The notes below the pieces were generated by a model, which saw only the letters and a program-made list of their open reading frames with translations, did not search any database and was not told the DNA's origin. Positions 1 through 64,000 of a DNA stretch of 64,000 nt are shown here, piece by piece. The position numbers and the translations under genes were made by a program. Numbering within the stretch: the stretch's first letter is position 1; each line of letters begins with the position of its first letter. The stretch lies in NCBI GenBank assembly GCA_963966185.1, contig CAWZYM010000220.1, positions 92,501-156,500 of the forward strand. The letters run 5' to 3'. The stretch is from Rhabditoides inermis. Its lineage: Eukaryota; Nematoda; Chromadorea; Rhabditida; Rhabditidae.

Positions 1-28
1 TATACTTCAAATGAATGAGACGACCCAC

Positions 29-2880
29 CTCGTCGCCGATCGGCGTGCTGGAGTCCTCCTCGACCATGATGGAGGGGGTAGAGATGACCGGGGCGGAACC
101 CTTCTGCAAAAGAAACACATTCATCATACTGATCATTACGTTGTCTTGCACTGTTTCTCTCATTTGAACACGCAACTTATAAGTATTATATCAGAATATA
201 TCTGACACTCTGACAAGGTCAGTTGATGCACAACTGAACCGACTGCGCATTACGGATAGACAATCTTTCTCGCTCTCTCGCGTCCCCTACAAACCGTCCA
301 GCGCTGACGCGCCGAATGTCATTGTATTGTAATATATTTTCCATCTTCAACTCTGATCGCTCCAGTTGACGTCAACTGCTCAAAATAGTAACCACTCGCT
401 GTCAAATCGTAGCCGCCTGCAATTCCACGCGTTCCGAAAGGCGGAAAGTGTCGTCACGCGTTCGAAAAGTCTTCCAACTCCTCTCGAAATAGCCAACAGG
501 GCTACAATCCACTATAACCACCCCGAGTCAACAGTGCACTCTCCCCAACCTATACCTCAACTATCAAGACATCGCAACCAATCGCTGATACATCGCAACC
601 AATCGTTTAGCAGCACAATTCTTTCTAGAATATGCAGAATATGCAAAATTACAGTGAATTATTTACTGTGATAAACAACAACAGAGTGCAGAACACATGA
701 CGTCACTCACAATGAGCCGCCATGGTACGTAATCCAACAATTGCGACGCAATCGGCGGCCACGGCCACATCACGATAAATCGATAAATCGATAATCGTTT
801 AGGTAGATCAAGGAATGCGGAAATAGCAGTGCAATCGATTGGCGAACCTTTTTGAGAACGGGTGGTGGTTGTGTGACAGTCAAACATTTCGCGCGAATCA
901 AACCGCGACCCTTTGAATATAATAGGATTACAACTACCGAGACCGACCACAATCCATCTATCCACAATGTCCCATTTTACAAGACAGCAAGCCAACCCGA
1001 CGCTTTTCAACTGTATACGCGTAAAAACTAAAGAAATTCTACTTTTACGACTTGTAAACTAAAAATAGAATTATAAACATACCACTGCACTCCTGAAACA
1101 ACTTCAAATAACTTGAAAGTTGAAAAGGTGAACCGCAAAACTAGGAAACCCACACAAACGTTGCAGCACACTGCGTCGAATAGCCAATGCATGTCTCGGC
1201 ATGGGGCGGAAAATGGCGATCGACACGGTTTGTGCCGTTACTATTTGTGCAGCTGAATTGTCTTCCGCCATCTCTCTCTCTCGAGCCATAAAACGCCTGA
1301 TGCGAACCCCGACTGTCAATAAGCAACACATACTCACAGAGAGCAGCGCAGCGCATACAGAACAAGAACGAAGAAAACACAACCATAACCTACATACGCA
1401 TTCCATACCGCAATCCATCACTAACATCATGAAAACACATGAAAGCACCGTAGCAATCCAAAGTCGGTACTGTACTGCATTGAACTATACAAACAGTGTT
1501 GCACTGGACAAATCTTGACAGAAAGAGAGAGAGAGAGAGATTGAGAGAGAGAGAGAGAAAGAGGGAGAGATAGAGAGAGGGGGGGGAGAGAACCGACCCA
1601 CCCTGAGCTCCTTGACGTGCCTCGGTTTGGGGGCGAGCGGGGGCTTGCCGGCACTCCCTCCTCCTCCTCCTCCTCCCGCTGGCTCCGACAACTTGCGGTG
1701 ATGGGGAGGGATCTGAGGGACAATATCAATATTGAGAAACACATATTCGCAATGCTCAACGACATACCACACCATGTTGAGGTATACATTTGAAGAAAAA
1801 TGGTGATGTGAGATTTAGAGTGGTACTTTAACTATCAAAACATGAATCATATGCATCAGATTCTTCTGACATGAATGATACGCGCATTCTGACGAGGTGA
1901 GTAACGTCGTATGCCGCTGGGGGGGTCTGAGGGACAAAATCAATATTGATTAGAGCCACACAAATTCGCAATGCTCAAAGTTTGAAATGTATGTCGTATA
2001 CATTTGAAGCCATTCCAGTGGTACTTTCCTTCACCCACACAACTATCGAAACACGAATTATATGTATCACACTCCTCTGACATCCAAGATATGACTGTTC
2101 GGTCAATGAGAGTTGTGCGAACTGCGGCGGACAAAAATCAGACAATTTATATTTGAAATCTTACAAACATCTCACCATAGGTTTGAGTGGCATGTTGAGG
2201 TGGTGAGGTCTGGGGGGCGGGGGCGGGGGTGACACTGGGCCGACTGCTCCTCCTTCTACCACTGCTGTCTGCGCCGACGGAGGAATCACACTCTCCTCAA
2301 CATACAACCATTACAAATATGTACCACTCATGCATTACATGGATAGGTAAAAATGTGCAGCAATAATGACTATGCAGCGTTATTGTTAGGCGTAAAAAAT
2401 ACATTCTCTTCTCCCTCTCTCTCCCTCTATCCCCCCCCCCCTCTTCCTCCTCACCTCTATACTCTCTCTAATACGCAGCTCTTCCAGTAGCCGCTCACTG
2501 GGTCGGGCAGGGACGGGCGGCAGAGGAGCGATCAGTACTGTAACCATATCATTAGCATATTATCACTATGTATATTATCACTATTATCTATTCTATCAAT
2601 CAATTACATATAGCAGGTCCTCCGTTTTCGCGGTAGGCAAAATGGTAATGAAATTTTTACAATTATGCGCAGGTGTGTAACATTATAACATTTATAATCA
2701 ATAATAAATCAATAGCCATTGAATACGTAAAACGCCAGTGGAATACGACACGGAATCGACAGTGACACACTATACTACTCCTTTCACTCTCACTCCCTTT
2801 CTCCTCTCTCGATTATAGCCTAGTAATGACAAGGGGCGAGTGGAGAAGGAAGAAACGAGTCGGTTTAGCCACGATAATGC

Positions 2881-2931
<51 letters not shown>

Positions 2932-2986
2932 CCTCCATCTCCCTCCCTCCTTCTCTCTCTCTCCTCTCTCTTTCCCATCTCTCTAT

Positions 2987-3021
<35 letters not shown>

Positions 3022-3379
3022 CTTCCTAGTTCACACTTCAGACATCACACAGACGACGCAACTCACTTCTCAATTACAGATATTTTCGCCCTGACATTTA
3101 TACTCTTGCAAAGCAGGAAACGAAGAAAACTACGCAACAAAGCAAGATATTTAAAAATGAATATTGATTTTAAACAATAGTACAATAGTAAACTCACTGA
3201 CCTCCATTCTGCTGGAATCTATCGCGCAGCTGGCTGACTGATAGCTGCTCCTCCGGTGTCAGCACTCCTGCTCCTTCTCCTCCTCCTGCTCCTGCTCCTG
3301 CTCCATTCTCCTCTCCAATCGATGCCAATCGATCAGCCAACATCTCTCCTGCCGCGCGCAAAATATTCACATAAAGCAC
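29..3379 (-). CDS. Partial gene: proline-rich protein with SH3-ligand-like motifs (runs off the left edge)
   Basis: Not recognised by family. Five phase-compatible exons read on the minus strand: 3202-3379, 2455-2537, 2176-2295, 1602-1712 and 29-103, each bounded by AG and GT. The exon at 3202-3379 opens in phase 0 from an acceptor at 3380, so a 5-prime exon may exist further right, but an in-frame ATG at 3343-3341 (MLADRLASIGEEN) could be the start instead. The protein has a Gly/Ala run, the segment LTPEEQLSVSQLRDRF, the helix-like SERLLEELRIRES, a PPPPPPRP polyproline stretch and KPPLAPKPRH, which resembles class I/II SH3 ligands. The last visible exon ends ISTPSIMVEEDSSTPIGDE, an acidic Ser/Thr-rich stretch. 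A cytoskeletal or signalling adaptor is a reasonable inference only. The 3-prime end lies outside the window. Confidence 0.6.
104..1601 (-). other. Long intron of the left partial gene
   Basis: This 1.5-kb stretch between exons 1602-1712 and 29-103 shows no exon I can support. It holds two short runs of an AAATCGAT-type motif near 777-800 and a (GA)n microsatellite at about 1519-1590. Confidence 0.5.
1705..2130. repeat. Diverged tandem duplication in intron
   Basis: The block from about 1707 (tctgagggacaatatcaata...) recurs from about 1925 (tctgagggacaaaatcaata...). Both copies continue through an ATTCGCAATGCTCAA segment and a GTATACATTTGAAG segment, at an offset near 215 bp. The copies are clearly diverged, so the duplication is not recent. 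Confidence 0.7.
2881..3020. repeat. (CT)n microsatellite
   Basis: Nearly pure CT/CCT tract inside the intron 2538-3201 of the left partial gene. Long Ser/Leu open frames across it are artefacts of the repeat. Confidence 0.9.
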
Positions 3380-4873
3380 CTAAAAGCGCCACAATAAAAC
3401 GCTGATTCAGCGTAATTAGACAACACAATGCGAGAAAAAACGGGGGGAAACAGCAGGGAGAGAAATGAGCCAAATATTCAGCAGGCACGGCAAATAGAGA
3501 AAGTGCAAAAGCGGCGGATAGGATAACATGGGAGAATGGAGATGGAGAGAAGAGGAAATGAGAGAGAGAGAACGAGACAGATCGTCGCATTGATAATAGT
3601 AGTCAGTAATTATCAGATAGTGCGAGTATCGTTATCGAATCAGTCGGGTATTCTTAGAACCACATTCCACTCTCTCTTCTCTATAATATAGAGATTTACG
3701 ATATTATCGATATTCCATTGATCCAGACATCATTTTTGTCGTCGCCACAATAACTGAACAAATATTGGGCTCGCACACCCTCTCGCATGTTTCAGAGGAC
3801 AACAAAAACGAGAGTCATAAAGAGCAAGTCATGATGATCGTGATACTGATACGCTGATAGAGATCAGTTAAGCACAGAACCGCGGGGGATCGATCCATCA
3901 ATCCATTAGCATTAGCCGTTCCGGGATGGATAAACGACCGGGCGGATAAACACAATCCAAACCCGTTCCACAATTGAGCCAATCCAGCACGAATCAATCA
4001 ATCAATACGCATAAGGCAAACACGAAAAGCCGATAGCACTATCACATCGCTTGCGTGTATGCGAAAGACGCGAAGTTCAAATTCCAAACTCCTCCTTTCT
4101 CCCCCTCGCCGCTCTCTCGCCACCGCGCACTGTCTCGCCACTCTCACTCTACCACCGATCGATCAATATCCGAGCGCCGAAAGCTCACTGTCAACTTTCA
4201 AGCGATTGCCCGGATAAGCGGTATTGCGAAAATAGAGGAGCCAACAATGAACGGATGTTTTTTGGTAGTCATGGAGTCAATTCAATCACATGTGGCAATC
4301 TGACAATGAATAATGAATCACCGAATCACGGCGAAAAAGTGACCAAGGGTTAGTAATCAGAATGGCCCTATCACACAATGCGATAACAACTACACTTCCA
4401 CAATCAATCGACGAGGAACGGACAAGACTCACAATGAACTCTCCATGATAAATAAACGTTTTCTGCAATGTAATTTCCCGGAGTCTTTTCCAGTCACCAA
4501 AACAGCCGCTTACTCACTCAGCCAGTCACTGAATCAAAATCTCACCGCTCACTCGCACACTCACTGAGCGGTAATAGTAGCGCGTAATCGACCTTCCCCG
4601 AGTTTCTCTCTCTCTCTCTCTCTCTCTCCCCCCGCTCACTCAAGAGACACCGCAAGAGACATGAGAGAACGCGGTAAACACTCCGGAGACACAACATCGA
4701 TCGATCAGCTGATATCTCGCGTGTAGATCACACCAAATGATTATACGAATTGATTAAATGATAAGCACGAAAACAAAACGCAGTGAAAAACGAGCGGGCG
4801 GGTGATTCAGTTGATGAATAGGACCGGTCGCCGCGACAGACGGAAGAGTGAGTCATCTCTCTCGCCACTCAAG

Positions 4874-4910
<37 letters not shown>

Positions 4911-5124
4911 TTCCACTCACCCATCTCTCACTGTCTCTCACCCAGTCTGAACTACGCATAGACAGTTCTCTGCCACCCTTCATTGCAGAGATAGCACAAC
5001 TGTGCGCAGATCAAAACTGACTGTTCAAAAACACGATTGAACAATAACGAAATTGTTCAGACCATTTATTAACGCTAACTTTAATTATTTAACAATCAAG
5101 AACAATTATTACACACATACGTAA
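3380..5124. other. Region between two minus-strand genes, no supported exon
   Basis: Lies between the stop codon of the 597-aa gene and the first certain exon of the left gene. It may hold the promoter and 5-prime exons of the left gene. It contains short CT tracts (about 4606-4628 and 4876-4911). I see no open frame with protein-like composition. Confidence 0.4.
5065..5070 (-). promoter_or_regulatory. Poly(A) signal of the 597-aa gene
   Basis: AATAAA on the minus strand about 55 nt downstream of the proposed TGA stop at 5127-5125, which supports that stop as the real gene end. Confidence 0.55.
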
Positions 5125-5617
5125 TCACCAGTCCAATAGAGCAGCAATGTCGCGGCACTTCTGTGCCCTGAAAAAGAGTAAACAAAATAGACAAAAAAAC
5201 ACCCCCACCTCTGTTCCAGTGGCAACAGACTGATCCTTCTCGCGACCTGCATACCAAACGCCTTGATAGAATCGCCCTGCGACGGGAACTGAAACAAACA
5301 AAAAATACTTAAAAATACAATTACAAATAAATTATTTATTACCAAATTCAACATCACATAGCAATTCTGCTAGACCAATCAATAAAAATACATTTAATCA
5401 ACCCACATAATCGATATTGACTATTTCCATAACCCACCTTCTGTATCTCCTCCAGTCCGTTGGTGGCCGGTTCGGGAAGACCCTGGCAGATCGACCAGGC
5501 CTTGCCGTCCGTCTGAAAGGGGCTCTCTCTCCCTCCCTCCCTCCCTCTCCCTCTCTCTACCTCCCTCCCTCCCCCTCTCTCTCCCTCTCTCTTTCACCTC
5601 CTCTCTCCCCTCTCCTA

Positions 5618-5655
<38 letters not shown>

Positions 5656-6728
5656 TCACCTCCTCTTCCATGTGCACATCCAGCAGTGGCCACTGCGCAG
5701 TCGCCGGCCCGGACAGACACGCAATGACCTGAAAAACCAATTATGCACATCAATCAATCAATCGTTTATACGGAATCGTTATATCTGAATATGACCACAC
5801 AACCATAATGATATGAAGAATACAGTAATGCCTAAGATGCTAGTTACATCCATTGAGACAATGATTACCCCATAAAACAGTCGACCACCCATGTTCCAAC
5901 CACGAAACGTAGAATCTTCAGAACAGAACACTCACCTTGTCACTATCGGCCCACTCGTCCTCCTCTCCCTCCTCCTTCACTTCTCCTCCTCCTCCTCCTC
6001 CTCCTCCCGCAATCAACTGCTCCACGAGACGCGCTGGCAGAGGGATCGAGTGGTCGGGAATCAAGGGGACGCTGAAAACATTTAGAATATTATTTCAAAT
6101 AACCAGACAATTTACAGCAAAAAATAACTACATTATAGTGTGGAAAATGAAGATAAAATAATACTAATACTAATAATAAAAATATATAATGGGGTGGCTA
6201 GCACAGTGGATGTGCGCGCAGCTATCAAGCGGAAGGTCCCGGGTTCAATCCTCTCGGCGGCCAATGATGTACCGCTAGTCACGGTGGAGTGACGACCACC
6301 CTCACAACTTTCGTGAGCCTCTAGTCAAAAGTCTGTGACGTCATCTGATCCAAATTCATTGCATTCATCTATGGACCCCTCTAAGCAGCTAGCGACTTGT
6401 ACTCGAGAGCCTTAGGTCAGTCTCCTTATTGGCTAGGTCGACGTTTGTATATCTTGAATCTGCTGAAGCTGATAAACAAACTTTATATATATATATATTC
6501 TTCTTCTTTTCCCCGCGGCGTGCGGTCGGGTCCTCATTTTTCCCCACCGCCGCCGAATGTTCGGTCATCGACAAGAATCCTTCCCGAGTAACCAGTGAGG
6601 CGGCGGGAAGTACCCTCATGTGGAAGCAGCTATGGCGCGAGGAGATACTAATTGGCATGGAAGCAAAGGAAGCCTCGGAGCTCTTCACGTCAAGAATGGT
6701 ACTCTAATGGTCCAGGAATGATTATCTA

Positions 6729-6820
<92 letters not shown>

Positions 6821-7079
6821 ACAAAGACTCACATCTTGTCCGCTCCCTCCTGGCTCGCTTCCATCGCCACGTCATGCGGGACCTCAACATCACATTCTAA
6901 TTATTAAACACACGAAATCTACGCTGCACATAGGGATCACATCGAGTCCATGGATTGTTAAAACAATCCTTCTAGCCTCGAATTTCTAACACTAATCATT
7001 GTAACACACAGACGTGATCCACGCAACACAGTAATACCCACTGTCCCCCCTACCTGAGCCGCCTCCGTCCTGTCCCGAA

Positions 7080-7124
<45 letters not shown>

Positions 7125-7996
7125 AAGAGAGAAAGAGAGAGAGTCGACAATCCACCCCAACCTCAGCCGCCTCCGTCCTGTCCCTCTCGTCCACTCGGAA
7201 CATCCCCGGCGTGTCTTCCGGAGTGGCGGCTATGCCCTGCCTCGTCTCCTCCACCGGAAGAGGTGACAGAGGGGCAGGCGGACCGGGCGGCAGGCTGAAA
7301 CGGAAAAAAACGTGGATATTGAAATAAATAAGTTTCCGAGAAAGTACAGCTTCTTCGCTCCACATCTTTTACAATGGACTGGAGCATTGATTAATAAGAC
7401 CAGATAAGCACAATTAATACAACAAAATTTGGATAACTAACCCTGCTGCTCCTGCCGCTGGAGACTCGCCGACTACTGAAGAGCGAGCGGCTGGAACGAC
7501 AAAACCTTACTTATCAGCATACAGCATTCATTTCACACATAACACATAAGAATAACACTTGAACATCTCCACTCACACTGCATCGACTCGTCGCCCCACC
7601 ATCCTCCTCCTCCTCCATTCTCCCCTCCTTCCTCCGCCTCTCCCTCCCTCTTCCGATGCCACTCCGACACGTCGCTAGCAAACGACAGAGTGGACGAGTT
7701 GAGCGAGTCTGAAACACAAGTTATCCACTGGATTCAATACGCTTCACACAACACTCCTAACCAACCGAGAAACGTATTGATTGATAGGACAGAACTATCA
7801 CACTTATGATAACAATAAATGTAGTAGTAAACTGAACAGAGCGAAATAATTAACACTCACCATTGCCCTCACCCCTGCGCAGCATGCCGGGCGATGGGAG
7901 AGTGGGCTCGGCGAATGGGGCATCCCCTCCTCCTCCTCCCTTCTTGCTCTTCTTCCCCTTCTTCTTCTTCGGGCGGTCGCCCTGAACACACACACA

Positions 7997-8029
<33 letters not shown>

Positions 8030-10018
8030 TCTCTCCCTACCTCCCCCTGCATCTGTCCATCCAGCTCCCTCAATGCGGCTGCCGCCCTCTGCAGGTTCCC
8101 CTCCTGCTGTCTCCCCTCCCTCTCCTTCTCCCGACCGTTCTTCCCGATTGCGCGCGACTGCACGTGACTCGCGCCGCCCTGCAAGTACTTGGTCACTTTG
8201 TCTTCCTACAGATATTACTTGTTTCCAATGAAACAATATAACAAGTATTTCATTCGAACGTAGATCTAACCACTATTACATTACTTCAACACTAACGCGG
8301 ATACAGTTGACCAGAAACCTACATTTGCACATTCGCAAAGCAAAACTTTTGAAAAGCACAACACCAAGTCCACACCTGTCTCCCCTTTCCCGCTCTCCTC
8401 CACGGCACATCTCCTCCCTCTCCTCCTCCCCAGTCTGACGCCGCCTTCTCCCCTGCTCCTCCTCCTCCTCCCGTCCACGCCTTCTCCCACTCACTCCTCC
8501 CTCCCCGCATACCCGCCACCTCACCGCTCCAACCATGACAGTCATTCTGGAAAATCAAAATGAATAAAATCAATACATCGAAATGCGACCCACCTCCCTG
8601 TGCCTACTCCGGAACTCCCTCTCCATGTCTGCCCACCCTCCTCCTCCTCCTCCTGCACCCCTGCTGTCTGCCCTCTCGCTCTGTGCCCGCCAGTCCTGCC
8701 AGTCAGACGGAGGGTGTAGCTGAGGCGCGCTCCAGCCGGCCTGACAAACACGATCATATGCACATACTTGTAAAAGTGACGTCTCGCAATTATAAAATAA
8801 ACTATACGTTTCATGCCAAACACACATCCTATACTAAAACTAAATGCCTCAAATTAGTTCAATTACACGCTTTCCAACCTGTTGCGACCGCTGGAAGGGG
8901 TCGCGGTCGGCGGCAAAATCGCTTGAATCACGCCTATCCTCCTGGTCCGGACGGGCCAGCATCTGCAGTAGACTCGTCTCTCTCCTCTCTCTCTCTCTCC
9001 TCTCTATCTTTCTCTCTTCCTTTCCAGTTCCCACATTCGTCCATCCCCCTCCCCCTCCTCCTCTCCTGCCATACTGCTCGCTACCATTCACATCCGGGCC
9101 CTGAAATGTTTTAGTATCAGCTGGATCTACTACCCTCCCCCCTCTCTCTCCCTCTCTTTCTCCCTTACCTGCATGTAGTACTCGGGTATCATCCTGCTCC
9201 CTTCTCCTCCTCCTCCCCCTCCCATCGCTGACGGCGGAGCGCCGTACGCAGATCGGGTGGGGTTCTATAATAATAAGATTGGTCATTCATGCATTGCACC
9301 CCACAAACAATCAACAATACGTTTCACACAGTAAACTAAACAAGAGCAAACGTGTCAAGCATCAATCTGCTATCGGCTCCGTTATGTAGTCTTAACATCC
9401 TAAAACCAAGCATGAACTCACAGTGACACCCAAACCCAATAAGACGGAAGTAGAATATGGAATCTAGAATCCACCCACCCCTCCGCTATGTGGTCGCGCC
9501 CAGTCGGTCAATGGAGTACCGCCGCGAGCCGACGGAGTCTGAAACATAACAATTTATACGGTTTGTAAGAACACGTGAATTACAATAATGTAAAGAGAGA
9601 GAGAGAGAGAGAGATAGAGAGAGAGAAGGTAACAAGATACTTCCAACAAAACGAATCTCACAAGTGGATACGAGAGTGTTTCTGCATTGGGTTGTATTGT
9701 TGTATATCACTCAACCATTTGGTAATTTGGTTATAACATCATAGGAATCCTAGATAGTGGATTGGAATCATATTAAGAATAACCCAGTTGCCGATAAACA
9801 TGTATATGCGTATGTATGTTTCAACTAGATAAAACAACCCAATCACGCTCATTGTGAACCAATAGTTTGTCCGAAGTGATCGTAATAAATAAGCCACCAA
9901 CCATTTTCGACCAGCTCATATCGACGAATCGAATTCGTCGATGTCCTGTAGTTCTGTAAAACATACACAATTTAAACTCACTGAAAACATCCGAATCAAA
10001 GTCCAAAGATAATGCCAT
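5125..10018 (-). CDS. Uncharacterised 597-aa Gly/Glu/Lys-rich protein, 18 exons
   Basis: Family not recognised. Minus-strand exons: 9902-10018, 9479-9538, 9169-9264, 9035-9100, 8879-8962, 8594-8740, 8376-8546, 8041-8205, 7861-7981, 7577-7708, 7442-7490, 7162-7294, 6833-6882, 5936-6071, 5660-5728, 5438-5512, 5209-5288 and 5125-5167. All junctions are GT-AG and total 1,794 nt, an exact multiple of three ending in TGA. Start ATG is 10018-10016 (MALSLDFDSDVF). Exon 1 is the least certain: a very short internal intron is possible. The protein has repeated GGGGGG tracts, a basic KKKKGKKSKK cluster, acidic EEGEEDEWADSD, and a C-terminal amphipathic segment AFGMQVARRISLLPLEQR ending in DIAALLDW, which faintly resembles BESS-type helices. 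It lies 282 bp downstream of the MLYCD stop on the same strand, and an AATAAA follows the stop. Confidence 0.65.
5519..5657. repeat. (CT)n/(CCCT)n microsatellite
   Basis: Pyrimidine tract filling most of the intron between exons 5438-5512 and 5660-5728 of the 597-aa gene. Confidence 0.9.
6191..6496 (+). mobile_element. tRNA-derived SINE
   Basis: The head has an A-box-like TGGCTAGCACAGTGG and a B-box GGGTTCAATCC spaced as in a tRNA (about 6195-6252). It continues about 230 bp into a non-tRNA body and ends in a TTTATATATATAT tail. It lies in the intron 6072-6832 of the 597-aa gene, in antisense orientation to it. No clear target-site duplication was identified. Confidence 0.75.
6729..6820. repeat. 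(AT)n microsatellite
   Basis: About 90 bp of nearly pure AT dinucleotide repeat with one interruption (TAAAT), in the same intron as the SINE. Confidence 0.95.
7054..7069 (-). pseudogene. Duplicated exon end with second splice donor
   Basis: A copy of the last coding bases of exon 7162-7294 (encoding TEAA) followed by its own GTAGGG donor, separated from the real exon by a CT/GA microsatellite (7079-7143). Including it would break the reading frame. Confidence 0.5.
7990..8040. repeat. (CT)n microsatellite
   Basis: Short (CA)n followed by (CT)n tract in the intron between exons 8041-8205 and 7861-7981 of the 597-aa gene. Confidence 0.9.
9539..9901 (-). other. Intron 1 of the 597-aa gene
   Basis: Contains a short (GA)n run at 9595-9627 and nothing else I can identify. 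Confidence 0.4.
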
Positions 10019-10300
10019 CCGGTTGCAAACCGCTCAAAACAACCACAATCGCAACAACAACATATAGAACTCTTTATGCAGCACACCTTTCTCTAGAACA
10101 CCCATCACAGACCTCGTAAAACTATGCCTACACGACAAGAAATGCTAGAAATACACATACAATATACAATACACAATTTAAGACTAGATAATACAAATAC
10201 ACAATCAAGTATAGCTGGTGATATAATCACAATAGCTTGGCTAGTAGCGAGTGACTCTAGGTGAGCAATACATACACATACACCGCTCTCCTCCTCCTCC

Positions 10301-10401
10301 TCACTTGATCAGCTTGAGCACCCTCTCGTTGGCAGCAATCTTTCCTTCGTGAATGTACGCAGCACTGTTCGCGTGCACATTCTCCAGACGGTAGCTGAAA
10401 C

Positions 10402-10444
<43 letters not shown>

Positions 10445-13400
10445 ACTCTCTCTCTTTCACTCTCTCTCTCCCTCCTCCCTCCCCCCACCCACCGGTAGTT
10501 GACCATCATGCCGAGGCTGTTGTTGAGCCCCCGCACACTCGAGTCTCCCATCCAGTTCAGCCTATACAGCTCCGCCCCATTGCGCAGATGGAAGTTGGCT
10601 GGAATGGAAAGGAGACGCCATTCAAAACATGCATCAAGCCACTGCTATAGCACGTCTGCTATCACCACAATCAATCGACGATCGGTATTTACACGAAAAT
10701 TTCGTTTGATACAAATTTTGTCCACAATCACTAACACACTATCAGAAAGAAGAACGATGGATTAAAGAAGTCGATATAAACAAACAACAAACAACCCACC
10801 GACTGGATTGACGGCGGCGCCGCCCTTGCGAGCCTCGTACAGATAGCGGGCAGTCAGCCTGAAATTTCTCTCTCTTCCTCTCTCTTCACTCTCTCTCCCC
10901 CCCCCCCTCTCTCCCACTGTCTTACTCTGATTCTGACATACCAAACAAACATCAAATATGCTTCATCCTGCACATGCATTTACACAGTCGAAGCAACAAC
11001 AATTCGTTGTCTAGAAGACCCTCTTGACTATTCTTATCTTATTAGAACCTGACATGTCAAAAAAGAAAGTTTCATCGTGCATACACATGTACACAGCTGA
11101 AGTGACAACAATCAATTCTCTAGCGATGACACTCTGATATCAGATACACCCTTACCTCATAAGCATCGTCTTCATTTGCTCGCTGGACTCGAGCTGCGGC
11201 CGCGACACGCGCTGCGTCGACAGCCAGCCGATCAACATCTACAACTGACTAGTAAACAAAGAAGTATGATGAGATGTGATGTTCAGCTGATGTACCGCGA
11301 TAGAAACAGTTTATTCCGACGTTTCGCCTTTATGACATCATCAGGGAAGCATTACCTCAAACTTGGGTAATTCAAATACGTTTGAATAAGTCATGACACA
11401 CATACAAATACAAACCCAGTGAAGATGGCACTTTCCCCCACTCACTCACCTCTCTGGCCTGTTCCGTCTCCATCTCCCGCTTCCCGCTGATCACACGCAT
11501 GGACGACAGGGTGGTGGCGTCCAGAAGGTCGCCTCAACCGACATAAGTCCTCTCTCCTCTCTCTCTCTCCTCTCCCCCTCTCTCTCCTCTCTCTCTCTCT
11601 CTCCCCCTCTCTATCCCCCCTCACCACACTCGCTGCTCGAGTGTCCGTGCAGGGCGCGCACTATCCAGCTGCGCAGACCGGGAATCGGGGACAGCGTCGA
11701 GTGCACAGTGATCTACAGTATACAGTACTTCTGCAACCACGGAAATTCTCAGTGTCAAGGAGTTGACAAGGAGCATCGAATTTCGGTGAGGAAGTCATGC
11801 TGAAGAAAATAGAAAACACCCTCCTTCCGGCATAATAACTCGAACCCAGGCAAAACTCGAATCAATCAATCAATACATCGATAAGTCTCGTACCTGTGGG
11901 CTGTCCCTTTGGAGCTCGCGGACGACGCGCTTGATCAACAGGTTGCCGAGGTCGATGCCGGCCAGGCCTGAAAACAATTCTCTCTCTCCCTCCCTCCTCT
12001 CTCTCTCTCTTTCTCCCTCCCTCCTCCCACCTTTCTGCGTGGAGCTGATCGAGTAGTAGATGGCTGTTGTGTCCGATTCCTCACTCGGTGACGACACATC
12101 GTCCACCTTCATGATCTTCTGAAAGAATAGTATTGCTTGTGAATCACTTCATTCTTGCGTGTTCGAGTGAGTACGATTTCCGTAACAACACTGAAAACAA
12201 TACATCAATAAGCAACATGGCAATTTGGCAATTACGGTTACCATTATAACACCCGAAGATGCATACGCTATTGCTATTGCATACATGTTCATGAAATGCG
12301 ACTTGGGATAGATGATTTGATTTGATTTGATAGCCCACCTGTACATTGTCGGCCACTTCTCGGGTGAGTGCCACATGGACCATGACGAGGGGCTCGCGCG
12401 GCATCGCCTCGTGGGAAAAGTAGAAGCACCTGGGGGAGCAGAATTCAGGAATCAGAATGTTCATTTCGAATCAAGTATCGAATCAATCACATAGGTACTT
12501 TTCGCCATGCCCATCATGAGCAGACACCGTAAAACGTAAAACCAAGGAGGAGTATAGTTGTGATTGATGTCAAATAACACGCAGCGCGATTGAAACAAAT
12601 CTGATATGGCAACAATGGAGTGAGGAGTATAAAATACACAGTCTAAGTTTCAACCGGCCACACTATACGGAACACGTTGAGCTTCGTCAACTTGCAGGAT
12701 ATATGGCAACTTGGCAACCAACCCACCTCCTATGCGGCCCGACCCTCCTGCGGATGTCGCCTAGTCCAGCGACCGGGTGGACGGCCTCGTACTGCGCCAC
12801 CTGAAAGAGAACAAACAATTCGAGCATGGACCTTCTGTCGACATGCCAAGGCATGTGTCATGTGGTTGTGATGAACCAGATTATGTACGCATCGTCCGCA
12901 GAATACATTCGAGTGGACGATTTCGTGATAATATTTTATATGCCTTCCCTTTCGACTGAAATAGTAAACTTTCGTTTAGAATTACCTTGTGTAGTATGTC
13001 TCCGGGCGAGTGCCAGGTGAGCCTCTCCAGTTTGAGGTTGCCGAGGCAGAACCACAGCGTGAGCAGCTCCCGCGCCGACTCCTCCACCTATGCACATGGC
13101 CGTGACAACAACAAACAAACAACAACAAGTCACTCACCCTCCTGAGAGCTGATACTAATATGACAATGAAACAACAACAACAAACAAGTCACTCACTCTC
13201 CGGAGAGCTGCGGTCTGGGCGCGATCGCGAGTCGATGAGCGGAGGTGAGCCTGAAGGATGGAGTGATAACAACAATAACAACAAAAACATCATCAACAAC
13301 AGCTCACGAGAATGAAGGCGCGCAGCTCGCAGACCTCCTTGATGCCGCCGGGTAGGTTGCCCACTGCCTAAAACAGATAAGGTGGCCACCCTATTCAAAT

Positions 13401-14093
13401 TACTCTGCGGAGGGGGTCAAAGGAACACTGTTTTAATAACAAAGGAAAACCACTTTGCCTGAAACAGGTACATTTAAAATCATGTAAACACACCTGGAGG
13501 AGACGGAAGTGCAGGGGCGTCGCCGCCGTGCGCACATCCGAGGCGAGAGCCGGGTTCTGAAACCAAAATGTTGTTTTGTACAAAACATACTCACTATACC
13601 ATTCGTATTCGTACAGTGGGCTTCTGAAAACACGAATGAAATATATAAAAAAAAATATATATTAAAAAACGTACCTTGTGGAATCGCTGGTGCGCGGCGT
13701 CGACAGCGGCCGTGTCCACACCGAACTCTGCGCCCAGATGGAGCAGCATCGCCTCTTTCACACCCGCGTCCCCCGCCGAGAAGGCGGACGAGAAACGGTC
13801 CGCGCCCACCTAGTGTTTACTATTTATTTATTTATTATTACTGCCGGGATCAACAATGTGACAAATATACAATGAGTGTACAGGTGAAATCAATGTGCCG
13901 GTAAATTTTTAGTAAATATGTTTACTAAACAAACAACAAACAATGCGATACTCACCAGCCACTGATCGGCGGAGCTGCGCGTGTTGAGTGCGGAGCAGAT
14001 CTCTGTGATGGGAGTGGCGGTGGTGGAGTAGAGGGCACGGCTAGAGTGTGCCCGAAGCAGTACACCACCCAGAGAACGGCCCACCACCAACAT
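10301..14093 (-). CDS. MLYCD: Malonyl-CoA decarboxylase, 16 exons, 463 aa
   Basis: Malonyl-CoA decarboxylase converts malonyl-CoA to acetyl-CoA and CO2 and so relieves inhibition of fatty-acid oxidation. Minus-strand exons: 13956-14093, 13675-13809, 13494-13556, 13308-13367, 13197-13250, 12986-13087, 12727-12800, 12339-12429, 12031-12118, 11894-11967, 11625-11712, 11450-11532, 11156-11238, 10800-10858, 10493-10598 and 10301-10394. They sum to 1,392 nt with all phases closing and end in TGA. Family blocks seen: LERLTWHSPGDIL, YEAVHPVAGLGDIRRRVGP, REPLVMVHVALTREV, LGNLLIKRVVRELQRD, LSPIPG (about residues 300-305, containing the expected catalytic Ser) and ANFHLRNGAELYRLNWM (His about 401, the expected catalytic His). 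The N-terminus is Arg/Ser-rich with no acidic residue in its first 30, typical of a mitochondrial presequence. The C-terminus is LKLIK, without the SKL peroxisomal signal of the human enzyme. Slightly shorter than the human protein (493 aa). Confidence 0.95.
10409..10491. repeat. (CT)n microsatellite
   Basis: Pyrimidine tract in the last MLYCD intron; on the sense strand it reads as (GA)n. Confidence 0.9.
10953..11122. repeat. Diverged tandem duplication in MLYCD intron 13
   Basis: The segment from about 10,960 (GCTTCATCCTGCACATGCAT) recurs from about 11,070 (GTTTCATCGTGCATACACAT). Both copies then read acacag..gaag.gacaacaat and end at ...TCTAG, at an offset near 115 bp. Confidence 0.6.
11313..11346 (-). 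ncRNA. Hammerhead-ribozyme-like core, possibly a Penelope-like element relic
   Basis: The minus strand reads CTGATGA, a short hairpin-capable segment (GTC-loop-GGC), then GAAAC followed by GTC. CUGAUGA and GAAA are the two conserved hammerhead core strands, and this arrangement is known from Penelope-like retroelements. Stem III is minimal or absent and stem II only about 3 bp. It lies in MLYCD intron 12. Confidence 0.35.
13129..13210 (-). repeat. Duplicated donor region of MLYCD exon 5
   Basis: The string AAGTCACTCAC followed by a CTCC..GAGAGCTG segment appears twice, at about 13,126-13,150 and 13,187-13,211. The second occurrence carries the real donor of exon 13197-13250; the first is a decayed copy in the preceding intron. 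Confidence 0.5.
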
Positions 14094-14492
14094 CCCCCGG
14101 TTGATCAGCAACGGCAAAGGAACGCGCCAAATTGTGTAGTGAGAAGTCTTGCATAGTTGTGTATGATTGCCACACTTTTAAGCGCACTATGTGGCACTGA
14201 CTGACATTTCGTTTAGAATTTGGATTTTCATGTTCATAAAAAGTTTTTAAAAATCAAATCAAACATTTATCAAAACACATGTATGTATATATATAATCTC
14301 CGGCACATAATACGCACTATTTACACGACTAGAAATTGAGCAACAGAAAAAAAACATCATAATCCAATGAAACGACATCACAGAGAAAAAAGTTCTGAAC
14401 TCGGTGATGCACACAGTAACACACTGGGAGTAGAGCGATAGTAAGAAGAAAGTGCTCATGAAACCGCTGGCCTAGGAAGAAGCCTAGGACGT
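14094..14492. other. Spacer between bestrophin stop and MLYCD start
   Basis: About 400 bp that must hold the bestrophin 3-prime UTR and the MLYCD promoter/5-prime UTR. A/T-rich; I see no canonical AATAAA on the minus strand. Confidence 0.5.
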
Positions 14493-15566
14493 CTACTCGT
14501 CGTCGCTGTCGTACCGGCTGCCCCTCTTCTTCGTCTGCCGCTCCTCCCGATGGCTGAACGACCGCGAACGCTCCACGTTCTGGCGAACGTTGCCCCCGCC
14601 GTGGTGCTGAACACAAAAAAATTGTATAATATATTTCCTAACATATTAGTCTATTCATATTGTATATTAGTCTATTTCATATACATTTTTGAAGTTCAAC
14701 ACGCATTTCTCAACCACATTCTAAAGTTGTAAATCCCACCCACCTTCAATATGCCGTGTCCGGGCATGTGCATAGTGGAGACGCTCAGCCGGTTCCGCTT
14801 GCGCCCCTCCTCCTCATCCGAGATGTACGCACCCTCCTCGTCCTCTGGAAGAGGAAGAGGGAGCTGAGAGAGAGGGAGAGAGAGAAAGAAAGAGAGAAAG
14901 AGAGAAAGAGAAAGGGAGAGAGAGAGGGAAAGAGAGAGAGAGAGAGAGAGAGAGCACTCACGTATGCTGACGACGGGGTTGTCATAGGTGAACATGCCGG
15001 TGTCGGTGCGCGGCTTCCACGCCTCCGCGTCCGTCGACGCCCTAGGAGTGGACACATGAGACCCGCCCACACAAGCCACGCCCCCTTCTTGTGATGAAAT
15101 CCATCCACAACAACACACTCTTCCCGATGACAATGACATCTTAAAAACTTTCTGTATCAAGTGTATAGGCGCACCTGTGTCTGGCTAGATTGGGTGGGAG
15201 TCTGTCGGCGTCTCTTCCCTCCTCCTCCCCATACACTCCGTACTTGCTGTCCGCGCGCTTTGTGCGGTTGCTGAACAAGCACTGATTAGGTATGTGAATA
15301 TAAAGTGTGTGGAATCAGAGGGGACTCAGCTCGCATCTACAGCGCCATATTCCGAGCTGCAAGAGATTCTCATAATCTAATCCGTAATAAAAACAATCTC
15401 ATAACCAAATCCGGTAAATCAGTTTTCTAGGTACCGCTCACCCGTAGTACAGGCTGTCCTTCCTCGCCCTCTCCTCCTTCTCCTCCTTCCACTTCTCCTC
15501 CCGGGCGGTGCTTGTGCTATTCGCACGGCTGCTCCTCAAAGACAAACTCTCTCTCTCCCTCTCCCC

Positions 15567-15625
<59 letters not shown>

Positions 15626-16597
15626 TCTCTTTCTCCTCTCTCTCTCCTCTCTCTCTCTCCCTTCACCTGTAGTACGCATCGCTGTCGCCCCTCTCCCTAT
15701 CCTCCTCCTCCTCCTCCTCCTTCTCCTCCTCCTTCTCTCTCTTCTCCTGCTCGTATTTGTGATTGTGATGGCCGAGATTGGCAATGGAAGTCGATATGCT
15801 GGAATTTTGAAGAATGATCCAAATTTTCAAATTGGTAGACTCACGTACTGGCCCTTCGCTGGATATTTGACAGAATCGTGGAGGTGCGGGTGCGAGAGTG
15901 CGCCTTTTCCTTCTTCTCCATCATCCTGCAAGTGCCTCCTTCCATCTCTCTCTCTCCCCTCTCTCCCTCGTTTTCTCTCTCTCTCTCCCTCTCCCCCTCT
16001 CTCTCCCCCTCTCTCTCCACTCTCTCCTCTCTCTCTCCCTCTCTCTCTCTCCATCTCTCTCCTCTCTTCCCCCTCTCTCTCTCCCTCCCCTCCCTCTCTC
16101 TCTCTCCCCCCCCCCACCTGGGCGTCTCACTCCCTCTGTTCACCACGGACACCACACTCGTCCTCCTCCTCTCTCTCTCTCTCCCTCTCTCTCTCCCTCT
16201 CTCCCTCTCTCTCTCTCCCTCTCCCCCCCCACCTGGGCGTCTCACTCCCTCTGTTCACCACGGATACCACACTCGTCCTTCTCCTCTCTCTCCCTCTCCC
16301 TCTCTCTCTCCCTCTCTCTCTTCTCTTCCCCCCTCTCCCTCTCTCTCTCCCTCTCTCTCTCCCTCTTCCCCCCTCTCTCTCTCCCCCCTCACCTGGGCGT
16401 CTCACTCTCTCTGTTCAACACGGACACCACACTCGTCCTCCTCCTCCTTCTCCTCCTCCTCCTCCCCTCCTCTCTCTCTCCCCCCCCCCCTCTCTCTCTC
16501 TCTCCCCCTCACCTGGGCGTCTCACTCCCTCTGTTCACCACGGACACCACACTCGTCCTCCTCCTCCTTCTCCTCCTCCTCCCCCCTCTCTCTCTCT

Positions 16598-16636
<39 letters not shown>

Positions 16637-18050
16637 CCTCACCTGGGCGTCTCACTCCCTCTGTTCACCACGGACACCACACTCGTCCTCCTCCTCCTCC
16701 TCGCCCCGTGTGGGATGTAATGACTGTCGTAGTGTTCGTTCACCGGATGCGGCATCATCTTGATCTCCTTCACCGACTCGGGCAGCCTGACGTTTGTTTA
16801 TTTGTTTACTAATTGTTTTGTGGTTTGTTTTGTTTTGTTGTTTGTGTTGTTTATTTGTTTGTTCACTGTTTACTATCTCCTTCACCGACTCGGACAGCCT
16901 GAAAGACTCGATTGTTCAATTCTGTTTCATACATGTGGATGGAATGTGCGCAGAATGTCCAAAAACGCGGAGTGTCAAGGGTATATCTTGTGCCTTGTCT
17001 CTCATAAATTAGCTTTTTGATACAAAAAAAAACACTTTCTGATGAATGAGGATGAAAACCTTTTTTCAGATCTTCTTTCAGATATTTTCGTGAGGAACTG
17101 TTCTGGGGGAATTCTACTTGCCCCACTCACTCCTGCCGTGTCGCCGATCCGAAGTAGAAGTTGACGGAGCGGCCGGTGGACTCCTGAAAGGGGTCCTCAA
17201 CGAGAGGGAGAGAGAGAGAAAGTGAGTGAGAGAGAGTGAGAGAGAGTGAGAGAGTGAGTGAGAGAGAGAGAGTGAGTGAGTGAGTGAGTGAGTGAGTGAG
17301 TGAGTGAGTGAGTGAGTGAGTGAGTGAGTGAATGAGTGAGAGAGAGAGAGTGAGTGAGAGAGAGAGAGAGAGTCCCCCCCCCTACCTGTGAGTACAATGG
17401 CTGCACCGTGTCCTCCCAGAACACGTCTTGCATCACCTCCGGCGGATCATCGAACCCGTCGTCCACACAGCCGAGGGACACCTTAGTATTACGGTATCAC
17501 GATTACGGTAGGTTGAAATCACCGGCAGTATTACGACTACGGTAGCTTGAAATCACCGTTAGTATGACGGTAAGAGAATGATTCGCCCTTTTGCTCATTC
17601 ATACAATTTTTGTATTGGCTTGATTCACTCTCCGGCCTTTACGGTTGGAGAATAATCTCGTTCACCCTCATTTCCTTACTTTTACGGTAGGAGAATGATT
17701 TATTCGTAGCCTTAACATGATGGTAGTAGGATGAATCACTCGTTGGCTGACCGATTACAGTTATGATTACAGTACGAAGTGTTCGCCTAGGATCGGAAAT
17801 GCGGTAAGTTGGAGAGTAAATCCGTCTTCGAGCGCTGACTCTCCATTCTCTCCATAATAAGAGCTACGGTAGGAGAAATAACCCCACTGGCTCACACTTC
17901 TAACTACGAAAAAAACACATACGGTGAGATTTCTGTCGAGAAGGAAGTTGCATTCGAAATCGTCGTCGTCTTCTCCGAATGGATTCAGAAGCGCCATCGC
18001 CACCTGAACATGCAATGAAATAAAGATCGTTCGAAAATGACAGCAATATA

Positions 18051-18142
<92 letters not shown>

Positions 18143-21100
18143 TGATGCGTATCTATTGGTGAGGCATTTTTTTCAGAATCCATTAATTGCTTTTTGCGCT
18201 AATACACTTGAAAACAATCTTAAACCTATTCCAGTTTTGCATTCCCGATATGCATTCATAATGAAAACATCATTTGATTTGATTTTACAAAAAATGTTAA
18301 ATCAATATCCAATCAATCAATATTCACCCACCTTTGTCCAGCCCATGAAGAAAATGAACTCGATGGAAGACATGAATGGGAAGTAGAGATCGACAGGCGA
18401 GCGGTTAGTCGCGTCCACGCCTGACATATGACAGTTGACAGATGACAATTGACAGTTGACAGACACATCCGTTCTCACCAATGATAAACTGCCTGGAAAT
18501 CAGGCACACCATGAAGTAGACGTGTACGGCGAGGAATACCTAATCGATAATTCGATAATTTGATAATCGATAATCGATAATCGATCAATACCCACCAGCT
18601 GCGGATACATCATTGGGATCGGCACCCAGTCGTATGTCCAAATGAGGGAGAGACCGGTGCGGAACGTGCGAATCTCCTAGAGAGAAGAGTTGAGAGAGCG
18701 AGAGAGAGGAGAGAGAGAGGAGAGAGAGGGATAAAGAGGGAGGGAGGGAGGGAGAGGGAGAGGGAGAGAGAGAGAGAGGGGGAGAGAGAGAGAGAGAGGA
18801 GAGAAAGAGAGGAGAGAGAGGGAGGGAGGGAGGGATAGGGAGGAAGAGGGAGGGAGGGAGGGAGGGGAAGAGAGCCCACCTGGGCGACTGCATTGAGTGT
18901 GATGTCACTGTCTACCCTGCCCTCCTCTTTCGCTCGATTCAACAGCGACAGCGCCCAGTTGAACGGAACCCAGTACTGAAATTCAATCAATAAACCGATT
19001 GCTGATTTCTCTGTGACCATTCCATTATTCGATTATGTATATCATTCGCTTCTGAAAAGTACAAGCGTAAAGTAGCTCTGTTTGGGTTGATCTCAATTCA
19101 ACAAAAGCACATGCATAAAACTATTATTTCTACACTAAACAATAAACACAAACCTGCTCTCTCAAACGATATGTAGAAACGTATACTTTATCGATAATTT
19201 TATTAATAGGGGCTATATAATACATTTTTTTATTTCTTATGAAAGCATTGTGAAAATCAATATAGTCGGTTTGGATCCTATATGCCATCCGTGACATTTC
19301 ACATGTTGTGCAGTTTCGTGCAACACAACGTGTATGTCTTCAAATATCCAAAACGCTTTGTGTGAGGGAATCGAACCCTTGGGCAGCTGATCGCGCGCTG
19401 GCGGCGCGCTCTACCACTGCGCCATTGAGGGTCATACTGAGAGGTCATTGAATTTCGCAGATATGTTTGCTCGTTATCTCTCATCATTGTACACTGAAGA
19501 GGCCAGTGGAGCTAAATGAGCTCTCTCTTCGATCTCTTAACCACTGCATCTATGGCGCAGTGGTGGTGTGCGCCCCCAGCGCACAATCGCCGCGACCTGT
19601 CCGCGGGTTCGATTCCCACTCAAGGAAGCGTTTTGGATATTTGATGACATACATGTTGTGTTGCACAAAACTGCACAACATGTGAAATGTCACGGATGGC
19701 ATATAGGATCCAATCCGACTATAAACAGCTATGGAACAATCGTTAAATTTACAATGTTGTTTTCATTAATGTTGAATGTATACAAATACAATAGCTTTTT
19801 TCATAGATGACTCATTTGATGAACGGGTCAATAGAATGTGAGTGATAGAATGTGTGTGTGCAATAGTATATTGATATTGGCATTTGATTGTCAATGTTTT
19901 TATGATCGTTTTGAGAGTTGTTGAATTTCGAAGAAATTTTTTATTTTTTTTTCATAATGTATTTTAAACAACAAAGATAACAACAACAAAACAACGCGCG
20001 TGAATGACGACGCAAATCCAAAACAGTGAGCACATTATCGCGTTCTCCCGCACACATTTCGCATCACGAACCAATGAGCGCGCGGGGGCGGGGCTAGTGA
20101 GCGGGCCTTTCAGCGAATCAGCGAACAGCAGCACAACTGACAGACGTGCAGACCTAACCAGCGAACATATTTTTGGGTATTAAACTATTGTTTCATGTTT
20201 TATTTTTGTTTATAGTTGTTCAACGGACGATTTAGAAACGAGATCTTGATATAACTTTGAAACAATTATTATTTTAATGATTTACAAGCGATTTTGGCGG
20301 CCCTCCTGGCCGAGCGGTTCTGCGCGCCGCTGGATAGGACCCAAACGATCGGCGCTTCGCGCCGATCCTAATAACCAACTATAAATAAACTGTTACATTA
20401 TCTGAACCCACCTTGGCATACCGATTTTTGATGCTCTCGAACTTTTCTTTCTCGTGCTCCATCATGAAACCTGGATGATGTGTGATGTTTTGATGTGGTT
20501 CCCGAAAAAGATCTCACCCGAAGATACCAGCGTGTCCATGGTGGGAAATCGCTTCCGGACTTGGATCGATATATCGCGGAACACCATCGATTGCGCCAGC
20601 ACACAGTACCTAAATCTACAGTATTCGGGAGCCACCTTCTATTCAATTCAATTTATCCCATATATGGGTGATTCAATTGTGTAAAATAGAGAAAAAAATC
20701 CAAAGACAAATCACGTGAGAGTACCTACCGCAGTCTCACTGGTTTCTCGGGAAGGACAGCGGGAACGTTAGAGTGATAATATAGCCTGCGCCAGAGCGAT
20801 AGTTTTCGATCGACCTCGCTTTGCAGTTCGAAATACGCTGCCATATGCGTCTGTCTCTCTCGTTTTGCGCGCTATTACCGAGAGCTGACTCCTTGTCTTC
20901 CTTTGAACGCCCCCACCGAGCGGGTGAAACGAGATGAGTCTACCTGACGATGTTCCTCCGCAGGTTCCTGCCGCGCTCGTCCTGTCCCTTGACGTGCGTC
21001 GAAGTGAACAGAGCGATGCTGAACAACATGTACTCATTTGCATATTGCATATCACGTATTACATTTGAGACATTTGCATGCTGAACAAGTGCTACTCATT

Positions 21101-22075
21101 TGCACATCACGAATCGTTTGTGTATATTGTATTTGCCAGCCGCTAGCCAGAAGACACACCGTCATCGGGATTCTCATTCCTGGTTTTCTATGTCATTGTT
21201 CACAGGCATTCCATGTGTGACGCATACTTGTGGCGTAATGCATTTTAATTTTTAACATTCACATATTACGCACATATAATTTTTAACATTCACATATTAC
21301 GGGACCATTGAGATCCGGGTACCGGGGAAACCTACAGACGCGCGATAAGCGTGATTGATCTCTGGAACGCATAAAGAGGCCAGAATTGCTTATCGCTCGG
21401 CACGACGGCGACTTCAAAGGAACAACGCTGGAAGTGGAGCACATTCGGCGCGCACGAGAGTAATTGAACTAGTAAGGGCAAGATTGGAGCAAAGAACATT
21501 ATCGATCGCTCACTTTAATGCACTTTGGCAAATACCAAAGTGGTTAAGTTTTAGTTATTTATCGGTTTCAACCGCTCAATAACCAAAACACAACAAAATA
21601 GGTAAATAGGAAAGAATTCATGATTTCCAAAGTTCCAACTTTTGAGACTTTTGACACTGACACACGCGTTCTCTAAGAGAAAAAAATATTACGACGCATG
21701 GACATGAAAACGTGATAACCCACTGACTTGTCGATCATTCCGAGGTTGCTGAACACGGTCACCCATCGGTTGACGATGATGGTGACGAAGAAGGAGAGCA
21801 TGAAGTTCATCGGAATGTACGACATCTTCTTGTCGCAGAACTGAGCGAACGTCTCGAAAATGCTGGAATTGTACACTGATTAGGGAACTGAGTAAGTCAA
21901 GCCCTAAAAAGTGACGCGAGGCTCGGTCGTGTAAAAATTGATTTCACTTTTCGATGTTCACACTCACTCCTGTTCTTCTCTGGTGAGAGCGAATCGGTAG
22001 ATGAGCGAGATGATCGCATAGAGTCCGATCCACACTAGGTACTCAACTAGCACGGCCTGAACACAGAGGGGTGAA

Positions 22076-22118
<43 letters not shown>

Positions 22119-22288
22119 AAGTTCTAGGGTCAGCCAGCTGGATAATTGTTGTTACATTCGTTTCTTTCGACAGAAGTTCTGAAACGTGGAAAGGGTACCT
22201 TCCACACACTGCCTCTCCATCGCCACAGCAGTCGGAAGATGACCAGCGGCTTCGAGGTGGCTATCTGGTAGTTGTAGTTGACCGTCAT
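14493..22288 (-). CDS. BEST: Bestrophin family anion channel, 21 exons, 645 aa
   Basis: Bestrophins are pentameric Ca2+-gated chloride/bicarbonate channels. Minus-strand coding exons: 22199-22288, 21968-22056, 21728-21862, 20944-21018, 20518-20609, 20412-20470, 18880-18975, 18596-18676, 18479-18539, 18332-18420, 17923-18003, 17386-17481, 17131-17183, 16643-16786, 15845-15925, 15667-15798, 15442-15534, 15175-15270, 14962-15041, 14744-14844 and 14493-14606. They total 1,938 nt with every phase closing, from ATG 22288-22286 to TAG 14495-14493. Diagnostic features: N-terminus [22 protein letters not shown]; neck segment [19 protein letters not shown] with Ile76, Phe80 and Phe84 at the same numbers as the human BEST1 gate; [34 protein letters not shown]; and the acidic Ca2+ clasp [11 protein letters not shown] (about residues 296-306). 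The cytosolic tail beyond about residue 370 is poorly conserved, with a Lys/Glu-rich run near 460-475 and the C-terminus RYDSDDE. Confidence 0.96.
14865..14955. repeat. (GA)n microsatellite
   Basis: Purine tract with AAAG interruptions in the bestrophin intron between exons 14962-15041 and 14744-14844. Confidence 0.9.
15541..15661. repeat. (CT)n microsatellite
   Basis: Pyrimidine tract in the bestrophin intron between exons 15667-15798 and 15442-15534. Confidence 0.9.
15940..16720 (-). repeat. Five-copy tandem repeat of a bestrophin exon end plus splice donor
   Basis: The last coding bases of exon 16643-16786 (encoding [15 protein letters not shown]) and its GTGAG-type donor recur four more times to the left. 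Exon-end coordinates are 16643 (real), 16513, 16393, 16233 and 16118, spaced by 130, 120, 160 and 115 bp. Each copy sits between (CT)n and CTCCTC tracts. The copies are nearly identical; the third has two coding changes. Confidence 0.85.
16874..16898 (-). pseudogene. Duplicate 25-bp bestrophin exon fragment (possible poison exon)
   Basis: This segment, encoding LSESVKEI, duplicates the first 25 bp of exon 16643-16786 (LPESVKEI). It has an AG acceptor (TTTCAG) and a possible GTAAAC donor. Its 25 nt would shift the frame of the following exon into a stop at about 16,652. Confidence 0.5.
17214..17374. repeat. (GAGT)n/(GA)n microsatellite
   Basis: A GAGT tetranucleotide array flanked by GA runs, in the bestrophin intron between exons 17386-17481 and 17131-17183. 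Confidence 0.95.
17495..17885. repeat. Degenerate ACGGTAGG-motif repeat in bestrophin intron 11
   Basis: A loosely repeated motif of the form ACGGTAGG(A/T)(G/T)AA, followed by AATGATTC- or AATCACCG-like sequence, occurs near 17511, 17538, 17568, 17640, 17690 and 17862. Irregular spacing indicates a decayed minisatellite. Confidence 0.6.
18052..18140. repeat. (AT)n microsatellite
   Basis: About 85 bp of pure TA repeat in the bestrophin intron between exons 18332-18420 and 17923-18003. Confidence 0.97.
18681..18870. repeat. (GA)n/(GGGA)n microsatellite
   Basis: Purine tract filling the bestrophin intron between exons 18880-18975 and 18596-18676. Confidence 0.9.
19261..19433 (-). mobile_element. 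tRNA-derived SINE, copy 1 of an inverted pair
   Basis: Read on the minus strand it starts GACCCTCAATGGCGCAGTGG (A-box TGGCGCAGTGGT), has a B-box GGGTTCGATTCCC, and continues into a body AAGCGTTTTGGATATTTGA... ending near TATAGGATCC. It lies in bestrophin intron 6 (18976-20411). Confidence 0.85.
19549..19728 (+). mobile_element. tRNA-derived SINE, copy 2 of an inverted pair
   Basis: Opposite orientation to the copy at 19261-19433. It has A-box TGGCGCAGTGGTGG, B-box GGGTTCGATTCCC and the same body. The bodies match closely over about 95 bp, while the tRNA-like heads differ more. Confidence 0.85.
20298..20370 (+). other. tRNA-like fragment with a 9-bp hairpin
   Basis: CTGGCCGAGCGGTTCTGCGC resembles the D-arm/A-box of class II tRNAs (Ser/Leu), but no B-box follows. 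It runs into a perfect stem GATCGGCGC-TTC-GCGCCGATC at 20347-20367. Probably a truncated SINE. Confidence 0.4.
21019..21727 (-). other. Bestrophin intron 3
   Basis: Contains a short direct repeat: AATTTTTAACATTCACATAT and following bases at about 21246-21269 and again at 21278-21301. No other feature recognised. Confidence 0.5.
22079..22115. repeat. (CT)n microsatellite
   Basis: Short CT tract in bestrophin intron 1. Confidence 0.85.
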
Positions 22289-23497
22289 ACTGAAAGCACT
22301 GAACTGAATACACAGAGAATGCATGAAAAAATGGTCGGTTGTGAAATGTGATAGTCGTACTGACCTGACCACTCAAGTGTACTCAGACTCACGTGGCGCT
22401 CGCTCAGAGACCGGACGTTTCTCGGAATACCGCTTCCTCCCTCTATCCTCCTCCTTCTCTTTCTTCTCGTCTTCTTATTAGCTGCTGTCTGCAAGTCACG
22501 GAAATCGGAATATACGTGGATGGGTGAAAGCAGCGGGTGTTGACACGTTCGAGATTAATTGATTAATGTATGTTTAATCGCGGGATGAGCCGGTGATAAC
22601 ATGCAACCGTGTGTTATCGGAATAAGAAAAGAGTGGACCGATTTAGAAAGGCACAAAACACGCGATAAGTTGGAGAGAGAGAGAGAGGGGGAGAGAGAGA
22701 GGGGGGGGGGAGTGTAGCGGCTCTGGGTGCGTGCTGTATTCACTAGCTGTGGATCCTTATATATATTTTTTGAGGCGCATGACGTTAGAGAATGAGAGAG
22801 TAAAGACTACTACAAATGCACGTAAAATCTCAATGAAATGGTTTAAAAATAGTATAAATGGTGCGACAGCCGCCATCTGATCTCATTTGACAGTCTGACT
22901 CGAAAGATAAGGCTAATGGATTCGAGTCGAGGGCAGAGACAAAACCGAATGACTATTCGGGTTCGACCGGTTACAGAACAAACACGAAAACAGAACAGTT
23001 CAGATTACAAAAAAAAACTATGTTTTTCAGCGACCTGTAAAGCATAGAGCCGTGAGTCTAGGCCTGTGTCCCACTATCCATTCGCCTACCGATATCCCAC
23101 CCGGCTATCTCCCATACTACCCATAAAAGGCCTATAATTTGACGAGGCATCGGTCGATAAGCCACAATACATTCCATCAGCTCACCTCTCAACTATATTT
23201 AGGTTTATGGAGAAACGCAGAGACACTGAAAGAGAAAAAAATGCAACTGCTTCAGGAAAAAACATGTTATCATTCCAGTAGTTTCAGTCAGTGTTTCAGA
23301 ACACTATGTTGAAGGAATGTGATTCCGAGATCTGGTTGGAATCATAATGTTCAATTTCTTTCGTCGCAAAACATAGGTATGATTGAAGAGGAATTCTAGC
23401 GCCCGCGGGGATTCTTAACACAAACCAACCACCGCTGTGCGCTGGTTGTAATAGGTATTAAAACTACATCATGAACTGTTGGAACCAACTGGGACAA
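22289..23497. other. Region between bestrophin start codon and tRNA array
   Basis: About 1.2 kb expected to contain the bestrophin 5-prime UTR and promoter. It holds a GA/G-rich tract (22673-22712). I see no protein-like open frame and no tRNA gene here. Confidence 0.4.
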
Positions 23498-23544
23498 TCC
23501 ACGTTGTGGCCGTGGCGACACAGGTTCGATTCCTGTCATAGGCA
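23498..23544 (+). pseudogene. 5-prime-truncated tRNA-His at array boundary
   Basis: Starts abruptly at the anticodon arm (TCCACGTTGTGG) and is complete to the 3-prime end. The D-arm and A-box are replaced by unique sequence, so this is the left breakpoint of the array. Confidence 0.85.
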
Positions 23545-23612
23545 TTTCTTTTCCTTTCTTCGTTGTCCAGATCAAGCCTGCGCATATCCGATTTCTGGGA
23601 TATCAAGAACCA

Positions 23613-23684
23613 GCGTCTGTGGTGTAATGGTCAGCATGGATGCCTTCCAAGCATTCGACGGGGGTTCGATTCCCCCCAGACGCA
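23613..23684 (+). tRNA. tRNA-Gly(TCC)
   Basis: Leading partial unit. It has Gly-a 5-prime flank and Gly-b 3-prime flank, i.e. a fused single-Gly arrangement. Confidence 0.93.
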
Positions 23685-23781
23685 TAACGTTTTGCCCTAT
23701 TCAAAATATTTTCAGCATCACTATTCGCGTGCTTTTGCAGCGTGCGATCGAATATCGGCGGAGAATGGAGAGGAATCTGAA

Positions 23782-23854
23782 GCCTCGTTAGCTCAGTTGG
23801 TAGAGCGTTAGACTTTTAATCTAACGGCCACGGGTTCGAGTCCCGTACGGGGCT
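23782..23854 (+). tRNA. tRNA-Lys(TTT)
   Basis: Unit 1, type copy. It is 73 nt with acceptor stem GCCTCGT/ACGGGGC, anticodon loop CTTTTAA (anticodon TTT, reads Lys AAA/AAG), T-stem ACGGG/CCCGT, A-box TAGCTCAGTTGG and B-box GGTTCGAGTCC. The base after the stem (position 73) is T, whereas animal tRNA-Lys normally has G. T4 and T5 terminators lie 5-15 nt downstream. Confidence 0.95.
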
Positions 23855-23974
23855 GTAATTTTGCTATTTTTGGATCAATGCTACTGATTCTTTCATCATT
23901 TCGCGGACGTACCTTGCAATCTTTGTCGGCGCCTTTTGCCAACACTTCCACGCTATTAGACAGCCGTTCTCTCG

Positions 23975-24046
23975 GCCTATGTAGTATAGTGGTTAGTGCT
24001 CCACGTTGTGGCCGTGGCGACACAGGTTCGATTCCTGTCATAGGCA
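23975..24046 (+). tRNA. tRNA-His(GTG)
   Basis: Unit 1, slot a, type copy. It is 72 nt with acceptor GCCTATG/CATAGGC, anticodon stem CCACG/CGTGG, loop TTGTGGC (anticodon GTG), T-stem ACAGG/CCTGT and discriminator A. The genomic base at -1 is G. It carries G instead of A in AGTGCTCC. Confidence 0.95.
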
Positions 24047-24259
24047 TTTCCTTTTTGTAAACGTCGTCGCTCACGAAAAACTTTTGTCTGACCAACTTCG
24101 AATAAAGTTGATCGTGGGAGAACGGAAAACAGTCTTGAAGGTCCTGGAAGTGTTTCATTTCTTAGCCACTTGCAACTTGCAACTTATTGTGTATGTATGA
24201 GTATGAGAGTATGTGTATGAATGTAACATCATCACGCAATTATTTTAGCTCAGTTATTG

Positions 24260-24331
24260 GCCTATGTAGTATAGTGGTTAGTACTCCACGTTGTGGCCGT
24301 GGCGACACAGGTTCGATTCCTGTCATAGGCA
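24260..24331 (+). tRNA. tRNA-His(GTG)
   Basis: Unit 1, slot b. Preceded by a TTAGCTCAGTT string resembling the start of the array's tRNA-Lys. Its 3-prime flank (TTCCTTTTCC) differs from that of slot a. Confidence 0.95.
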
Positions 24332-24399
24332 TTCCTTTTCCTTTCTCCGTTGTCCAGATCAAGCCTGCGCATATCCGATTTCTGGGAGATCAAGAACAA

Positions 24400-24471
24400 G
24401 CGTCTGTGGTGTAATGGTCAGCATGGATGCCTTCCAAGCATTCGACGGGGGTTCGATTCCCCCCAGACGCA
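24400..24471 (+). tRNA. tRNA-Gly(TCC)
   Basis: Unit 1, slot a, type copy. It is 72 nt with acceptor GCGTCTG/CAGACGC, anticodon loop CTTCCAA (anticodon TCC, reads GGA/GGG), T-stem GGGGG/CCCCC, B-box GGTTCGATTCC and discriminator A. Confidence 0.95.
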
Positions 24472-24544
24472 TGACATTTTGCAAATTTGTGAAAAGAATG
24501 AGTGCTCGGGCACGAAACCGCTCAGTAAGAGCACTCTCACATGA

Positions 24545-24616
24545 GCGTCTGTGGTGTAATGGTCAGCATGGATGCCTTCCAAGCATTCGACGGGGGTTCG
24601 ATTCCCCCCAGACGCA
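24545..24616 (+). tRNA. tRNA-Gly(TCC)
   Basis: Unit 1, slot b. Same gene sequence as slot a; different flanks (ACATGA upstream, TAACGTTTTGCCC downstream). Confidence 0.95.
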
Positions 24617-24713
24617 TAACGTTTTGCCCTATTAAAAATAATTTCAGCATCACTACTCGCGTGCTTTTGCAGCGTGCGATCGAATATCGGCGGAGAATGG
24701 AGAGGAATCTGAA

Positions 24714-24786
24714 GCCTCGTTAGCTCAGTTGGTAGAGCGTTAGACTTTTAATCTAACGGCCACGGGTTCGAGTCCCGTACGGGGCT
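24714..24786 (+). tRNA. tRNA-Lys(TTT)
   Basis: Unit 2. Confidence 0.95.
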
Positions 24787-24906
24787 GTAATTTTGCTATT
24801 TTTGGATCAATGCTACTGATTCTTTCATCATTTCGCGGACGTACCTTGCAATCTTTGTCGGCGCCTTTTGCCAACACTTCCACGCTATTAGACAGCCGTT
24901 CTCTCG

Positions 24907-24978
24907 GCCTATGTAGTATAGTGGTTAGTACTCCACGTTGTGGCCGTGGCGACACAGGTTCGATTCCTGTCATAGGCA
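24907..24978 (+). tRNA. tRNA-His(GTG)
   Basis: Unit 2, slot a. Confidence 0.95.
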
Positions 24979-25191
24979 TTTCCTTTTTGTAAACGTCGTC
25001 GCTCACGAAAAACTTTTGTCTGACCAACTTCGAATAAAGTTGATCGTGGGAGAACGGAAAACAGTCTTGAAGGTCCTGGAAGTGTTTCATTTCTTAGCCA
25101 CTTGCAACTTGCAACTTATTGTGTATGTATGAGTATGAGAGTATGTGTATGAATGTAACATCATCACGCAATTATTTTAGCTCAGTTATTG

Positions 25192-25263
25192 GCCTATGTA
25201 GTATAGTGGTTAGTACTCCACGTTGTGGCCGTGGCGACACAGGTTCGATTCCTGTCATAGGCA
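25192..25263 (+). tRNA. tRNA-His(GTG)
   Basis: Unit 2, slot b. Confidence 0.95.
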
Positions 25264-25331
25264 TTCCTTTTCCTTTCTCCGTTGTCCAGATCAAGCCTGC
25301 GCATATCCGATTTCTGGGAGATCAAGAACAA

Positions 25332-25403
25332 GCGTCTGTGGTGTAATGGTCAGCATGGATGCCTTCCAAGCATTCGACGGGGGTTCGATTCCCCCCAGAC
25401 GCA
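25332..25403 (+). tRNA. tRNA-Gly(TCC)
   Basis: Unit 2, slot a. Confidence 0.95.
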
Positions 25404-25476
25404 TGACATTTTGCAAATTTGTGAAAAGAATGAGTGCTCGGGCACGAAACCGCTCAGTAAGAGCACTCTCACATGA

Positions 25477-25548
25477 GCGTCTGTGGTGTAATGGTCAGCA
25501 TGGATGCCTTCCAAGCATTCGACGGGGGTTCGATTCCCCCCAGACGCA
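25477..25548 (+). tRNA. tRNA-Gly(TCC)
   Basis: Unit 2, slot b. Confidence 0.95.
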
Positions 25549-25645
25549 TAACGTTTTGCCCTATTAAAAATAATTTCAGCATCACTACTCGCGTGCTTTT
25601 GCAGCGTGCGATCGAATATCGGCGGAGAATGGAGAGGAATCTGAA

Positions 25646-25718
25646 GCCTCGTTAGCTCAGTTGGTAGAGCGTTAGACTTTTAATCTAACGGCCACGGGTT
25701 CGAGTCCCGTACGGGGCT
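25646..25718 (+). tRNA. tRNA-Lys(TTT)
   Basis: Unit 3 (668 bp). Trailer variant with a T7 run. Confidence 0.95.
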
Positions 25719-26004
25719 GTAATTTAGCTTTTTTTGGATCAATGCTACTGATTCTTTCATCATTTCGCGGACGTACCTTGCAATCTTTGTCGGCGCCTTT
25801 TGCCAACACTTCCACGCTATTAGACAGCCGTTCTCACCAACTTCGAATAAAGTTGATCGTGGGAGAACGGAAAACAGTCTTGAAGGTCCTGGAAGTGTTT
25901 CATTTCTTAGCCACTTGCAACTTGCAACTTATTGTGTATGTATGAGTATGAGAGTATGTGTATGAATGTAACATCATCACGCAATTATTTTAGCTCAGTT
26001 ATTG

Positions 26005-26076
26005 GCCTATGTAGTATAGTGGTTAGTACTCCACGTTGTGGCCGTGGCGACACAGGTTCGATTCCTGTCATAGGCA
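26005..26076 (+). tRNA. tRNA-His(GTG)
   Basis: Unit 3, slot b; slot a is removed by a 119-bp deletion. Confidence 0.95.
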
Positions 26077-26144
26077 TTCCTTTTCCTTTCTCCGTTGTCC
26101 AGATCAAGCCTGCGCATATCCGATTTCTGGGAGATCAAGAACAA

Positions 26145-26216
26145 GCGTCTGTGGTGTAATGGTCAGCATGGATGCCTTCCAAGCATTCGACGGGGGTTCG
26201 ATTCCCCCCAGACGCA
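26145..26216 (+). tRNA. tRNA-Gly(TCC)
   Basis: Unit 3, single fused Gly slot. Confidence 0.95.
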
Positions 26217-26313
26217 TAACGTTTTGCCCTATTAAAAATAATTTCAGCATCACTACTCGCGTGCTTTTGCAGCGTGCGATCGAATATCGGCGGAGAATGG
26301 AGAGGAATCTGAA

Positions 26314-26386
26314 GCCTCGTTAGCTCAGTTGGTAGAGCGTTAGACTTTTAATCTAACGGCCACGGGTTCGAGTCCCGTACGGAACT
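26314..26386 (+). tRNA. tRNA-Lys(TTT), acceptor-mismatched copy
   Basis: Unit 4. The 3-prime acceptor strand is ACGGAAC instead of ACGGGGC, giving two adjacent C.A mismatches at pairs 2-71 and 3-70. Promoter boxes are intact. Confidence 0.7.
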
Positions 26387-26506
26387 GTAATTTTGCTATT
26401 TTTGGATCAATGCTACTGATTCTTTTATCATTTCGCGGACGTACCTTGCAATCTTTGTCGGCGCCTTTTGCCAACACTTCCACGCTATTAGACAGCCGTT
26501 CTCTCG

Positions 26507-26578
26507 GCCTATGTAGTATAGTGGTTAGTGCTCCACGTTGTGGCCGTGGCGACACAGGTTCGATTCCTGTCATAGGCA
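26507..26578 (+). tRNA. tRNA-His(GTG)
   Basis: Unit 4, slot a; AGTGCTCC variant as in unit 1. Confidence 0.95.
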
Positions 26579-26791
26579 TTTCCTTTTTGTAAACGTCGTC
26601 GCTCACGAAAAACTTTTGTCTGACCAACTTCGAATAAAGTTGATCGTGGGAGAACGGAAAACAGTCTTGAAGGTCCTGGAAGTGTTTCATTTCTTAGCCA
26701 CTTGCAACTTGCAACTTATTGTGTATGTATGAGTATGAGAGTATGTGTATGAATGTAACATCATCACGCAATTATTTTAGCTCAGTTATTG

Positions 26792-26863
26792 GCCTATGTA
26801 GTATAGTGGTTAGTACTCCACGTTGTGGCCGTGGCGACACAGGTTCGATTCCTGTCATAGGCA
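26792..26863 (+). tRNA. tRNA-His(GTG)
   Basis: Unit 4, slot b. Confidence 0.95.
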
Positions 26864-26931
26864 TTCCTTTTCCTTTCTCCGTTGTCCAGATCAAGCCTGC
26901 GCATATCCGATTTCTGGGAGATCAAGAACAA

Positions 26932-27003
26932 GCGTCTGTGGTGTAATGGTCAGCATGGATGCCTTCCAAGCATTCGACGGGGGTTCGATTCCCCCCAGAC
27001 GCA
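26932..27003 (+). tRNA. tRNA-Gly(TCC)
   Basis: Unit 4, slot a. Confidence 0.95.
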
Positions 27004-27076
27004 TGACATTTTGCAAATTTGTGAAAAGAATGAGTGCTCGGGCACGAAACCGCTCAGTAAGAGCACTCTCACATGA

Positions 27077-27148
27077 GCGTCTGTGGTGTAATGGTCAGCA
27101 TGGATGCCTTCCAAGCATTCGACGGGGGTTCGATTCCCCCCAGACGCA
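27077..27148 (+). tRNA. tRNA-Gly(TCC)
   Basis: Unit 4, slot b. Confidence 0.95.
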
Positions 27149-27245
27149 TAACGTTTTGCCCTATTAAAAATAATTTCAGCATCACTACTCGCGTGCTTTT
27201 GCAGCGTGCGATCGAATATCGGCGGAGAATGGAGAGGAATCTGAA

Positions 27246-27318
27246 GCCTCGTTAGCTCAGTTGGTAGAGCGTTAGACTTTTAATCTAACGGCCACGGGTT
27301 CGAGTCCCGTACGGGGCT
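27246..27318 (+). tRNA. tRNA-Lys(TTT)
   Basis: Unit 5. Confidence 0.95.
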
Positions 27319-27438
27319 GTAATTTTGCTATTTTTGGATCAATGCTACTGATTCTTTCATCATTTCGCGGACGTACCTTGCAATCTTTGTCGGCGCCTTT
27401 TGCCAACACTTCCACGCTATTAGACAGCCGTTCTCTCG

Positions 27439-27510
27439 GCCTATGTAGTATAGTGGTTAGTACTCCACGTTGTGGCCGTGGCGACACAGGTTCGATTCCT
27501 GTCATAGGCA
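27439..27510 (+). tRNA. tRNA-His(GTG)
   Basis: Unit 5, slot a. Confidence 0.95.
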
Positions 27511-27723
27511 TTTCCTTTTTGTAAACGTCGTCGCTCACGAAAAACTTTTGTCTGACCAACTTCGAATAAAGTTGATCGTGGGAGAACGGAAAACAGTCTT
27601 GAAGGTCCTGGAAGTGTTTCATTTCTTAGCCACTTGCAACTTGCAACTTATTGTGTATGTATGAGTATGAGAGTATGTGTATGAATGTAACATCATCACG
27701 CAATTATTTTAGCTCAGTTATTG

Positions 27724-27795
27724 GCCTATGTAGTATAGTGGTTAGTACTCCACGTTGTGGCCGTGGCGACACAGGTTCGATTCCTGTCATAGGCA
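27724..27795 (+). tRNA. tRNA-His(GTG)
   Basis: Unit 5, slot b. Confidence 0.95.
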
Positions 27796-27863
27796 TTCCT
27801 TTTCCTTTCTCCGTTGTCCAGATCAAGCCTGCGCATATCCGATTTCTGGGAGATCAAGAACAA

Positions 27864-27935
27864 GCGTCTGTGGTGTAATGGTCAGCATGGATGCCTTCCA
27901 AGCATTCGACGGGGGTTCGATTCCCCCCAGACGCA
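27864..27935 (+). tRNA. tRNA-Gly(TCC)
   Basis: Unit 5, slot a. Confidence 0.95.
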
Positions 27936-28008
27936 TGACATTTTGCAAATTTGTGAAAAGAATGAGTGCTCGGGCACGAAACCGCTCAGTAAGAGCACTC
28001 TCACATGA

Positions 28009-28080
28009 GCGTCTGTGGTGTAATGGTCAGCATGGATGCCTTCCAAGCATTCGACGGGGGTTCGATTCCCCCCAGACGCA
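28009..28080 (+). tRNA. tRNA-Gly(TCC)
   Basis: Unit 5, slot b. Confidence 0.95.
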
Positions 28081-28177
28081 TAACGTTTTGCCCTATTAAA
28101 AATAATTTCAGCATCACTACTCGCGTGCTTTTGCAGCGTGCGATCGAATATCGGCGGAGAATGGAGAGGAATCTGAA

Positions 28178-28250
28178 GCCTCGTTAGCTCAGTTGGTAGA
28201 GCGTTAGACTTTTAATCTAACGGCCACGGGTTCGAGTCCCGTAGGGGGCT
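28178..28250 (+). tRNA. tRNA-Lys(TTT)
   Basis: Unit 6 (668 bp). Acceptor strand is AGGGGGC: one G.G mismatch at pair 6-67. Confidence 0.85.
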
Positions 28251-28536
28251 GTAATTTAGCTTTTTTTGGATCAATGCTACTGATTCTTTCATCATTTCGC
28301 GGACGTACCTTGCAATCTTTGTCGGCGCCTTTTGCCAACACTTCCACGCTATTAGACAGCCGTTCTCACCAACTTCGAATAAAGTTGATCGTGGGAGAAC
28401 GGAAAACAGTCTTGAAGGTCCTGGAAGTGTTTCATTTCTTAGCCACTTGCAACTTGCAACTTATTGTGTATGTATGAGTATGAGAGTATGTGTATGAATG
28501 TAACATCATCACGCAATTATTTTAGCTCAGTTATTG

Positions 28537-28608
28537 GCCTATGTAGTATAGTGGTTAGTACTCCACGTTGTGGCCGTGGCGACACAGGTTCGATTCCTGT
28601 CATAGGCA
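28537..28608 (+). tRNA. tRNA-His(GTG)
   Basis: Unit 6, slot b; slot a deleted as in unit 3. Confidence 0.95.
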
Positions 28609-28676
28609 TTCCTTTTCCTTTCTCCGTTGTCCAGATCAAGCCTGCGCATATCCGATTTCTGGGAGATCAAGAACAA

Positions 28677-28748
28677 GCGTCTGTGGTGTAATGGTCAGCA
28701 TGGATGCCTTCCAAGCATTCGACGGGGGTTCGATTCCCCCCAGACGCA
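28677..28748 (+). tRNA. tRNA-Gly(TCC)
   Basis: Unit 6, single Gly slot. Confidence 0.95.
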
Positions 28749-28845
28749 TAACGTTTTGCCCTATTAAAAATAATTTCAGCATCACTACTCGCGTGCTTTT
28801 GCAGCGTGCGATCGAATATCGGCGGAGAATGGAGAGGAATCTGAA

Positions 28846-28918
28846 GCCTCGTTAGCTCAGTTGGTAGAGCGTTAGACTTTTAATCTAACGGCCACGGGTT
28901 CGAGTCCCGTACGGAACT
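28846..28918 (+). tRNA. tRNA-Lys(TTT), acceptor-mismatched copy
   Basis: Unit 7; ACGGAAC acceptor variant. Confidence 0.7.
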
Positions 28919-29038
28919 GTAATTTTGCTATTTTTGGATCAATGCTACTGATTCTTTTATCATTTCGCGGACGTACCTTGCAATCTTTGTCGGCGCCTTT
29001 TGCCAACACTTCCACGCTATTAGACAGCCGTTCTCTCG

Positions 29039-29110
29039 GCCTATGTAGTATAGTGGTTAGTACTCCACGTTGTGGCCGTGGCGACACAGGTTCGATTTCT
29101 GTCATAGGCA
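29039..29110 (+). tRNA. tRNA-His(GTG)
   Basis: Unit 7, slot a; T-stem C61 to T, leaving a G-U pair. Confidence 0.92.
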
Positions 29111-29323
29111 TTTCCTTTTTGTAAACGTCGTCGCTCACGAAAAACTTTTGTCTGACCAACTTCGAATAAAGTTGATCGTGGGAGAACGGAAAACAGTCTT
29201 GAAGGTCCTGGAAGTGTTTCATTTCTTAGCCACTTGCAACATGCAACTTATTGTGTATGTATGAGTATGAGAGTATGTGTATGAATGTAACATCATCACG
29301 CAATTATTTTAGCTCAGTTATTG

Positions 29324-29395
29324 GCCTATGTAGTATAGTGGTTAGTACTCCACGTTGTGGCCGTGGCGACACAGGTTCGATTCCTGTCATAGGCA
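29324..29395 (+). tRNA. tRNA-His(GTG)
   Basis: Unit 7, slot b. Confidence 0.95.
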
Positions 29396-29463
29396 TTCCT
29401 TTTCCTTTCTCCGTTGTCCAGATCAAGCCTGCGCATATCCGATTTCTGGGAGATCAAGAACAA

Positions 29464-29535
29464 GCGTATGTGGTGTAATGGTCAGCATGGATGCCTTCCA
29501 AGCATTCGACGGGGGTTCGATTCCCCCCAGACGCA
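29464..29535 (+). tRNA. tRNA-Gly(TCC)
   Basis: Unit 7, slot a; GCGTATG acceptor, one A.G mismatch. Confidence 0.85.
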
Positions 29536-29608
29536 TGACATTTTGCAAATTTGTGAAAAGAATGAGTGCTCGGGCACGAAACCGCTCAGTAAGAGCACTC
29601 TCACATGA

Positions 29609-29679
29609 GCGTCTGTGGTGTAATGGTCAGCATGGATGCCTTCCAAGCATTCGACGGGGTTCGATTCCCCCCAGACGCA
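29609..29679 (+). tRNA. tRNA-Gly(TCC)
   Basis: Unit 7, slot b; one G of the T-stem run deleted (71 nt). Confidence 0.8.
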
Positions 29680-29776
29680 TAACGTTTTGCCCTATTAAAA
29701 ATAATTTCAGCATCACTACTCGCGTGCTTTTGCAGCGTGCGATCGAATATCGGCGGAGAATGGAGAGGAATCTGAA

Positions 29777-29849
29777 GCCTCGTTAGCTCAATTGGTAGAG
29801 CGTTAGACTTTTAATCTAACGGCCACGGGTTCGAGTCCCGTACGGGGCT
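29777..29849 (+). tRNA. tRNA-Lys(TTT)
   Basis: Unit 8; GCTCAATTGG in the D-loop instead of GCTCAGTTGG. The 725-bp insertion follows in the spacer. Confidence 0.9.
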
Positions 29850-29950
29850 GTAATTTAGCTTTTTTTGGATCAATGCTACTGATTCTTTCATCATTTCGCG
29901 GACGTACCTTGCAATCTTTGTCGGCGCCTTTTGCCAACACTTCCACGCTA

Positions 29951-30679
29951 TTATCTTTCAAAAGTACTTCCAAGTAAAAGTAGTTGGTTTGTACCGTTGT
30001 CTCAGTTGAGCAAAAGGACTGACATGTTTTCAATGGAGACATGTGCCAACAGGCTCTCTCTCTCATACCAGTGCAAAGCGGCCATATTATAATGAACGCG
30101 TTTACGAAGTTATGCAGTTATTATCTAAAAGCATAACTTCTGTTGTAACATAACACGTCGAATAATGCTGAGAGCCTGTTTGCACATGTCTCCATTGAAA
30201 ACATGTCAGTCCTTTTGCTCAACTGAGACAACGGTACAAACCAACTACTTTTACTTGGAAGTACTTTTGAAAGATAATATCTGTCCTTTCCTTAAGTTTT
30301 GTTTCACAAAATTACATTTTCATACACGTTCGCGATTCGCTGCGAGGATACCGACGCGCACCCGCTATTCGCCTATCTCTCTCTCTCTCACTCACACACA
30401 GAGGGGGCGGGGCGAAAGCGATTGTCCGACGCCCGCCCGCCCGCCCGACACCAATCTCAATCCGCACTCGAATGCGGACTCTCCGTATCTCGCTTCAAAT
30501 TCAATCAAACTCAATACAACTTTCTATAACTCTATCGAATAGAGATGTGAATGCAATGTAACAGTGGAAATCACTTCAAAATGAGGAAAAGTGCTTCATC
30601 CGGGAAAAGCCGTTTTTGAGCATTCTAGCGCGCGGGGACATCCAGTACAAACGAGAGGGCGCTGGCGCGCCCTCTCTAA
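29951..30679. mobile_element. 725-bp insertion with 108-bp foldback arms, copy 1
   Basis: Interrupts the Lys to His-a spacer of unit 8 at GCTATTA/GACAG. The inserted bases are about 29954-30678, with ATTA on both sides. The left part is a foldback: arm 29951-30058 and arm 30170-30277 are inverted copies with one mismatch around a 111-bp loop. The right part includes a CT/CA tract, a (CCCG)n run and, just before the junction, a palindrome GAGAGGGCGC-TGGC-GCGCCCTCTC followed by TAA. A short hairpin then CTAA resembles a Helitron 3-prime end. No coding capacity seen. Confidence 0.8.
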
Positions 30680-30698
30680 TTAGACAGCCGTTCTCTCG

Positions 30699-30770
30699 GC
30701 CTATGTAATATAGTGGTTAGTACTCCACGTTGTGGCCGTGGCGACACAGGTTCGATTCCTGTCATAGGCA
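30699..30770 (+). tRNA. tRNA-His(GTG)
   Basis: Unit 8, slot a; A-box variant TGTAATATAGTGG (G to A). Confidence 0.88.
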
Positions 30771-30983
30771 TTTCCTTTTTGTAAACGTCGTCGCTCACGA
30801 AAAACTTTTGTCTGACCAACTTCGAATAAAGTTGATCGTGGGAGAACGGAAAACAGTCTTGAAGGTCCTGGAAGTGTTTCATTTCTTAGCCACTTGCAAC
30901 ATGCAACTTATTGTGTATGTATGAGTATGAGAGTATGTGTATGAATGTAACATCATCACGCAATTATTTTAGCTCAGTTATTG

Positions 30984-31055
30984 GCCTATGTAGTATAGTG
31001 GTTAGTACTCCACGTTGTGGCCGTGGCGACACAGGTTCGATTCCTGTCATAGGCA
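30984..31055 (+). tRNA. tRNA-His(GTG)
   Basis: Unit 8, slot b. Confidence 0.95.
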
Positions 31056-31123
31056 TTCCTTTTCCTTTCTCCGTTGTCCAGATCAAGCCTGCGCATATCC
31101 GATTTCTGGGAGATCAAGAACAA

Positions 31124-31195
31124 GCGTCTGTGGTGTAATGGTCAGCATGGATGCCTTCCAAGCATTCGACGGGGGTTCGATTCCCCCCAGACGCA
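31124..31195 (+). tRNA. tRNA-Gly(TCC)
   Basis: Unit 8, slot a. Confidence 0.95.
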
Positions 31196-31268
31196 TGACA
31201 TTTTGCAAATTTGTGAAAAGAATGAGTGCTCGGGCACGAAACCGCTCAGTAAGAGCACTCTCACATGA

Positions 31269-31340
31269 GCGTCTGTGGTGTAATGGTCAGCATGGATGCC
31301 TTCCAAGCATTCGACGGGGGTTCGATTCCCCCCAGACGCA
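31269..31340 (+). tRNA. tRNA-Gly(TCC)
   Basis: Unit 8, slot b. Confidence 0.95.
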
Positions 31341-31437
31341 TAACGTTTTGCCCTATTAAAAATAATTTCAGCATCACTACTCGCGTGCTTTTGCAGCGTG
31401 CGATCGAATATCGGCGGAGAATGGAGAGGAATCTGAA

Positions 31438-31510
31438 GCCTCGTTAGCTCAGTTGGTAGAGCGTTAGGCTTTTAATCTAACGGCCACGGGTTCGAGTCCC
31501 GTACGGGGCT
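31438..31510 (+). tRNA. tRNA-Lys(TTT)
   Basis: Unit 9; A31 to G in the anticodon stem, giving a G-U pair. Confidence 0.92.
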
Positions 31511-31630
31511 GTAATTTTGCTATTTTTGGATCAATGCTACTGATTCTTTCATCATTTCGCGGACGTACCTTGCAATCTTTGTCGGCGCCTTTTGCCAACA
31601 CTTCCACGCTATTAGACAGCCGTTCTCTCG

Positions 31631-31702
31631 GCCTATGTAGTATAGTGGTTAGTACTCCACGTTGTGGCCGTGGCGACACAGGTTCGATTCCTGTCATAGG
31701 CA
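31631..31702 (+). tRNA. tRNA-His(GTG)
   Basis: Unit 9, slot a. Confidence 0.95.
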
Positions 31703-31915
31703 TTTCCTTTTTGTAAACGTCGTCGCTCACGAAAAACTTTTGTCTGACCAACTTCGAATAAAGTTGATCGTGGGAGAACGGAAAACAGTCTTGAAGGTCC
31801 TGGAAGTGTTTCATTTCTTAGCCACTTGCAACTTGCAACTTATTGTGTATGTATGAGTATGAGAGTATGTGTATGCATGTAACATCATCACGCAATTATT
31901 TTAGCTCAGTTATTG

Positions 31916-31987
31916 GCCTATGTAGTATAGTGGTTAGTACTCCACGTTGTGGCCGTGGCGACACAGGTTCGATTCCTGTCATAGGCA
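31916..31987 (+). tRNA. tRNA-His(GTG)
   Basis: Unit 9, slot b; followed by the 5-bp CCGTT duplication. Confidence 0.95.
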
Positions 31988-32060
31988 TTCCTTTTCCTTT
32001 CTCCGTTCCGTTGTCCAGATCAAGCCTGCGCATATCCGATTTCTGGGAGATCAAGAACAA

Positions 32061-32132
32061 GCGTCTGTGGTGTAATGGTCAGCATGGATGCCTTCCAAGC
32101 ATTCGACGGGGGTTCGATTCCCCCCAGACGCA
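32061..32132 (+). tRNA. tRNA-Gly(TCC)
   Basis: Unit 9, slot a. Confidence 0.95.
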
Positions 32133-32205
32133 TGACATTTTGCAAATTTGTGAAAAGAATGAGTGCTCGGGCACGAAACCGCTCAGTAAGAGCACTCTCA
32201 CATGA

Positions 32206-32277
32206 GCGTCTGTGGTGTAATGGTCAGCATGGATGCCTTCCAAGCATTCGACGGGGGTTCGATTCCCCCCAGACGCA
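32206..32277 (+). tRNA. tRNA-Gly(TCC)
   Basis: Unit 9, slot b. Confidence 0.95.
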
Positions 32278-32374
32278 TAACGTTTTGCCCTATTAAAAAT
32301 AATTTCAGCATCACTACTCGCGTGCTTTTGCAGCGTGCGATCGAATATCGGCGGAGAATGGAGAGGAATCTGAA

Positions 32375-32447
32375 GCCTCGTTAGCTCAGTTGGTAGAGCG
32401 TTAGACTTTTAATCTAACGGCCACGGGTTCGAGTCCCGTACGGGGCT
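32375..32447 (+). tRNA. tRNA-Lys(TTT)
   Basis: Unit 10 (818 bp). Confidence 0.95.
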
Positions 32448-32733
32448 GTAATTTTGCTATTTTTGGATCAATGCTACTGATTCTTTCATCATTTCGCGGA
32501 CGTACCTTGCAATCTTTGTCGGCGCCTTTTGCCAACACTTCCACGCTATTAGACAGCCGTTCTCACCAACTTCGAATAAAGTTGATCGTGGGAGAACGGA
32601 AAACAGTCTTGAAGGTCCTGGAAGTGTTTCATTTCTTAGCCACTTGCAACTTGCAACTTATTGTGTATGTATGAGTATGATAGTATGTGTATGAATGTAA
32701 CATCATCACGCAATTATTTTAGCTCAGTTATTA

Positions 32734-32805
32734 GCCTATGTAGTATAGTGGTTAGTACTCCACGTTGTGGCCGTGGCGACACAGGTTCGATTCCTGTCAT
32801 AGGCA
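32734..32805 (+). tRNA. tRNA-His(GTG)
   Basis: Unit 10, slot b; slot a deleted. The -1 base is A rather than G. Confidence 0.94.
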
Positions 32806-32878
32806 TTCCTTTTCCTTTCTCCGTTCCGTTGTCCAGATCAAGCCTGCGCATATCCGATTTCTGGGAGATCAAGAACAA

Positions 32879-32950
32879 GCGTCTGTGGTGTAATGGTCAG
32901 CATGGATGCCTTCCAAGCATTCGACGGGGGTTCGATTCCCCCCAGACGCA
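32879..32950 (+). tRNA. tRNA-Gly(TCC)
   Basis: Unit 10, slot a. Confidence 0.95.
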
Positions 32951-33023
32951 TGACATTTTGCAAATTTGTGAAAAGAATGAGTGCTCGGGCACGAAACCGC
33001 TCAGTAAGAGCACTCTCACATGA

Positions 33024-33095
33024 GCGTCTGTGGTGTAATGGTCAGCATGGATGCCTTCCAAGCATTCGACGGGGGTTCGATTCCCCCCAGACGCA
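33024..33095 (+). tRNA. tRNA-Gly(TCC)
   Basis: Unit 10, slot b. Confidence 0.95.
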
Positions 33096-33192
33096 TAACG
33101 TTTTGCCCTATTAAAAATAATTTCAGCATCACTACTCGCGTGCTTTTGCAGCGTGCGATCGAATATCGGCGGAGAATGGAGAGGAATCTGAA

Positions 33193-33265
33193 GCCTCGTT
33201 AGCTCAGTTGGTAGAGCGTTAGACTTTTAATCTAACGGCCACGGGTTCGAGTCCCGTACGGGGCT
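33193..33265 (+). tRNA. tRNA-Lys(TTT)
   Basis: Unit 11 (937 bp). Confidence 0.95.
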
Positions 33266-33385
33266 GTAATTTTGCTATTTTTGGATCAATGCTACTGATT
33301 CTTTCATCATTTCGCGGACGTACCTTGCAATCTTTGTCGGCGCCTTTTGCCAACACTTCCACGCTATTAGACAGCCGTTCTCTCG

Positions 33386-33457
33386 GCCTATGTAGTATAG
33401 TGGTTAGTACTCCACGTTGTGGCCGTGGCGACACAGGTTCGATTCCTGTCATAGGCA
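33386..33457 (+). tRNA. tRNA-His(GTG)
   Basis: Unit 11, slot a. Confidence 0.95.
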
Positions 33458-33670
33458 TTTCCTTTTTGTAAACGTCGTCGCTCACGAAAAACTTTTGTCT
33501 GACCAACTTCGAATAAAGTTGATCGTGGGAGAACGGAAAACAGTCTTGAAGGTCCTGGAAGTGTTTCATTTCTTAGCCACTTGCAACTTGCAACTTATTG
33601 TGTATGTATGAGTATGAGAGTATGTGTATGAATGTAACATCATCACGCAATTATTTTAGCTCAGTTATTG

Positions 33671-33742
33671 GCCTATGTAGTATAGTGGTTAGTACTCCAC
33701 GTTGTGGCCGTGGCGACACAGGTTCGATTCCTGTCATAGGCA
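33671..33742 (+). tRNA. tRNA-His(GTG)
   Basis: Unit 11, slot b. Confidence 0.95.
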
Positions 33743-33815
33743 TTCCTTTTCCTTTCTCCGTTCCGTTGTCCAGATCAAGCCTGCGCATATCCGATTTCTG
33801 GGAGATCAAGAACAA

Positions 33816-33887
33816 GCGTCTGTGGTGTAATGGTCAGCATGGATGCCTTCCAAGCATTCGACGGGGGTTCGATTCCCCCCAGACGCA
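33816..33887 (+). tRNA. tRNA-Gly(TCC)
   Basis: Unit 11, slot a. Confidence 0.95.
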
Positions 33888-33960
33888 TGACATTTTGCAA
33901 ATTTGTGAAAAGAATGAGTGCTCGGGCACGAAACCGCTCAGTAAGAGCACTCTCACATGA

Positions 33961-34032
33961 GCGTCTGTGGTGTAATGGTCAGCATGGATGCCTTCCAAGC
34001 ATTCGACGGGGGTTCGATTCCCCCCAGACGCA
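33961..34032 (+). tRNA. tRNA-Gly(TCC)
   Basis: Unit 11, slot b. Confidence 0.95.
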
Positions 34033-34129
34033 TAACGTTTTGCCCTATTAAAAATAATTTCAGCATCACTACTCGCGTGCTTTTGCAGCGTGCGATCGAA
34101 TATCGGCGGAGAATGGAGAGGAATCTGAA

Positions 34130-34202
34130 GCCTCGTTAGCTCAGTTGGTAGAGCGTTAGACTTTTAATCTAACGGCCACGGGTTCGAGTCCCGTACGGGG
34201 CT
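34130..34202 (+). tRNA. tRNA-Lys(TTT)
   Basis: Unit 12 (787 bp). Confidence 0.95.
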
Positions 34203-34322
34203 GTAATTTTGCTATTTTTGGATCAATGCTACTGATTCTTTCATCATTTCGCGGACGTACCTTGCAATCTTTGTCGGCGCCTTTTGCCAACACTTCCACG
34301 CTATTAGACAGCCGTTCTCTCG

Positions 34323-34394
34323 GCCTATGTAGTATAGTGGTTAGTACTCCACGTTGTGGCCGTGGCGACACAGGTTCGATTTCTGTCATAGGCA
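34323..34394 (+). tRNA. tRNA-His(GTG)
   Basis: Unit 12, slot a; T-stem C61 to T as in unit 7. Confidence 0.92.
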
Positions 34395-34607
34395 TTTCCT
34401 TTTTGTAAACGTCGTCGCTCACGAAAAACTTTTGTCTGACCAACTTCGAATAAAGTTGATCGTGGGAGAACGGAAAACAGTCTTGAAGGTCCTGGAAGTG
34501 TTTCATTTCTTAGCCACTTGCAACTTGCAACTTATTGTGTATGTATGAGTATGAGAGTATGTGTATGAATGTAACATCATCACGCAATTATTTTAGCTCA
34601 GTTATTG

Positions 34608-34679
34608 GCCTATGTAGTATAGTGGTTAGTACTCCACGTTGTGGCCGTGGCGACACAGGTTCGATTCCTGTCATAGGCA
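34608..34679 (+). tRNA. tRNA-His(GTG)
   Basis: Unit 12, slot b. Confidence 0.95.
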
Positions 34680-34747
34680 TTCCTTTTCCTTTCTCCGTTG
34701 TCCAGATCAAGCCTGCGCATATCCGATTTCTGGGAGATCAAGAACAA

Positions 34748-34819
34748 GCGTCTGTGGTGTAATGGTCAGCATGGATGCCTTCCAAGCATTCGACGGGGGT
34801 TCGATTCCCCCCAGACGCA
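34748..34819 (+). tRNA. tRNA-Gly(TCC)
   Basis: Unit 12, single Gly slot. Confidence 0.95.
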
Positions 34820-34916
34820 TAACGTTTTGCCCTATTAAAAATAATTTCAGCATCACTACTCGCGTGCTTTTGCAGCGTGCGATCGAATATCGGCGGAGAA
34901 TGGAGAGGAATCTGAA

Positions 34917-34989
34917 GCCTCGTTAGCTCAGTTGGTAGAGCGTTAGACTTTTAATCTAACGGCCACGGGTTCGAGTCCCGTACGGAACT
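34917..34989 (+). tRNA. tRNA-Lys(TTT), acceptor-mismatched copy
   Basis: Unit 13; ACGGAAC acceptor variant. Confidence 0.7.
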
Positions 34990-35109
34990 GTAATTTTGCT
35001 ATTTTTGGATCAATGCTACTGATTCTTTTATCATTTCGCGGACGTACCTTGCAATCTTTGTCGGCGTCTTTTGCCAACACTTCCACGCTATTAGACAGCC
35101 GTTCTCTCG

Positions 35110-35181
35110 GCCTATGTAGTATAGTGGTTAGTACTCCACGTTGTGGCCGTGGCGACACAGGTTCGATTTCTGTCATAGGCA
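35110..35181 (+). tRNA. tRNA-His(GTG)
   Basis: Unit 13, slot a; T-stem C61 to T. Confidence 0.92.
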
Positions 35182-35394
35182 TTTCCTTTTTGTAAACGTC
35201 GTCGCTCACGAAAAACTTTTGTCTGACCAACTTCGAATAAAGTTGATCGTGGGAGAACGGAAAACAGTCTTGAAGGTCCTGGAAGTGTTTCATTTCTTAG
35301 CCACTTGCAACATGCAACTTATTGTGTATGTATGAGTATGAGAGTATGTGTATGAATGTAACATCATCACGCAATTATTTTAGCTCAGTTATTG

Positions 35395-35466
35395 GCCTAT
35401 GTAGTATAGTGGTTAGTACTCCACGTTGTGGCCGTGGCGACACAGGTTCGATTCCTGTCATAGGCA
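35395..35466 (+). tRNA. tRNA-His(GTG)
   Basis: Unit 13, slot b. Confidence 0.95.
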
Positions 35467-35534
35467 TTCCTTTTCCTTTCTCCGTTGTCCAGATCAAGCC
35501 TGCGCATATCCGATTTCTGGGAGATCAAGAACAA

Positions 35535-35606
35535 GCGTATGTGGTGTAATGGTCAGCATGGATGCCTTCCAAGCATTCGACGGGGGTTCGATTCCCCCCA
35601 AACGCA
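35535..35606 (+). tRNA. tRNA-Gly(TCC)
   Basis: Unit 13, slot a; acceptor GCGTATG/CAAACGC, an A.A mismatch. Confidence 0.82.
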
Positions 35607-35679
35607 TGACATTTTGCAAATTTGTGAAAAGAATGAGTGCTCGGGCACGAAACCGCTCAGTAAGAGCACTCTCACATGA

Positions 35680-35750
35680 GCGTCTGTGGTGTAATGGTCA
35701 GCATGGATGCCTTCCAAGCATTCGACGGGGTTCGATTCCCCCCAGACGCA
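35680..35750 (+). tRNA. tRNA-Gly(TCC)
   Basis: Unit 13, slot b; one G deleted in the T-stem (71 nt), as in unit 7. Confidence 0.8.
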
Positions 35751-35847
35751 TAACGTTTTGCCCTATTAAAAATAATTTCAGCATCACTACTCGCGTGCTT
35801 TTGCAGCGTGCGATCGAATATCGGCGGAGAATGGAGAGGAATCTGAA

Positions 35848-35920
35848 GCCTCGTTAGCTCAATTGGTAGAGCGTTAGACTTTTAATCTAACGGCCACGGG
35901 TTCGAGTCCCGTACGGGGCT
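35848..35920 (+). tRNA. tRNA-Lys(TTT)
   Basis: Unit 14; D-loop G to A as in unit 8. Confidence 0.9.
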
Positions 35921-36021
35921 GTAATTTAGCTTTTTTTGGATCAATGCTACTGATTCTTTCATCATTTCGCGGACGTACCTTGCAATCTTTGTCGGCGCCT
36001 TTTGCCAACACTTCCACGCTA

Positions 36022-36750
36022 TTATCTTTCAAAAGTACTTCCAAGTAAAAGTAGTTGGTTTGTACCGTTGTCTCAGTTGAGCAAAAGGACTGACATGTTT
36101 TCAATGGAGACATGTGCCAACAGGCTCTCTCTCTCTCATACCAGTGCAAAGCGGCCATATTATAATGAACGCGTTTACGAAGTTATGCAGTTATTATCTA
36201 AAAGCATAACTTCTGTTGTAACATAACACGTCGAATAATGCTGAGAGCCTGTTTGCACATGTCTCCATTGAAAACATGTCAGTCCTTTTGCTCAACTGAG
36301 ACAACGGTACAAACCAACTACTTTTACTTGGAAGTACTTTTGAAAGATAATATCTGTCCTTTCCTTAAGTTTTGTTTCACAAAATTACATTTTCATACAC
36401 GTTCGCGATTCGCTGCGAGGATACCGACGCGCACCCGCTATTCGCCTATCTCTCTCTCTCACTCACACACAGAGGGGGCGGGGCGAAAGCGATTGTCCGA
36501 CGCCCGCCCGCCCGCCCGACACCAATCTCAATCCGCACTCGAATGCGGACTCTCCGTATCTCGCTTCAAATTCAATCAAACTCAATACAACTTTCTATAA
36601 CTCTATCGAATAGAGATGTGAATGCAATGTAACAGTGGAAATCACTTCAAAATGAGGAAAAGTGCTTCATCCGGGAAAAGCCGTTTTTGAGCATTCTAGC
36701 GCGCGGGGACATCCAGTACAAACGAGAGGGCGCTGGCGCGCCCTCTCTAA
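36022..36750. mobile_element. 725-bp insertion with 108-bp foldback arms, copy 2
   Basis: Same insertion, same position and same flanks as in unit 8, located 6,071 bp further right. The neighbouring Lys and His-a genes carry the same private variants as in unit 8. It therefore spread by duplication of array segments, not by a second transposition. Confidence 0.8.
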
Positions 36751-36769
36751 TTAGACAGCCGTTCTCTCG

Positions 36770-36841
36770 GCCTATGTAATATAGTGGTTAGTACTCCACG
36801 TTGTGGCCGTGGCGACACAGGTTCGATTCCTGTCATAGGCA
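36770..36841 (+). tRNA. tRNA-His(GTG)
   Basis: Unit 14, slot a; A-box variant as in unit 8. Confidence 0.88.
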
Positions 36842-37054
36842 TTTCCTTTTTGTAAACGTCGTCGCTCACGAAAAACTTTTGTCTGACCAACTTCGAATAA
36901 AGTTGATCGTGGGAGAACGGAAAACAGTCTTGAAGGTCCTGGAAGTGTTTCATTTCTTAGCCACTTGCAACATGCAACTTATTGTGTATGTATGAGTATG
37001 AGAGTATGTGTATGAATGTAACATCATCACGCAATTATTTTAGCTCAGTTATTG

Positions 37055-37126
37055 GCCTATGTAGTATAGTGGTTAGTACTCCACGTTGTGGCCGTGGCGA
37101 CACAGGTTCGATTCCTGTCATAGGCA
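37055..37126 (+). tRNA. tRNA-His(GTG)
   Basis: Unit 14, slot b. Confidence 0.95.
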
Positions 37127-37194
37127 TTCCTTTTCCTTTCTCCGTTGTCCAGATCAAGCCTGCGCATATCCGATTTCTGGGAGATCAAGAACAA

Positions 37195-37265
37195 GCGTCT
37201 GTGGTGTAATGGTCAGCATGGATGCCTTCCAAGCATTCGACGGGGGTTCGATTCCCCCAGACGCA
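37195..37265 (+). tRNA. tRNA-Gly(TCC)
   Basis: Unit 14, slot a; one C of the T-stem run deleted (71 nt). Confidence 0.85.
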
Positions 37266-37338
37266 TGACATTTTGCAAATTTGTGAAAAGAATGAGTGCT
37301 CGGGCACGAAACCGCTCAGTAAGAGCACTCTCACATGA

Positions 37339-37410
37339 GCGTCTGTGGTGTAATGGTCAGCATGGATGCCTTCCAAGCATTCGACGGGGGTTCGATTCCC
37401 CCCAGACGCA
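37339..37410 (+). tRNA. tRNA-Gly(TCC)
   Basis: Unit 14, slot b. Confidence 0.95.
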
Positions 37411-37507
37411 TAACGTTTTGCCCTATTAAAAATAATTTCAGCATCACTACTCGCGTGCTTTTGCAGCGTGCGATCGAATATCGGCGGAGAATGGAGAGGA
37501 ATCTGAA

Positions 37508-37580
37508 GCCTCGTTAGCTCAGTTGGTAGAGCGTTAGACTTTTAATCTAACGGCCACGGGTTCGAGTCCCGTACGGGGCT
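37508..37580 (+). tRNA. tRNA-Lys(TTT)
   Basis: Unit 15. Confidence 0.95.
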
Positions 37581-37700
37581 GTAATTTTGCTATTTTTGGA
37601 TCAATGCTACTGATTCTTTCATCATTTCGCGGACGTACCTTGCAATCTTTGTCGGCGCCTTTTGCCAACACTTCCACGCTATTAGACAGCCGTTCTCTCG

Positions 37701-37772
37701 GCCTATGTAGTATAGTGGTTAGTACTCCACGTTGTGGCCGTGGCGACACAGGTTCGATTCCTGTCATAGGCA
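37701..37772 (+). tRNA. tRNA-His(GTG)
   Basis: Unit 15, slot a. Confidence 0.95.
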
Positions 37773-37985
37773 TTTCCTTTTTGTAAACGTCGATGCTCAC
37801 GAAAAACTTTTGTCTGACCAACTTCGAATAAAGTTGATCGTGGGAGAACGGAAAACAGTCTTGAAGGTCCTGGAAGTGTTTCATTTTTTAGCCACTTGCA
37901 ACTTGCAACTCATTGTGTATGTATGAGTATGAGAGTATGTGTATGAATGTAACATCATCACGCAATTATTTTAGCTCAGTTATTG

Positions 37986-38057
37986 GCCTATGTAGTATAG
38001 TGGTTAGTACTCCACGTTGTGGCCGTGGCGACACAGGTTCGATTCCTGTCATAGGCA
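37986..38057 (+). tRNA. tRNA-His(GTG)
   Basis: Unit 15, slot b. Confidence 0.95.
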
Positions 38058-38125
38058 TTCCTTTTCCTTTCTCCGTTGTCCAGATCAAGCCTGCGCATAT
38101 CCGATTTCTGGGAGATCAAGAACAA

Positions 38126-38196
38126 GCGTCTGTGGTGTAATGGTCAGCATGGATGCCTTCCAAGCATTCGACGGGGGTTCGATTCCCCCAGACGCA
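38126..38196 (+). tRNA. tRNA-Gly(TCC)
   Basis: Unit 15, slot a; one C deleted (71 nt) as in unit 14. Confidence 0.85.
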
Positions 38197-38269
38197 TGAC
38201 ATTTTGCAAATTTGTGAAAAGAATGAGTGCTCGGGCACGAAACCGCTCAGTAAGAGCACTCTCACATGA

Positions 38270-38341
38270 GCGTCTGTGGTGTAATGGTCAGCATGGATGC
38301 CTTCCAAGCATTCGACGGGGGTTCGATTCCCCCCAGACGCA
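38270..38341 (+). tRNA. tRNA-Gly(TCC)
   Basis: Unit 15, slot b. Confidence 0.95.
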
Positions 38342-38438
38342 TAACGTTTTGCCCTATTAAAAATAATTTCAGCATCACTACTCGCGTGCTTTTGCAGCGT
38401 GCGATCGAATATCGGCGGAGAATGGAGAGGAATCTGAA

Positions 38439-38511
38439 GCCTCGTTAGCTCAGTTGGTAGAGCGTTAGACTTTTAATCTAACGGCCACGGGTTCGAGTCC
38501 CGTACGGGGCT
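38439..38511 (+). tRNA. tRNA-Lys(TTT)
   Basis: Unit 16 (792 bp). Confidence 0.95.
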
Positions 38512-38631
38512 GTAATTTTGCTATTTTTGGATCAATGCTACTGATTCTTTCATCATTTCGCGGACGTACCTTGCAATCTTTGTCGGCGCCTTTTGCCAAC
38601 ACTTCCACGCTATTAGACAGCCGTTCTCTCG

Positions 38632-38703
38632 GCCTATGTAGTATAGTGGTTAGTACTCCACGTTGTGGCCGTGGCGACACAGGTTCGATTCCTGTCATAG
38701 GCA
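38632..38703 (+). tRNA. tRNA-His(GTG)
   Basis: Unit 16, slot a. Confidence 0.95.
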
Positions 38704-38916
38704 TTTCCTTTTTGTAAACGTCGTCGCTCACGAAAAACTTTTGTCTGACCAACTTCGAATAAAGTTGATCGTGGGAGAACGGAAAACAGTCTTGAAGGTC
38801 CTGGAAGTGTTTCATTTCTTAGCCACTTGCAACTTGCAACTTATTGTGTATGTATGAGTATGAGAGTATGTGTATGAATGTAACATCATCACGCAATTAT
38901 TTTAGCTCAGTTATTG

Positions 38917-38988
38917 GCCTATGTAGTATAGTGGTTAGTACTCCACGTTGTGGCCGTGGCGACACAGGTTCGATTCCTGTCATAGGCA
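38917..38988 (+). tRNA. tRNA-His(GTG)
   Basis: Unit 16, slot b. Confidence 0.95.
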
Positions 38989-39061
38989 TTCCTTTTCCTT
39001 TCTCCGTTCCGTTGTCCAGATCAAGCCTGCGCATATCCGATTTCTGGGAGATCAAGAACAA

Positions 39062-39133
39062 GCGTCTGTGGTGTAATGGTCAGCATGGATGCCTTCCAAG
39101 CATTCGACGGGGGTTCGATTCCCCCCAGACGCA
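39062..39133 (+). tRNA. tRNA-Gly(TCC)
   Basis: Unit 16, single Gly slot. Confidence 0.95.
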
Positions 39134-39230
39134 TAACGTTTTGCCCTATTAAAAATAATTTCAGCATCACTACTCGCGTGCTTTTGCAGCGTGCGATCGA
39201 ATATCGGCGGAGAATGGAGAGGAATCTGAA

Positions 39231-39303
39231 GCCTCGTTAGCTCAGTTGGTAGAGCGTTAGACTTTTAATCTAACGGCCACGGGTTCGAGTCCCGTACGGG
39301 GCT
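39231..39303 (+). tRNA. tRNA-Lys(TTT)
   Basis: Unit 17; T-run in the trailer longer by one. Confidence 0.95.
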
Positions 39304-39424
39304 GTAATTTTGCTTTTTTTTGGATCAATGCTACTGATTCTTTCATCATTTCGCGGACGTACCTTGCAATCTTTGTCGGCGCCTTTTGCCAACACTTCCA
39401 CGCTATTAGACAGCCGTTCTCTCG

Positions 39425-39496
39425 GCCTATGTAGTATAGTGGTTAGTACTCCACGTTGTGGCCGTGGCGACACAGGTTCGATTCCTGTCATAGGCA
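39425..39496 (+). tRNA. tRNA-His(GTG)
   Basis: Unit 17, slot a. Confidence 0.95.
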
Positions 39497-39709
39497 TTTC
39501 CTTTTTGTAAACGTCGTCGCTCACGAAAAACTTTTGTCTGACCAACTTCGAATAAAGTTGATCGTGGGAGAACGGAAAACAGTCTTGAAGGTCCTGGAAG
39601 TGTTTCATTTCTTAGCCACTTGCAACTTGCAACTTATTGTGTATGTATGAGTATGAGAGTATGTGTATGAATGTAACATCATCACGCAATTATTTTAGCT
39701 CAGTTATTG

Positions 39710-39781
39710 GCCTATGTAGTATAGTGGTTAGTACTCCACGTTGTGGCCGTGGCGACACAGGTTCGATTCCTGTCATAGGCA
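39710..39781 (+). tRNA. tRNA-His(GTG)
   Basis: Unit 17, slot b. Confidence 0.95.
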
Positions 39782-39849
39782 TTCCTTTTCCTTTCTCCGT
39801 TGTCCAGATCAAGCCTGCGCATATCCGATTTCTGGGAGATCAAGAACAA

Positions 39850-39921
39850 GCGTCTGTGGTGTAATGGTCAGCATGGATGCCTTCCAAGCATTCGACGGGG
39901 GTTCGATTCCCCCCAGACGCA
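39850..39921 (+). tRNA. tRNA-Gly(TCC)
   Basis: Unit 17, slot a. Confidence 0.95.
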
Positions 39922-39994
39922 TGACATTTTGCAAATTTGTGAAAAGAATGAGTGCTCGGGCACGAAACCGCTCAGTAAGAGCACTCTCACATGA

Positions 39995-40066
39995 GCGTCT
40001 GTGGTGTAATGGTCAGCATGGATGCCTTCCAAGCATTCGACGGGGGTTCGATTCCCCCCAGACGCA
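39995..40066 (+). tRNA. tRNA-Gly(TCC)
   Basis: Unit 17, slot b. Confidence 0.95.
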
Positions 40067-40163
40067 TAACGTTTTGCCCTATTAAAAATAATTTCAGCAT
40101 CACTACTCGCGTGCTTTTGCAGCGTGCGATCGAATATCGGCGGAGAATGGAGAGGCATCTGAA

Positions 40164-40236
40164 GCCTCGTTAGCTCAGTTGGTAGAGCGTTAGACTTTTA
40201 ATCTAACGGCCACTGGTTCGAGTCCCGTACGGGGCT
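40164..40236 (+). tRNA. tRNA-Lys(TTT)
   Basis: Unit 18; T-stem ACTGG/CCCGT, one T.C mismatch. Confidence 0.85.
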
Positions 40237-40356
40237 GTAATTTTGCTATTTTTGGATCAATGCTACTGATTCTTTCATCATTTCGCGGACGTACCTTGCA
40301 ATCTTTGTCGGCGCCTTTTGCCAACACTTCCACGCTATTAGACAGCCGTTCTCTCG

Positions 40357-40428
40357 GCCTATGTAGTATAGTGGTTAGTACTCCACGTTGTGGCCGTGGC
40401 GACACAGGTTCGATTCCTGTCATAGGCA
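40357..40428 (+). tRNA. tRNA-His(GTG)
   Basis: Unit 18, slot a. Confidence 0.95.
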
Positions 40429-40641
40429 TTTCCTTTTTGTAAACGTCGTCGCTCACGAAAAACTTTTGTCTGACCAACTTCGAATAAAGTTGATCGTGGG
40501 AGAACGGAAAACAGTCTTGAAGGTCCTGGAAGTGTTTCATTTCTTAGCCACTTGCAACTTGCAACTTATTGTGTATGTATGAGTATGAGAGTATGTGTAT
40601 GAATGTAACATCATCACGCAATTATTTTAGCTCAGTTATTG

Positions 40642-40713
40642 GCCTATGTAGTATAGTGGTTAGTACTCCACGTTGTGGCCGTGGCGACACAGGTTCGATT
40701 CCTGTCATAGGCA
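40642..40713 (+). tRNA. tRNA-His(GTG)
   Basis: Unit 18, slot b. Confidence 0.95.
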
Positions 40714-40782
40714 TTCCTTTTTCCTTTCTCCGTTGTCCAGATCAAGCCTGCGCATATCCGATTTCTGGGAGATAAAGAACAA

Positions 40783-40859
40783 GCGTCTGTGGTGTAATGG
40801 TCAGCATGGATGCCTTCCAAGCATTCGACGGGGTTTCGTCCCCCCCCCCCCCAGACGCA
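40783..40859 (+). pseudogene. tRNA-Gly(TCC) pseudogene with poly-C expansion
   Basis: Unit 18, slot a. The T-arm reads GGGGTTTCGT followed by 13 C, so the B-box GGTTCGATTCC is destroyed. Acceptor and anticodon arms are intact. Confidence 0.85.
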
Positions 40860-40932
40860 TGACATTTTGCAAATTTGTGAAAAGAATGAGTGCTCGGGCA
40901 CGAAACCGCTCAGTAAGAGCACTCTCACATGA

Positions 40933-41004
40933 GCGTCTGTGGTGTAATGGTCAGCATGGATGCCTTCCAAGCATTCGACGGGGGTTCGATTCCCCCCAGA
41001 CGCA
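40933..41004 (+). tRNA. tRNA-Gly(TCC)
   Basis: Unit 18, slot b. Confidence 0.95.
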
Positions 41005-41101
41005 TAACGTTTTGCCCTATTAAAAATAATTTCAGCATCACTACTCGCGTGCTTTTGCAGCGTGCGATCGATTATCGGCGGAGAATGGAGAGGAATCTGA
41101 A

Positions 41102-41174
41102 GCCTCGTTAGCTCAGTTGGTAGAGCGTTAGACTTTTAATCTAACGGCCACGGGTTCGAGTCCCGTACGGGGCT
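41102..41174 (+). tRNA. tRNA-Lys(TTT)
   Basis: Unit 19 (787 bp); trailer reads TGTAAATTTGC. Confidence 0.95.
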
Positions 41175-41294
41175 GTAAATTTGCTATTTTTGGATCAATG
41201 CTACTGATTCTTTCATCATTTCGCGGACGTACCTTGCAATCTTTGTCGGCGCCTTTTGCCAACACTTCCACGCTATTAGACAGCCATTCTCTCG

Positions 41295-41366
41295 GCCTAT
41301 GTAGTATAGTGGTTAGTACTCCACGTTGTGGCCGTGGCGACACAGGTTCGATTCCTGTCATAGGCA
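41295..41366 (+). tRNA. tRNA-His(GTG)
   Basis: Unit 19, slot a. Confidence 0.95.
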
Positions 41367-41579
41367 TTTCCTTTTTGTAAACGTCGTCGCTCACGAAAAA
41401 CTTTTGTCTGACCAACTTCGAATAAAGTTGATCGTGGGAGAACGGAAAACAGTCTTGAAGGTCCTGGAAGTGTTTCATTTCTTAGCCACTTGCAACTTGC
41501 AACTTATTGTGTATGTATGAGTATGAGAGTATGTGTATGAATGTAACATCATCACGCAACTATTTTAGCTCAGTTATTG

Positions 41580-41651
41580 GCCTATGTAGTATAGTGGTTA
41601 GTACTCCACGTTGTGCCCGTGGCGACACAGGTTCGATTCCTGTCATAGGCA
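41580..41651 (+). tRNA. tRNA-His(GTG), C37 variant
   Basis: Unit 19, slot b. Anticodon loop TTGTGCC: position 37, next to the anticodon, is C instead of G. Confidence 0.85.
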
Positions 41652-41719
41652 TTCCTTTTCCTTTCTCCGTTGTCCAGATCAAGGTTGCGCATATCCGATT
41701 TCTGGGAGATCAAGAACAA

Positions 41720-41791
41720 GCGTCTGTGGTGTAATGGTCAGCATGGATGCCTTCCAAGCATTCGACGGGGGTTCGATTCTCCCCAGACGCA
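41720..41791 (+). tRNA. tRNA-Gly(TCC)
   Basis: Unit 19, single Gly; T-stem C to T (GATTCTCCCC), tolerable as a G-U pair. Confidence 0.9.
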
Positions 41792-41888
41792 TAACGTTTT
41801 GCCCTATTAAAAATAATTTCAGCATCACTACTCGCGTGCTTTTGCAGCGTGCGGTCGAATATCGGCGGAGAATGGAGAGGAATCTGAA

Positions 41889-41961
41889 GCCTCGTTAGCT
41901 CAGTTGGTAGAGCGTTAGACTTTTAATCTAACGGCCACGGGTTCGAGTCCCGTACGGGGCT
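41889..41961 (+). tRNA. tRNA-Lys(TTT)
   Basis: Unit 20 (792 bp). Confidence 0.95.
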
Positions 41962-42081
41962 GTAATTTTGCTATTTTTGGATCAATGCTACTGATTCTTT
42001 CATCATTTCGCGGACGTACCTTGCAATCTTTGTCGGCGCCTTTTGCCAACACTTCCACGCTATTAGACAGCCGTTCTCTCG

Positions 42082-42153
42082 GCCTATGTAGTATAGTGGT
42101 TAGTACTCCACGTTGTGGCCGTGGCGACACAGGTTCGATTCCTGTCATAGGCA
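42082..42153 (+). tRNA. tRNA-His(GTG)
   Basis: Unit 20, slot a. Confidence 0.95.
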
Positions 42154-42366
42154 TTTCCTTTTTGTAAACGTCGTCGCTCACGAAAAACTTTTGTCTGACC
42201 AACTTCGAATAAAGTTGATCGTGGGAGAACGGAAAACAGTCTTGAAGGTCCTGGAAGTGTTTCATTTCTTAGCCACTTGCAACTTGCAACTTATTGTGTA
42301 TGTATGAGTATGAGAGTATGTGTATGAATGTAACATCATCACGCAATTATTTTAGCTCAGTTATTG

Positions 42367-42438
42367 GCCTATGTAGTATAGTGGTTAGTACTCCACGTTG
42401 TGGCCGTGGCGACACAGGTTCGATTCCTGTCATAGGCA
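42367..42438 (+). tRNA. tRNA-His(GTG)
   Basis: Unit 20, slot b. Confidence 0.95.
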
Positions 42439-42511
42439 TTCCTTTTCCTTTCTCCGTTCCGTTGTCCAGATCAAGCCTGCGCATATCCGATTTCTGGGAG
42501 ATCAAGAACAA

Positions 42512-42583
42512 GCGTCTGTGGTGTAATGGTCAGCATGGATGCCTTCCAAGCATTCGACGGGGGTTCGATTCCCCCCAGACGCA
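42512..42583 (+). tRNA. tRNA-Gly(TCC)
   Basis: Unit 20, single Gly slot. Confidence 0.95.
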
Positions 42584-42680
42584 TAACGTTTTGCCCTATT
42601 AAAAATAATTTCAGCATCACTACTCGCGTGCTTTTGCAGCGTGCGATCGAATATCGGCGGAGAATGGAGAGGAATCTGAA

Positions 42681-42753
42681 GCCTCGTTAGCTCAGTTGGT
42701 AGAGCGTTAGACTTTTAATCTAACGGCCACGGGTTCGAGTCCCGTACGGGGCT
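42681..42753 (+). tRNA. tRNA-Lys(TTT)
   Basis: Unit 21. Confidence 0.95.
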
Positions 42754-42873
42754 GTAATTTTGCTTTTTTTGGATCAATGCTACTGATTCTTTCATCATTT
42801 CGCGGACGTACCTTGCAATCTTTGTCGGCGCCTTTTGCCAACACTTCCACGCTATTAGACAGCCGTTCTCTCG

Positions 42874-42945
42874 GCCTATGTAGTATAGTGGTTAGTACTC
42901 CACGTTGTGGCCGTGGCGACACAGGTTCGATTCCTGTCATAGGCA
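42874..42945 (+). tRNA. tRNA-His(GTG)
   Basis: Unit 21, slot a. Confidence 0.95.
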
Positions 42946-43158
42946 TTTCCTTTTTGTAAACGTCGTCGCTCACGAAAAACTTTTGTCTGACCAACTTCGA
43001 ATAAAGTTGATCGTGGGAGAACGGAAAACAGTCTTGAAGGTCCTGGAAGTGTTTCATTTCTTAGCCACTTGCAACTTGCAACTTATTGTGTATGTATGAG
43101 TATGAGAGTATGTGTATGAATGTAACATCATCACGCAATTATTTTAGCTCAGTTATTG

Positions 43159-43230
43159 GCCTATGTAGTATAGTGGTTAGTACTCCACGTTGTGGCCGTG
43201 GCGACACAGGTTCGATTCCTGTCATAGGCA
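43159..43230 (+). tRNA. tRNA-His(GTG)
   Basis: Unit 21, slot b. Confidence 0.95.
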
Positions 43231-43298
43231 TTCCTTTTCCTTTCTCCGTTGTCCAGATCAAGCCTGCGCATATCCGATTTCTGGGAGATCAAGAACAA

Positions 43299-43370
43299 GC
43301 GTCTGTGGTGTAATGGTCAGCATGGATGCCTTCCAAGCATTCGACGGGGGTTCGATTCCCCCCAGACGCA
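43299..43370 (+). tRNA. tRNA-Gly(TCC)
   Basis: Unit 21, slot a. Confidence 0.95.
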
Positions 43371-43443
43371 TGACATTTTGCAAATTTGTGAAAAGAATGA
43401 GTGCTCGGGCACGAAACCGCTCAGTAAGAGCACTCTCACATGA

Positions 43444-43515
43444 GCGTCTGTGGTGTAATGGTCAGCATGGATGCCTTCCAAGCATTCGACGGGGGTTCGA
43501 TTCCCCCCAGACGCA
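43444..43515 (+). tRNA. tRNA-Gly(TCC)
   Basis: Unit 21, slot b. Confidence 0.95.
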
Positions 43516-43612
43516 TAACGTTTTGCCCTATTAAAAATAATTTCAGCATCACTACTCGCGTGCTTTTGCAGCGTGCGGTCGAATATCGGCGGAGAATGGA
43601 GAGGAATCTGAA

Positions 43613-43685
43613 GCCTCGTTAGCTCAGTTGGTAGAGCGTTAGACTTTTAATCTAACGGCCACGGGTTCGAGTCCCGTACGGGGCT
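43613..43685 (+). tRNA. tRNA-Lys(TTT)
   Basis: Unit 22 (792 bp). Confidence 0.95.
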
Positions 43686-43805
43686 GTAATTTTGCTATTT
43701 TTGGATCAATGCCACTGATTCTTTCATCATTTCGCGGACGTACCTTGCAATCTTTGTCGGCGCCTTTTGCCAACACTTCCACGCTATTAGACAGCCGTTC
43801 TCTCG

Positions 43806-43877
43806 GCCTATGTAGTATAGTGGTTAGTACTCCACGTTGTGGCCGTGGCGACACAGGTTCGATTCCTGTCATAGGCA
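43806..43877 (+). tRNA. tRNA-His(GTG)
   Basis: Unit 22, slot a. Confidence 0.95.
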
Positions 43878-44090
43878 TTTCCTTTTTGTAAACGTCGTCG
43901 CTCACGAAAAACTTTTGTCTGACCAACTTCGAATAAAGTTGATCGTGGGAGAACGGAAAACAGTCTTGAAGGTCCTGGAAGTGTTTCATTTCTTAGCCAC
44001 TTGCAACTTGCAACTTATTGTGTATGTATGAGTATGAGAGTATGTGTATGAATGTAACATCATCACGCAATTATTTTAGCTCAGTTATTG

Positions 44091-44162
44091 GCCTATGTAG
44101 TATAGTGGTTAGTACTCCACGTTGTGGCCGTGGCGACACAGGTTCGATTCCTGTCATAGGCA
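44091..44162 (+). tRNA. tRNA-His(GTG)
   Basis: Unit 22, slot b. Confidence 0.95.
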
Positions 44163-44235
44163 TTCCTTTTCCTTTCTCCGTTCCGTTGTCCAGATCAAGC
44201 CTGCGCATATCCGATTTCTGGGAGATCAAGAACAA

Positions 44236-44307
44236 GCGTCTGTGGTGTAATGGTCAGCATGGATGCCTTCCAAGCATTCGACGGGGGTTCGATTCCCCCC
44301 AGACGCA
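44236..44307 (+). tRNA. tRNA-Gly(TCC)
   Basis: Unit 22, single Gly slot. Confidence 0.95.
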
Positions 44308-44404
44308 TAACGTTTTGCCCTATTAAAAATAATTTCAGCATCACTACTCGCGTGCTTTTGCAGCGTGCGATCGAATATCGGCGGAGAATGGAGAGGAATC
44401 TGAA

Positions 44405-44477
44405 GCCTCGTTAGCTCAGTTGGTAGAGCGTTAGACTTTTAATCTAACGGCCACGGGTTCGAGTCCCGTACGGAACT
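44405..44477 (+). tRNA. tRNA-Lys(TTT), acceptor-mismatched copy
   Basis: Unit 23; ACGGAAC acceptor variant. Confidence 0.7.
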
Positions 44478-44597
44478 GTAATTTTGCTATTTTTGGATCA
44501 ATGCTACTGATTCTTTCATCATTTCGCGGACGTACCTTGCAATCTTTGTCGGCGCCTTTTGCCAACACTTCCACGCTATTAGACAGCCGTTCTCTCG

Positions 44598-44669
44598 GCC
44601 TATGTAGTATAGTGGTTAGTACTCCACGTTGTGGCCGTGGCGACACAGGTTCGATTCCTGTCATAGGCA
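44598..44669 (+). tRNA. tRNA-His(GTG)
   Basis: Unit 23, slot a. Confidence 0.95.
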
Positions 44670-44882
44670 TTTCCTTTTTGTAAACGTCGTCGCTCACGAA
44701 AAACTTTTGTCTGACCAACTTCGAATAAAGTTGATCGTGGGAGAACGGAAAACAGTCTTGAAGGTCCTGGAAGTGTTTCATTTCTTAGCCACTTGCAACT
44801 TGCAACTTATTGTGTATGTATGAGTATGAGAGTATGTGTATGAATGTAACATCATCACGCAATTATTTTAGCTCAGTTATTG

Positions 44883-44954
44883 GCCTATGTAGTATAGTGG
44901 TTAGTACTCCACGTTGTGGCCGTGGCGACACAGGTTCGATTCCTGTCATAGGCA
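44883..44954 (+). tRNA. tRNA-His(GTG)
   Basis: Unit 23, slot b. Confidence 0.95.
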
Positions 44955-45022
44955 TTCCTTTTCCTTTCTCCGTTGTCCAGATCAAGCCTGCGCATATCCG
45001 ATTTCTGGGAGATCAAGAACAA

Positions 45023-45094
45023 GCGTCTGTGGTGTAATGGTCAGCATGGATGCCTTCCAAACATTCGACGGGGGTTCGATTCCCCCCAGACGCA
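45023..45094 (+). tRNA. tRNA-Gly(TCC)
   Basis: Unit 23, slot a; G39 to A (CCAAACATT), a C.A mismatch closing the anticodon loop. Confidence 0.85.
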
Positions 45095-45167
45095 TGACAT
45101 TTTGCAAATTTGTGAAAAGAATGAGTGCTCGGGCACGAAACCGCTCAGTAAGAGCACTCTCACATGA

Positions 45168-45239
45168 GCGTCTGTGGTGTAATGGTCAGCATGGATGCCT
45201 TCCAAGCATTCGACGGGGGTTCGATTCCCCCCAGACGCA
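45168..45239 (+). tRNA. tRNA-Gly(TCC)
   Basis: Unit 23, slot b. Confidence 0.95.
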
Positions 45240-45336
45240 TAACGTTTTGCCCTATTAAAAATAATTTCAGCATCACTACTCGCGTGCTTTTGCAGCGTGC
45301 GATCGATTATCGGCGGAGAATGGAGAGGAATCTGAA

Positions 45337-45409
45337 GCCTCGTTAGCTCAGTTGGTAGAGCGTTAGACTTTTAATCTAACGGCCACGGGTTCGAGTCCCG
45401 TACGGGGCT
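45337..45409 (+). tRNA. tRNA-Lys(TTT)
   Basis: Unit 24 (787 bp). Confidence 0.95.
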
Positions 45410-45529
45410 GTAAATTTGCTATTTTTGGATCAATGCTACTGATTCTTTCATCATTTCGCGGACGTACCTTGCAATCTTTGTCGGCGCCTTTTGCCAACAC
45501 TTCCACGCTATTAGACAGCCATTCTCTCG

Positions 45530-45601
45530 GCCTATGTAGTATAGTGGTTAGTACTCCACGTTGTGGCCGTGGCGACACAGGTTCGATTCCTGTCATAGGC
45601 A
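45530..45601 (+). tRNA. tRNA-His(GTG)
   Basis: Unit 24, slot a. Confidence 0.95.
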
Positions 45602-45814
45602 TTTCCTTTTTGTAAACGTCGTCGCTCACGAAAAACTTTTGTCTGACCAACTTCGAATAAAGTTGATCGTGGGAGAACGGAAAACAGTCTTGAAGGTCCT
45701 GGAAGTGTTTCATTTCTTAGCCACTTGCAACTTGCAACTTATTGTGTATGTATGAGTATGAGAGTATGTGTATGAATGTAACATCATCACGCAACTATTT
45801 TAGCTCAGTTATTG

Positions 45815-45886
45815 GCCTATGTAGTATAGTGGTTAGTACTCCACGTTGTGCCCGTGGCGACACAGGTTCGATTCCTGTCATAGGCA
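45815..45886 (+). tRNA. tRNA-His(GTG), C37 variant
   Basis: Unit 24, slot b; C37 as in unit 19. Confidence 0.85.
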
Positions 45887-45954
45887 TTCCTTTTCCTTTC
45901 TCCGTTGTCCAGATCAAGGTTGCGCATATCCGATTTCTGGGAGATCAAGAACAA

Positions 45955-46026
45955 GCGTCTGTGGTGTAATGGTCAGCATGGATGCCTTCCAAGCATTCGA
46001 CGGGGGTTCGATTCTCCCCAGACGCA
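45955..46026 (+). tRNA. tRNA-Gly(TCC)
   Basis: Unit 24, single Gly; T-stem C to T as in unit 19. Confidence 0.9.
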
Positions 46027-46123
46027 TAACGTTTTGCCCTATTAAAAATAATTTCAGCATCACTACTCGCGTGCTTTTGCAGCGTGCGGTCGAATATCGG
46101 CGGAGAATGGAGAGGAATCTGAA

Positions 46124-46196
46124 GCCTCGTTAGCTCAGTTGGTAGAGCGTTAGACTTTTAATCTAACGGCCACGGGTTCGAGTCCCGTACGGGGCT
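46124..46196 (+). tRNA. tRNA-Lys(TTT)
   Basis: Unit 25 (937 bp). Confidence 0.95.
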
Positions 46197-46316
46197 GTAA
46201 TTTTGCTATTTTTGGATCAATGCTACTGATTCTTTCATCATTTCGCGGACGTACCTTGCAATCTTTGTCGGCGCCTTTTGCCAACACTTCCACGCTATTA
46301 GACAGCCGTTCTCTCG

Positions 46317-46388
46317 GCCTATGTAGTATAGTGGTTAGTACTCCACGTTGTGGCCGTGGCGACACAGGTTCGATTCCTGTCATAGGCA
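46317..46388 (+). tRNA. tRNA-His(GTG)
   Basis: Unit 25, slot a. Confidence 0.95.
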
Positions 46389-46601
46389 TTTCCTTTTTGT
46401 AAACGTCGTCGCTCACGAAAAACTTTTGTCTGACCAACTTCGAATAAAGTTGATCGTGGGAGAACGGAAAACAGTCTTGAAGGTCCTGGAAGTGTTTCAT
46501 TTCTTAGCCACTTGCAACTTGCAACTTATTGTGTATGTATGAGTATGAGAGTATGTGTATGAATGTAACATCATCACGCAATTATTTTAGCTCAGTTATT
46601 G

Positions 46602-46673
46602 GCCTATGTAGTATAGTGGTTAGTACTCCACGTTGTGGCCGTGGCGACACAGGTTCGATTCCTGTCATAGGCA
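46602..46673 (+). tRNA. tRNA-His(GTG)
   Basis: Unit 25, slot b. Confidence 0.95.
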
Positions 46674-46746
46674 TTCCTTTTCCTTTCTCCGTTCCGTTGT
46701 CCAGATCAAGCCTGCGCATATCCGATTTCTGGGAGATCAAGAACAA

Positions 46747-46818
46747 GCGTCTGTGGTGTAATGGTCAGCATGGATGCCTTCCAAGCATTCGACGGGGGTT
46801 CGATTCCCCCCAGACGCA
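46747..46818 (+). tRNA. tRNA-Gly(TCC)
   Basis: Unit 25, slot a. Confidence 0.95.
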
Positions 46819-46891
46819 TGACATTTTGCAAATTTGTGAAAAGAATGAGTGCTCGGGCACGAAACCGCTCAGTAAGAGCACTCTCACATGA

Positions 46892-46963
46892 GCGTCTGTG
46901 GTGTAATGGTCAGCATGGATGCCTTCCAAGCATTCGACGGGGGTTCGATTCCCCCCAGACGCA
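46892..46963 (+). tRNA. tRNA-Gly(TCC)
   Basis: Unit 25, slot b. Confidence 0.95.
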
Positions 46964-47060
46964 TAACGTTTTGCCCTATTAAAAATAATTTCAGCATCAC
47001 TACTCGCGTGCTTTTGCAGCGTGCGGTCGAATATCGGCGGAGAATGGAGAGGAATCTGAA

Positions 47061-47133
47061 GCCTCGTTAGCTCAGTTGGTAGAGCGTTAGACTTTTAATC
47101 TAACGGCCACGGGTTCGAGTCCCGTACGGGGCT
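47061..47133 (+). tRNA. tRNA-Lys(TTT)
   Basis: Unit 26 (792 bp). Confidence 0.95.
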
Positions 47134-47253
47134 GTAATTTTGCTATTTTTGGATCAATGCCACTGATTCTTTCATCATTTCGCGGACGTACCTTGCAATC
47201 TTTGTCGGCGCCTTTTGCCAACACTTCCACGCTATTAGACAGCCGTTCTCTCG

Positions 47254-47325
47254 GCCTATGTAGTATAGTGGTTAGTACTCCACGTTGTGGCCGTGGCGAC
47301 ACAGGTTCGATTCCTGTCATAGGCA
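47254..47325 (+). tRNA. tRNA-His(GTG)
   Basis: Unit 26, slot a. Confidence 0.95.
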
Positions 47326-47538
47326 TTTCCTTTTTGTAAACGTCGTCGCTCACGAAAAACTTTTGTCTGACCAACTTCGAATAAAGTTGATCGTGGGAGA
47401 ACGGAAAACAGTCTTGAAGGTCCTGGAAGTGTTTCATTTCTTAGCCACTTGCAACTTGCAACTTATTGTGTATGTATGAGTATGAGAGTATGTGTATGAA
47501 TGTAACATCATCACGCAATTATTTTAGCTCAGTTATTG

Positions 47539-47610
47539 GCCTATGTAGTATAGTGGTTAGTACTCCACGTTGTGGCCGTGGCGACACAGGTTCGATTCCT
47601 GTCATAGGCA
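47539..47610 (+). tRNA. tRNA-His(GTG)
   Basis: Unit 26, slot b. Confidence 0.95.
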
Positions 47611-47683
47611 TTCCTTTTCCTTTCTCCGTTCCGTTGTCCAGATCAAGCCTGCGCATATCCGATTTCTGGGAGATCAAGAACAA

Positions 47684-47755
47684 GCGTCTGTGGTGTAATG
47701 GTCAGCATGGATGCCTTCCAAGCATTCGACGGGGGTTCGATTCCCCCCAGACGCA
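47684..47755 (+). tRNA. tRNA-Gly(TCC)
   Basis: Unit 26, single Gly slot. Confidence 0.95.
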
Positions 47756-47852
47756 TAACGTTTTGCCCTATTAAAAATAATTTCAGCATCACTACTCGCG
47801 TGCTTTTGCAGCGTGCGATCGAATATCGGCGGAGAATGGAGAGGAATCTGAA

Positions 47853-47925
47853 GCCTCGTTAGCTCAGTTGGTAGAGCGTTAGACTTTTAATCTAACGGCC
47901 ACGGGTTCGAGTCCCGTACGGAACT
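47853..47925 (+). tRNA. tRNA-Lys(TTT), acceptor-mismatched copy
   Basis: Unit 27; ACGGAAC acceptor variant. Confidence 0.7.
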
Positions 47926-48045
47926 GTAATTTTGCTATTTTTGGATCAATGCTACTGATTCTTTCATCATTTCGCGGACGTACCTTGCAATCTTTGTCGG
48001 CGCCTTTTGCCAACACTTCCACGCTATTAGACAGCCGTTCTCTCG

Positions 48046-48117
48046 GCCTATGTAGTATAGTGGTTAGTACTCCACGTTGTGGCCGTGGCGACACAGGTTC
48101 GATTCCTGTCATAGGCA
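48046..48117 (+). tRNA. tRNA-His(GTG)
   Basis: Unit 27, slot a. Confidence 0.95.
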
Positions 48118-48330
48118 TTTCCTTTTTGTAAACGTCGTCGCTCACGAAAAACTTTTGTCTGACCAACTTCGAATAAAGTTGATCGTGGGAGAACGGAAAA
48201 CAGTCTTGAAGGTCCTGGAAGTGTTTCATTTCTTAGCCACTTGCAACTTGCAACTTATTGTGTATGTATGAGTATGAGAGTATGTGTATGAATGTAACAT
48301 CATCACGCAATTATTTTAGCTCAGTTATTG

Positions 48331-48402
48331 GCCTATGTAGTATAGTGGTTAGTACTCCACGTTGTGGCCGTGGCGACACAGGTTCGATTCCTGTCATAGG
48401 CA
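48331..48402 (+). tRNA. tRNA-His(GTG)
   Basis: Unit 27, slot b. Confidence 0.95.
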
Positions 48403-48470
48403 TTCCTTTTCCTTTCTCCGTTGTCCAGATCAAGCCTGCGCATATCCGATTTCTGGGAGATCAAGAACAA

Positions 48471-48542
48471 GCGTCTGTGGTGTAATGGTCAGCATGGATG
48501 CCTTCCAAACATTCGACGGGGGTTCGATTCCCCCCAGACGCA
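48471..48542 (+). tRNA. tRNA-Gly(TCC)
   Basis: Unit 27, slot a; G39 to A as in unit 23. Confidence 0.85.
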
Positions 48543-48615
48543 TGACATTTTGCAAATTTGTGAAAAGAATGAGTGCTCGGGCACGAAACCGCTCAGTAAG
48601 AGCACTCTCACATGA

Positions 48616-48687
48616 GCGTCTGTGGTGTAATGGTCAGCATGGATGCCTTCCAAGCATTCGACGGGGGTTCGATTCCCCCCAGACGCA
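48616..48687 (+). tRNA. tRNA-Gly(TCC)
   Basis: Unit 27, slot b. Confidence 0.95.
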
Positions 48688-48784
48688 TAACGTTTTGCCC
48701 TATTAAAAATAATTTCAGCATCACTACTCGCGTGCTTTTGCAGCGTGCGATCGATTATCGGCGGAGAATGGAGAGGAATCTGAA

Positions 48785-48857
48785 GCCTCGTTAGCTCAGT
48801 TGGTAGAGCGTTAGACTTTTAATCTAACGGCCACGGGTTCGAGTCCCGTACGGGGCT
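48785..48857 (+). tRNA. tRNA-Lys(TTT)
   Basis: Unit 28 (787 bp). Confidence 0.95.
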
Positions 48858-48977
48858 GTAAATTTGCTATTTTTGGATCAATGCTACTGATTCTTTCATC
48901 ATTTCGCGGACGTACCTTGCAATCTTTGTCGGCGCCTTTTGCCAACACTTCCACGCTATTAGACAGCCATTCTCTCG

Positions 48978-49049
48978 GCCTATGTAGTATAGTGGTTAGT
49001 ACTCCACGTTGTGGCCGTGGCGACACAGGTTCGATTCCTGTCATAGGCA
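48978..49049 (+). tRNA. tRNA-His(GTG)
   Basis: Unit 28, slot a. Confidence 0.95.
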
Positions 49050-49262
49050 TTTCCTTTTTGTAAACGTCGTCGCTCACGAAAAACTTTTGTCTGACCAACT
49101 TCGAATAAAGTTGATCGTGGGAGAACGGAAAACAGTCTTGAAGGTCCTGGAAGTGTTTCATTTCTTAGCCACTTGCAACTTGCAACTTATTGTGTATGTA
49201 TGAGTATGAGAGTATGTGTATGAATGTAACATCATCACGCAACTATTTTAGCTCAGTTATTG

Positions 49263-49334
49263 GCCTATGTAGTATAGTGGTTAGTACTCCACGTTGTGCC
49301 CGTGGCGACACAGGTTCGATTCCTGTCATAGGCA
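49263..49334 (+). tRNA. tRNA-His(GTG), C37 variant
   Basis: Unit 28, slot b; C37 as in unit 19. Confidence 0.85.
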
Positions 49335-49402
49335 TTCCTTTTCCTTTCTCCGTTGTCCAGATCAAGGTTGCGCATATCCGATTTCTGGGAGATCAAGAAC
49401 AA

Positions 49403-49474
49403 GCGTCTGTGGTGTAATGGTCAGCATGGATGCCTTCCAAGCATTCGACGGGGGTTCGATTCTCCCCAGACGCA
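49403..49474 (+). tRNA. tRNA-Gly(TCC)
   Basis: Unit 28, single Gly; T-stem C to T. Confidence 0.9.
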
Positions 49475-49571
49475 TAACGTTTTGCCCTATTAAAAATAAT
49501 TTCAGCATCACTACTCGCGTGCTTTTGCAGCGTGCGGTCGAATATCGGCGGAGAATGGAGAGGAATCTGAA

Positions 49572-49644
49572 GCCTCGTTAGCTCAGTTGGTAGAGCGTTA
49601 GACTTTTAATCTAACGGCCACGGGTTCGAGTCCCGTACGGGGCT
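49572..49644 (+). tRNA. tRNA-Lys(TTT)
   Basis: Unit 29 (792 bp). Confidence 0.95.
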
Positions 49645-49764
49645 GTAATTTTGCTATTTTTGGATCAATGCTACTGATTCTTTCATCATTTCGCGGACGT
49701 ACCTTGCAATCTTTGTCGGCGCCTTTTGCCAACACTTCCACGCTATTAGACAGCCGTTCTCTCG

Positions 49765-49836
49765 GCCTATGTAGTATAGTGGTTAGTACTCCACGTTGTG
49801 GCCGTGGCGACACAGGTTCGATTCCTGTCATAGGCA
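49765..49836 (+). tRNA. tRNA-His(GTG)
   Basis: Unit 29, slot a. Confidence 0.95.
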
Positions 49837-50049
49837 TTTCCTTTTTGTAAACGTCGTCGCTCACGAAAAACTTTTGTCTGACCAACTTCGAATAAAGTTG
49901 ATCGTGGGAGAACGGAAAACAGTCTTGAAGGTCCTGGAAGTGTTTCATTTCTTAGCCACTTGCAACTTGCAACTTATTGTGTATGTATGAGTATGAGAGT
50001 ATGTGTATGAATGTAACATCATCACGCAATTATTTTAGCTCAGTTATTG

Positions 50050-50121
50050 GCCTATGTAGTATAGTGGTTAGTACTCCACGTTGTGGCCGTGGCGACACAG
50101 GTTCGATTCCTGTCATAGGCA
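50050..50121 (+). tRNA. tRNA-His(GTG)
   Basis: Unit 29, slot b. Confidence 0.95.
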
Positions 50122-50194
50122 TTCCTTTTCCTTTCTCCGTTCCGTTGTCCAGATCAAGCCTGCGCATATCCGATTTCTGGGAGATCAAGAACAA

Positions 50195-50266
50195 GCGTCT
50201 GTGGTGTAATGGTCAGCATGGATGCCTTCCAAGCATTCGACGGGGGTTCGATTCCCCCCAGACGCA
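50195..50266 (+). tRNA. tRNA-Gly(TCC)
   Basis: Unit 29, single Gly slot. Confidence 0.95.
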
Positions 50267-50363
50267 TAACGTTTTGCCCTATTAAAAATAATTTCAGCAT
50301 CACTACTCGCGTGCTTTTGCAGCGTGCGATCGAATATCGGCGGAGAATGGAGAGGAATCTGAA

Positions 50364-50436
50364 GCCTCGTTAGCTCAGTTGGTAGAGCGTTAGACTTTTA
50401 ATCTAACGGCCACGGGTTCGAGTCCCGTACGGGGCT
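50364..50436 (+). tRNA. tRNA-Lys(TTT)
   Basis: Unit 30. Confidence 0.95.
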
Positions 50437-50556
50437 GTAATTTTGCTTTTTTTGGATCAATGCTACTGATTCTTTCATCATTTCGCGGACGTACCTTGCA
50501 ATCTTTGTCGGCGCCTTTTGCCAACACTTCCACGCTATTAGACAGCCGTTCTCTCG

Positions 50557-50628
50557 GCCTATGTAGTATAGTGGTTAGTACTCCACGTTGTGGCCGTGGC
50601 GACACAGGTTCGATTCCTGTCATAGGCA
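50557..50628 (+). tRNA. tRNA-His(GTG)
   Basis: Unit 30, slot a. Confidence 0.95.
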
Positions 50629-50841
50629 TTTCCTTTTTGTAAACGTCGTCGCTCACGAAAAACTTTTGTCTGACCAACTTCGAATAAAGTTGATCGTGGG
50701 AGAACGGAAAACAGTCTTGAAGGTCCTGGAAGTGTTTCATTTCTTAGCCACTTGCAACTTGCAACTTATTGTGTATGTATGAGTATGAGAGTATGTGTAT
50801 GAATGTAACATCATCACGCAATTATTTTAGCTCAGTTATTG

Positions 50842-50913
50842 GCCTATGTAGTATAGTGGTTAGTACTCCACGTTGTGGCCGTGGCGACACAGGTTCGATT
50901 CCTGTCATAGGCA
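50842..50913 (+). tRNA. tRNA-His(GTG)
   Basis: Unit 30, slot b. Confidence 0.95.
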
Positions 50914-50981
50914 TTCCTTTTCCTTTCTCCGTTGTCCAGATCAAGCCTGCGCATATCCGATTTCTGGGAGATCAAGAACAA

Positions 50982-51053
50982 GCGTCTGTGGTGTAATGGT
51001 CAGCATGGATGCCTTCCAAGCATTCGACGGGGGTTCGATTCCCCCCAGACGCA
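50982..51053 (+). tRNA. tRNA-Gly(TCC)
   Basis: Unit 30, slot a. Confidence 0.95.
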
Positions 51054-51126
51054 TGACATTTTGCAAATTTGTGAAAAGAATGAGTGCTCGGGCACGAAAC
51101 CGCTCAGTAAGAGCACTCTCACATGA

Positions 51127-51198
51127 GCGTCTGTGGTGTAATGGTCAGCATGGATGCCTTCCAAGCATTCGACGGGGGTTCGATTCCCCCCAGACGCA
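51127..51198 (+). tRNA. tRNA-Gly(TCC)
   Basis: Unit 30, slot b. Confidence 0.95.
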
Positions 51199-51295
51199 TA
51201 ACGTTTTGCCCTATTAAAAATAATTTCAGCATCACTACTCGCGTGCTTTTGCAGCGTGCGGTCGAATATCGGCGGAGAATGGAGAGGAATCTGAA

Positions 51296-51368
51296 GCCTC
51301 GTTAGCTCAGTTGGTAGAGCGTTAGACTTTTAATCTAACGGCCACGGGTTCGAGTCCCGTACGGGGCT
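51296..51368 (+). tRNA. tRNA-Lys(TTT)
   Basis: Unit 31 (792 bp). Confidence 0.95.
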
Positions 51369-51488
51369 GTAATTTTGCTATTTTTGGATCAATGCTACTG
51401 ATTCTTTCATCATTTCGCGGACGTACCTTGCAATCTTTGTCGGCGCCTTTTGCCAACACTTCCACGCTATTAGACAGCCGTTCTCTCG

Positions 51489-51560
51489 GCCTATGTAGTA
51501 TAGTGGTTAGTACTCCACGTTGTGGCCGTGGCGACACAGGTTCGATTCCTGTCATAGGCA
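51489..51560 (+). tRNA. tRNA-His(GTG)
   Basis: Unit 31, slot a. Confidence 0.95.
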
Positions 51561-51773
51561 TTTCCTTTTTGTAAACGTCGTCGCTCACGAAAAACTTTTG
51601 TCTGACCAACTTCGAATAAAGTTGATCGTGGGAGAACGGAAAACAGTCTTGAAGGTCCTGGAAGTGTTTCATTTCTTAGCCACTTGCAACTTGCAACTTA
51701 TTGTGTATGTATGAGTATGAGAGTATGTGTATGAATGTAACATCATCACGCAATTATTTTAGCTCAGTTATTG

Positions 51774-51845
51774 GCCTATGTAGTATAGTGGTTAGTACTC
51801 CACGTTGTGGCCGTGGCGACACAGGTTCGATTCCTGTCATAGGCA
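51774..51845 (+). tRNA. tRNA-His(GTG)
   Basis: Unit 31, slot b. Confidence 0.95.
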
Positions 51846-51918
51846 TTCCTTTTCCTTTCTCCGTTCCGTTGTCCAGATCAAGCCTGCGCATATCCGATTT
51901 CTGGGAGATCAAGAACAA

Positions 51919-51990
51919 GCGTCTGTGGTGTAATGGTCAGCATGGATGCCTTCCAAGCATTCGACGGGGGTTCGATTCCCCCCAGACGCA
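51919..51990 (+). tRNA. tRNA-Gly(TCC)
   Basis: Unit 31, single Gly slot. Confidence 0.95.
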
Positions 51991-52087
51991 TAACGTTTTG
52001 CCCTATTAAAAATAATTTCAGCATCACTACTCGCGTGCTTTTGCAGCGTGCGATCGAATATCGGCGGAGAATGGAGAGGAATCTGAA

Positions 52088-52160
52088 GCCTCGTTAGCTC
52101 AGTTGGTAGAGCGTTAGACTTTTAATCTAACGGCCACGGGTTCGAGTCCCGTACGGAACT
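52088..52160 (+). tRNA. tRNA-Lys(TTT), acceptor-mismatched copy
   Basis: Unit 32; ACGGAAC acceptor variant. Confidence 0.7.
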
Positions 52161-52280
52161 GTAATTTTGCTATTTTTGGATCAATGCTACTGATTCTTTC
52201 GTCATTTCGCGGACGTACCTTGCAATCTTTGTCGGCGCCTTTTGCCAACACTTCCACGCTATTAGACAGCCGTTCTCTCG

Positions 52281-52352
52281 GCCTATGTAGTATAGTGGTT
52301 AGTACTCCACGTTGTGGCCGTGGCGACACAGGTTCGATTCCTGTCATAGGCA
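52281..52352 (+). tRNA. tRNA-His(GTG)
   Basis: Unit 32, slot a. Confidence 0.95.
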
Positions 52353-52565
52353 TTTCCTTTTTGTAAACGTCGTCGCTCACGAAAAACTTTTGTCTGACCA
52401 ACTTCGAATAAAGTTGATCGTGGGAGAACGGAAAACAGTCTTGAAGGTCCTGGAAGTGTTTCATTTCTTAGCCACTTGCAACTTGCAACTTATTGTGTAT
52501 GTATGAGTATGAGAGTATGTGTATGAATGTAACATCATCACGCAATTATTTTAGCTCAGTTATTG

Positions 52566-52637
52566 GCCTATGTAGTATAGTGGTTAGTACTCCACGTTGT
52601 GGCCGTGGCGACACAGGTTCGATTCCTGTCATAGGCA
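52566..52637 (+). tRNA. tRNA-His(GTG)
   Basis: Unit 32, slot b. Confidence 0.95.
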
Positions 52638-52705
52638 TTCCTTTTCCTTTCTCCGTTGTCCAGATCAAGCCTGCGCATATCCGATTTCTGGGAGATCAAG
52701 AACAA

Positions 52706-52777
52706 GCGTCTGTGGTGTAATGGTCAGCATGGATGCCTTCCAAACATTCGACGGGGGTTCGATTCCCCCCAGACGCA
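52706..52777 (+). tRNA. tRNA-Gly(TCC)
   Basis: Unit 32, slot a; G39 to A as in unit 23. Confidence 0.85.
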
Positions 52778-52850
52778 TGACATTTTGCAAATTTGTGAAA
52801 AGAATGAGTGCTCGGGCACGAAACCGCTCAGTAAGAGCACTCTCACATGA

Positions 52851-52922
52851 GCGTCTGTGGTGTAATGGTCAGCATGGATGCCTTCCAAGCATTCGACGGG
52901 GGTTCGATTCCCCCCAGACGCA
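52851..52922 (+). tRNA. tRNA-Gly(TCC)
   Basis: Unit 32, slot b. Confidence 0.95.
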
Positions 52923-53019
52923 TAACGTTTTGCCCTATTAAAAATAATTTCAGCATCACTACTCGCGTGCTTTTGCAGCGTGCGGTCGAATATCGGCGGA
53001 GAATGGAGAGGAATCTGAA

Positions 53020-53092
53020 GCCTCGTTAGCTCAGTTGGTAGAGCGTTAGACTTTTAATCTAACGGCCACGGGTTCGAGTCCCGTACGGGGCT
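53020..53092 (+). tRNA. tRNA-Lys(TTT)
   Basis: Unit 33 (792 bp). Confidence 0.95.
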
Positions 53093-53212
53093 GTAATTTT
53101 GCTATTTTTGGATCAATGCTACTGATTCTTTCATCATTTCGCGGACGTACCTTGCAATCTTTGTCGGCGCCTTTTGCCAACACTTCCACGCTATTAGACA
53201 GCCGTTCTCTCG

Positions 53213-53284
53213 GCCTATGTAGTATAGTGGTTAGTACTCCACGTTGTGGCCGTGGCGACACAGGTTCGATTCCTGTCATAGGCA
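53213..53284 (+). tRNA. tRNA-His(GTG)
   Basis: Unit 33, slot a. Confidence 0.95.
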
Positions 53285-53497
53285 TTTCCTTTTTGTAAAC
53301 GTCGTCGCTCACGAAAAACTTTTGTCTGACCAACTTCGAATAAAGTTGATCGTGGGAGAACGGAAAACAGTCTTGAAGGTCCTGGAAGTGTTTCATTTCT
53401 TAGCCACTTGCAACTTGCAACTTATTGTGTATGTATGAGTATGAGAGTATGTGTATGAATGTAACATCATCACGCAATTATTTTAGCTCAGTTATTG

Positions 53498-53569
53498 GCC
53501 TATGTAGTATAGTGGTTAGTACTCCACGTTGTGGCCGTGGCGACACAGGTTCGATTCCTGTCATAGGCA
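53498..53569 (+). tRNA. tRNA-His(GTG)
   Basis: Unit 33, slot b. Confidence 0.95.
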
Positions 53570-53642
53570 TTCCTTTTCCTTTCTCCGTTCCGTTGTCCAG
53601 ATCAAGCCTGCGCATATCCGATTTCTGGGAGATCAAGAACAA

Positions 53643-53714
53643 GCGTCTGTGGTGTAATGGTCAGCATGGATGCCTTCCAAGCATTCGACGGGGGTTCGAT
53701 TCCCCCCAGACGCA
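53643..53714 (+). tRNA. tRNA-Gly(TCC)
   Basis: Unit 33, single Gly slot. Confidence 0.95.
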
Positions 53715-53811
53715 TAACGTTTTGCCCTATTAAAAATAATTTCAGCATCACTACTCGCGTGCTTTTGCAGCGTGCGATCGAATATCGGCGGAGAATGGAG
53801 AGGAATCTGAA

Positions 53812-53884
53812 GCCTCGTTAGCTCAGTTGGTAGAGCGTTAGACTTTTAATCTAACGGCCACGGGTTCGAGTCCCGTACGGGGCT
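53812..53884 (+). tRNA. tRNA-Lys(TTT)
   Basis: Unit 34. Confidence 0.95.
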
Positions 53885-54004
53885 GTAATTTTGCTTTTTT
53901 TGGATCAATGCTACTGATTCTTTCATCATTTCGCGGACGTACCTTGCAATCTTTGTCGGCGCCTTTTGCCAACACTTCCACGCTATTAGACAGCCGTTCT
54001 CTCG

Positions 54005-54076
54005 GCCTATGTAGTATAGTGGTTAGTACTCCACGTTGTGGCCGTGGCGACACAGGTTCGATTCCTGTCATAGGCA
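54005..54076 (+). tRNA. tRNA-His(GTG)
   Basis: Unit 34, slot a. Confidence 0.95.
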
Positions 54077-54289
54077 TTTCCTTTTTGTAAACGTCGTCGC
54101 TCACGAAAAACTTTTGTCTGACCAACTTCGAATAAAGTTGATCGTGGGAGAACGGAAAACAGTCTTGAAGGTCCTGGAAGTGTTTCATTTCTTAGCCACT
54201 TGCAACTTGCAACTTATTGTGTATGTATGAGTATGAGAGTATGTGTATGAATGTAACATCATCACGCAATTATTTTAGCTCAGTTATTG

Positions 54290-54361
54290 GCCTATGTAGT
54301 ATAGTGGTTAGTACTCCACGTTGTGGCCGTGGCGACACAGGTTCGATTCCTGTCATAGGCA
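54290..54361 (+). tRNA. tRNA-His(GTG)
   Basis: Unit 34, slot b. Confidence 0.95.
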
Positions 54362-54429
54362 TTCCTTTTCCTTTCTCCGTTGTCCAGATCAAGCCTGCGC
54401 ATATCCGATTTCTGGGAGATCAAGAACAA

Positions 54430-54501
54430 GCGTCTGTGGTGTAATGGTCAGCATGGATGCCTTCCAAGCATTCGACGGGGGTTCGATTCCCCCCAGACGC
54501 A
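54430..54501 (+). tRNA. tRNA-Gly(TCC)
   Basis: Unit 34, slot a. Confidence 0.95.
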
Positions 54502-54574
54502 TGACATTTTGCAAATTTGTGAAAAGAATGAGTGCTCGGGCACGAAACCGCTCAGTAAGAGCACTCTCACATGA

Positions 54575-54646
54575 GCGTCTGTGGTGTAATGGTCAGCATG
54601 GATGCCTTCCAAGCATTCGACGGGGGTTCGATTCCCCCCAGACGCA
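54575..54646 (+). tRNA. tRNA-Gly(TCC)
   Basis: Unit 34, slot b. Confidence 0.95.
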
Positions 54647-54743
54647 TAACGTTTTGCCCTATTAAAAATAATTTCAGCATCACTACTCGCGTGCTTTTGC
54701 AGCGTGCGATCGAATATCGGCGGAGAATGGAGAGGCATCTGAA

Positions 54744-54816
54744 GCCTCGTTAGCTCAGTTGGTAGAGCGTTAGACTTTTAATCTAACGGCCACTGGTTCG
54801 AGTCCCGTACGGGGCT
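54744..54816 (+). tRNA. tRNA-Lys(TTT)
   Basis: Unit 35; T-stem mismatch as in unit 18. Confidence 0.85.
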
Positions 54817-54936
54817 GTAATTTTGCTATTTTTGGATCAATGCTACTGATTCTTTCATCATTTCGCGGACGTACCTTGCAATCTTTGTCGGCGCCTTTTG
54901 CCAACACTTCCACGCTATTAGACAGCCGTTCTCTCG

Positions 54937-55008
54937 GCCTATGTAGTATAGTGGTTAGTACTCCACGTTGTGGCCGTGGCGACACAGGTTCGATTCCTGT
55001 CATAGGCA
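54937..55008 (+). tRNA. tRNA-His(GTG)
   Basis: Unit 35, slot a. Confidence 0.95.
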
Positions 55009-55221
55009 TTTCCTTTTTGTAAACGTCGTCGCTCACGAAAAACTTTTGTCTGACCAACTTCGAATAAAGTTGATCGTGGGAGAACGGAAAACAGTCTTGA
55101 AGGTCCTGGAAGTGTTTCATTTCTTAGCCACTTGCAACTTGCAACTTATTGTGTATGCATGAGTATGAGAGTATGTGTATGAATGTAACATCATCACGCA
55201 ATTATTTTAGCTCAGTTATTG

Positions 55222-55293
55222 GCCTATGTAGTATAGTGGTTAGTACTCCACGTTGTGGCCGTGGCGACACAGGTTCGATTCCTGTCATAGGCA
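55222..55293 (+). tRNA. tRNA-His(GTG)
   Basis: Unit 35, slot b. Confidence 0.95.
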
Positions 55294-55362
55294 TTCCTTT
55301 TTCCTTTCTCCGTTGTCCAGATCAAGCCTGCGCATATCCGATTTCTGGGAGATAAAGAACAA

Positions 55363-55437
55363 GCGTCTGTGGTGTAATGGTCAGCATGGATGCCTTCCAA
55401 GCATTCGACGGGGTTTCGTCCCCCCCCCCCAGACGCA
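55363..55437 (+). pseudogene. tRNA-Gly(TCC) pseudogene with poly-C expansion
   Basis: Unit 35, slot a. Same lesion as in unit 18 but with a C run two bases shorter. Confidence 0.85.
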
Positions 55438-55510
55438 TGACATTTTGCAAATTTGTGAAAAGAATGAGTGCTCGGGCACGAAACCGCTCAGTAAGAGCAC
55501 TCTCACATGA

Positions 55511-55582
55511 GCGTCTGTGGTGTAATGGTCAGCATAGATGCCTTCCAAGCATTCGACGGGGGTTCGATTCCCCCCAGACGCA
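55511..55582 (+). tRNA. tRNA-Gly(TCC)
   Basis: Unit 35, slot b; G to A at the D-stem/anticodon-stem junction (CATAGATG). Confidence 0.9.
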
Positions 55583-55679
55583 TAACGTTTTGCCCTATTA
55601 AAAATAATTTCAGCATCACTACTCGCGTGCTTTTGCAGCGTGCGATCGATTATCGGCGGAGAATGGAGAGGAATCTGAA

Positions 55680-55752
55680 GCCTCGTTAGCTCAGTTGGTA
55701 GAGTGTTAGACTTTTAATCTAACGGCCACGGGTTCGAGTCCCGTACGGGGCT
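55680..55752 (+). tRNA. tRNA-Lys(TTT)
   Basis: Unit 36; D-stem C to T (AGAGT), leaving a G-U pair. Confidence 0.92.
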
Positions 55753-55872
55753 GTAATTTTGCTATTTTTGGATCAATGCTACTGATTCTTTCATCATTTC
55801 GCGGACGTACCTTGCAATCTTTGTCGGCGCCTTTTGCCAACACTTCCACGCTATTAGACAGCCATTCTCTCG

Positions 55873-55944
55873 GCCTATGTAGTATAGTGGTTAGTACTCC
55901 ACGTTGTGGCCGTGGCGACACAGGTTCGATTCCTGTCATAGGCA
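55873..55944 (+). tRNA. tRNA-His(GTG)
   Basis: Unit 36, slot a. Confidence 0.95.
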
Positions 55945-56157
55945 TTTCCTTTTTGTAAACGTCGTCGCTCACGAAAAACTTTTGTCTGACCAACTTCGAA
56001 TAAAGTTGATCGTGGGAGAACGGAAAACAGTCTTGAAGGTCCTGGAAGTGTTTCATTTCTTAGCCACTTGCAACTTGCAACTTATTGTGTATGTATGAGT
56101 ATGAGAGTATGTGTATGAATGTAACATCATCACGCAACTATTTTAGCTCAGTTATTG

Positions 56158-56229
56158 GCCTATGTAGTATAGTGGTTAGTACTCCACGTTGTGGCCGTGG
56201 CGACACAGGTTCGATTCCTGTCATAGGCA
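56158..56229 (+). tRNA. tRNA-His(GTG)
   Basis: Unit 36, slot b. Confidence 0.95.
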
Positions 56230-56297
56230 TTCCTTTTCCTTTCTCCGTTGTCCAGATCAAGCCTGCGCATATCCGATTTCTGCGAGATCAAGAACAA

Positions 56298-56369
56298 GCG
56301 TCTGTGGTGTAATGGTCAGCATGGATGCCTTCCAAGCATTCGACGGGGGTTCGATTCCCCCCAGACGCA
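56298..56369 (+). tRNA. tRNA-Gly(TCC)
   Basis: Unit 36, slot a. Confidence 0.95.
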
Positions 56370-56442
56370 TGACATTTTGCAAATTTGTGAAAAGAATGAG
56401 TGCTCGGGCACGAAACCGCTCAGTAAGAGCACTCTCATATGA

Positions 56443-56514
56443 GCGTCTGTGGTGTAATGGTCAGCATGGATGCCTTCCAAGCATTCGACGGGGGTTCGAT
56501 TCCCCCCAGACGCA
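56443..56514 (+). tRNA. tRNA-Gly(TCC)
   Basis: Unit 36, slot b. Confidence 0.95.
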
Positions 56515-56611
56515 TAACGTTTTGCCCTATTAAAAATAATTTCAGCATCACTACTCGCGTGCTTTTGCAGCGTGCGATCGAATATCGGCGGAGAATGGAG
56601 AGGAATCTGAA

Positions 56612-56684
56612 GCCTCGTTAGCTCAGTTGGTAGAGCGTTAGACTTTTAATCTAACGGCCACGGGTTCGAGTCCCGTACGGGGCT
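56612..56684 (+). tRNA. tRNA-Lys(TTT)
   Basis: Unit 37. Confidence 0.95.
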
Positions 56685-56804
56685 GTAATTTTGCTATTTT
56701 TGGATCAATGCTACTGATTCTTTCATCATTTCGCGGACGTACCTTGCAATCTTTGTCGGCGCCTTTTGCCAACACTTCCACGCTATTAGACAGCCGTTCT
56801 CTCG

Positions 56805-56876
56805 GCCTATGTAGTATAGTGGTTAGTACTCCACGTTGTGGCCGTGGCGACACAGGTTCGATTCCTGTCATAGGCA
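56805..56876 (+). tRNA. tRNA-His(GTG)
   Basis: Unit 37, slot a. Confidence 0.95.
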
Positions 56877-57089
56877 TTTCCTTTTTGTAAACGTCGTCGC
56901 TCACGAAAAACTTTTGTCTGACCAACTTCGAATAAAGTTGATCGTGGGAGAACGGAAAACAGTCTTGAAGGTCCTGGAAGTGTTTCATTTCTTAGCCACT
57001 TGCAACTTGCAACTTATTGTGTATGTATGAGTATGAGAGTATGTGTATGAATGTAACATCATCACGCAATTATTTTAGCTCAGTTATTG

Positions 57090-57161
57090 GCCTATGTAGT
57101 ATAGTGGTTAGTACTCCACGTTGTGGCCGTGGCGACACAGGTTCGATTCCTGTCATAGGCA
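57090..57161 (+). tRNA. tRNA-His(GTG)
   Basis: Unit 37, slot b. Confidence 0.95.
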
Positions 57162-57229
57162 TTCCTTTTCCTTTCTCCGTTGTCCAGATCAAGCCTGCGC
57201 ATATCCGATTTCTGGGAGATCAAGAACAA

Positions 57230-57301
57230 GCGTCTGTGGTGTAATGGTCAGCATGGATGCCTTCCAAGCATTCGACGGGGCATCGATTCCCCCCAGACGC
57301 A
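57230..57301 (+). tRNA. tRNA-Gly(TCC), B-box mutated
   Basis: Unit 37, slot a. GGGGCATCGATT replaces GGGGGTTCGATT, changing invariant G53 and T54 of the B-box. Likely poorly transcribed. Confidence 0.6.
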
Positions 57302-57374
57302 TGACATTTTGCAAATTTGTGAAAAGAATGAGTGCTCGGGCACGAAACCGCTCAGTAAGAGCACTCTCATATGA

Positions 57375-57446
57375 GCGTCTGTGGTGTAATGGTCAGCATG
57401 GATGCCTTCCAAGCATTCGACGGGGGTTCGATTCCCCCCAGACGCA
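57375..57446 (+). tRNA. tRNA-Gly(TCC)
   Basis: Unit 37, slot b. Confidence 0.95.
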
Positions 57447-57543
57447 TAACGTTTTGCCCTATTAAAAATAATTTCAGCATCACTACTCGCGTGCTTTTGC
57501 AGCGTGCGATCGAATATCGGCGGAGAATGGAGAGGAATCTGAA

Positions 57544-57616
57544 GCCTCGTTAGCTCAGTTAGTAGAGCGTTAGACTTTTAATCTAACGGCCACGGGTTCG
57601 AGTCCCGTACGGGGCT
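57544..57616 (+). tRNA. tRNA-Lys(TTT)
   Basis: Unit 38 (646 bp); one of the two D-loop GG bases is A (CAGTTAGTAG). Confidence 0.82.
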
Positions 57617-57736
57617 GTAATTTTGCTATTTTTGGATCAATGCTACTGATTCTTTCATCATTTCGCGGACGTACCTTGCAATCTTTGTCGGCGCCTTTTG
57701 CCAACACTTCCACGCTATTAGACAGCCGTTCTCTCG

Positions 57737-57808
57737 GCCTATGTAGTATAGTGGTTAGTACTCCACGTTGTGGCCGTGGCGACACAGGTTCGATTCCTGT
57801 CATAGGCA
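57737..57808 (+). tRNA. tRNA-His(GTG)
   Basis: Unit 38, single His with slot-a 5-prime and slot-b 3-prime flank. Confidence 0.95.
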
Positions 57809-57876
57809 TTCCTTTTCCTTTCTCCGTTGTCCAGATCAAGCCTGCGCATATCCGATTTCTGGGAGATCAAGAACAA

Positions 57877-57948
57877 GCGTCTGTGGTGTAATGGTCAGCA
57901 TGGATGCCTTCCAAGCATTCGACGGGGGTTCGATTCCCCCCAGACGCA
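57877..57948 (+). tRNA. tRNA-Gly(TCC)
   Basis: Unit 38, slot a. Confidence 0.95.
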
Positions 57949-58021
57949 TGACATTTTGCAAATTTGTGAAAAGAAAGAGTGCTCGGGCACGAAACCGCTC
58001 AGTAAGAGCACTCTCAAATGA

Positions 58022-58092
58022 GCGTCTGTGGTGTAATGGTCAGCATGGATGCCTTCCAAGCATTCGACGGTGGTTCGATTCCCCCAGACGCA
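58022..58092 (+). tRNA. tRNA-Gly(TCC), T-arm variant
   Basis: Unit 38, slot b; GGTGG T-stem and one C deleted (71 nt). Confidence 0.75.
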
Positions 58093-58189
58093 TAACGTTT
58101 TGCCCTATTAAAAATAATTTCAGCATCACTACTCGCGTGCTTTTGCAGCGTGCGATCGAATATCGGCGGAGAATGGAGAGGAATCTGAA

Positions 58190-58262
58190 GCCTCGTTAGC
58201 TCAGTTGGTAGAGCGTTAGACTTTTAATCTAACGGCCACGGGTTCGAGTCCCGTACGGGGCT
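58190..58262 (+). tRNA. tRNA-Lys(TTT)
   Basis: Unit 39 (646 bp). Confidence 0.95.
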
Positions 58263-58382
58263 GTAATTTTGCTATTTTTGGATCAATGCTACTGATTCTT
58301 TCATCATTTCGCGGACGTACCTTGCAATCTTTGTCGGCGCCTTTTGCCAACACTTCCACGCTATTAGACAGCCGTTCTCTCG

Positions 58383-58454
58383 GCCTATGTAGTATAGTGG
58401 TTAGTACTCCACGTTGTGGCCGTGGCGACACAGGTTCGATTCCTGTCATAGGCA
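58383..58454 (+). tRNA. tRNA-His(GTG)
   Basis: Unit 39, single His. Confidence 0.95.
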
Positions 58455-58522
58455 TTCCTTTTCCTTTCTCCGTTGTCCAGATCAAGCCTGCGCATATCCG
58501 ATTTCTGGGAGATCAAGAACAA

Positions 58523-58594
58523 GCGTCTGTGGTGTAATGGTCAGCATGGATGCCTTCCAAGCATTCGACGGGGGTTCGATTCCCCCCAGACGCA
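58523..58594 (+). tRNA. tRNA-Gly(TCC)
   Basis: Unit 39, slot a. Confidence 0.95.
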
Positions 58595-58667
58595 TGACAT
58601 TTTGCAAATTTGTGAAAAGAAAGAGTGCTCGGGCACGAAACCGCTCAGTAAGAGCACTCTCAAATGA

Positions 58668-58738
58668 GCGTCTGTGGTGTAATGGTCAGCATGGATGCCT
58701 TCCAAGCATTCGACGGTGGTTCGATTCCCCCAGACGCA
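58668..58738 (+). tRNA. tRNA-Gly(TCC), T-arm variant
   Basis: Unit 39, slot b; as unit 38. Confidence 0.75.
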
Positions 58739-58835
58739 TAACGTTTTGCCCTATTAAAAATAATTTCAGCATCACTACTCGCGTGCTTTTGCAGCGTGCG
58801 ATCGAATATCGGCGGAGAATGGAGAGGAATCTGAA

Positions 58836-58908
58836 GCCTCGTTAGCTCAGTTGGTAGAGCGTTAGACTTTTAATCTAACGGCCACGGGTTCGAGTCCCGT
58901 ACGGGGCT
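58836..58908 (+). tRNA. tRNA-Lys(TTT)
   Basis: Unit 40 (646 bp). Confidence 0.95.
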
Positions 58909-59028
58909 GTAATTTTGCTATTTTTGGATCAATGCTACTGATTCTTTCATCATTTCGCGGACGTACCTTGCAATCTTTGTCGGCGCCTTTTGCCAACACT
59001 TCCACGCTATTAGACAGCCGTTCTCTCG

Positions 59029-59100
59029 GCCTATGTAGTATAGTGGTTAGTACTCCACGTTGTGGCCGTGGCGACACAGGTTCGATTCCTGTCATAGGCA
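59029..59100 (+). tRNA. tRNA-His(GTG)
   Basis: Unit 40, single His. Confidence 0.95.
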
Positions 59101-59168
59101 TTCCTTTTCCTTTCTCCGTTGTCCAGATCAAGCCTGCGCATATCCGATTTCTGGGAGATCAAGAACAA

Positions 59169-59240
59169 GCGTCTGTGGTGTAATGGTCAGCATGGATGCC
59201 TTCCAAGCATTCGACGGGGGTTCGATTCCCCCCAGACGCA
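59169..59240 (+). tRNA. tRNA-Gly(TCC)
   Basis: Unit 40, slot a. Confidence 0.95.
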
Positions 59241-59313
59241 TGACATTTTGCAAATTTGTGAAAAGAAAGAGTGCTCGGGCACGAAACCGCTCAGTAAGAG
59301 CACTCTCAAATGA

Positions 59314-59384
59314 GCGTCTGTGGTGTAATGGTCAGCATGGATGCCTTCCAAGCATTCGACGGTGGTTCGATTCCCCCAGACGCA
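59314..59384 (+). tRNA. tRNA-Gly(TCC), T-arm variant
   Basis: Unit 40, slot b; as unit 38. Confidence 0.75.
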
Positions 59385-59481
59385 TAACGTTTTGCCCTAT
59401 TAAAAATAATTTCAGCATCACTACTCGCGTGCTTTTGCAGCGTGCGATCGAATATCGGCGGAGAATGGAGAGGAATCTGAA

Positions 59482-59554
59482 GCCTCGTTAGCTCAGTTGG
59501 TAGAGCGTTAGACTTTTAATCTAACGGCCACGGGTTCGAGTCCCGTACGGGGCT
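59482..59554 (+). tRNA. tRNA-Lys(TTT)
   Basis: Unit 41 (646 bp). Confidence 0.95.
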
Positions 59555-59674
59555 GTAATTTTGCTATTTTTGGATCAATGCTACTGATTCTTTCATCATT
59601 TCGCGGACGTACCTTGCAATCTTTGTCGGCGCCTTTTGCCAACACTTCCACGCTATTAGACAGCCGTTCTCTCG

Positions 59675-59746
59675 GCCTATGTAGTATAGTGGTTAGTACT
59701 CCACGTTGTGGCCGTGGCGACACAGGTTCGATTCCTGTCATAGGCA
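59675..59746 (+). tRNA. tRNA-His(GTG)
   Basis: Unit 41, single His. Confidence 0.95.
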
Positions 59747-59814
59747 TTCCTTTTCCTTTCTCCGTTGTCCAGATCAAGCCTGCGCATATCCGATTTCTGG
59801 GAGATCAAGAACAA

Positions 59815-59886
59815 GCGTCTGTGGTGTAATGGTCAGCATGGATGCCTTCCAAGCATTCGACGGGGGTTCGATTCCCCCCAGACGCA
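59815..59886 (+). tRNA. tRNA-Gly(TCC)
   Basis: Unit 41, slot a. Confidence 0.95.
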
Positions 59887-59959
59887 TGACATTTTGCAAA
59901 TTTGTGAAAAGAAAGAGTGCTCGGGCACGAAACCGCTCAGTAAGAGCACTCTCAAATGA

Positions 59960-60030
59960 GCGTCTGTGGTGTAATGGTCAGCATGGATGCCTTCCAAGCA
60001 TTCGACGGTGGTTCGATTCCCCCAGACGCA
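59960..60030 (+). tRNA. tRNA-Gly(TCC), T-arm variant
   Basis: Unit 41, slot b; as unit 38. Confidence 0.75.
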
Positions 60031-60127
60031 TAACGTTTTGCCCTATTAAAAATAATTTCAGCATCACTACTCGCGTGCTTTTGCAGCGTGCGATCGAATA
60101 TCGGCGGAGAATGGAGAGGAATCTGAA

Positions 60128-60200
60128 GCCTCGTTAGCTCAGTTGGTAGAGCGTTAGACTTTTAATCTAACGGCCACGGGTTCGAGTCCCGTACGGGGCT
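60128..60200 (+). tRNA. tRNA-Lys(TTT)
   Basis: Unit 42. Confidence 0.95.
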
Positions 60201-60320
60201 GTAATTTTGCTATTTTTGGATCAATGCTACTGATTCTTTCATCATTTCGCGGACGTACCTTGCAATCTTTGTCGGCGCCTTTTGCCAACACTTCCACGCT
60301 ATTAGACAGCCGTTCTCTCG

Positions 60321-60392
60321 GCCTATGTAGTATAGTGGTTAGTACTCCACGTTGTGGCCGTGGCGACACAGGTTCGATTCCTGTCATAGGCA
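60321..60392 (+). tRNA. tRNA-His(GTG)
   Basis: Unit 42, slot a. Confidence 0.95.
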
Positions 60393-60605
60393 TTTCCTTT
60401 TTGTAAACGTCGTCGCTCACGAAAAACTTTTGTCTGACCAACTTCGAATAAAGTTGATCGTGGGAGAACGGAAAACAGTCTTGAAGGTCCTGGAAGTGTT
60501 TCATTTCTTAGCCACTTGCAACTTGCAACTTATTGTGTATGTATGAGTATGAGAGTATGTGTATGAATGTAACATCATCACGCAATTATTTTAGCTCAGT
60601 TATTG

Positions 60606-60677
60606 GCCTATGTAGTATAGTGGTTAGTACTCCACGTTGTGGCCGTGGCGACACAGGTTCGATTCCTGTCATAGGCA
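60606..60677 (+). tRNA. tRNA-His(GTG)
   Basis: Unit 42, slot b. Confidence 0.95.
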
Positions 60678-60745
60678 TTCCTTTTCCTTTCTCCGTTGTC
60701 CAGATCAAGCCTGCGCATATACGATTTCTGGGAGATCAAGAACAA

Positions 60746-60817
60746 GCGTCTGTGGTGTAATGGTCAGCATGGATGCCTTCCAAGCATTCGACGGGGCATC
60801 GATTCCCCCCAGACGCA
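60746..60817 (+). tRNA. tRNA-Gly(TCC), B-box mutated
   Basis: Unit 42, slot a; same GGGGCATCG lesion as unit 37. Confidence 0.6.
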
Positions 60818-60890
60818 TGACATTTTGCAAATTTGTGAAAAGAATGAGTGCTCGGGCACGAAACCGCTCAGTAAGAGCACTCTCACATGA

Positions 60891-60962
60891 GCGTCTGTGG
60901 TGTAATGGTCAGCATGGATGCCTTCCAAGCATTCGACGGGGGTTCGATTCCCCCCAGACGCA
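60891..60962 (+). tRNA. tRNA-Gly(TCC)
   Basis: Unit 42, slot b. Confidence 0.95.
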
Positions 60963-61059
60963 TAACGTTTTGCCCTATTAAAAATAATTTCAGCATCACT
61001 ACTCGCGTGCTTTTGCAGCGTGCGATCGATTATCGGCGGAGAATGGAGAGGAATCTGAA

Positions 61060-61132
61060 GCCTCGTTAGCTCAGTTGGTAGAGCGTTAGACTTTTAATCT
61101 AACGGCCACGGGTTCGAGTCCCGTACGGGGCT
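61060..61132 (+). tRNA. tRNA-Lys(TTT)
   Basis: Unit 43 (966 bp). Confidence 0.95.
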
Positions 61133-61252
61133 GTAATTTTGCTATTTTTGGATCAATGCTACTGATTCTTTCATCATTTCGCGGACGTACCTTGCAATCT
61201 TTGTCGGCGCCTTTTGCCAACACTTCCACGCTATTAGACAGCCATTCTCTCG

Positions 61253-61324
61253 GCCTATGTAGTATAGTGGTTAGTACTCCACGTTGTGGCCGTGGCGACA
61301 CAGGTTCGATTCCTGTCATAGGCA
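61253..61324 (+). tRNA. tRNA-His(GTG)
   Basis: Unit 43, slot a. Confidence 0.95.
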
Positions 61325-61571
61325 TTTCCTTTTTGTAAACGTCGTCGCTCACGAAAAACTTTTGTCTGACCAACTTCGAATAAAGTTGATCGTGGGAGAA
61401 CGGAAAAACTTTTGTCTGACCAACTTCGAATAAACGGCCACGGGTCTTGAAGGTCCTGGAAGTGTTTCATTTCTTAGCCACTTGCAACTTGCAACTTATT
61501 GTGTATGTATGAGTATGAGAGTATGTGTATGAATGTAACATCATCACGCAACTATTTTAGCTCAGTTATTG

Positions 61572-61643
61572 GCCTATGTAGTATAGTGGTTAGTACTCCA
61601 CGTTGTGGCCGTGGCGACACAGGTTCGATTCCTGTCATAGGCA
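61572..61643 (+). tRNA. tRNA-His(GTG)
   Basis: Unit 43, slot b; shifted by a 34-bp spacer insertion. Confidence 0.95.
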
Positions 61644-61711
61644 TTCCTTTTCCTTTCTCCGTTGTCCAGATCAAGCCTGCGCATATCCGATTTCTGGGAG
61701 ATCAAGAACAA

Positions 61712-61783
61712 GCGTCTGTGGTGTAATGGTCAGCATGGATGCCTTCCAAGCATTCGACGGGGGTTCGATTCCCCCCAGACGCA
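61712..61783 (+). tRNA. tRNA-Gly(TCC)
   Basis: Unit 43, slot a. Confidence 0.95.
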
Positions 61784-61856
61784 TGACATTTTGCAAATTT
61801 GTGAAAAGAATGAGTGCTCGGGCACGAAACCGCTCAGTAAGAGCACTCTCACATGA

Positions 61857-61928
61857 GCGTCTGTGGTGTAATGGTCAGCATGGATGCCTTCCAACCATTC
61901 GACGGGGGTTCGATTCCCCCCAGACGCA
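61857..61928 (+). tRNA. tRNA-Gly(TCC)
   Basis: Unit 43, slot b; G39 to C (CCAACCATT), a C.C mismatch in the anticodon stem. Confidence 0.85.
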
Positions 61929-62025
61929 TAACGTTTTGCCCTATTAAAAATAATTTCAGCATCACTACTCGCGTGCTTTTGCAGCGTGCGATCGAATATC
62001 GGCGGAGAATGGAGAGGAATCTGAA

Positions 62026-62098
62026 GCCTCGTTAGCTCAGTTGGTAGAGCGTTAGACTTTTAATCTAACGGCCACGGGTTCGAGTCCCGTACGGGGCT
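62026..62098 (+). tRNA. tRNA-Lys(TTT)
   Basis: Unit 44. Confidence 0.95.
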
Positions 62099-62218
62099 GT
62101 AATTTAGCTTTTTTTGGATCAATGCTACTGATTCTTTCATCATTTCGCGGACGTACCTTGCAATCTTTGTCGGCGCCTTTTGCCAACACTTCCACGCTAT
62201 TAGACAGCCGTTCTTTCG

Positions 62219-62290
62219 GCCTATGTAGTATAGTGGTTAGTACTCCACGTTGTGGCCGTGGCGACACAGGTTCGATTCCTGTCATAGGCA
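62219..62290 (+). tRNA. tRNA-His(GTG)
   Basis: Unit 44, slot a. Confidence 0.95.
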
Positions 62291-62503
62291 TTTCCTTTTT
62301 GTAAACGTCGTCGCTCACGAAAAACTTTTGTCTGACCAACTTCGAATAAAGTTGATCGTGGGAGAACGGAAAACAGTCTTGAAGGTCCTGGAAGTGTTTC
62401 ATTTCTTAGCCACTTGCAACTTGCAACTTATTGTGTATGTATGAGTATGAGAGTATGTGTATGAATGTAACATCATCACGCAACTATTTTAGCTCAGTTA
62501 TTG

Positions 62504-62575
62504 GCCTATGTAGTATAGTGGTTAGTACTCCACGTTGTGGCCGTGGCGACACAGGTTCGATTCCTGTCATAGGCA
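62504..62575 (+). tRNA. tRNA-His(GTG)
   Basis: Unit 44, slot b. Confidence 0.95.
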
Positions 62576-62643
62576 TTCCTTTTCCTTTCTCCGTTGTCCA
62601 GATCAAGCCTGCGCATATCCGATTTCTGCGAGATCAAGAACAA

Positions 62644-62715
62644 GCGTCTGTGGTGTAATGGTCAGCATGGATGCCTTCCAAGCATTCGACGGGGGTTCGA
62701 TTCCCCCCAGACGCA
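62644..62715 (+). tRNA. tRNA-Gly(TCC)
   Basis: Unit 44, slot a. Confidence 0.95.
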
Positions 62716-62788
62716 TGACATTTTGCAAATTTGTGAAAAGAATGAGTGCTCGGGCACGAAACCGCTCAGTAAGAGCACTCTCATATGA

Positions 62789-62860
62789 GCGTCTGTGGTG
62801 TAATGGTCAGCATGGATGCCTTCCAAGCATTCGACGGGGGTTCGATTCCCCCCAGACGCA
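62789..62860 (+). tRNA. tRNA-Gly(TCC)
   Basis: Unit 44, slot b. Confidence 0.95.
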
Positions 62861-62957
62861 TAACGTTTTGCCCTATTAAAAATAATTTCAGCATCACTAC
62901 TCGCGTGCTTTTGCAGCGTGCGATCGAATATCGGCGGAGAATGGAGAGGAATCTGAA

Positions 62958-63341
62958 GCCTCGTTAGCTCAGTTGGTAGAGCGTTAGACTTTTAAAGGGA
63001 GTGTACCCTCTGGTTTTCGAAGTTGAGTTAGCATCGGAAAGTGAAAATACATCAAAAATGATACACTTTTGTCAATTGGACCATATGCCGCAAATGGCGG
63101 GAAGTTAGAGAAACCATCATCAACCGTGCACGTTTGTGCACATTTCTGCACACTTTTCTCTAAAAAGAGCGTACTCGAGCGCAAGTTACACAAACTTCAA
63201 GGCGATTTGAGCATAACTTTTCTATGAGAAAGTATGATATTTATGACATATTTCAATATTCTGATGCTAACTCAACTTCGAAAACCAGAGGGTACACTTC
63301 CTTTAATCTAACGGCCACGGGTTCGAGTCCCGTACGGGGCT
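62958..63341 (+). pseudogene. tRNA-Lys(TTT) split by a MITE in its anticodon loop
   Basis: Unit 45. Bases 1-38 lie at 62958-62995 and the remaining 35 at 63307-63341. The insertion duplicates TTAA, which is anticodon positions 35-36 plus loop positions 37-38. A- and B-boxes are now about 310 bp too far apart. Confidence 0.95.
62996..63302. mobile_element. 307-bp piggyBac-like MITE
   Basis: Terminal inverted repeats of 40 bp (62996-63035 and 63263-63302) start AGG[G/A]AGTGTACCCTCTGG and differ at one position. The element is flanked by TTAA duplications (62992-62995 and 63303-63306), the target-site hallmark of the piggyBac superfamily. The interior has no coding capacity, so it is non-autonomous. 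Confidence 0.9.
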
Positions 63342-63461
63342 GTAATTTTGCTATTTTTGGATCAATGCTACTGATTCTTTCATCATTTCGCGGACGTACC
63401 TTGCAATCTTTGTCGGCGCCTTTTGCCAACACTTCCACGCTATTAGACAGCCGTTCTCTCG

Positions 63462-63533
63462 GCCTATGTAGTATAGTGGTTAGTACTCCACGTTGTGGCC
63501 GTGGCGACACAGGTTCGATTCCTGTCATAGGCA
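63462..63533 (+). tRNA. tRNA-His(GTG)
   Basis: Unit 45, slot a. Confidence 0.95.
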
Positions 63534-63746
63534 TTTCCTTTTTGTAAACGTCGTCGCTCACGAAAAACTTTTGTCTGACCAACTTCGAATAAAGTTGATC
63601 GTGGGAGAACGGAAAACAGTCTTGAAGGTCCTGGAAGTGTTTCATTTCTTAGCCACTTGCAACTTGCAACTTATTGTGTATGTATGAGTATGAGAGTATG
63701 TGTATGAATGTAACATCATCACGCAACTATTTTAGCTCAGTTATTG

Positions 63747-63818
63747 GCCTATGTAGTATAGTGGTTAGTACTCCACGTTGTGGCCGTGGCGACACAGGTT
63801 CGATTCCTGTCATAGGCA
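63747..63818 (+). tRNA. tRNA-His(GTG)
   Basis: Unit 45, slot b. Confidence 0.95.
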
Positions 63819-63886
63819 TTCCTTTTCCTTTCTCCGTTGTCCAGATCAAGCCTGCGCATATCCGATTTCTGCGAGATCAAGAACAA

Positions 63887-63958
63887 GCGTCTGTGGTGTA
63901 ATGGTCAGCATGGATGCCTTCCAAGCATTCGACGGGGGTTCGATTCCCCCCAGACGCA
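63887..63958 (+). tRNA. tRNA-Gly(TCC)
   Basis: Unit 45, slot a. The window ends 42 bp further on, before slot b. Confidence 0.95.
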
Positions 63959-64000
63959 TGACATTTTGCAAATTTGTGAAAAGAATGAGTGCTCGGGCAC

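Follow-up and report, generated by a model that had tools for sequence, protein, structure and literature searches.

A very large tandem array of tRNA-Lys, tRNA-His and tRNA-Gly genes in the nematode Rhabditoides inermis

Genes for three tRNA species, Lys(TTT), His(GTG) and Gly(TCC), form a tandem array of ~240 kb in Rhabditoides inermis, with an estimated ~1,100 genes, the extent being established partly by sampling. The 64,000-bp stretch analysed here (the window, on contig C220) holds the left end of the array, which runs on to the end of that contig and onto a second contig, C221. Its units lie head to tail, are built from the same genes and are near-identical in sequence; they lack an encoded CCA and carry Pol III-type signals, as in tandem tDNA of the eukaryotic nuclear type. 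We consider it probable that this is a true chromosomal nematode tRNA array, a homogenised tandem cassette, and most likely the bulk supplier of tRNA-His.

Extent and organisation of the array

ARAGORN called 202 tRNA genes between 23,613 and 63,958 of the window (83 His, 75 Gly and 44 Lys), all 202 on the + strand, and none either in the 23.4 kb to the left of the array or in a base-shuffled control of the array sequence. BLAST added five damaged pieces, namely a truncated His gene at 23,498, two Gly genes and both fragments of a Lys gene that an insert has cut in two (Table 1). The sequence-only reading had described more than 40 kb of array with 45 units and about 205 genes of these three species alone; the gene content and the unit number (44 Lys genes plus the split one) agree with our calls, and the array proves larger than claimed and does not stop at the window edge. 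That all genes lie on one strand holds within the window and fails beyond it, where inverted blocks occupy 173.3-178.0 kb of C220 and 176.6-179.8 kb of C221. Rfam model RF00005 scored 63.6-74.5 bits for 23 copies within 23.6-28 kb, and Tandem Repeats Finder, with a longest period of 500, did not report the array because the unit exceeds that period.

By the end of C220 the array has reached 419 genes, and from there it continues through an overlap of ~22 kb onto C221, up to about 180 kb of that contig. The overlap is 99.94% identical over 9.7 kb, with odd spacings in the same order, and non-array DNA flanks the array on both sides. Every window gene has a T-run, 199 have an A box and 194 a B box, and both boxes occur together with a run of four or more Ts in 191 of the 202; a terminator for each gene, as proposed from the sequence, thus stands, whereas intact boxes throughout do not. 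CCA is encoded in 0/202.

Two Lys-His intervals are lengthened by an insert that has relatives at other genome sites; they lie 6,071 bp apart and were duplicated along with array units. Pfam returned no family for the 125-residue ORF of the insert at 29.9 kb. The element that splits a tRNA-Lys has terminal inverted repeats (39/40 bases matching) and, on visual inspection, a duplicated TTAA. On C221, a candidate Polinton-type capsid gene noted by eye at 55 kb was unsupported, Pfam finding no family for its 281-residue open piece.

The left flank contains a spliced PP1-type phosphatase gene whose named matches, among the best 120 of 5,101, are mostly nematode, which places the host as a nematode, to phylum only. 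Among these 120, identity is 82% over 95% to Caenorhabditis japonica, 84% over 73% to Ancylostoma ceylanicum, 80-81% to several other nematodes and 75% to Pristionchus pacificus, and a few plant, rotifer and Babesia matches occur at 54-61%. The two top-scoring matches are sturgeon records marked UNVERIFIED_CONTAM, 58 and 55% identical.

Table 1. Features of the array in the window (K, Lys; H, His; G, Gly)
Feature	Position	Strand	Remarks
Tandem tRNA array, portion in window	23498..64000	+	continues rightward on C220 and C221
Left edge of array	23498..23544	+	3' 47 bases of tRNA-His adjoining non-array DNA; break inside the His gene
Example complete K-H-H-G-G unit	24713..25644	+	932 bp
tRNA-Lys(TTT) of example unit	24713..24787	+	ARAGORN
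tRNA-His(GTG), copy 1, of example unit	24907..24978	+	ARAGORN
tRNA-His(GTG), copy 2, of example unit	25192..25263	+	ARAGORN
tRNA-Gly(TCC), copy 1, of example unit	25332..25403	+	ARAGORN
tRNA-Gly(TCC), copy 2, of example unit	25477..25548	+	ARAGORN
Lys-His interval with insert	29851..30698	.	848 bp (usual 119 bp); insert at about 29,950-30,688
Second insert-bearing Lys-His interval, 848-bp type	35922..36769	.	99.5% identity to the 29851..30698 interval
Degenerate tRNA-Gly	40783..40846	+	uncalled by ARAGORN; BLAST, 95% over 65 bases
Degenerate tRNA-Gly	55363..55426	+	uncalled by ARAGORN; BLAST, 95% over 65 bases
Local higher-order block	57543..60126	+	four consecutive 646-bp K-H-G-G units, three sequence-identical
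Short element splitting tRNA-Lys	62996..63302	.	at the anticodon loop

Unit variants and sequence uniformity

The 44 Lys-led groups of the window comprise 23 KHHGG, 13 KHHG, 5 KHGG, 2 KHG and 1 double. The sequence-only reading of a unit that is normally KHHGG over 932 bp therefore fits about half of them in gene order (23/44), and 13 of 43 complete units in exact length. The variants have characteristic sizes: 787 or 792 bp for KHHG in 11 of 16 complete units (about 932 - 145, the length of a Gly gene with its spacer), 646 bp for KHGG in 10 of 12 (about 932 - 285, the length of a His gene with its spacer), and 1216 and 1224 bp for the two KHHHGG units (about 932 + 285). These frequent lengths are consistent with exchange at the paired His or Gly genes, with KHHHGG as the reciprocal His product. 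The reciprocal Gly product, KHHGGG, was found neither among the units typed nor by a triple-Gly pattern in the genome (0 matches), and simple exchange does not yield the five KHHG units that depart from the usual lengths (751-940 bp) or two of the KHGG units (818 and 848 bp); among the odd-sized units, two in the window retain a degenerate Gly. Identical units recur, one of 646 bp 7 times and one of 792 bp 5 times, and 61 of 83 unit sequences are distinct. One spacer variant gave 10 genome matches by pattern, all on C220.

Of the 48 KHHGG units, 42 measure 925-945 bp, and among these the mean difference is 0.55%, which supports the recent amplification or homogenisation suggested at the outset. 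Adjacent 932-bp units are scarcely closer than distant ones (3.1 vs 4.8 differences, from 10 neighbour pairs). Genes are as variable as spacers, with 28/363 vs 30/569 variable sites in the 42 units (p = 0.16) and 43/363 vs 39/475 in a wider set (p = 0.10), so no selection on single copies is visible. Nor was a signal of transcription-associated mutation significant: genes plus 20 upstream bases vary slightly more than the rest (55/463 vs 39/475 variable sites, p = 0.065) in 389 of 471 gene copies, the others being excluded because of their length or because they differed at more than 8 positions. Over C220:92.5-203.2 kb plus C221:156-166 kb, 164/190 His, 126/182 Gly and 76/101 Lys copies are perfect, 366/473 in total, and changed copies make up 14-31% depending on the tRNA species.

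Dispersed genes, a second array and known tRNA arrays

Outside the array His genes are scarce: a genome pattern search, which can miss some genes, found one, on contig C87, and a His-gene pattern requiring non-array flanks gave two matches, both on C221 between array probes. Exact matches to the array genes lie on C87 for His, on C191 for Lys and on 12 further contigs for Gly. The nine dispersed genes whose flanks were inspected each have a TTTTG trailer; viewed with a tRNA-derived SINE family in mind, these flanks are mostly unrelated, but two pairs of genes have flanks in common.

The tRNA-Gly pattern matched the genome 420 times forward and 203 times in reverse, and the inverted parts of the array did not account for the 203 reverse matches. 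A Gly 5'-flank pattern gave 13 genome matches and a 3'-flank pattern 14 forward and 137 reverse; the first 100 of these matches listed revealed an array with a 152-bp repeat on contig C400. This second array of identical tRNA-Gly spans ~31 kb in 152-bp repeats, with a spacer unlike that of the main array, and ARAGORN's 'Ser' calls on it are really Gly genes carrying a 9-bp duplication. Among the tRNA families encountered, Lys, His and Gly share one array and Gly fills another, and Glu, Met and Pro genes were seen outside arrays.

Large tandem tRNA arrays are already known from Phytophthora, Arabidopsis, Entamoeba and human, and the nematode array, though very large, is of the same kind; the sequence-only reading had supposed precedents to be few and had not reckoned with those of Phytophthora infestans and Arabidopsis. 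The tDNA repeat of Xenopus laevis likewise has several tRNA genes per unit and many units at one site, but its unit is longer and its tRNAs are others. A literature search, covering titles and abstract beginnings of top-ranked matches, found no report of a Lys/His/Gly trio array.

The comparisons that follow draw on excerpts of the published accounts. P. infestans also has hundreds of near-identical tandem tRNA genes, in monomeric, dimeric and trimeric forms (271 tRNA-Cys genes in one array with a 513-nt repeat; a Val-Ser dimer measures 850 nt), which are ascribed to unequal crossing-over and of which about two-thirds of families lie on one chromosome each, but it is an oomycete in which, in these excerpts, other tRNAs are arrayed, and many families of them (PMC9584435). 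The Arabidopsis SYY array, expressed in the root cap, shares a multi-gene unit with a doubled gene, core and degenerate copies and dispersed homologues, whereas it is a plant array and far smaller, with 54 clustered Tyr genes (PMC12308677). In Entamoeba a tandem unit can likewise hold as many as five tRNA genes, but there almost all tRNA genes are arrayed, and short tandem repeats lie between genes in two species (PMC2652664). The human 1q23.3 repeat is a tandem unit with tRNA genes that varies in copy number; its own features are a 7.3-kb unit, 9-43 copies and a CTCF site (PMC4041453).

Origin and role of the array

From the unit sizes and repeated blocks we infer a history of recombination. 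A starting cassette of five genes, Lys-His-His-Gly-Gly, would have been copied head to tail, its near-uniformity upheld by unequal crossing-over and gene conversion as in rDNA, and the doubled His and Gly genes would have served as internal recombination sites at which a unit loses or gains one gene. Most copies are predicted to be transcribable by Pol III from their internal A and B boxes, stopping at the T-run, and the array is most likely the source of bulk tRNA-His and of much tRNA-Lys(UUU) and tRNA-Gly(UCC). We regard this effect on dosage as likely, though unproven. In favour of the explanation as a whole stand the continuity of the array over both contigs, the common unit sizes, the recurrence of identical units, the box and T-run counts, the identity to dispersed genes, the scarcity of His genes elsewhere and the second amplification of tRNA-Gly. 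The lack of visible selection on single copies, the share of changed copies, the odd-sized units, the missing KHHGGG and the near-equal divergence of neighbouring and distant units count against this explanation, as does the modest or absent relation between gene number and codon use elsewhere: excerpts of the respective accounts give R = 0.41 for P. infestans (PMC9584435) and no relation for Entamoeba (PMC2652664).

Could the array instead be a short cluster inflated by the assembler? C220 and C221 do break within it and overlap, and several genes near the C220 end have one- or two-base length changes. However, the number of distinct units, the non-array DNA on both sides, the insert within a gene and the agreement of the overlapping contigs, odd spacings included, appear to lessen this worry, and with the inverted blocks they make an artefact highly improbable. 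A real but lesser chance attaches to neutral or selfish expansion by unequal exchange, perhaps aided by fork stalling at tRNA genes, with most copies silent and a minority supplying the cell. Per-copy constraint is not seen, the array tolerates inserts and inversions, and excerpts of earlier work offer parallels: a survey connects clustered tRNA genes with stalled forks and instability (PMC2888827), most Arabidopsis tissues silence the Ser-Tyr-Tyr array (PMC12308677), and the Entamoeba authors suspect many silent copies (PMC2652664). Yet one and the same tRNA-Gly makes up part of both arrays, amplified each time with a spacer of its own, 366 of the 473 copies scored are still perfect, and with a single His gene found elsewhere, part of the array, at least, must work.

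A role apart from translation, in tRNA-derived small RNAs or in chromosome structure as an insulator or boundary, would have a precedent in the human 1q23.3 repeat, which according to an excerpt of its description binds CTCF (PMC4041453); the spacers here are no more constant than the genes and nothing in the window favours such a role, which we think very unlikely. Bolder, and in our judgement rather doubtful, is an extension of the supply reading: nearly all tRNA-His and most Lys(UUU) and Gly(UCC) supply might have moved into rDNA-like loci, Gly(UCC) being amplified twice independently, because of demand from abundant Gly-, His- and Lys-rich material, in which case the array might be a tissue-regulated unit like SYY and anticodon dosage might be tunable by recombination.

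Should His genes elsewhere really be next to none, the array that we favour as the bulk tRNA-His supplier would be essential. Its units with a gene gained or lost would form a natural archive of exchanges within tRNA genes. This nematode case, with roughly a thousand genes for three tRNA species, would allow a test, in a phylum whose genetics are well developed, of whether arrays of this kind meet a need for particular amino acids or are just tolerated repeats.

Array structure and unit variants

The window holds 202 tRNA genes called by ARAGORN, all on the plus strand between 23,613 and 63,958: 83 His(GTG), 75 Gly(TCC) and 44 Lys(TTT), to which BLAST adds five damaged tRNA pieces in the array. 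There were no tRNA calls in a base-shuffled copy of the array, which served as the control, or in the 23.4 kb preceding the array in the window, and the array's left edge interrupts a His gene. CT/AG microsatellites are abundant in that flank (window 1-23400). The Rfam tRNA model scores 63.6-74.5 bits for 23 copies within 23.6-28 kb of the window. A run of four or more T lies within 25 bases of every gene, an A box is present in 199 of the 202 and a B box in 194, with all three signals together in 191, and CCA is encoded in none of the 202.

The window corresponds to positions 92,501-156,500 of contig C220, whose plus strand carries 85 Lys-led groups, comprising 48 of the full Lys-His-His-Gly-Gly type (KHHGG), 17 KHHG, 12 KHGG, two KHG, two KHHHGG and four singletons. 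The consensus unit is 932 bp long. Eleven of 16 complete KHHG units measure 787 or 792 bp, shorter by one Gly gene plus spacer (145 bp), 10 of 12 KHGG units measure 646 bp, shorter by one His gene plus spacer (285 bp), and both KHHHGG units, at 1216-1224 bp, are longer by one His gene with its spacer. These frequent sizes fit exchange between the paired His or the paired Gly genes of the unit. Both reciprocal products, gain and loss, are found for His, whereas for Gly only loss was seen, with no gain product among the C220 groups or in a triple-Gly pattern search; the remaining KHHG and KHGG sizes arise otherwise, for example where a degenerate Gly gene is retained in place. Among 83 units there are 61 distinct sequences, with one 646-bp unit occurring seven times and one 792-bp unit five times, and in one stretch 792- and 932-bp units mostly alternate. 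This recurrence and alternation show local block duplication.

Extent, interruptions and flanks

From the window start to the end of C220 (203,237) we count 419 tRNA genes, 20 of them in an inverted block at C220:173.3-178.0 kb. None occurs at C220:52.5-92.5 kb, and a PP1-type phosphatase gene lies upstream of the array at C220 ~83.4-84.7 kb; among the matches listed, its nearest are nematode proteins, at 82% identity with 95% of the length covered. Contig C221 begins with 10 kb that correspond to C220 from ~180.66 kb on, with 99.94% identity over 9.7 kb, and irregular spacings beyond the aligned part also match, so the two contigs overlap by ~22 kb. Array sequence was present in 13 of 20 one-kilobase probes of C221 and absent from seven, and C221:156-166 kb holds 54 tRNA genes; taken with C220 and the overlap, the probes indicate a locus of ~240 kb, interruptions included. 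Across the assembly (172.6 Mb, 599 contigs), ungapped matches with at most three mismatches number 256 Lys, 501 His and 623 Gly. With 308 array genes on C220 ahead of the overlap, a C221 ceiling by subtraction of about 165 Lys and 333 His, and ~270 Gly extrapolated from the C220 ratio, we estimate ~1,100 genes in the array, the C221 share coming from sampling, subtraction and ratio.

Coordinates of array interruptions, inverted parts and related Gly arrays
Feature	Position	Description
Array-free C221 probes	55 and 65 kb; all five from 180 kb onward	first two within array
Inverted array part	C221:176.6-179.8 kb	
~740-bp insert	window ~29950-30688 and ~36021-36759	two array copies, 99.5% identical
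Short element	window 62996-63302	terminal inverted repeats 39/40, TTAA duplication; splits tRNA-Lys gene
Long His-His gaps	C220:189756-190527 (L012), 202217-202988 (L013), 164815-166055	772, 772 and 1241 bp respectively, vs usual 213 bp
C400 Gly array	C400:175061 to between 206.4 and 208 kb (L059, L061-L067)	reverse
Small C400 Gly block	within C400:56521-59411 (L060, L075)	forward

The ~740-bp insert contains an internal 110-bp inverted repeat, has relatives of 97-99% identity on C221 (L022, the piece at 219-223 kb, 1437-2162) and C191 (piece L018, 9882-10000), and is probably a mobile element; its open reading frame has no Pfam match. The two 772-bp gaps are identical, and part of them is 92.5% like L022 3807-4356. 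ShKT-like exons were noted by eye in L022, past the right flank. Three probes (L028, L029, L082), among them a 0.5-kb one at 50 kb, define a tRNA-free stretch within the array at C221:50-66 kb; a 281-residue open frame in L028, considered by eye as a Polinton capsid gene, matched no Pfam family, which leaves that name unsupported.

Related genes elsewhere in the assembly

Genes identical to array copies were found on C87 for His, on C191 for Lys and on 12 further contigs for Gly. In the nine dispersed genes viewed (six Gly, one His, two Lys), the flanks differ from the array's except for a few bases, and all nine have a TTTTG trailer. Single Lys genes on C191 (L018) and C105 (L019) have clearly related flanks and form an older dispersed duplicate pair. 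Gly genes on C29 (L045) and C28 (L050) have nearly identical flanks, reflecting duplication or haplotype contigs of a single locus. Across the whole assembly, a pattern search for His genes with a non-array 5' flank returned two sites, and these lie on C221 with array probes to either side. The C87 gene evades this pattern because its last upstream bases are the same as the array's, so the search may overlook similar His genes or ones that carry several changes. Subject to this limit, almost every tRNA-His gene in this sequence belongs to the array.

Reverse-strand Gly matches number 203 genome-wide, far above the share of the inverted blocks, and their source was traced, by a 3'-flank pattern, to contig C400. 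There the same tRNA-Gly(TCC) recurs in a 152-bp unit with a spacer different from that of the main array, in ~200 copies as figured from the spacing in sampled pieces. Gene calls in the two larger C400 pieces number 59, every one of them Gly(TCC); some C400 copies carry a 9-bp internal duplication and are miscalled Ser by ARAGORN.

Maintenance and possible function

How is such an array kept, and for what? Titles and abstract openings of the best-matching, mainly non-subscription literature report neither a Lys-His-Gly trio array nor any nematode array. P. infestans is described as having one array of 271 tRNA-Cys genes in 513-nt units, with copy number verified by read depth, as well as di- and trimeric arrays (PMC9584435); further cases are reported for Arabidopsis SYY (PMC12308677), Entamoeba (PMC2652664) and human 1q23.3 (PMC4041453), and a 74-genome survey lists clusters of at least 50 tRNA genes in Nematostella and teleost fish (PMC2888827).

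The 42 of 48 KHHGG units that measure 925-945 bp differ by 0.55% on average and 1.8% at most. Variable sites among them number 28/363 in genes vs 30/569 in spacers (p = 0.16); in a wider set, using 389 of 471 gene copies, they number 43/363 vs 39/475 (p = 0.10). Gene variability is not below spacer variability, and thus no selection on single copies is visible. This absence of constraint is as expected with hundreds of redundant copies. Perfect copies make up 164/190 His, 126/182 Gly and 76/101 Lys genes (C220:92.5-203.2 kb and C221:156-166 kb). Intact signals, identity with dispersed genes, the small number of His genes outside the array and the further amplification of this Gly gene on C400 together suggest that the array is transcribed and contributes to tRNA supply.

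We favor, as reasonably probable, an rDNA-like, dosage-type tRNA array in which, judging from unit sizes and blocks, unequal exchange would maintain uniformity. The strongest rival explanation, which we consider less likely, is a neutral expansion with the majority of copies silent. In C. elegans, tissue expression is reported to vary among identical tRNA-Trp genes (PMC4999229), and tRNA gene number is reported to be tracked by amino-acid use in abundant genes (PMC1779591). The latter report underlies the idea of demand, under which the array may serve tRNA dosage in R. inermis.
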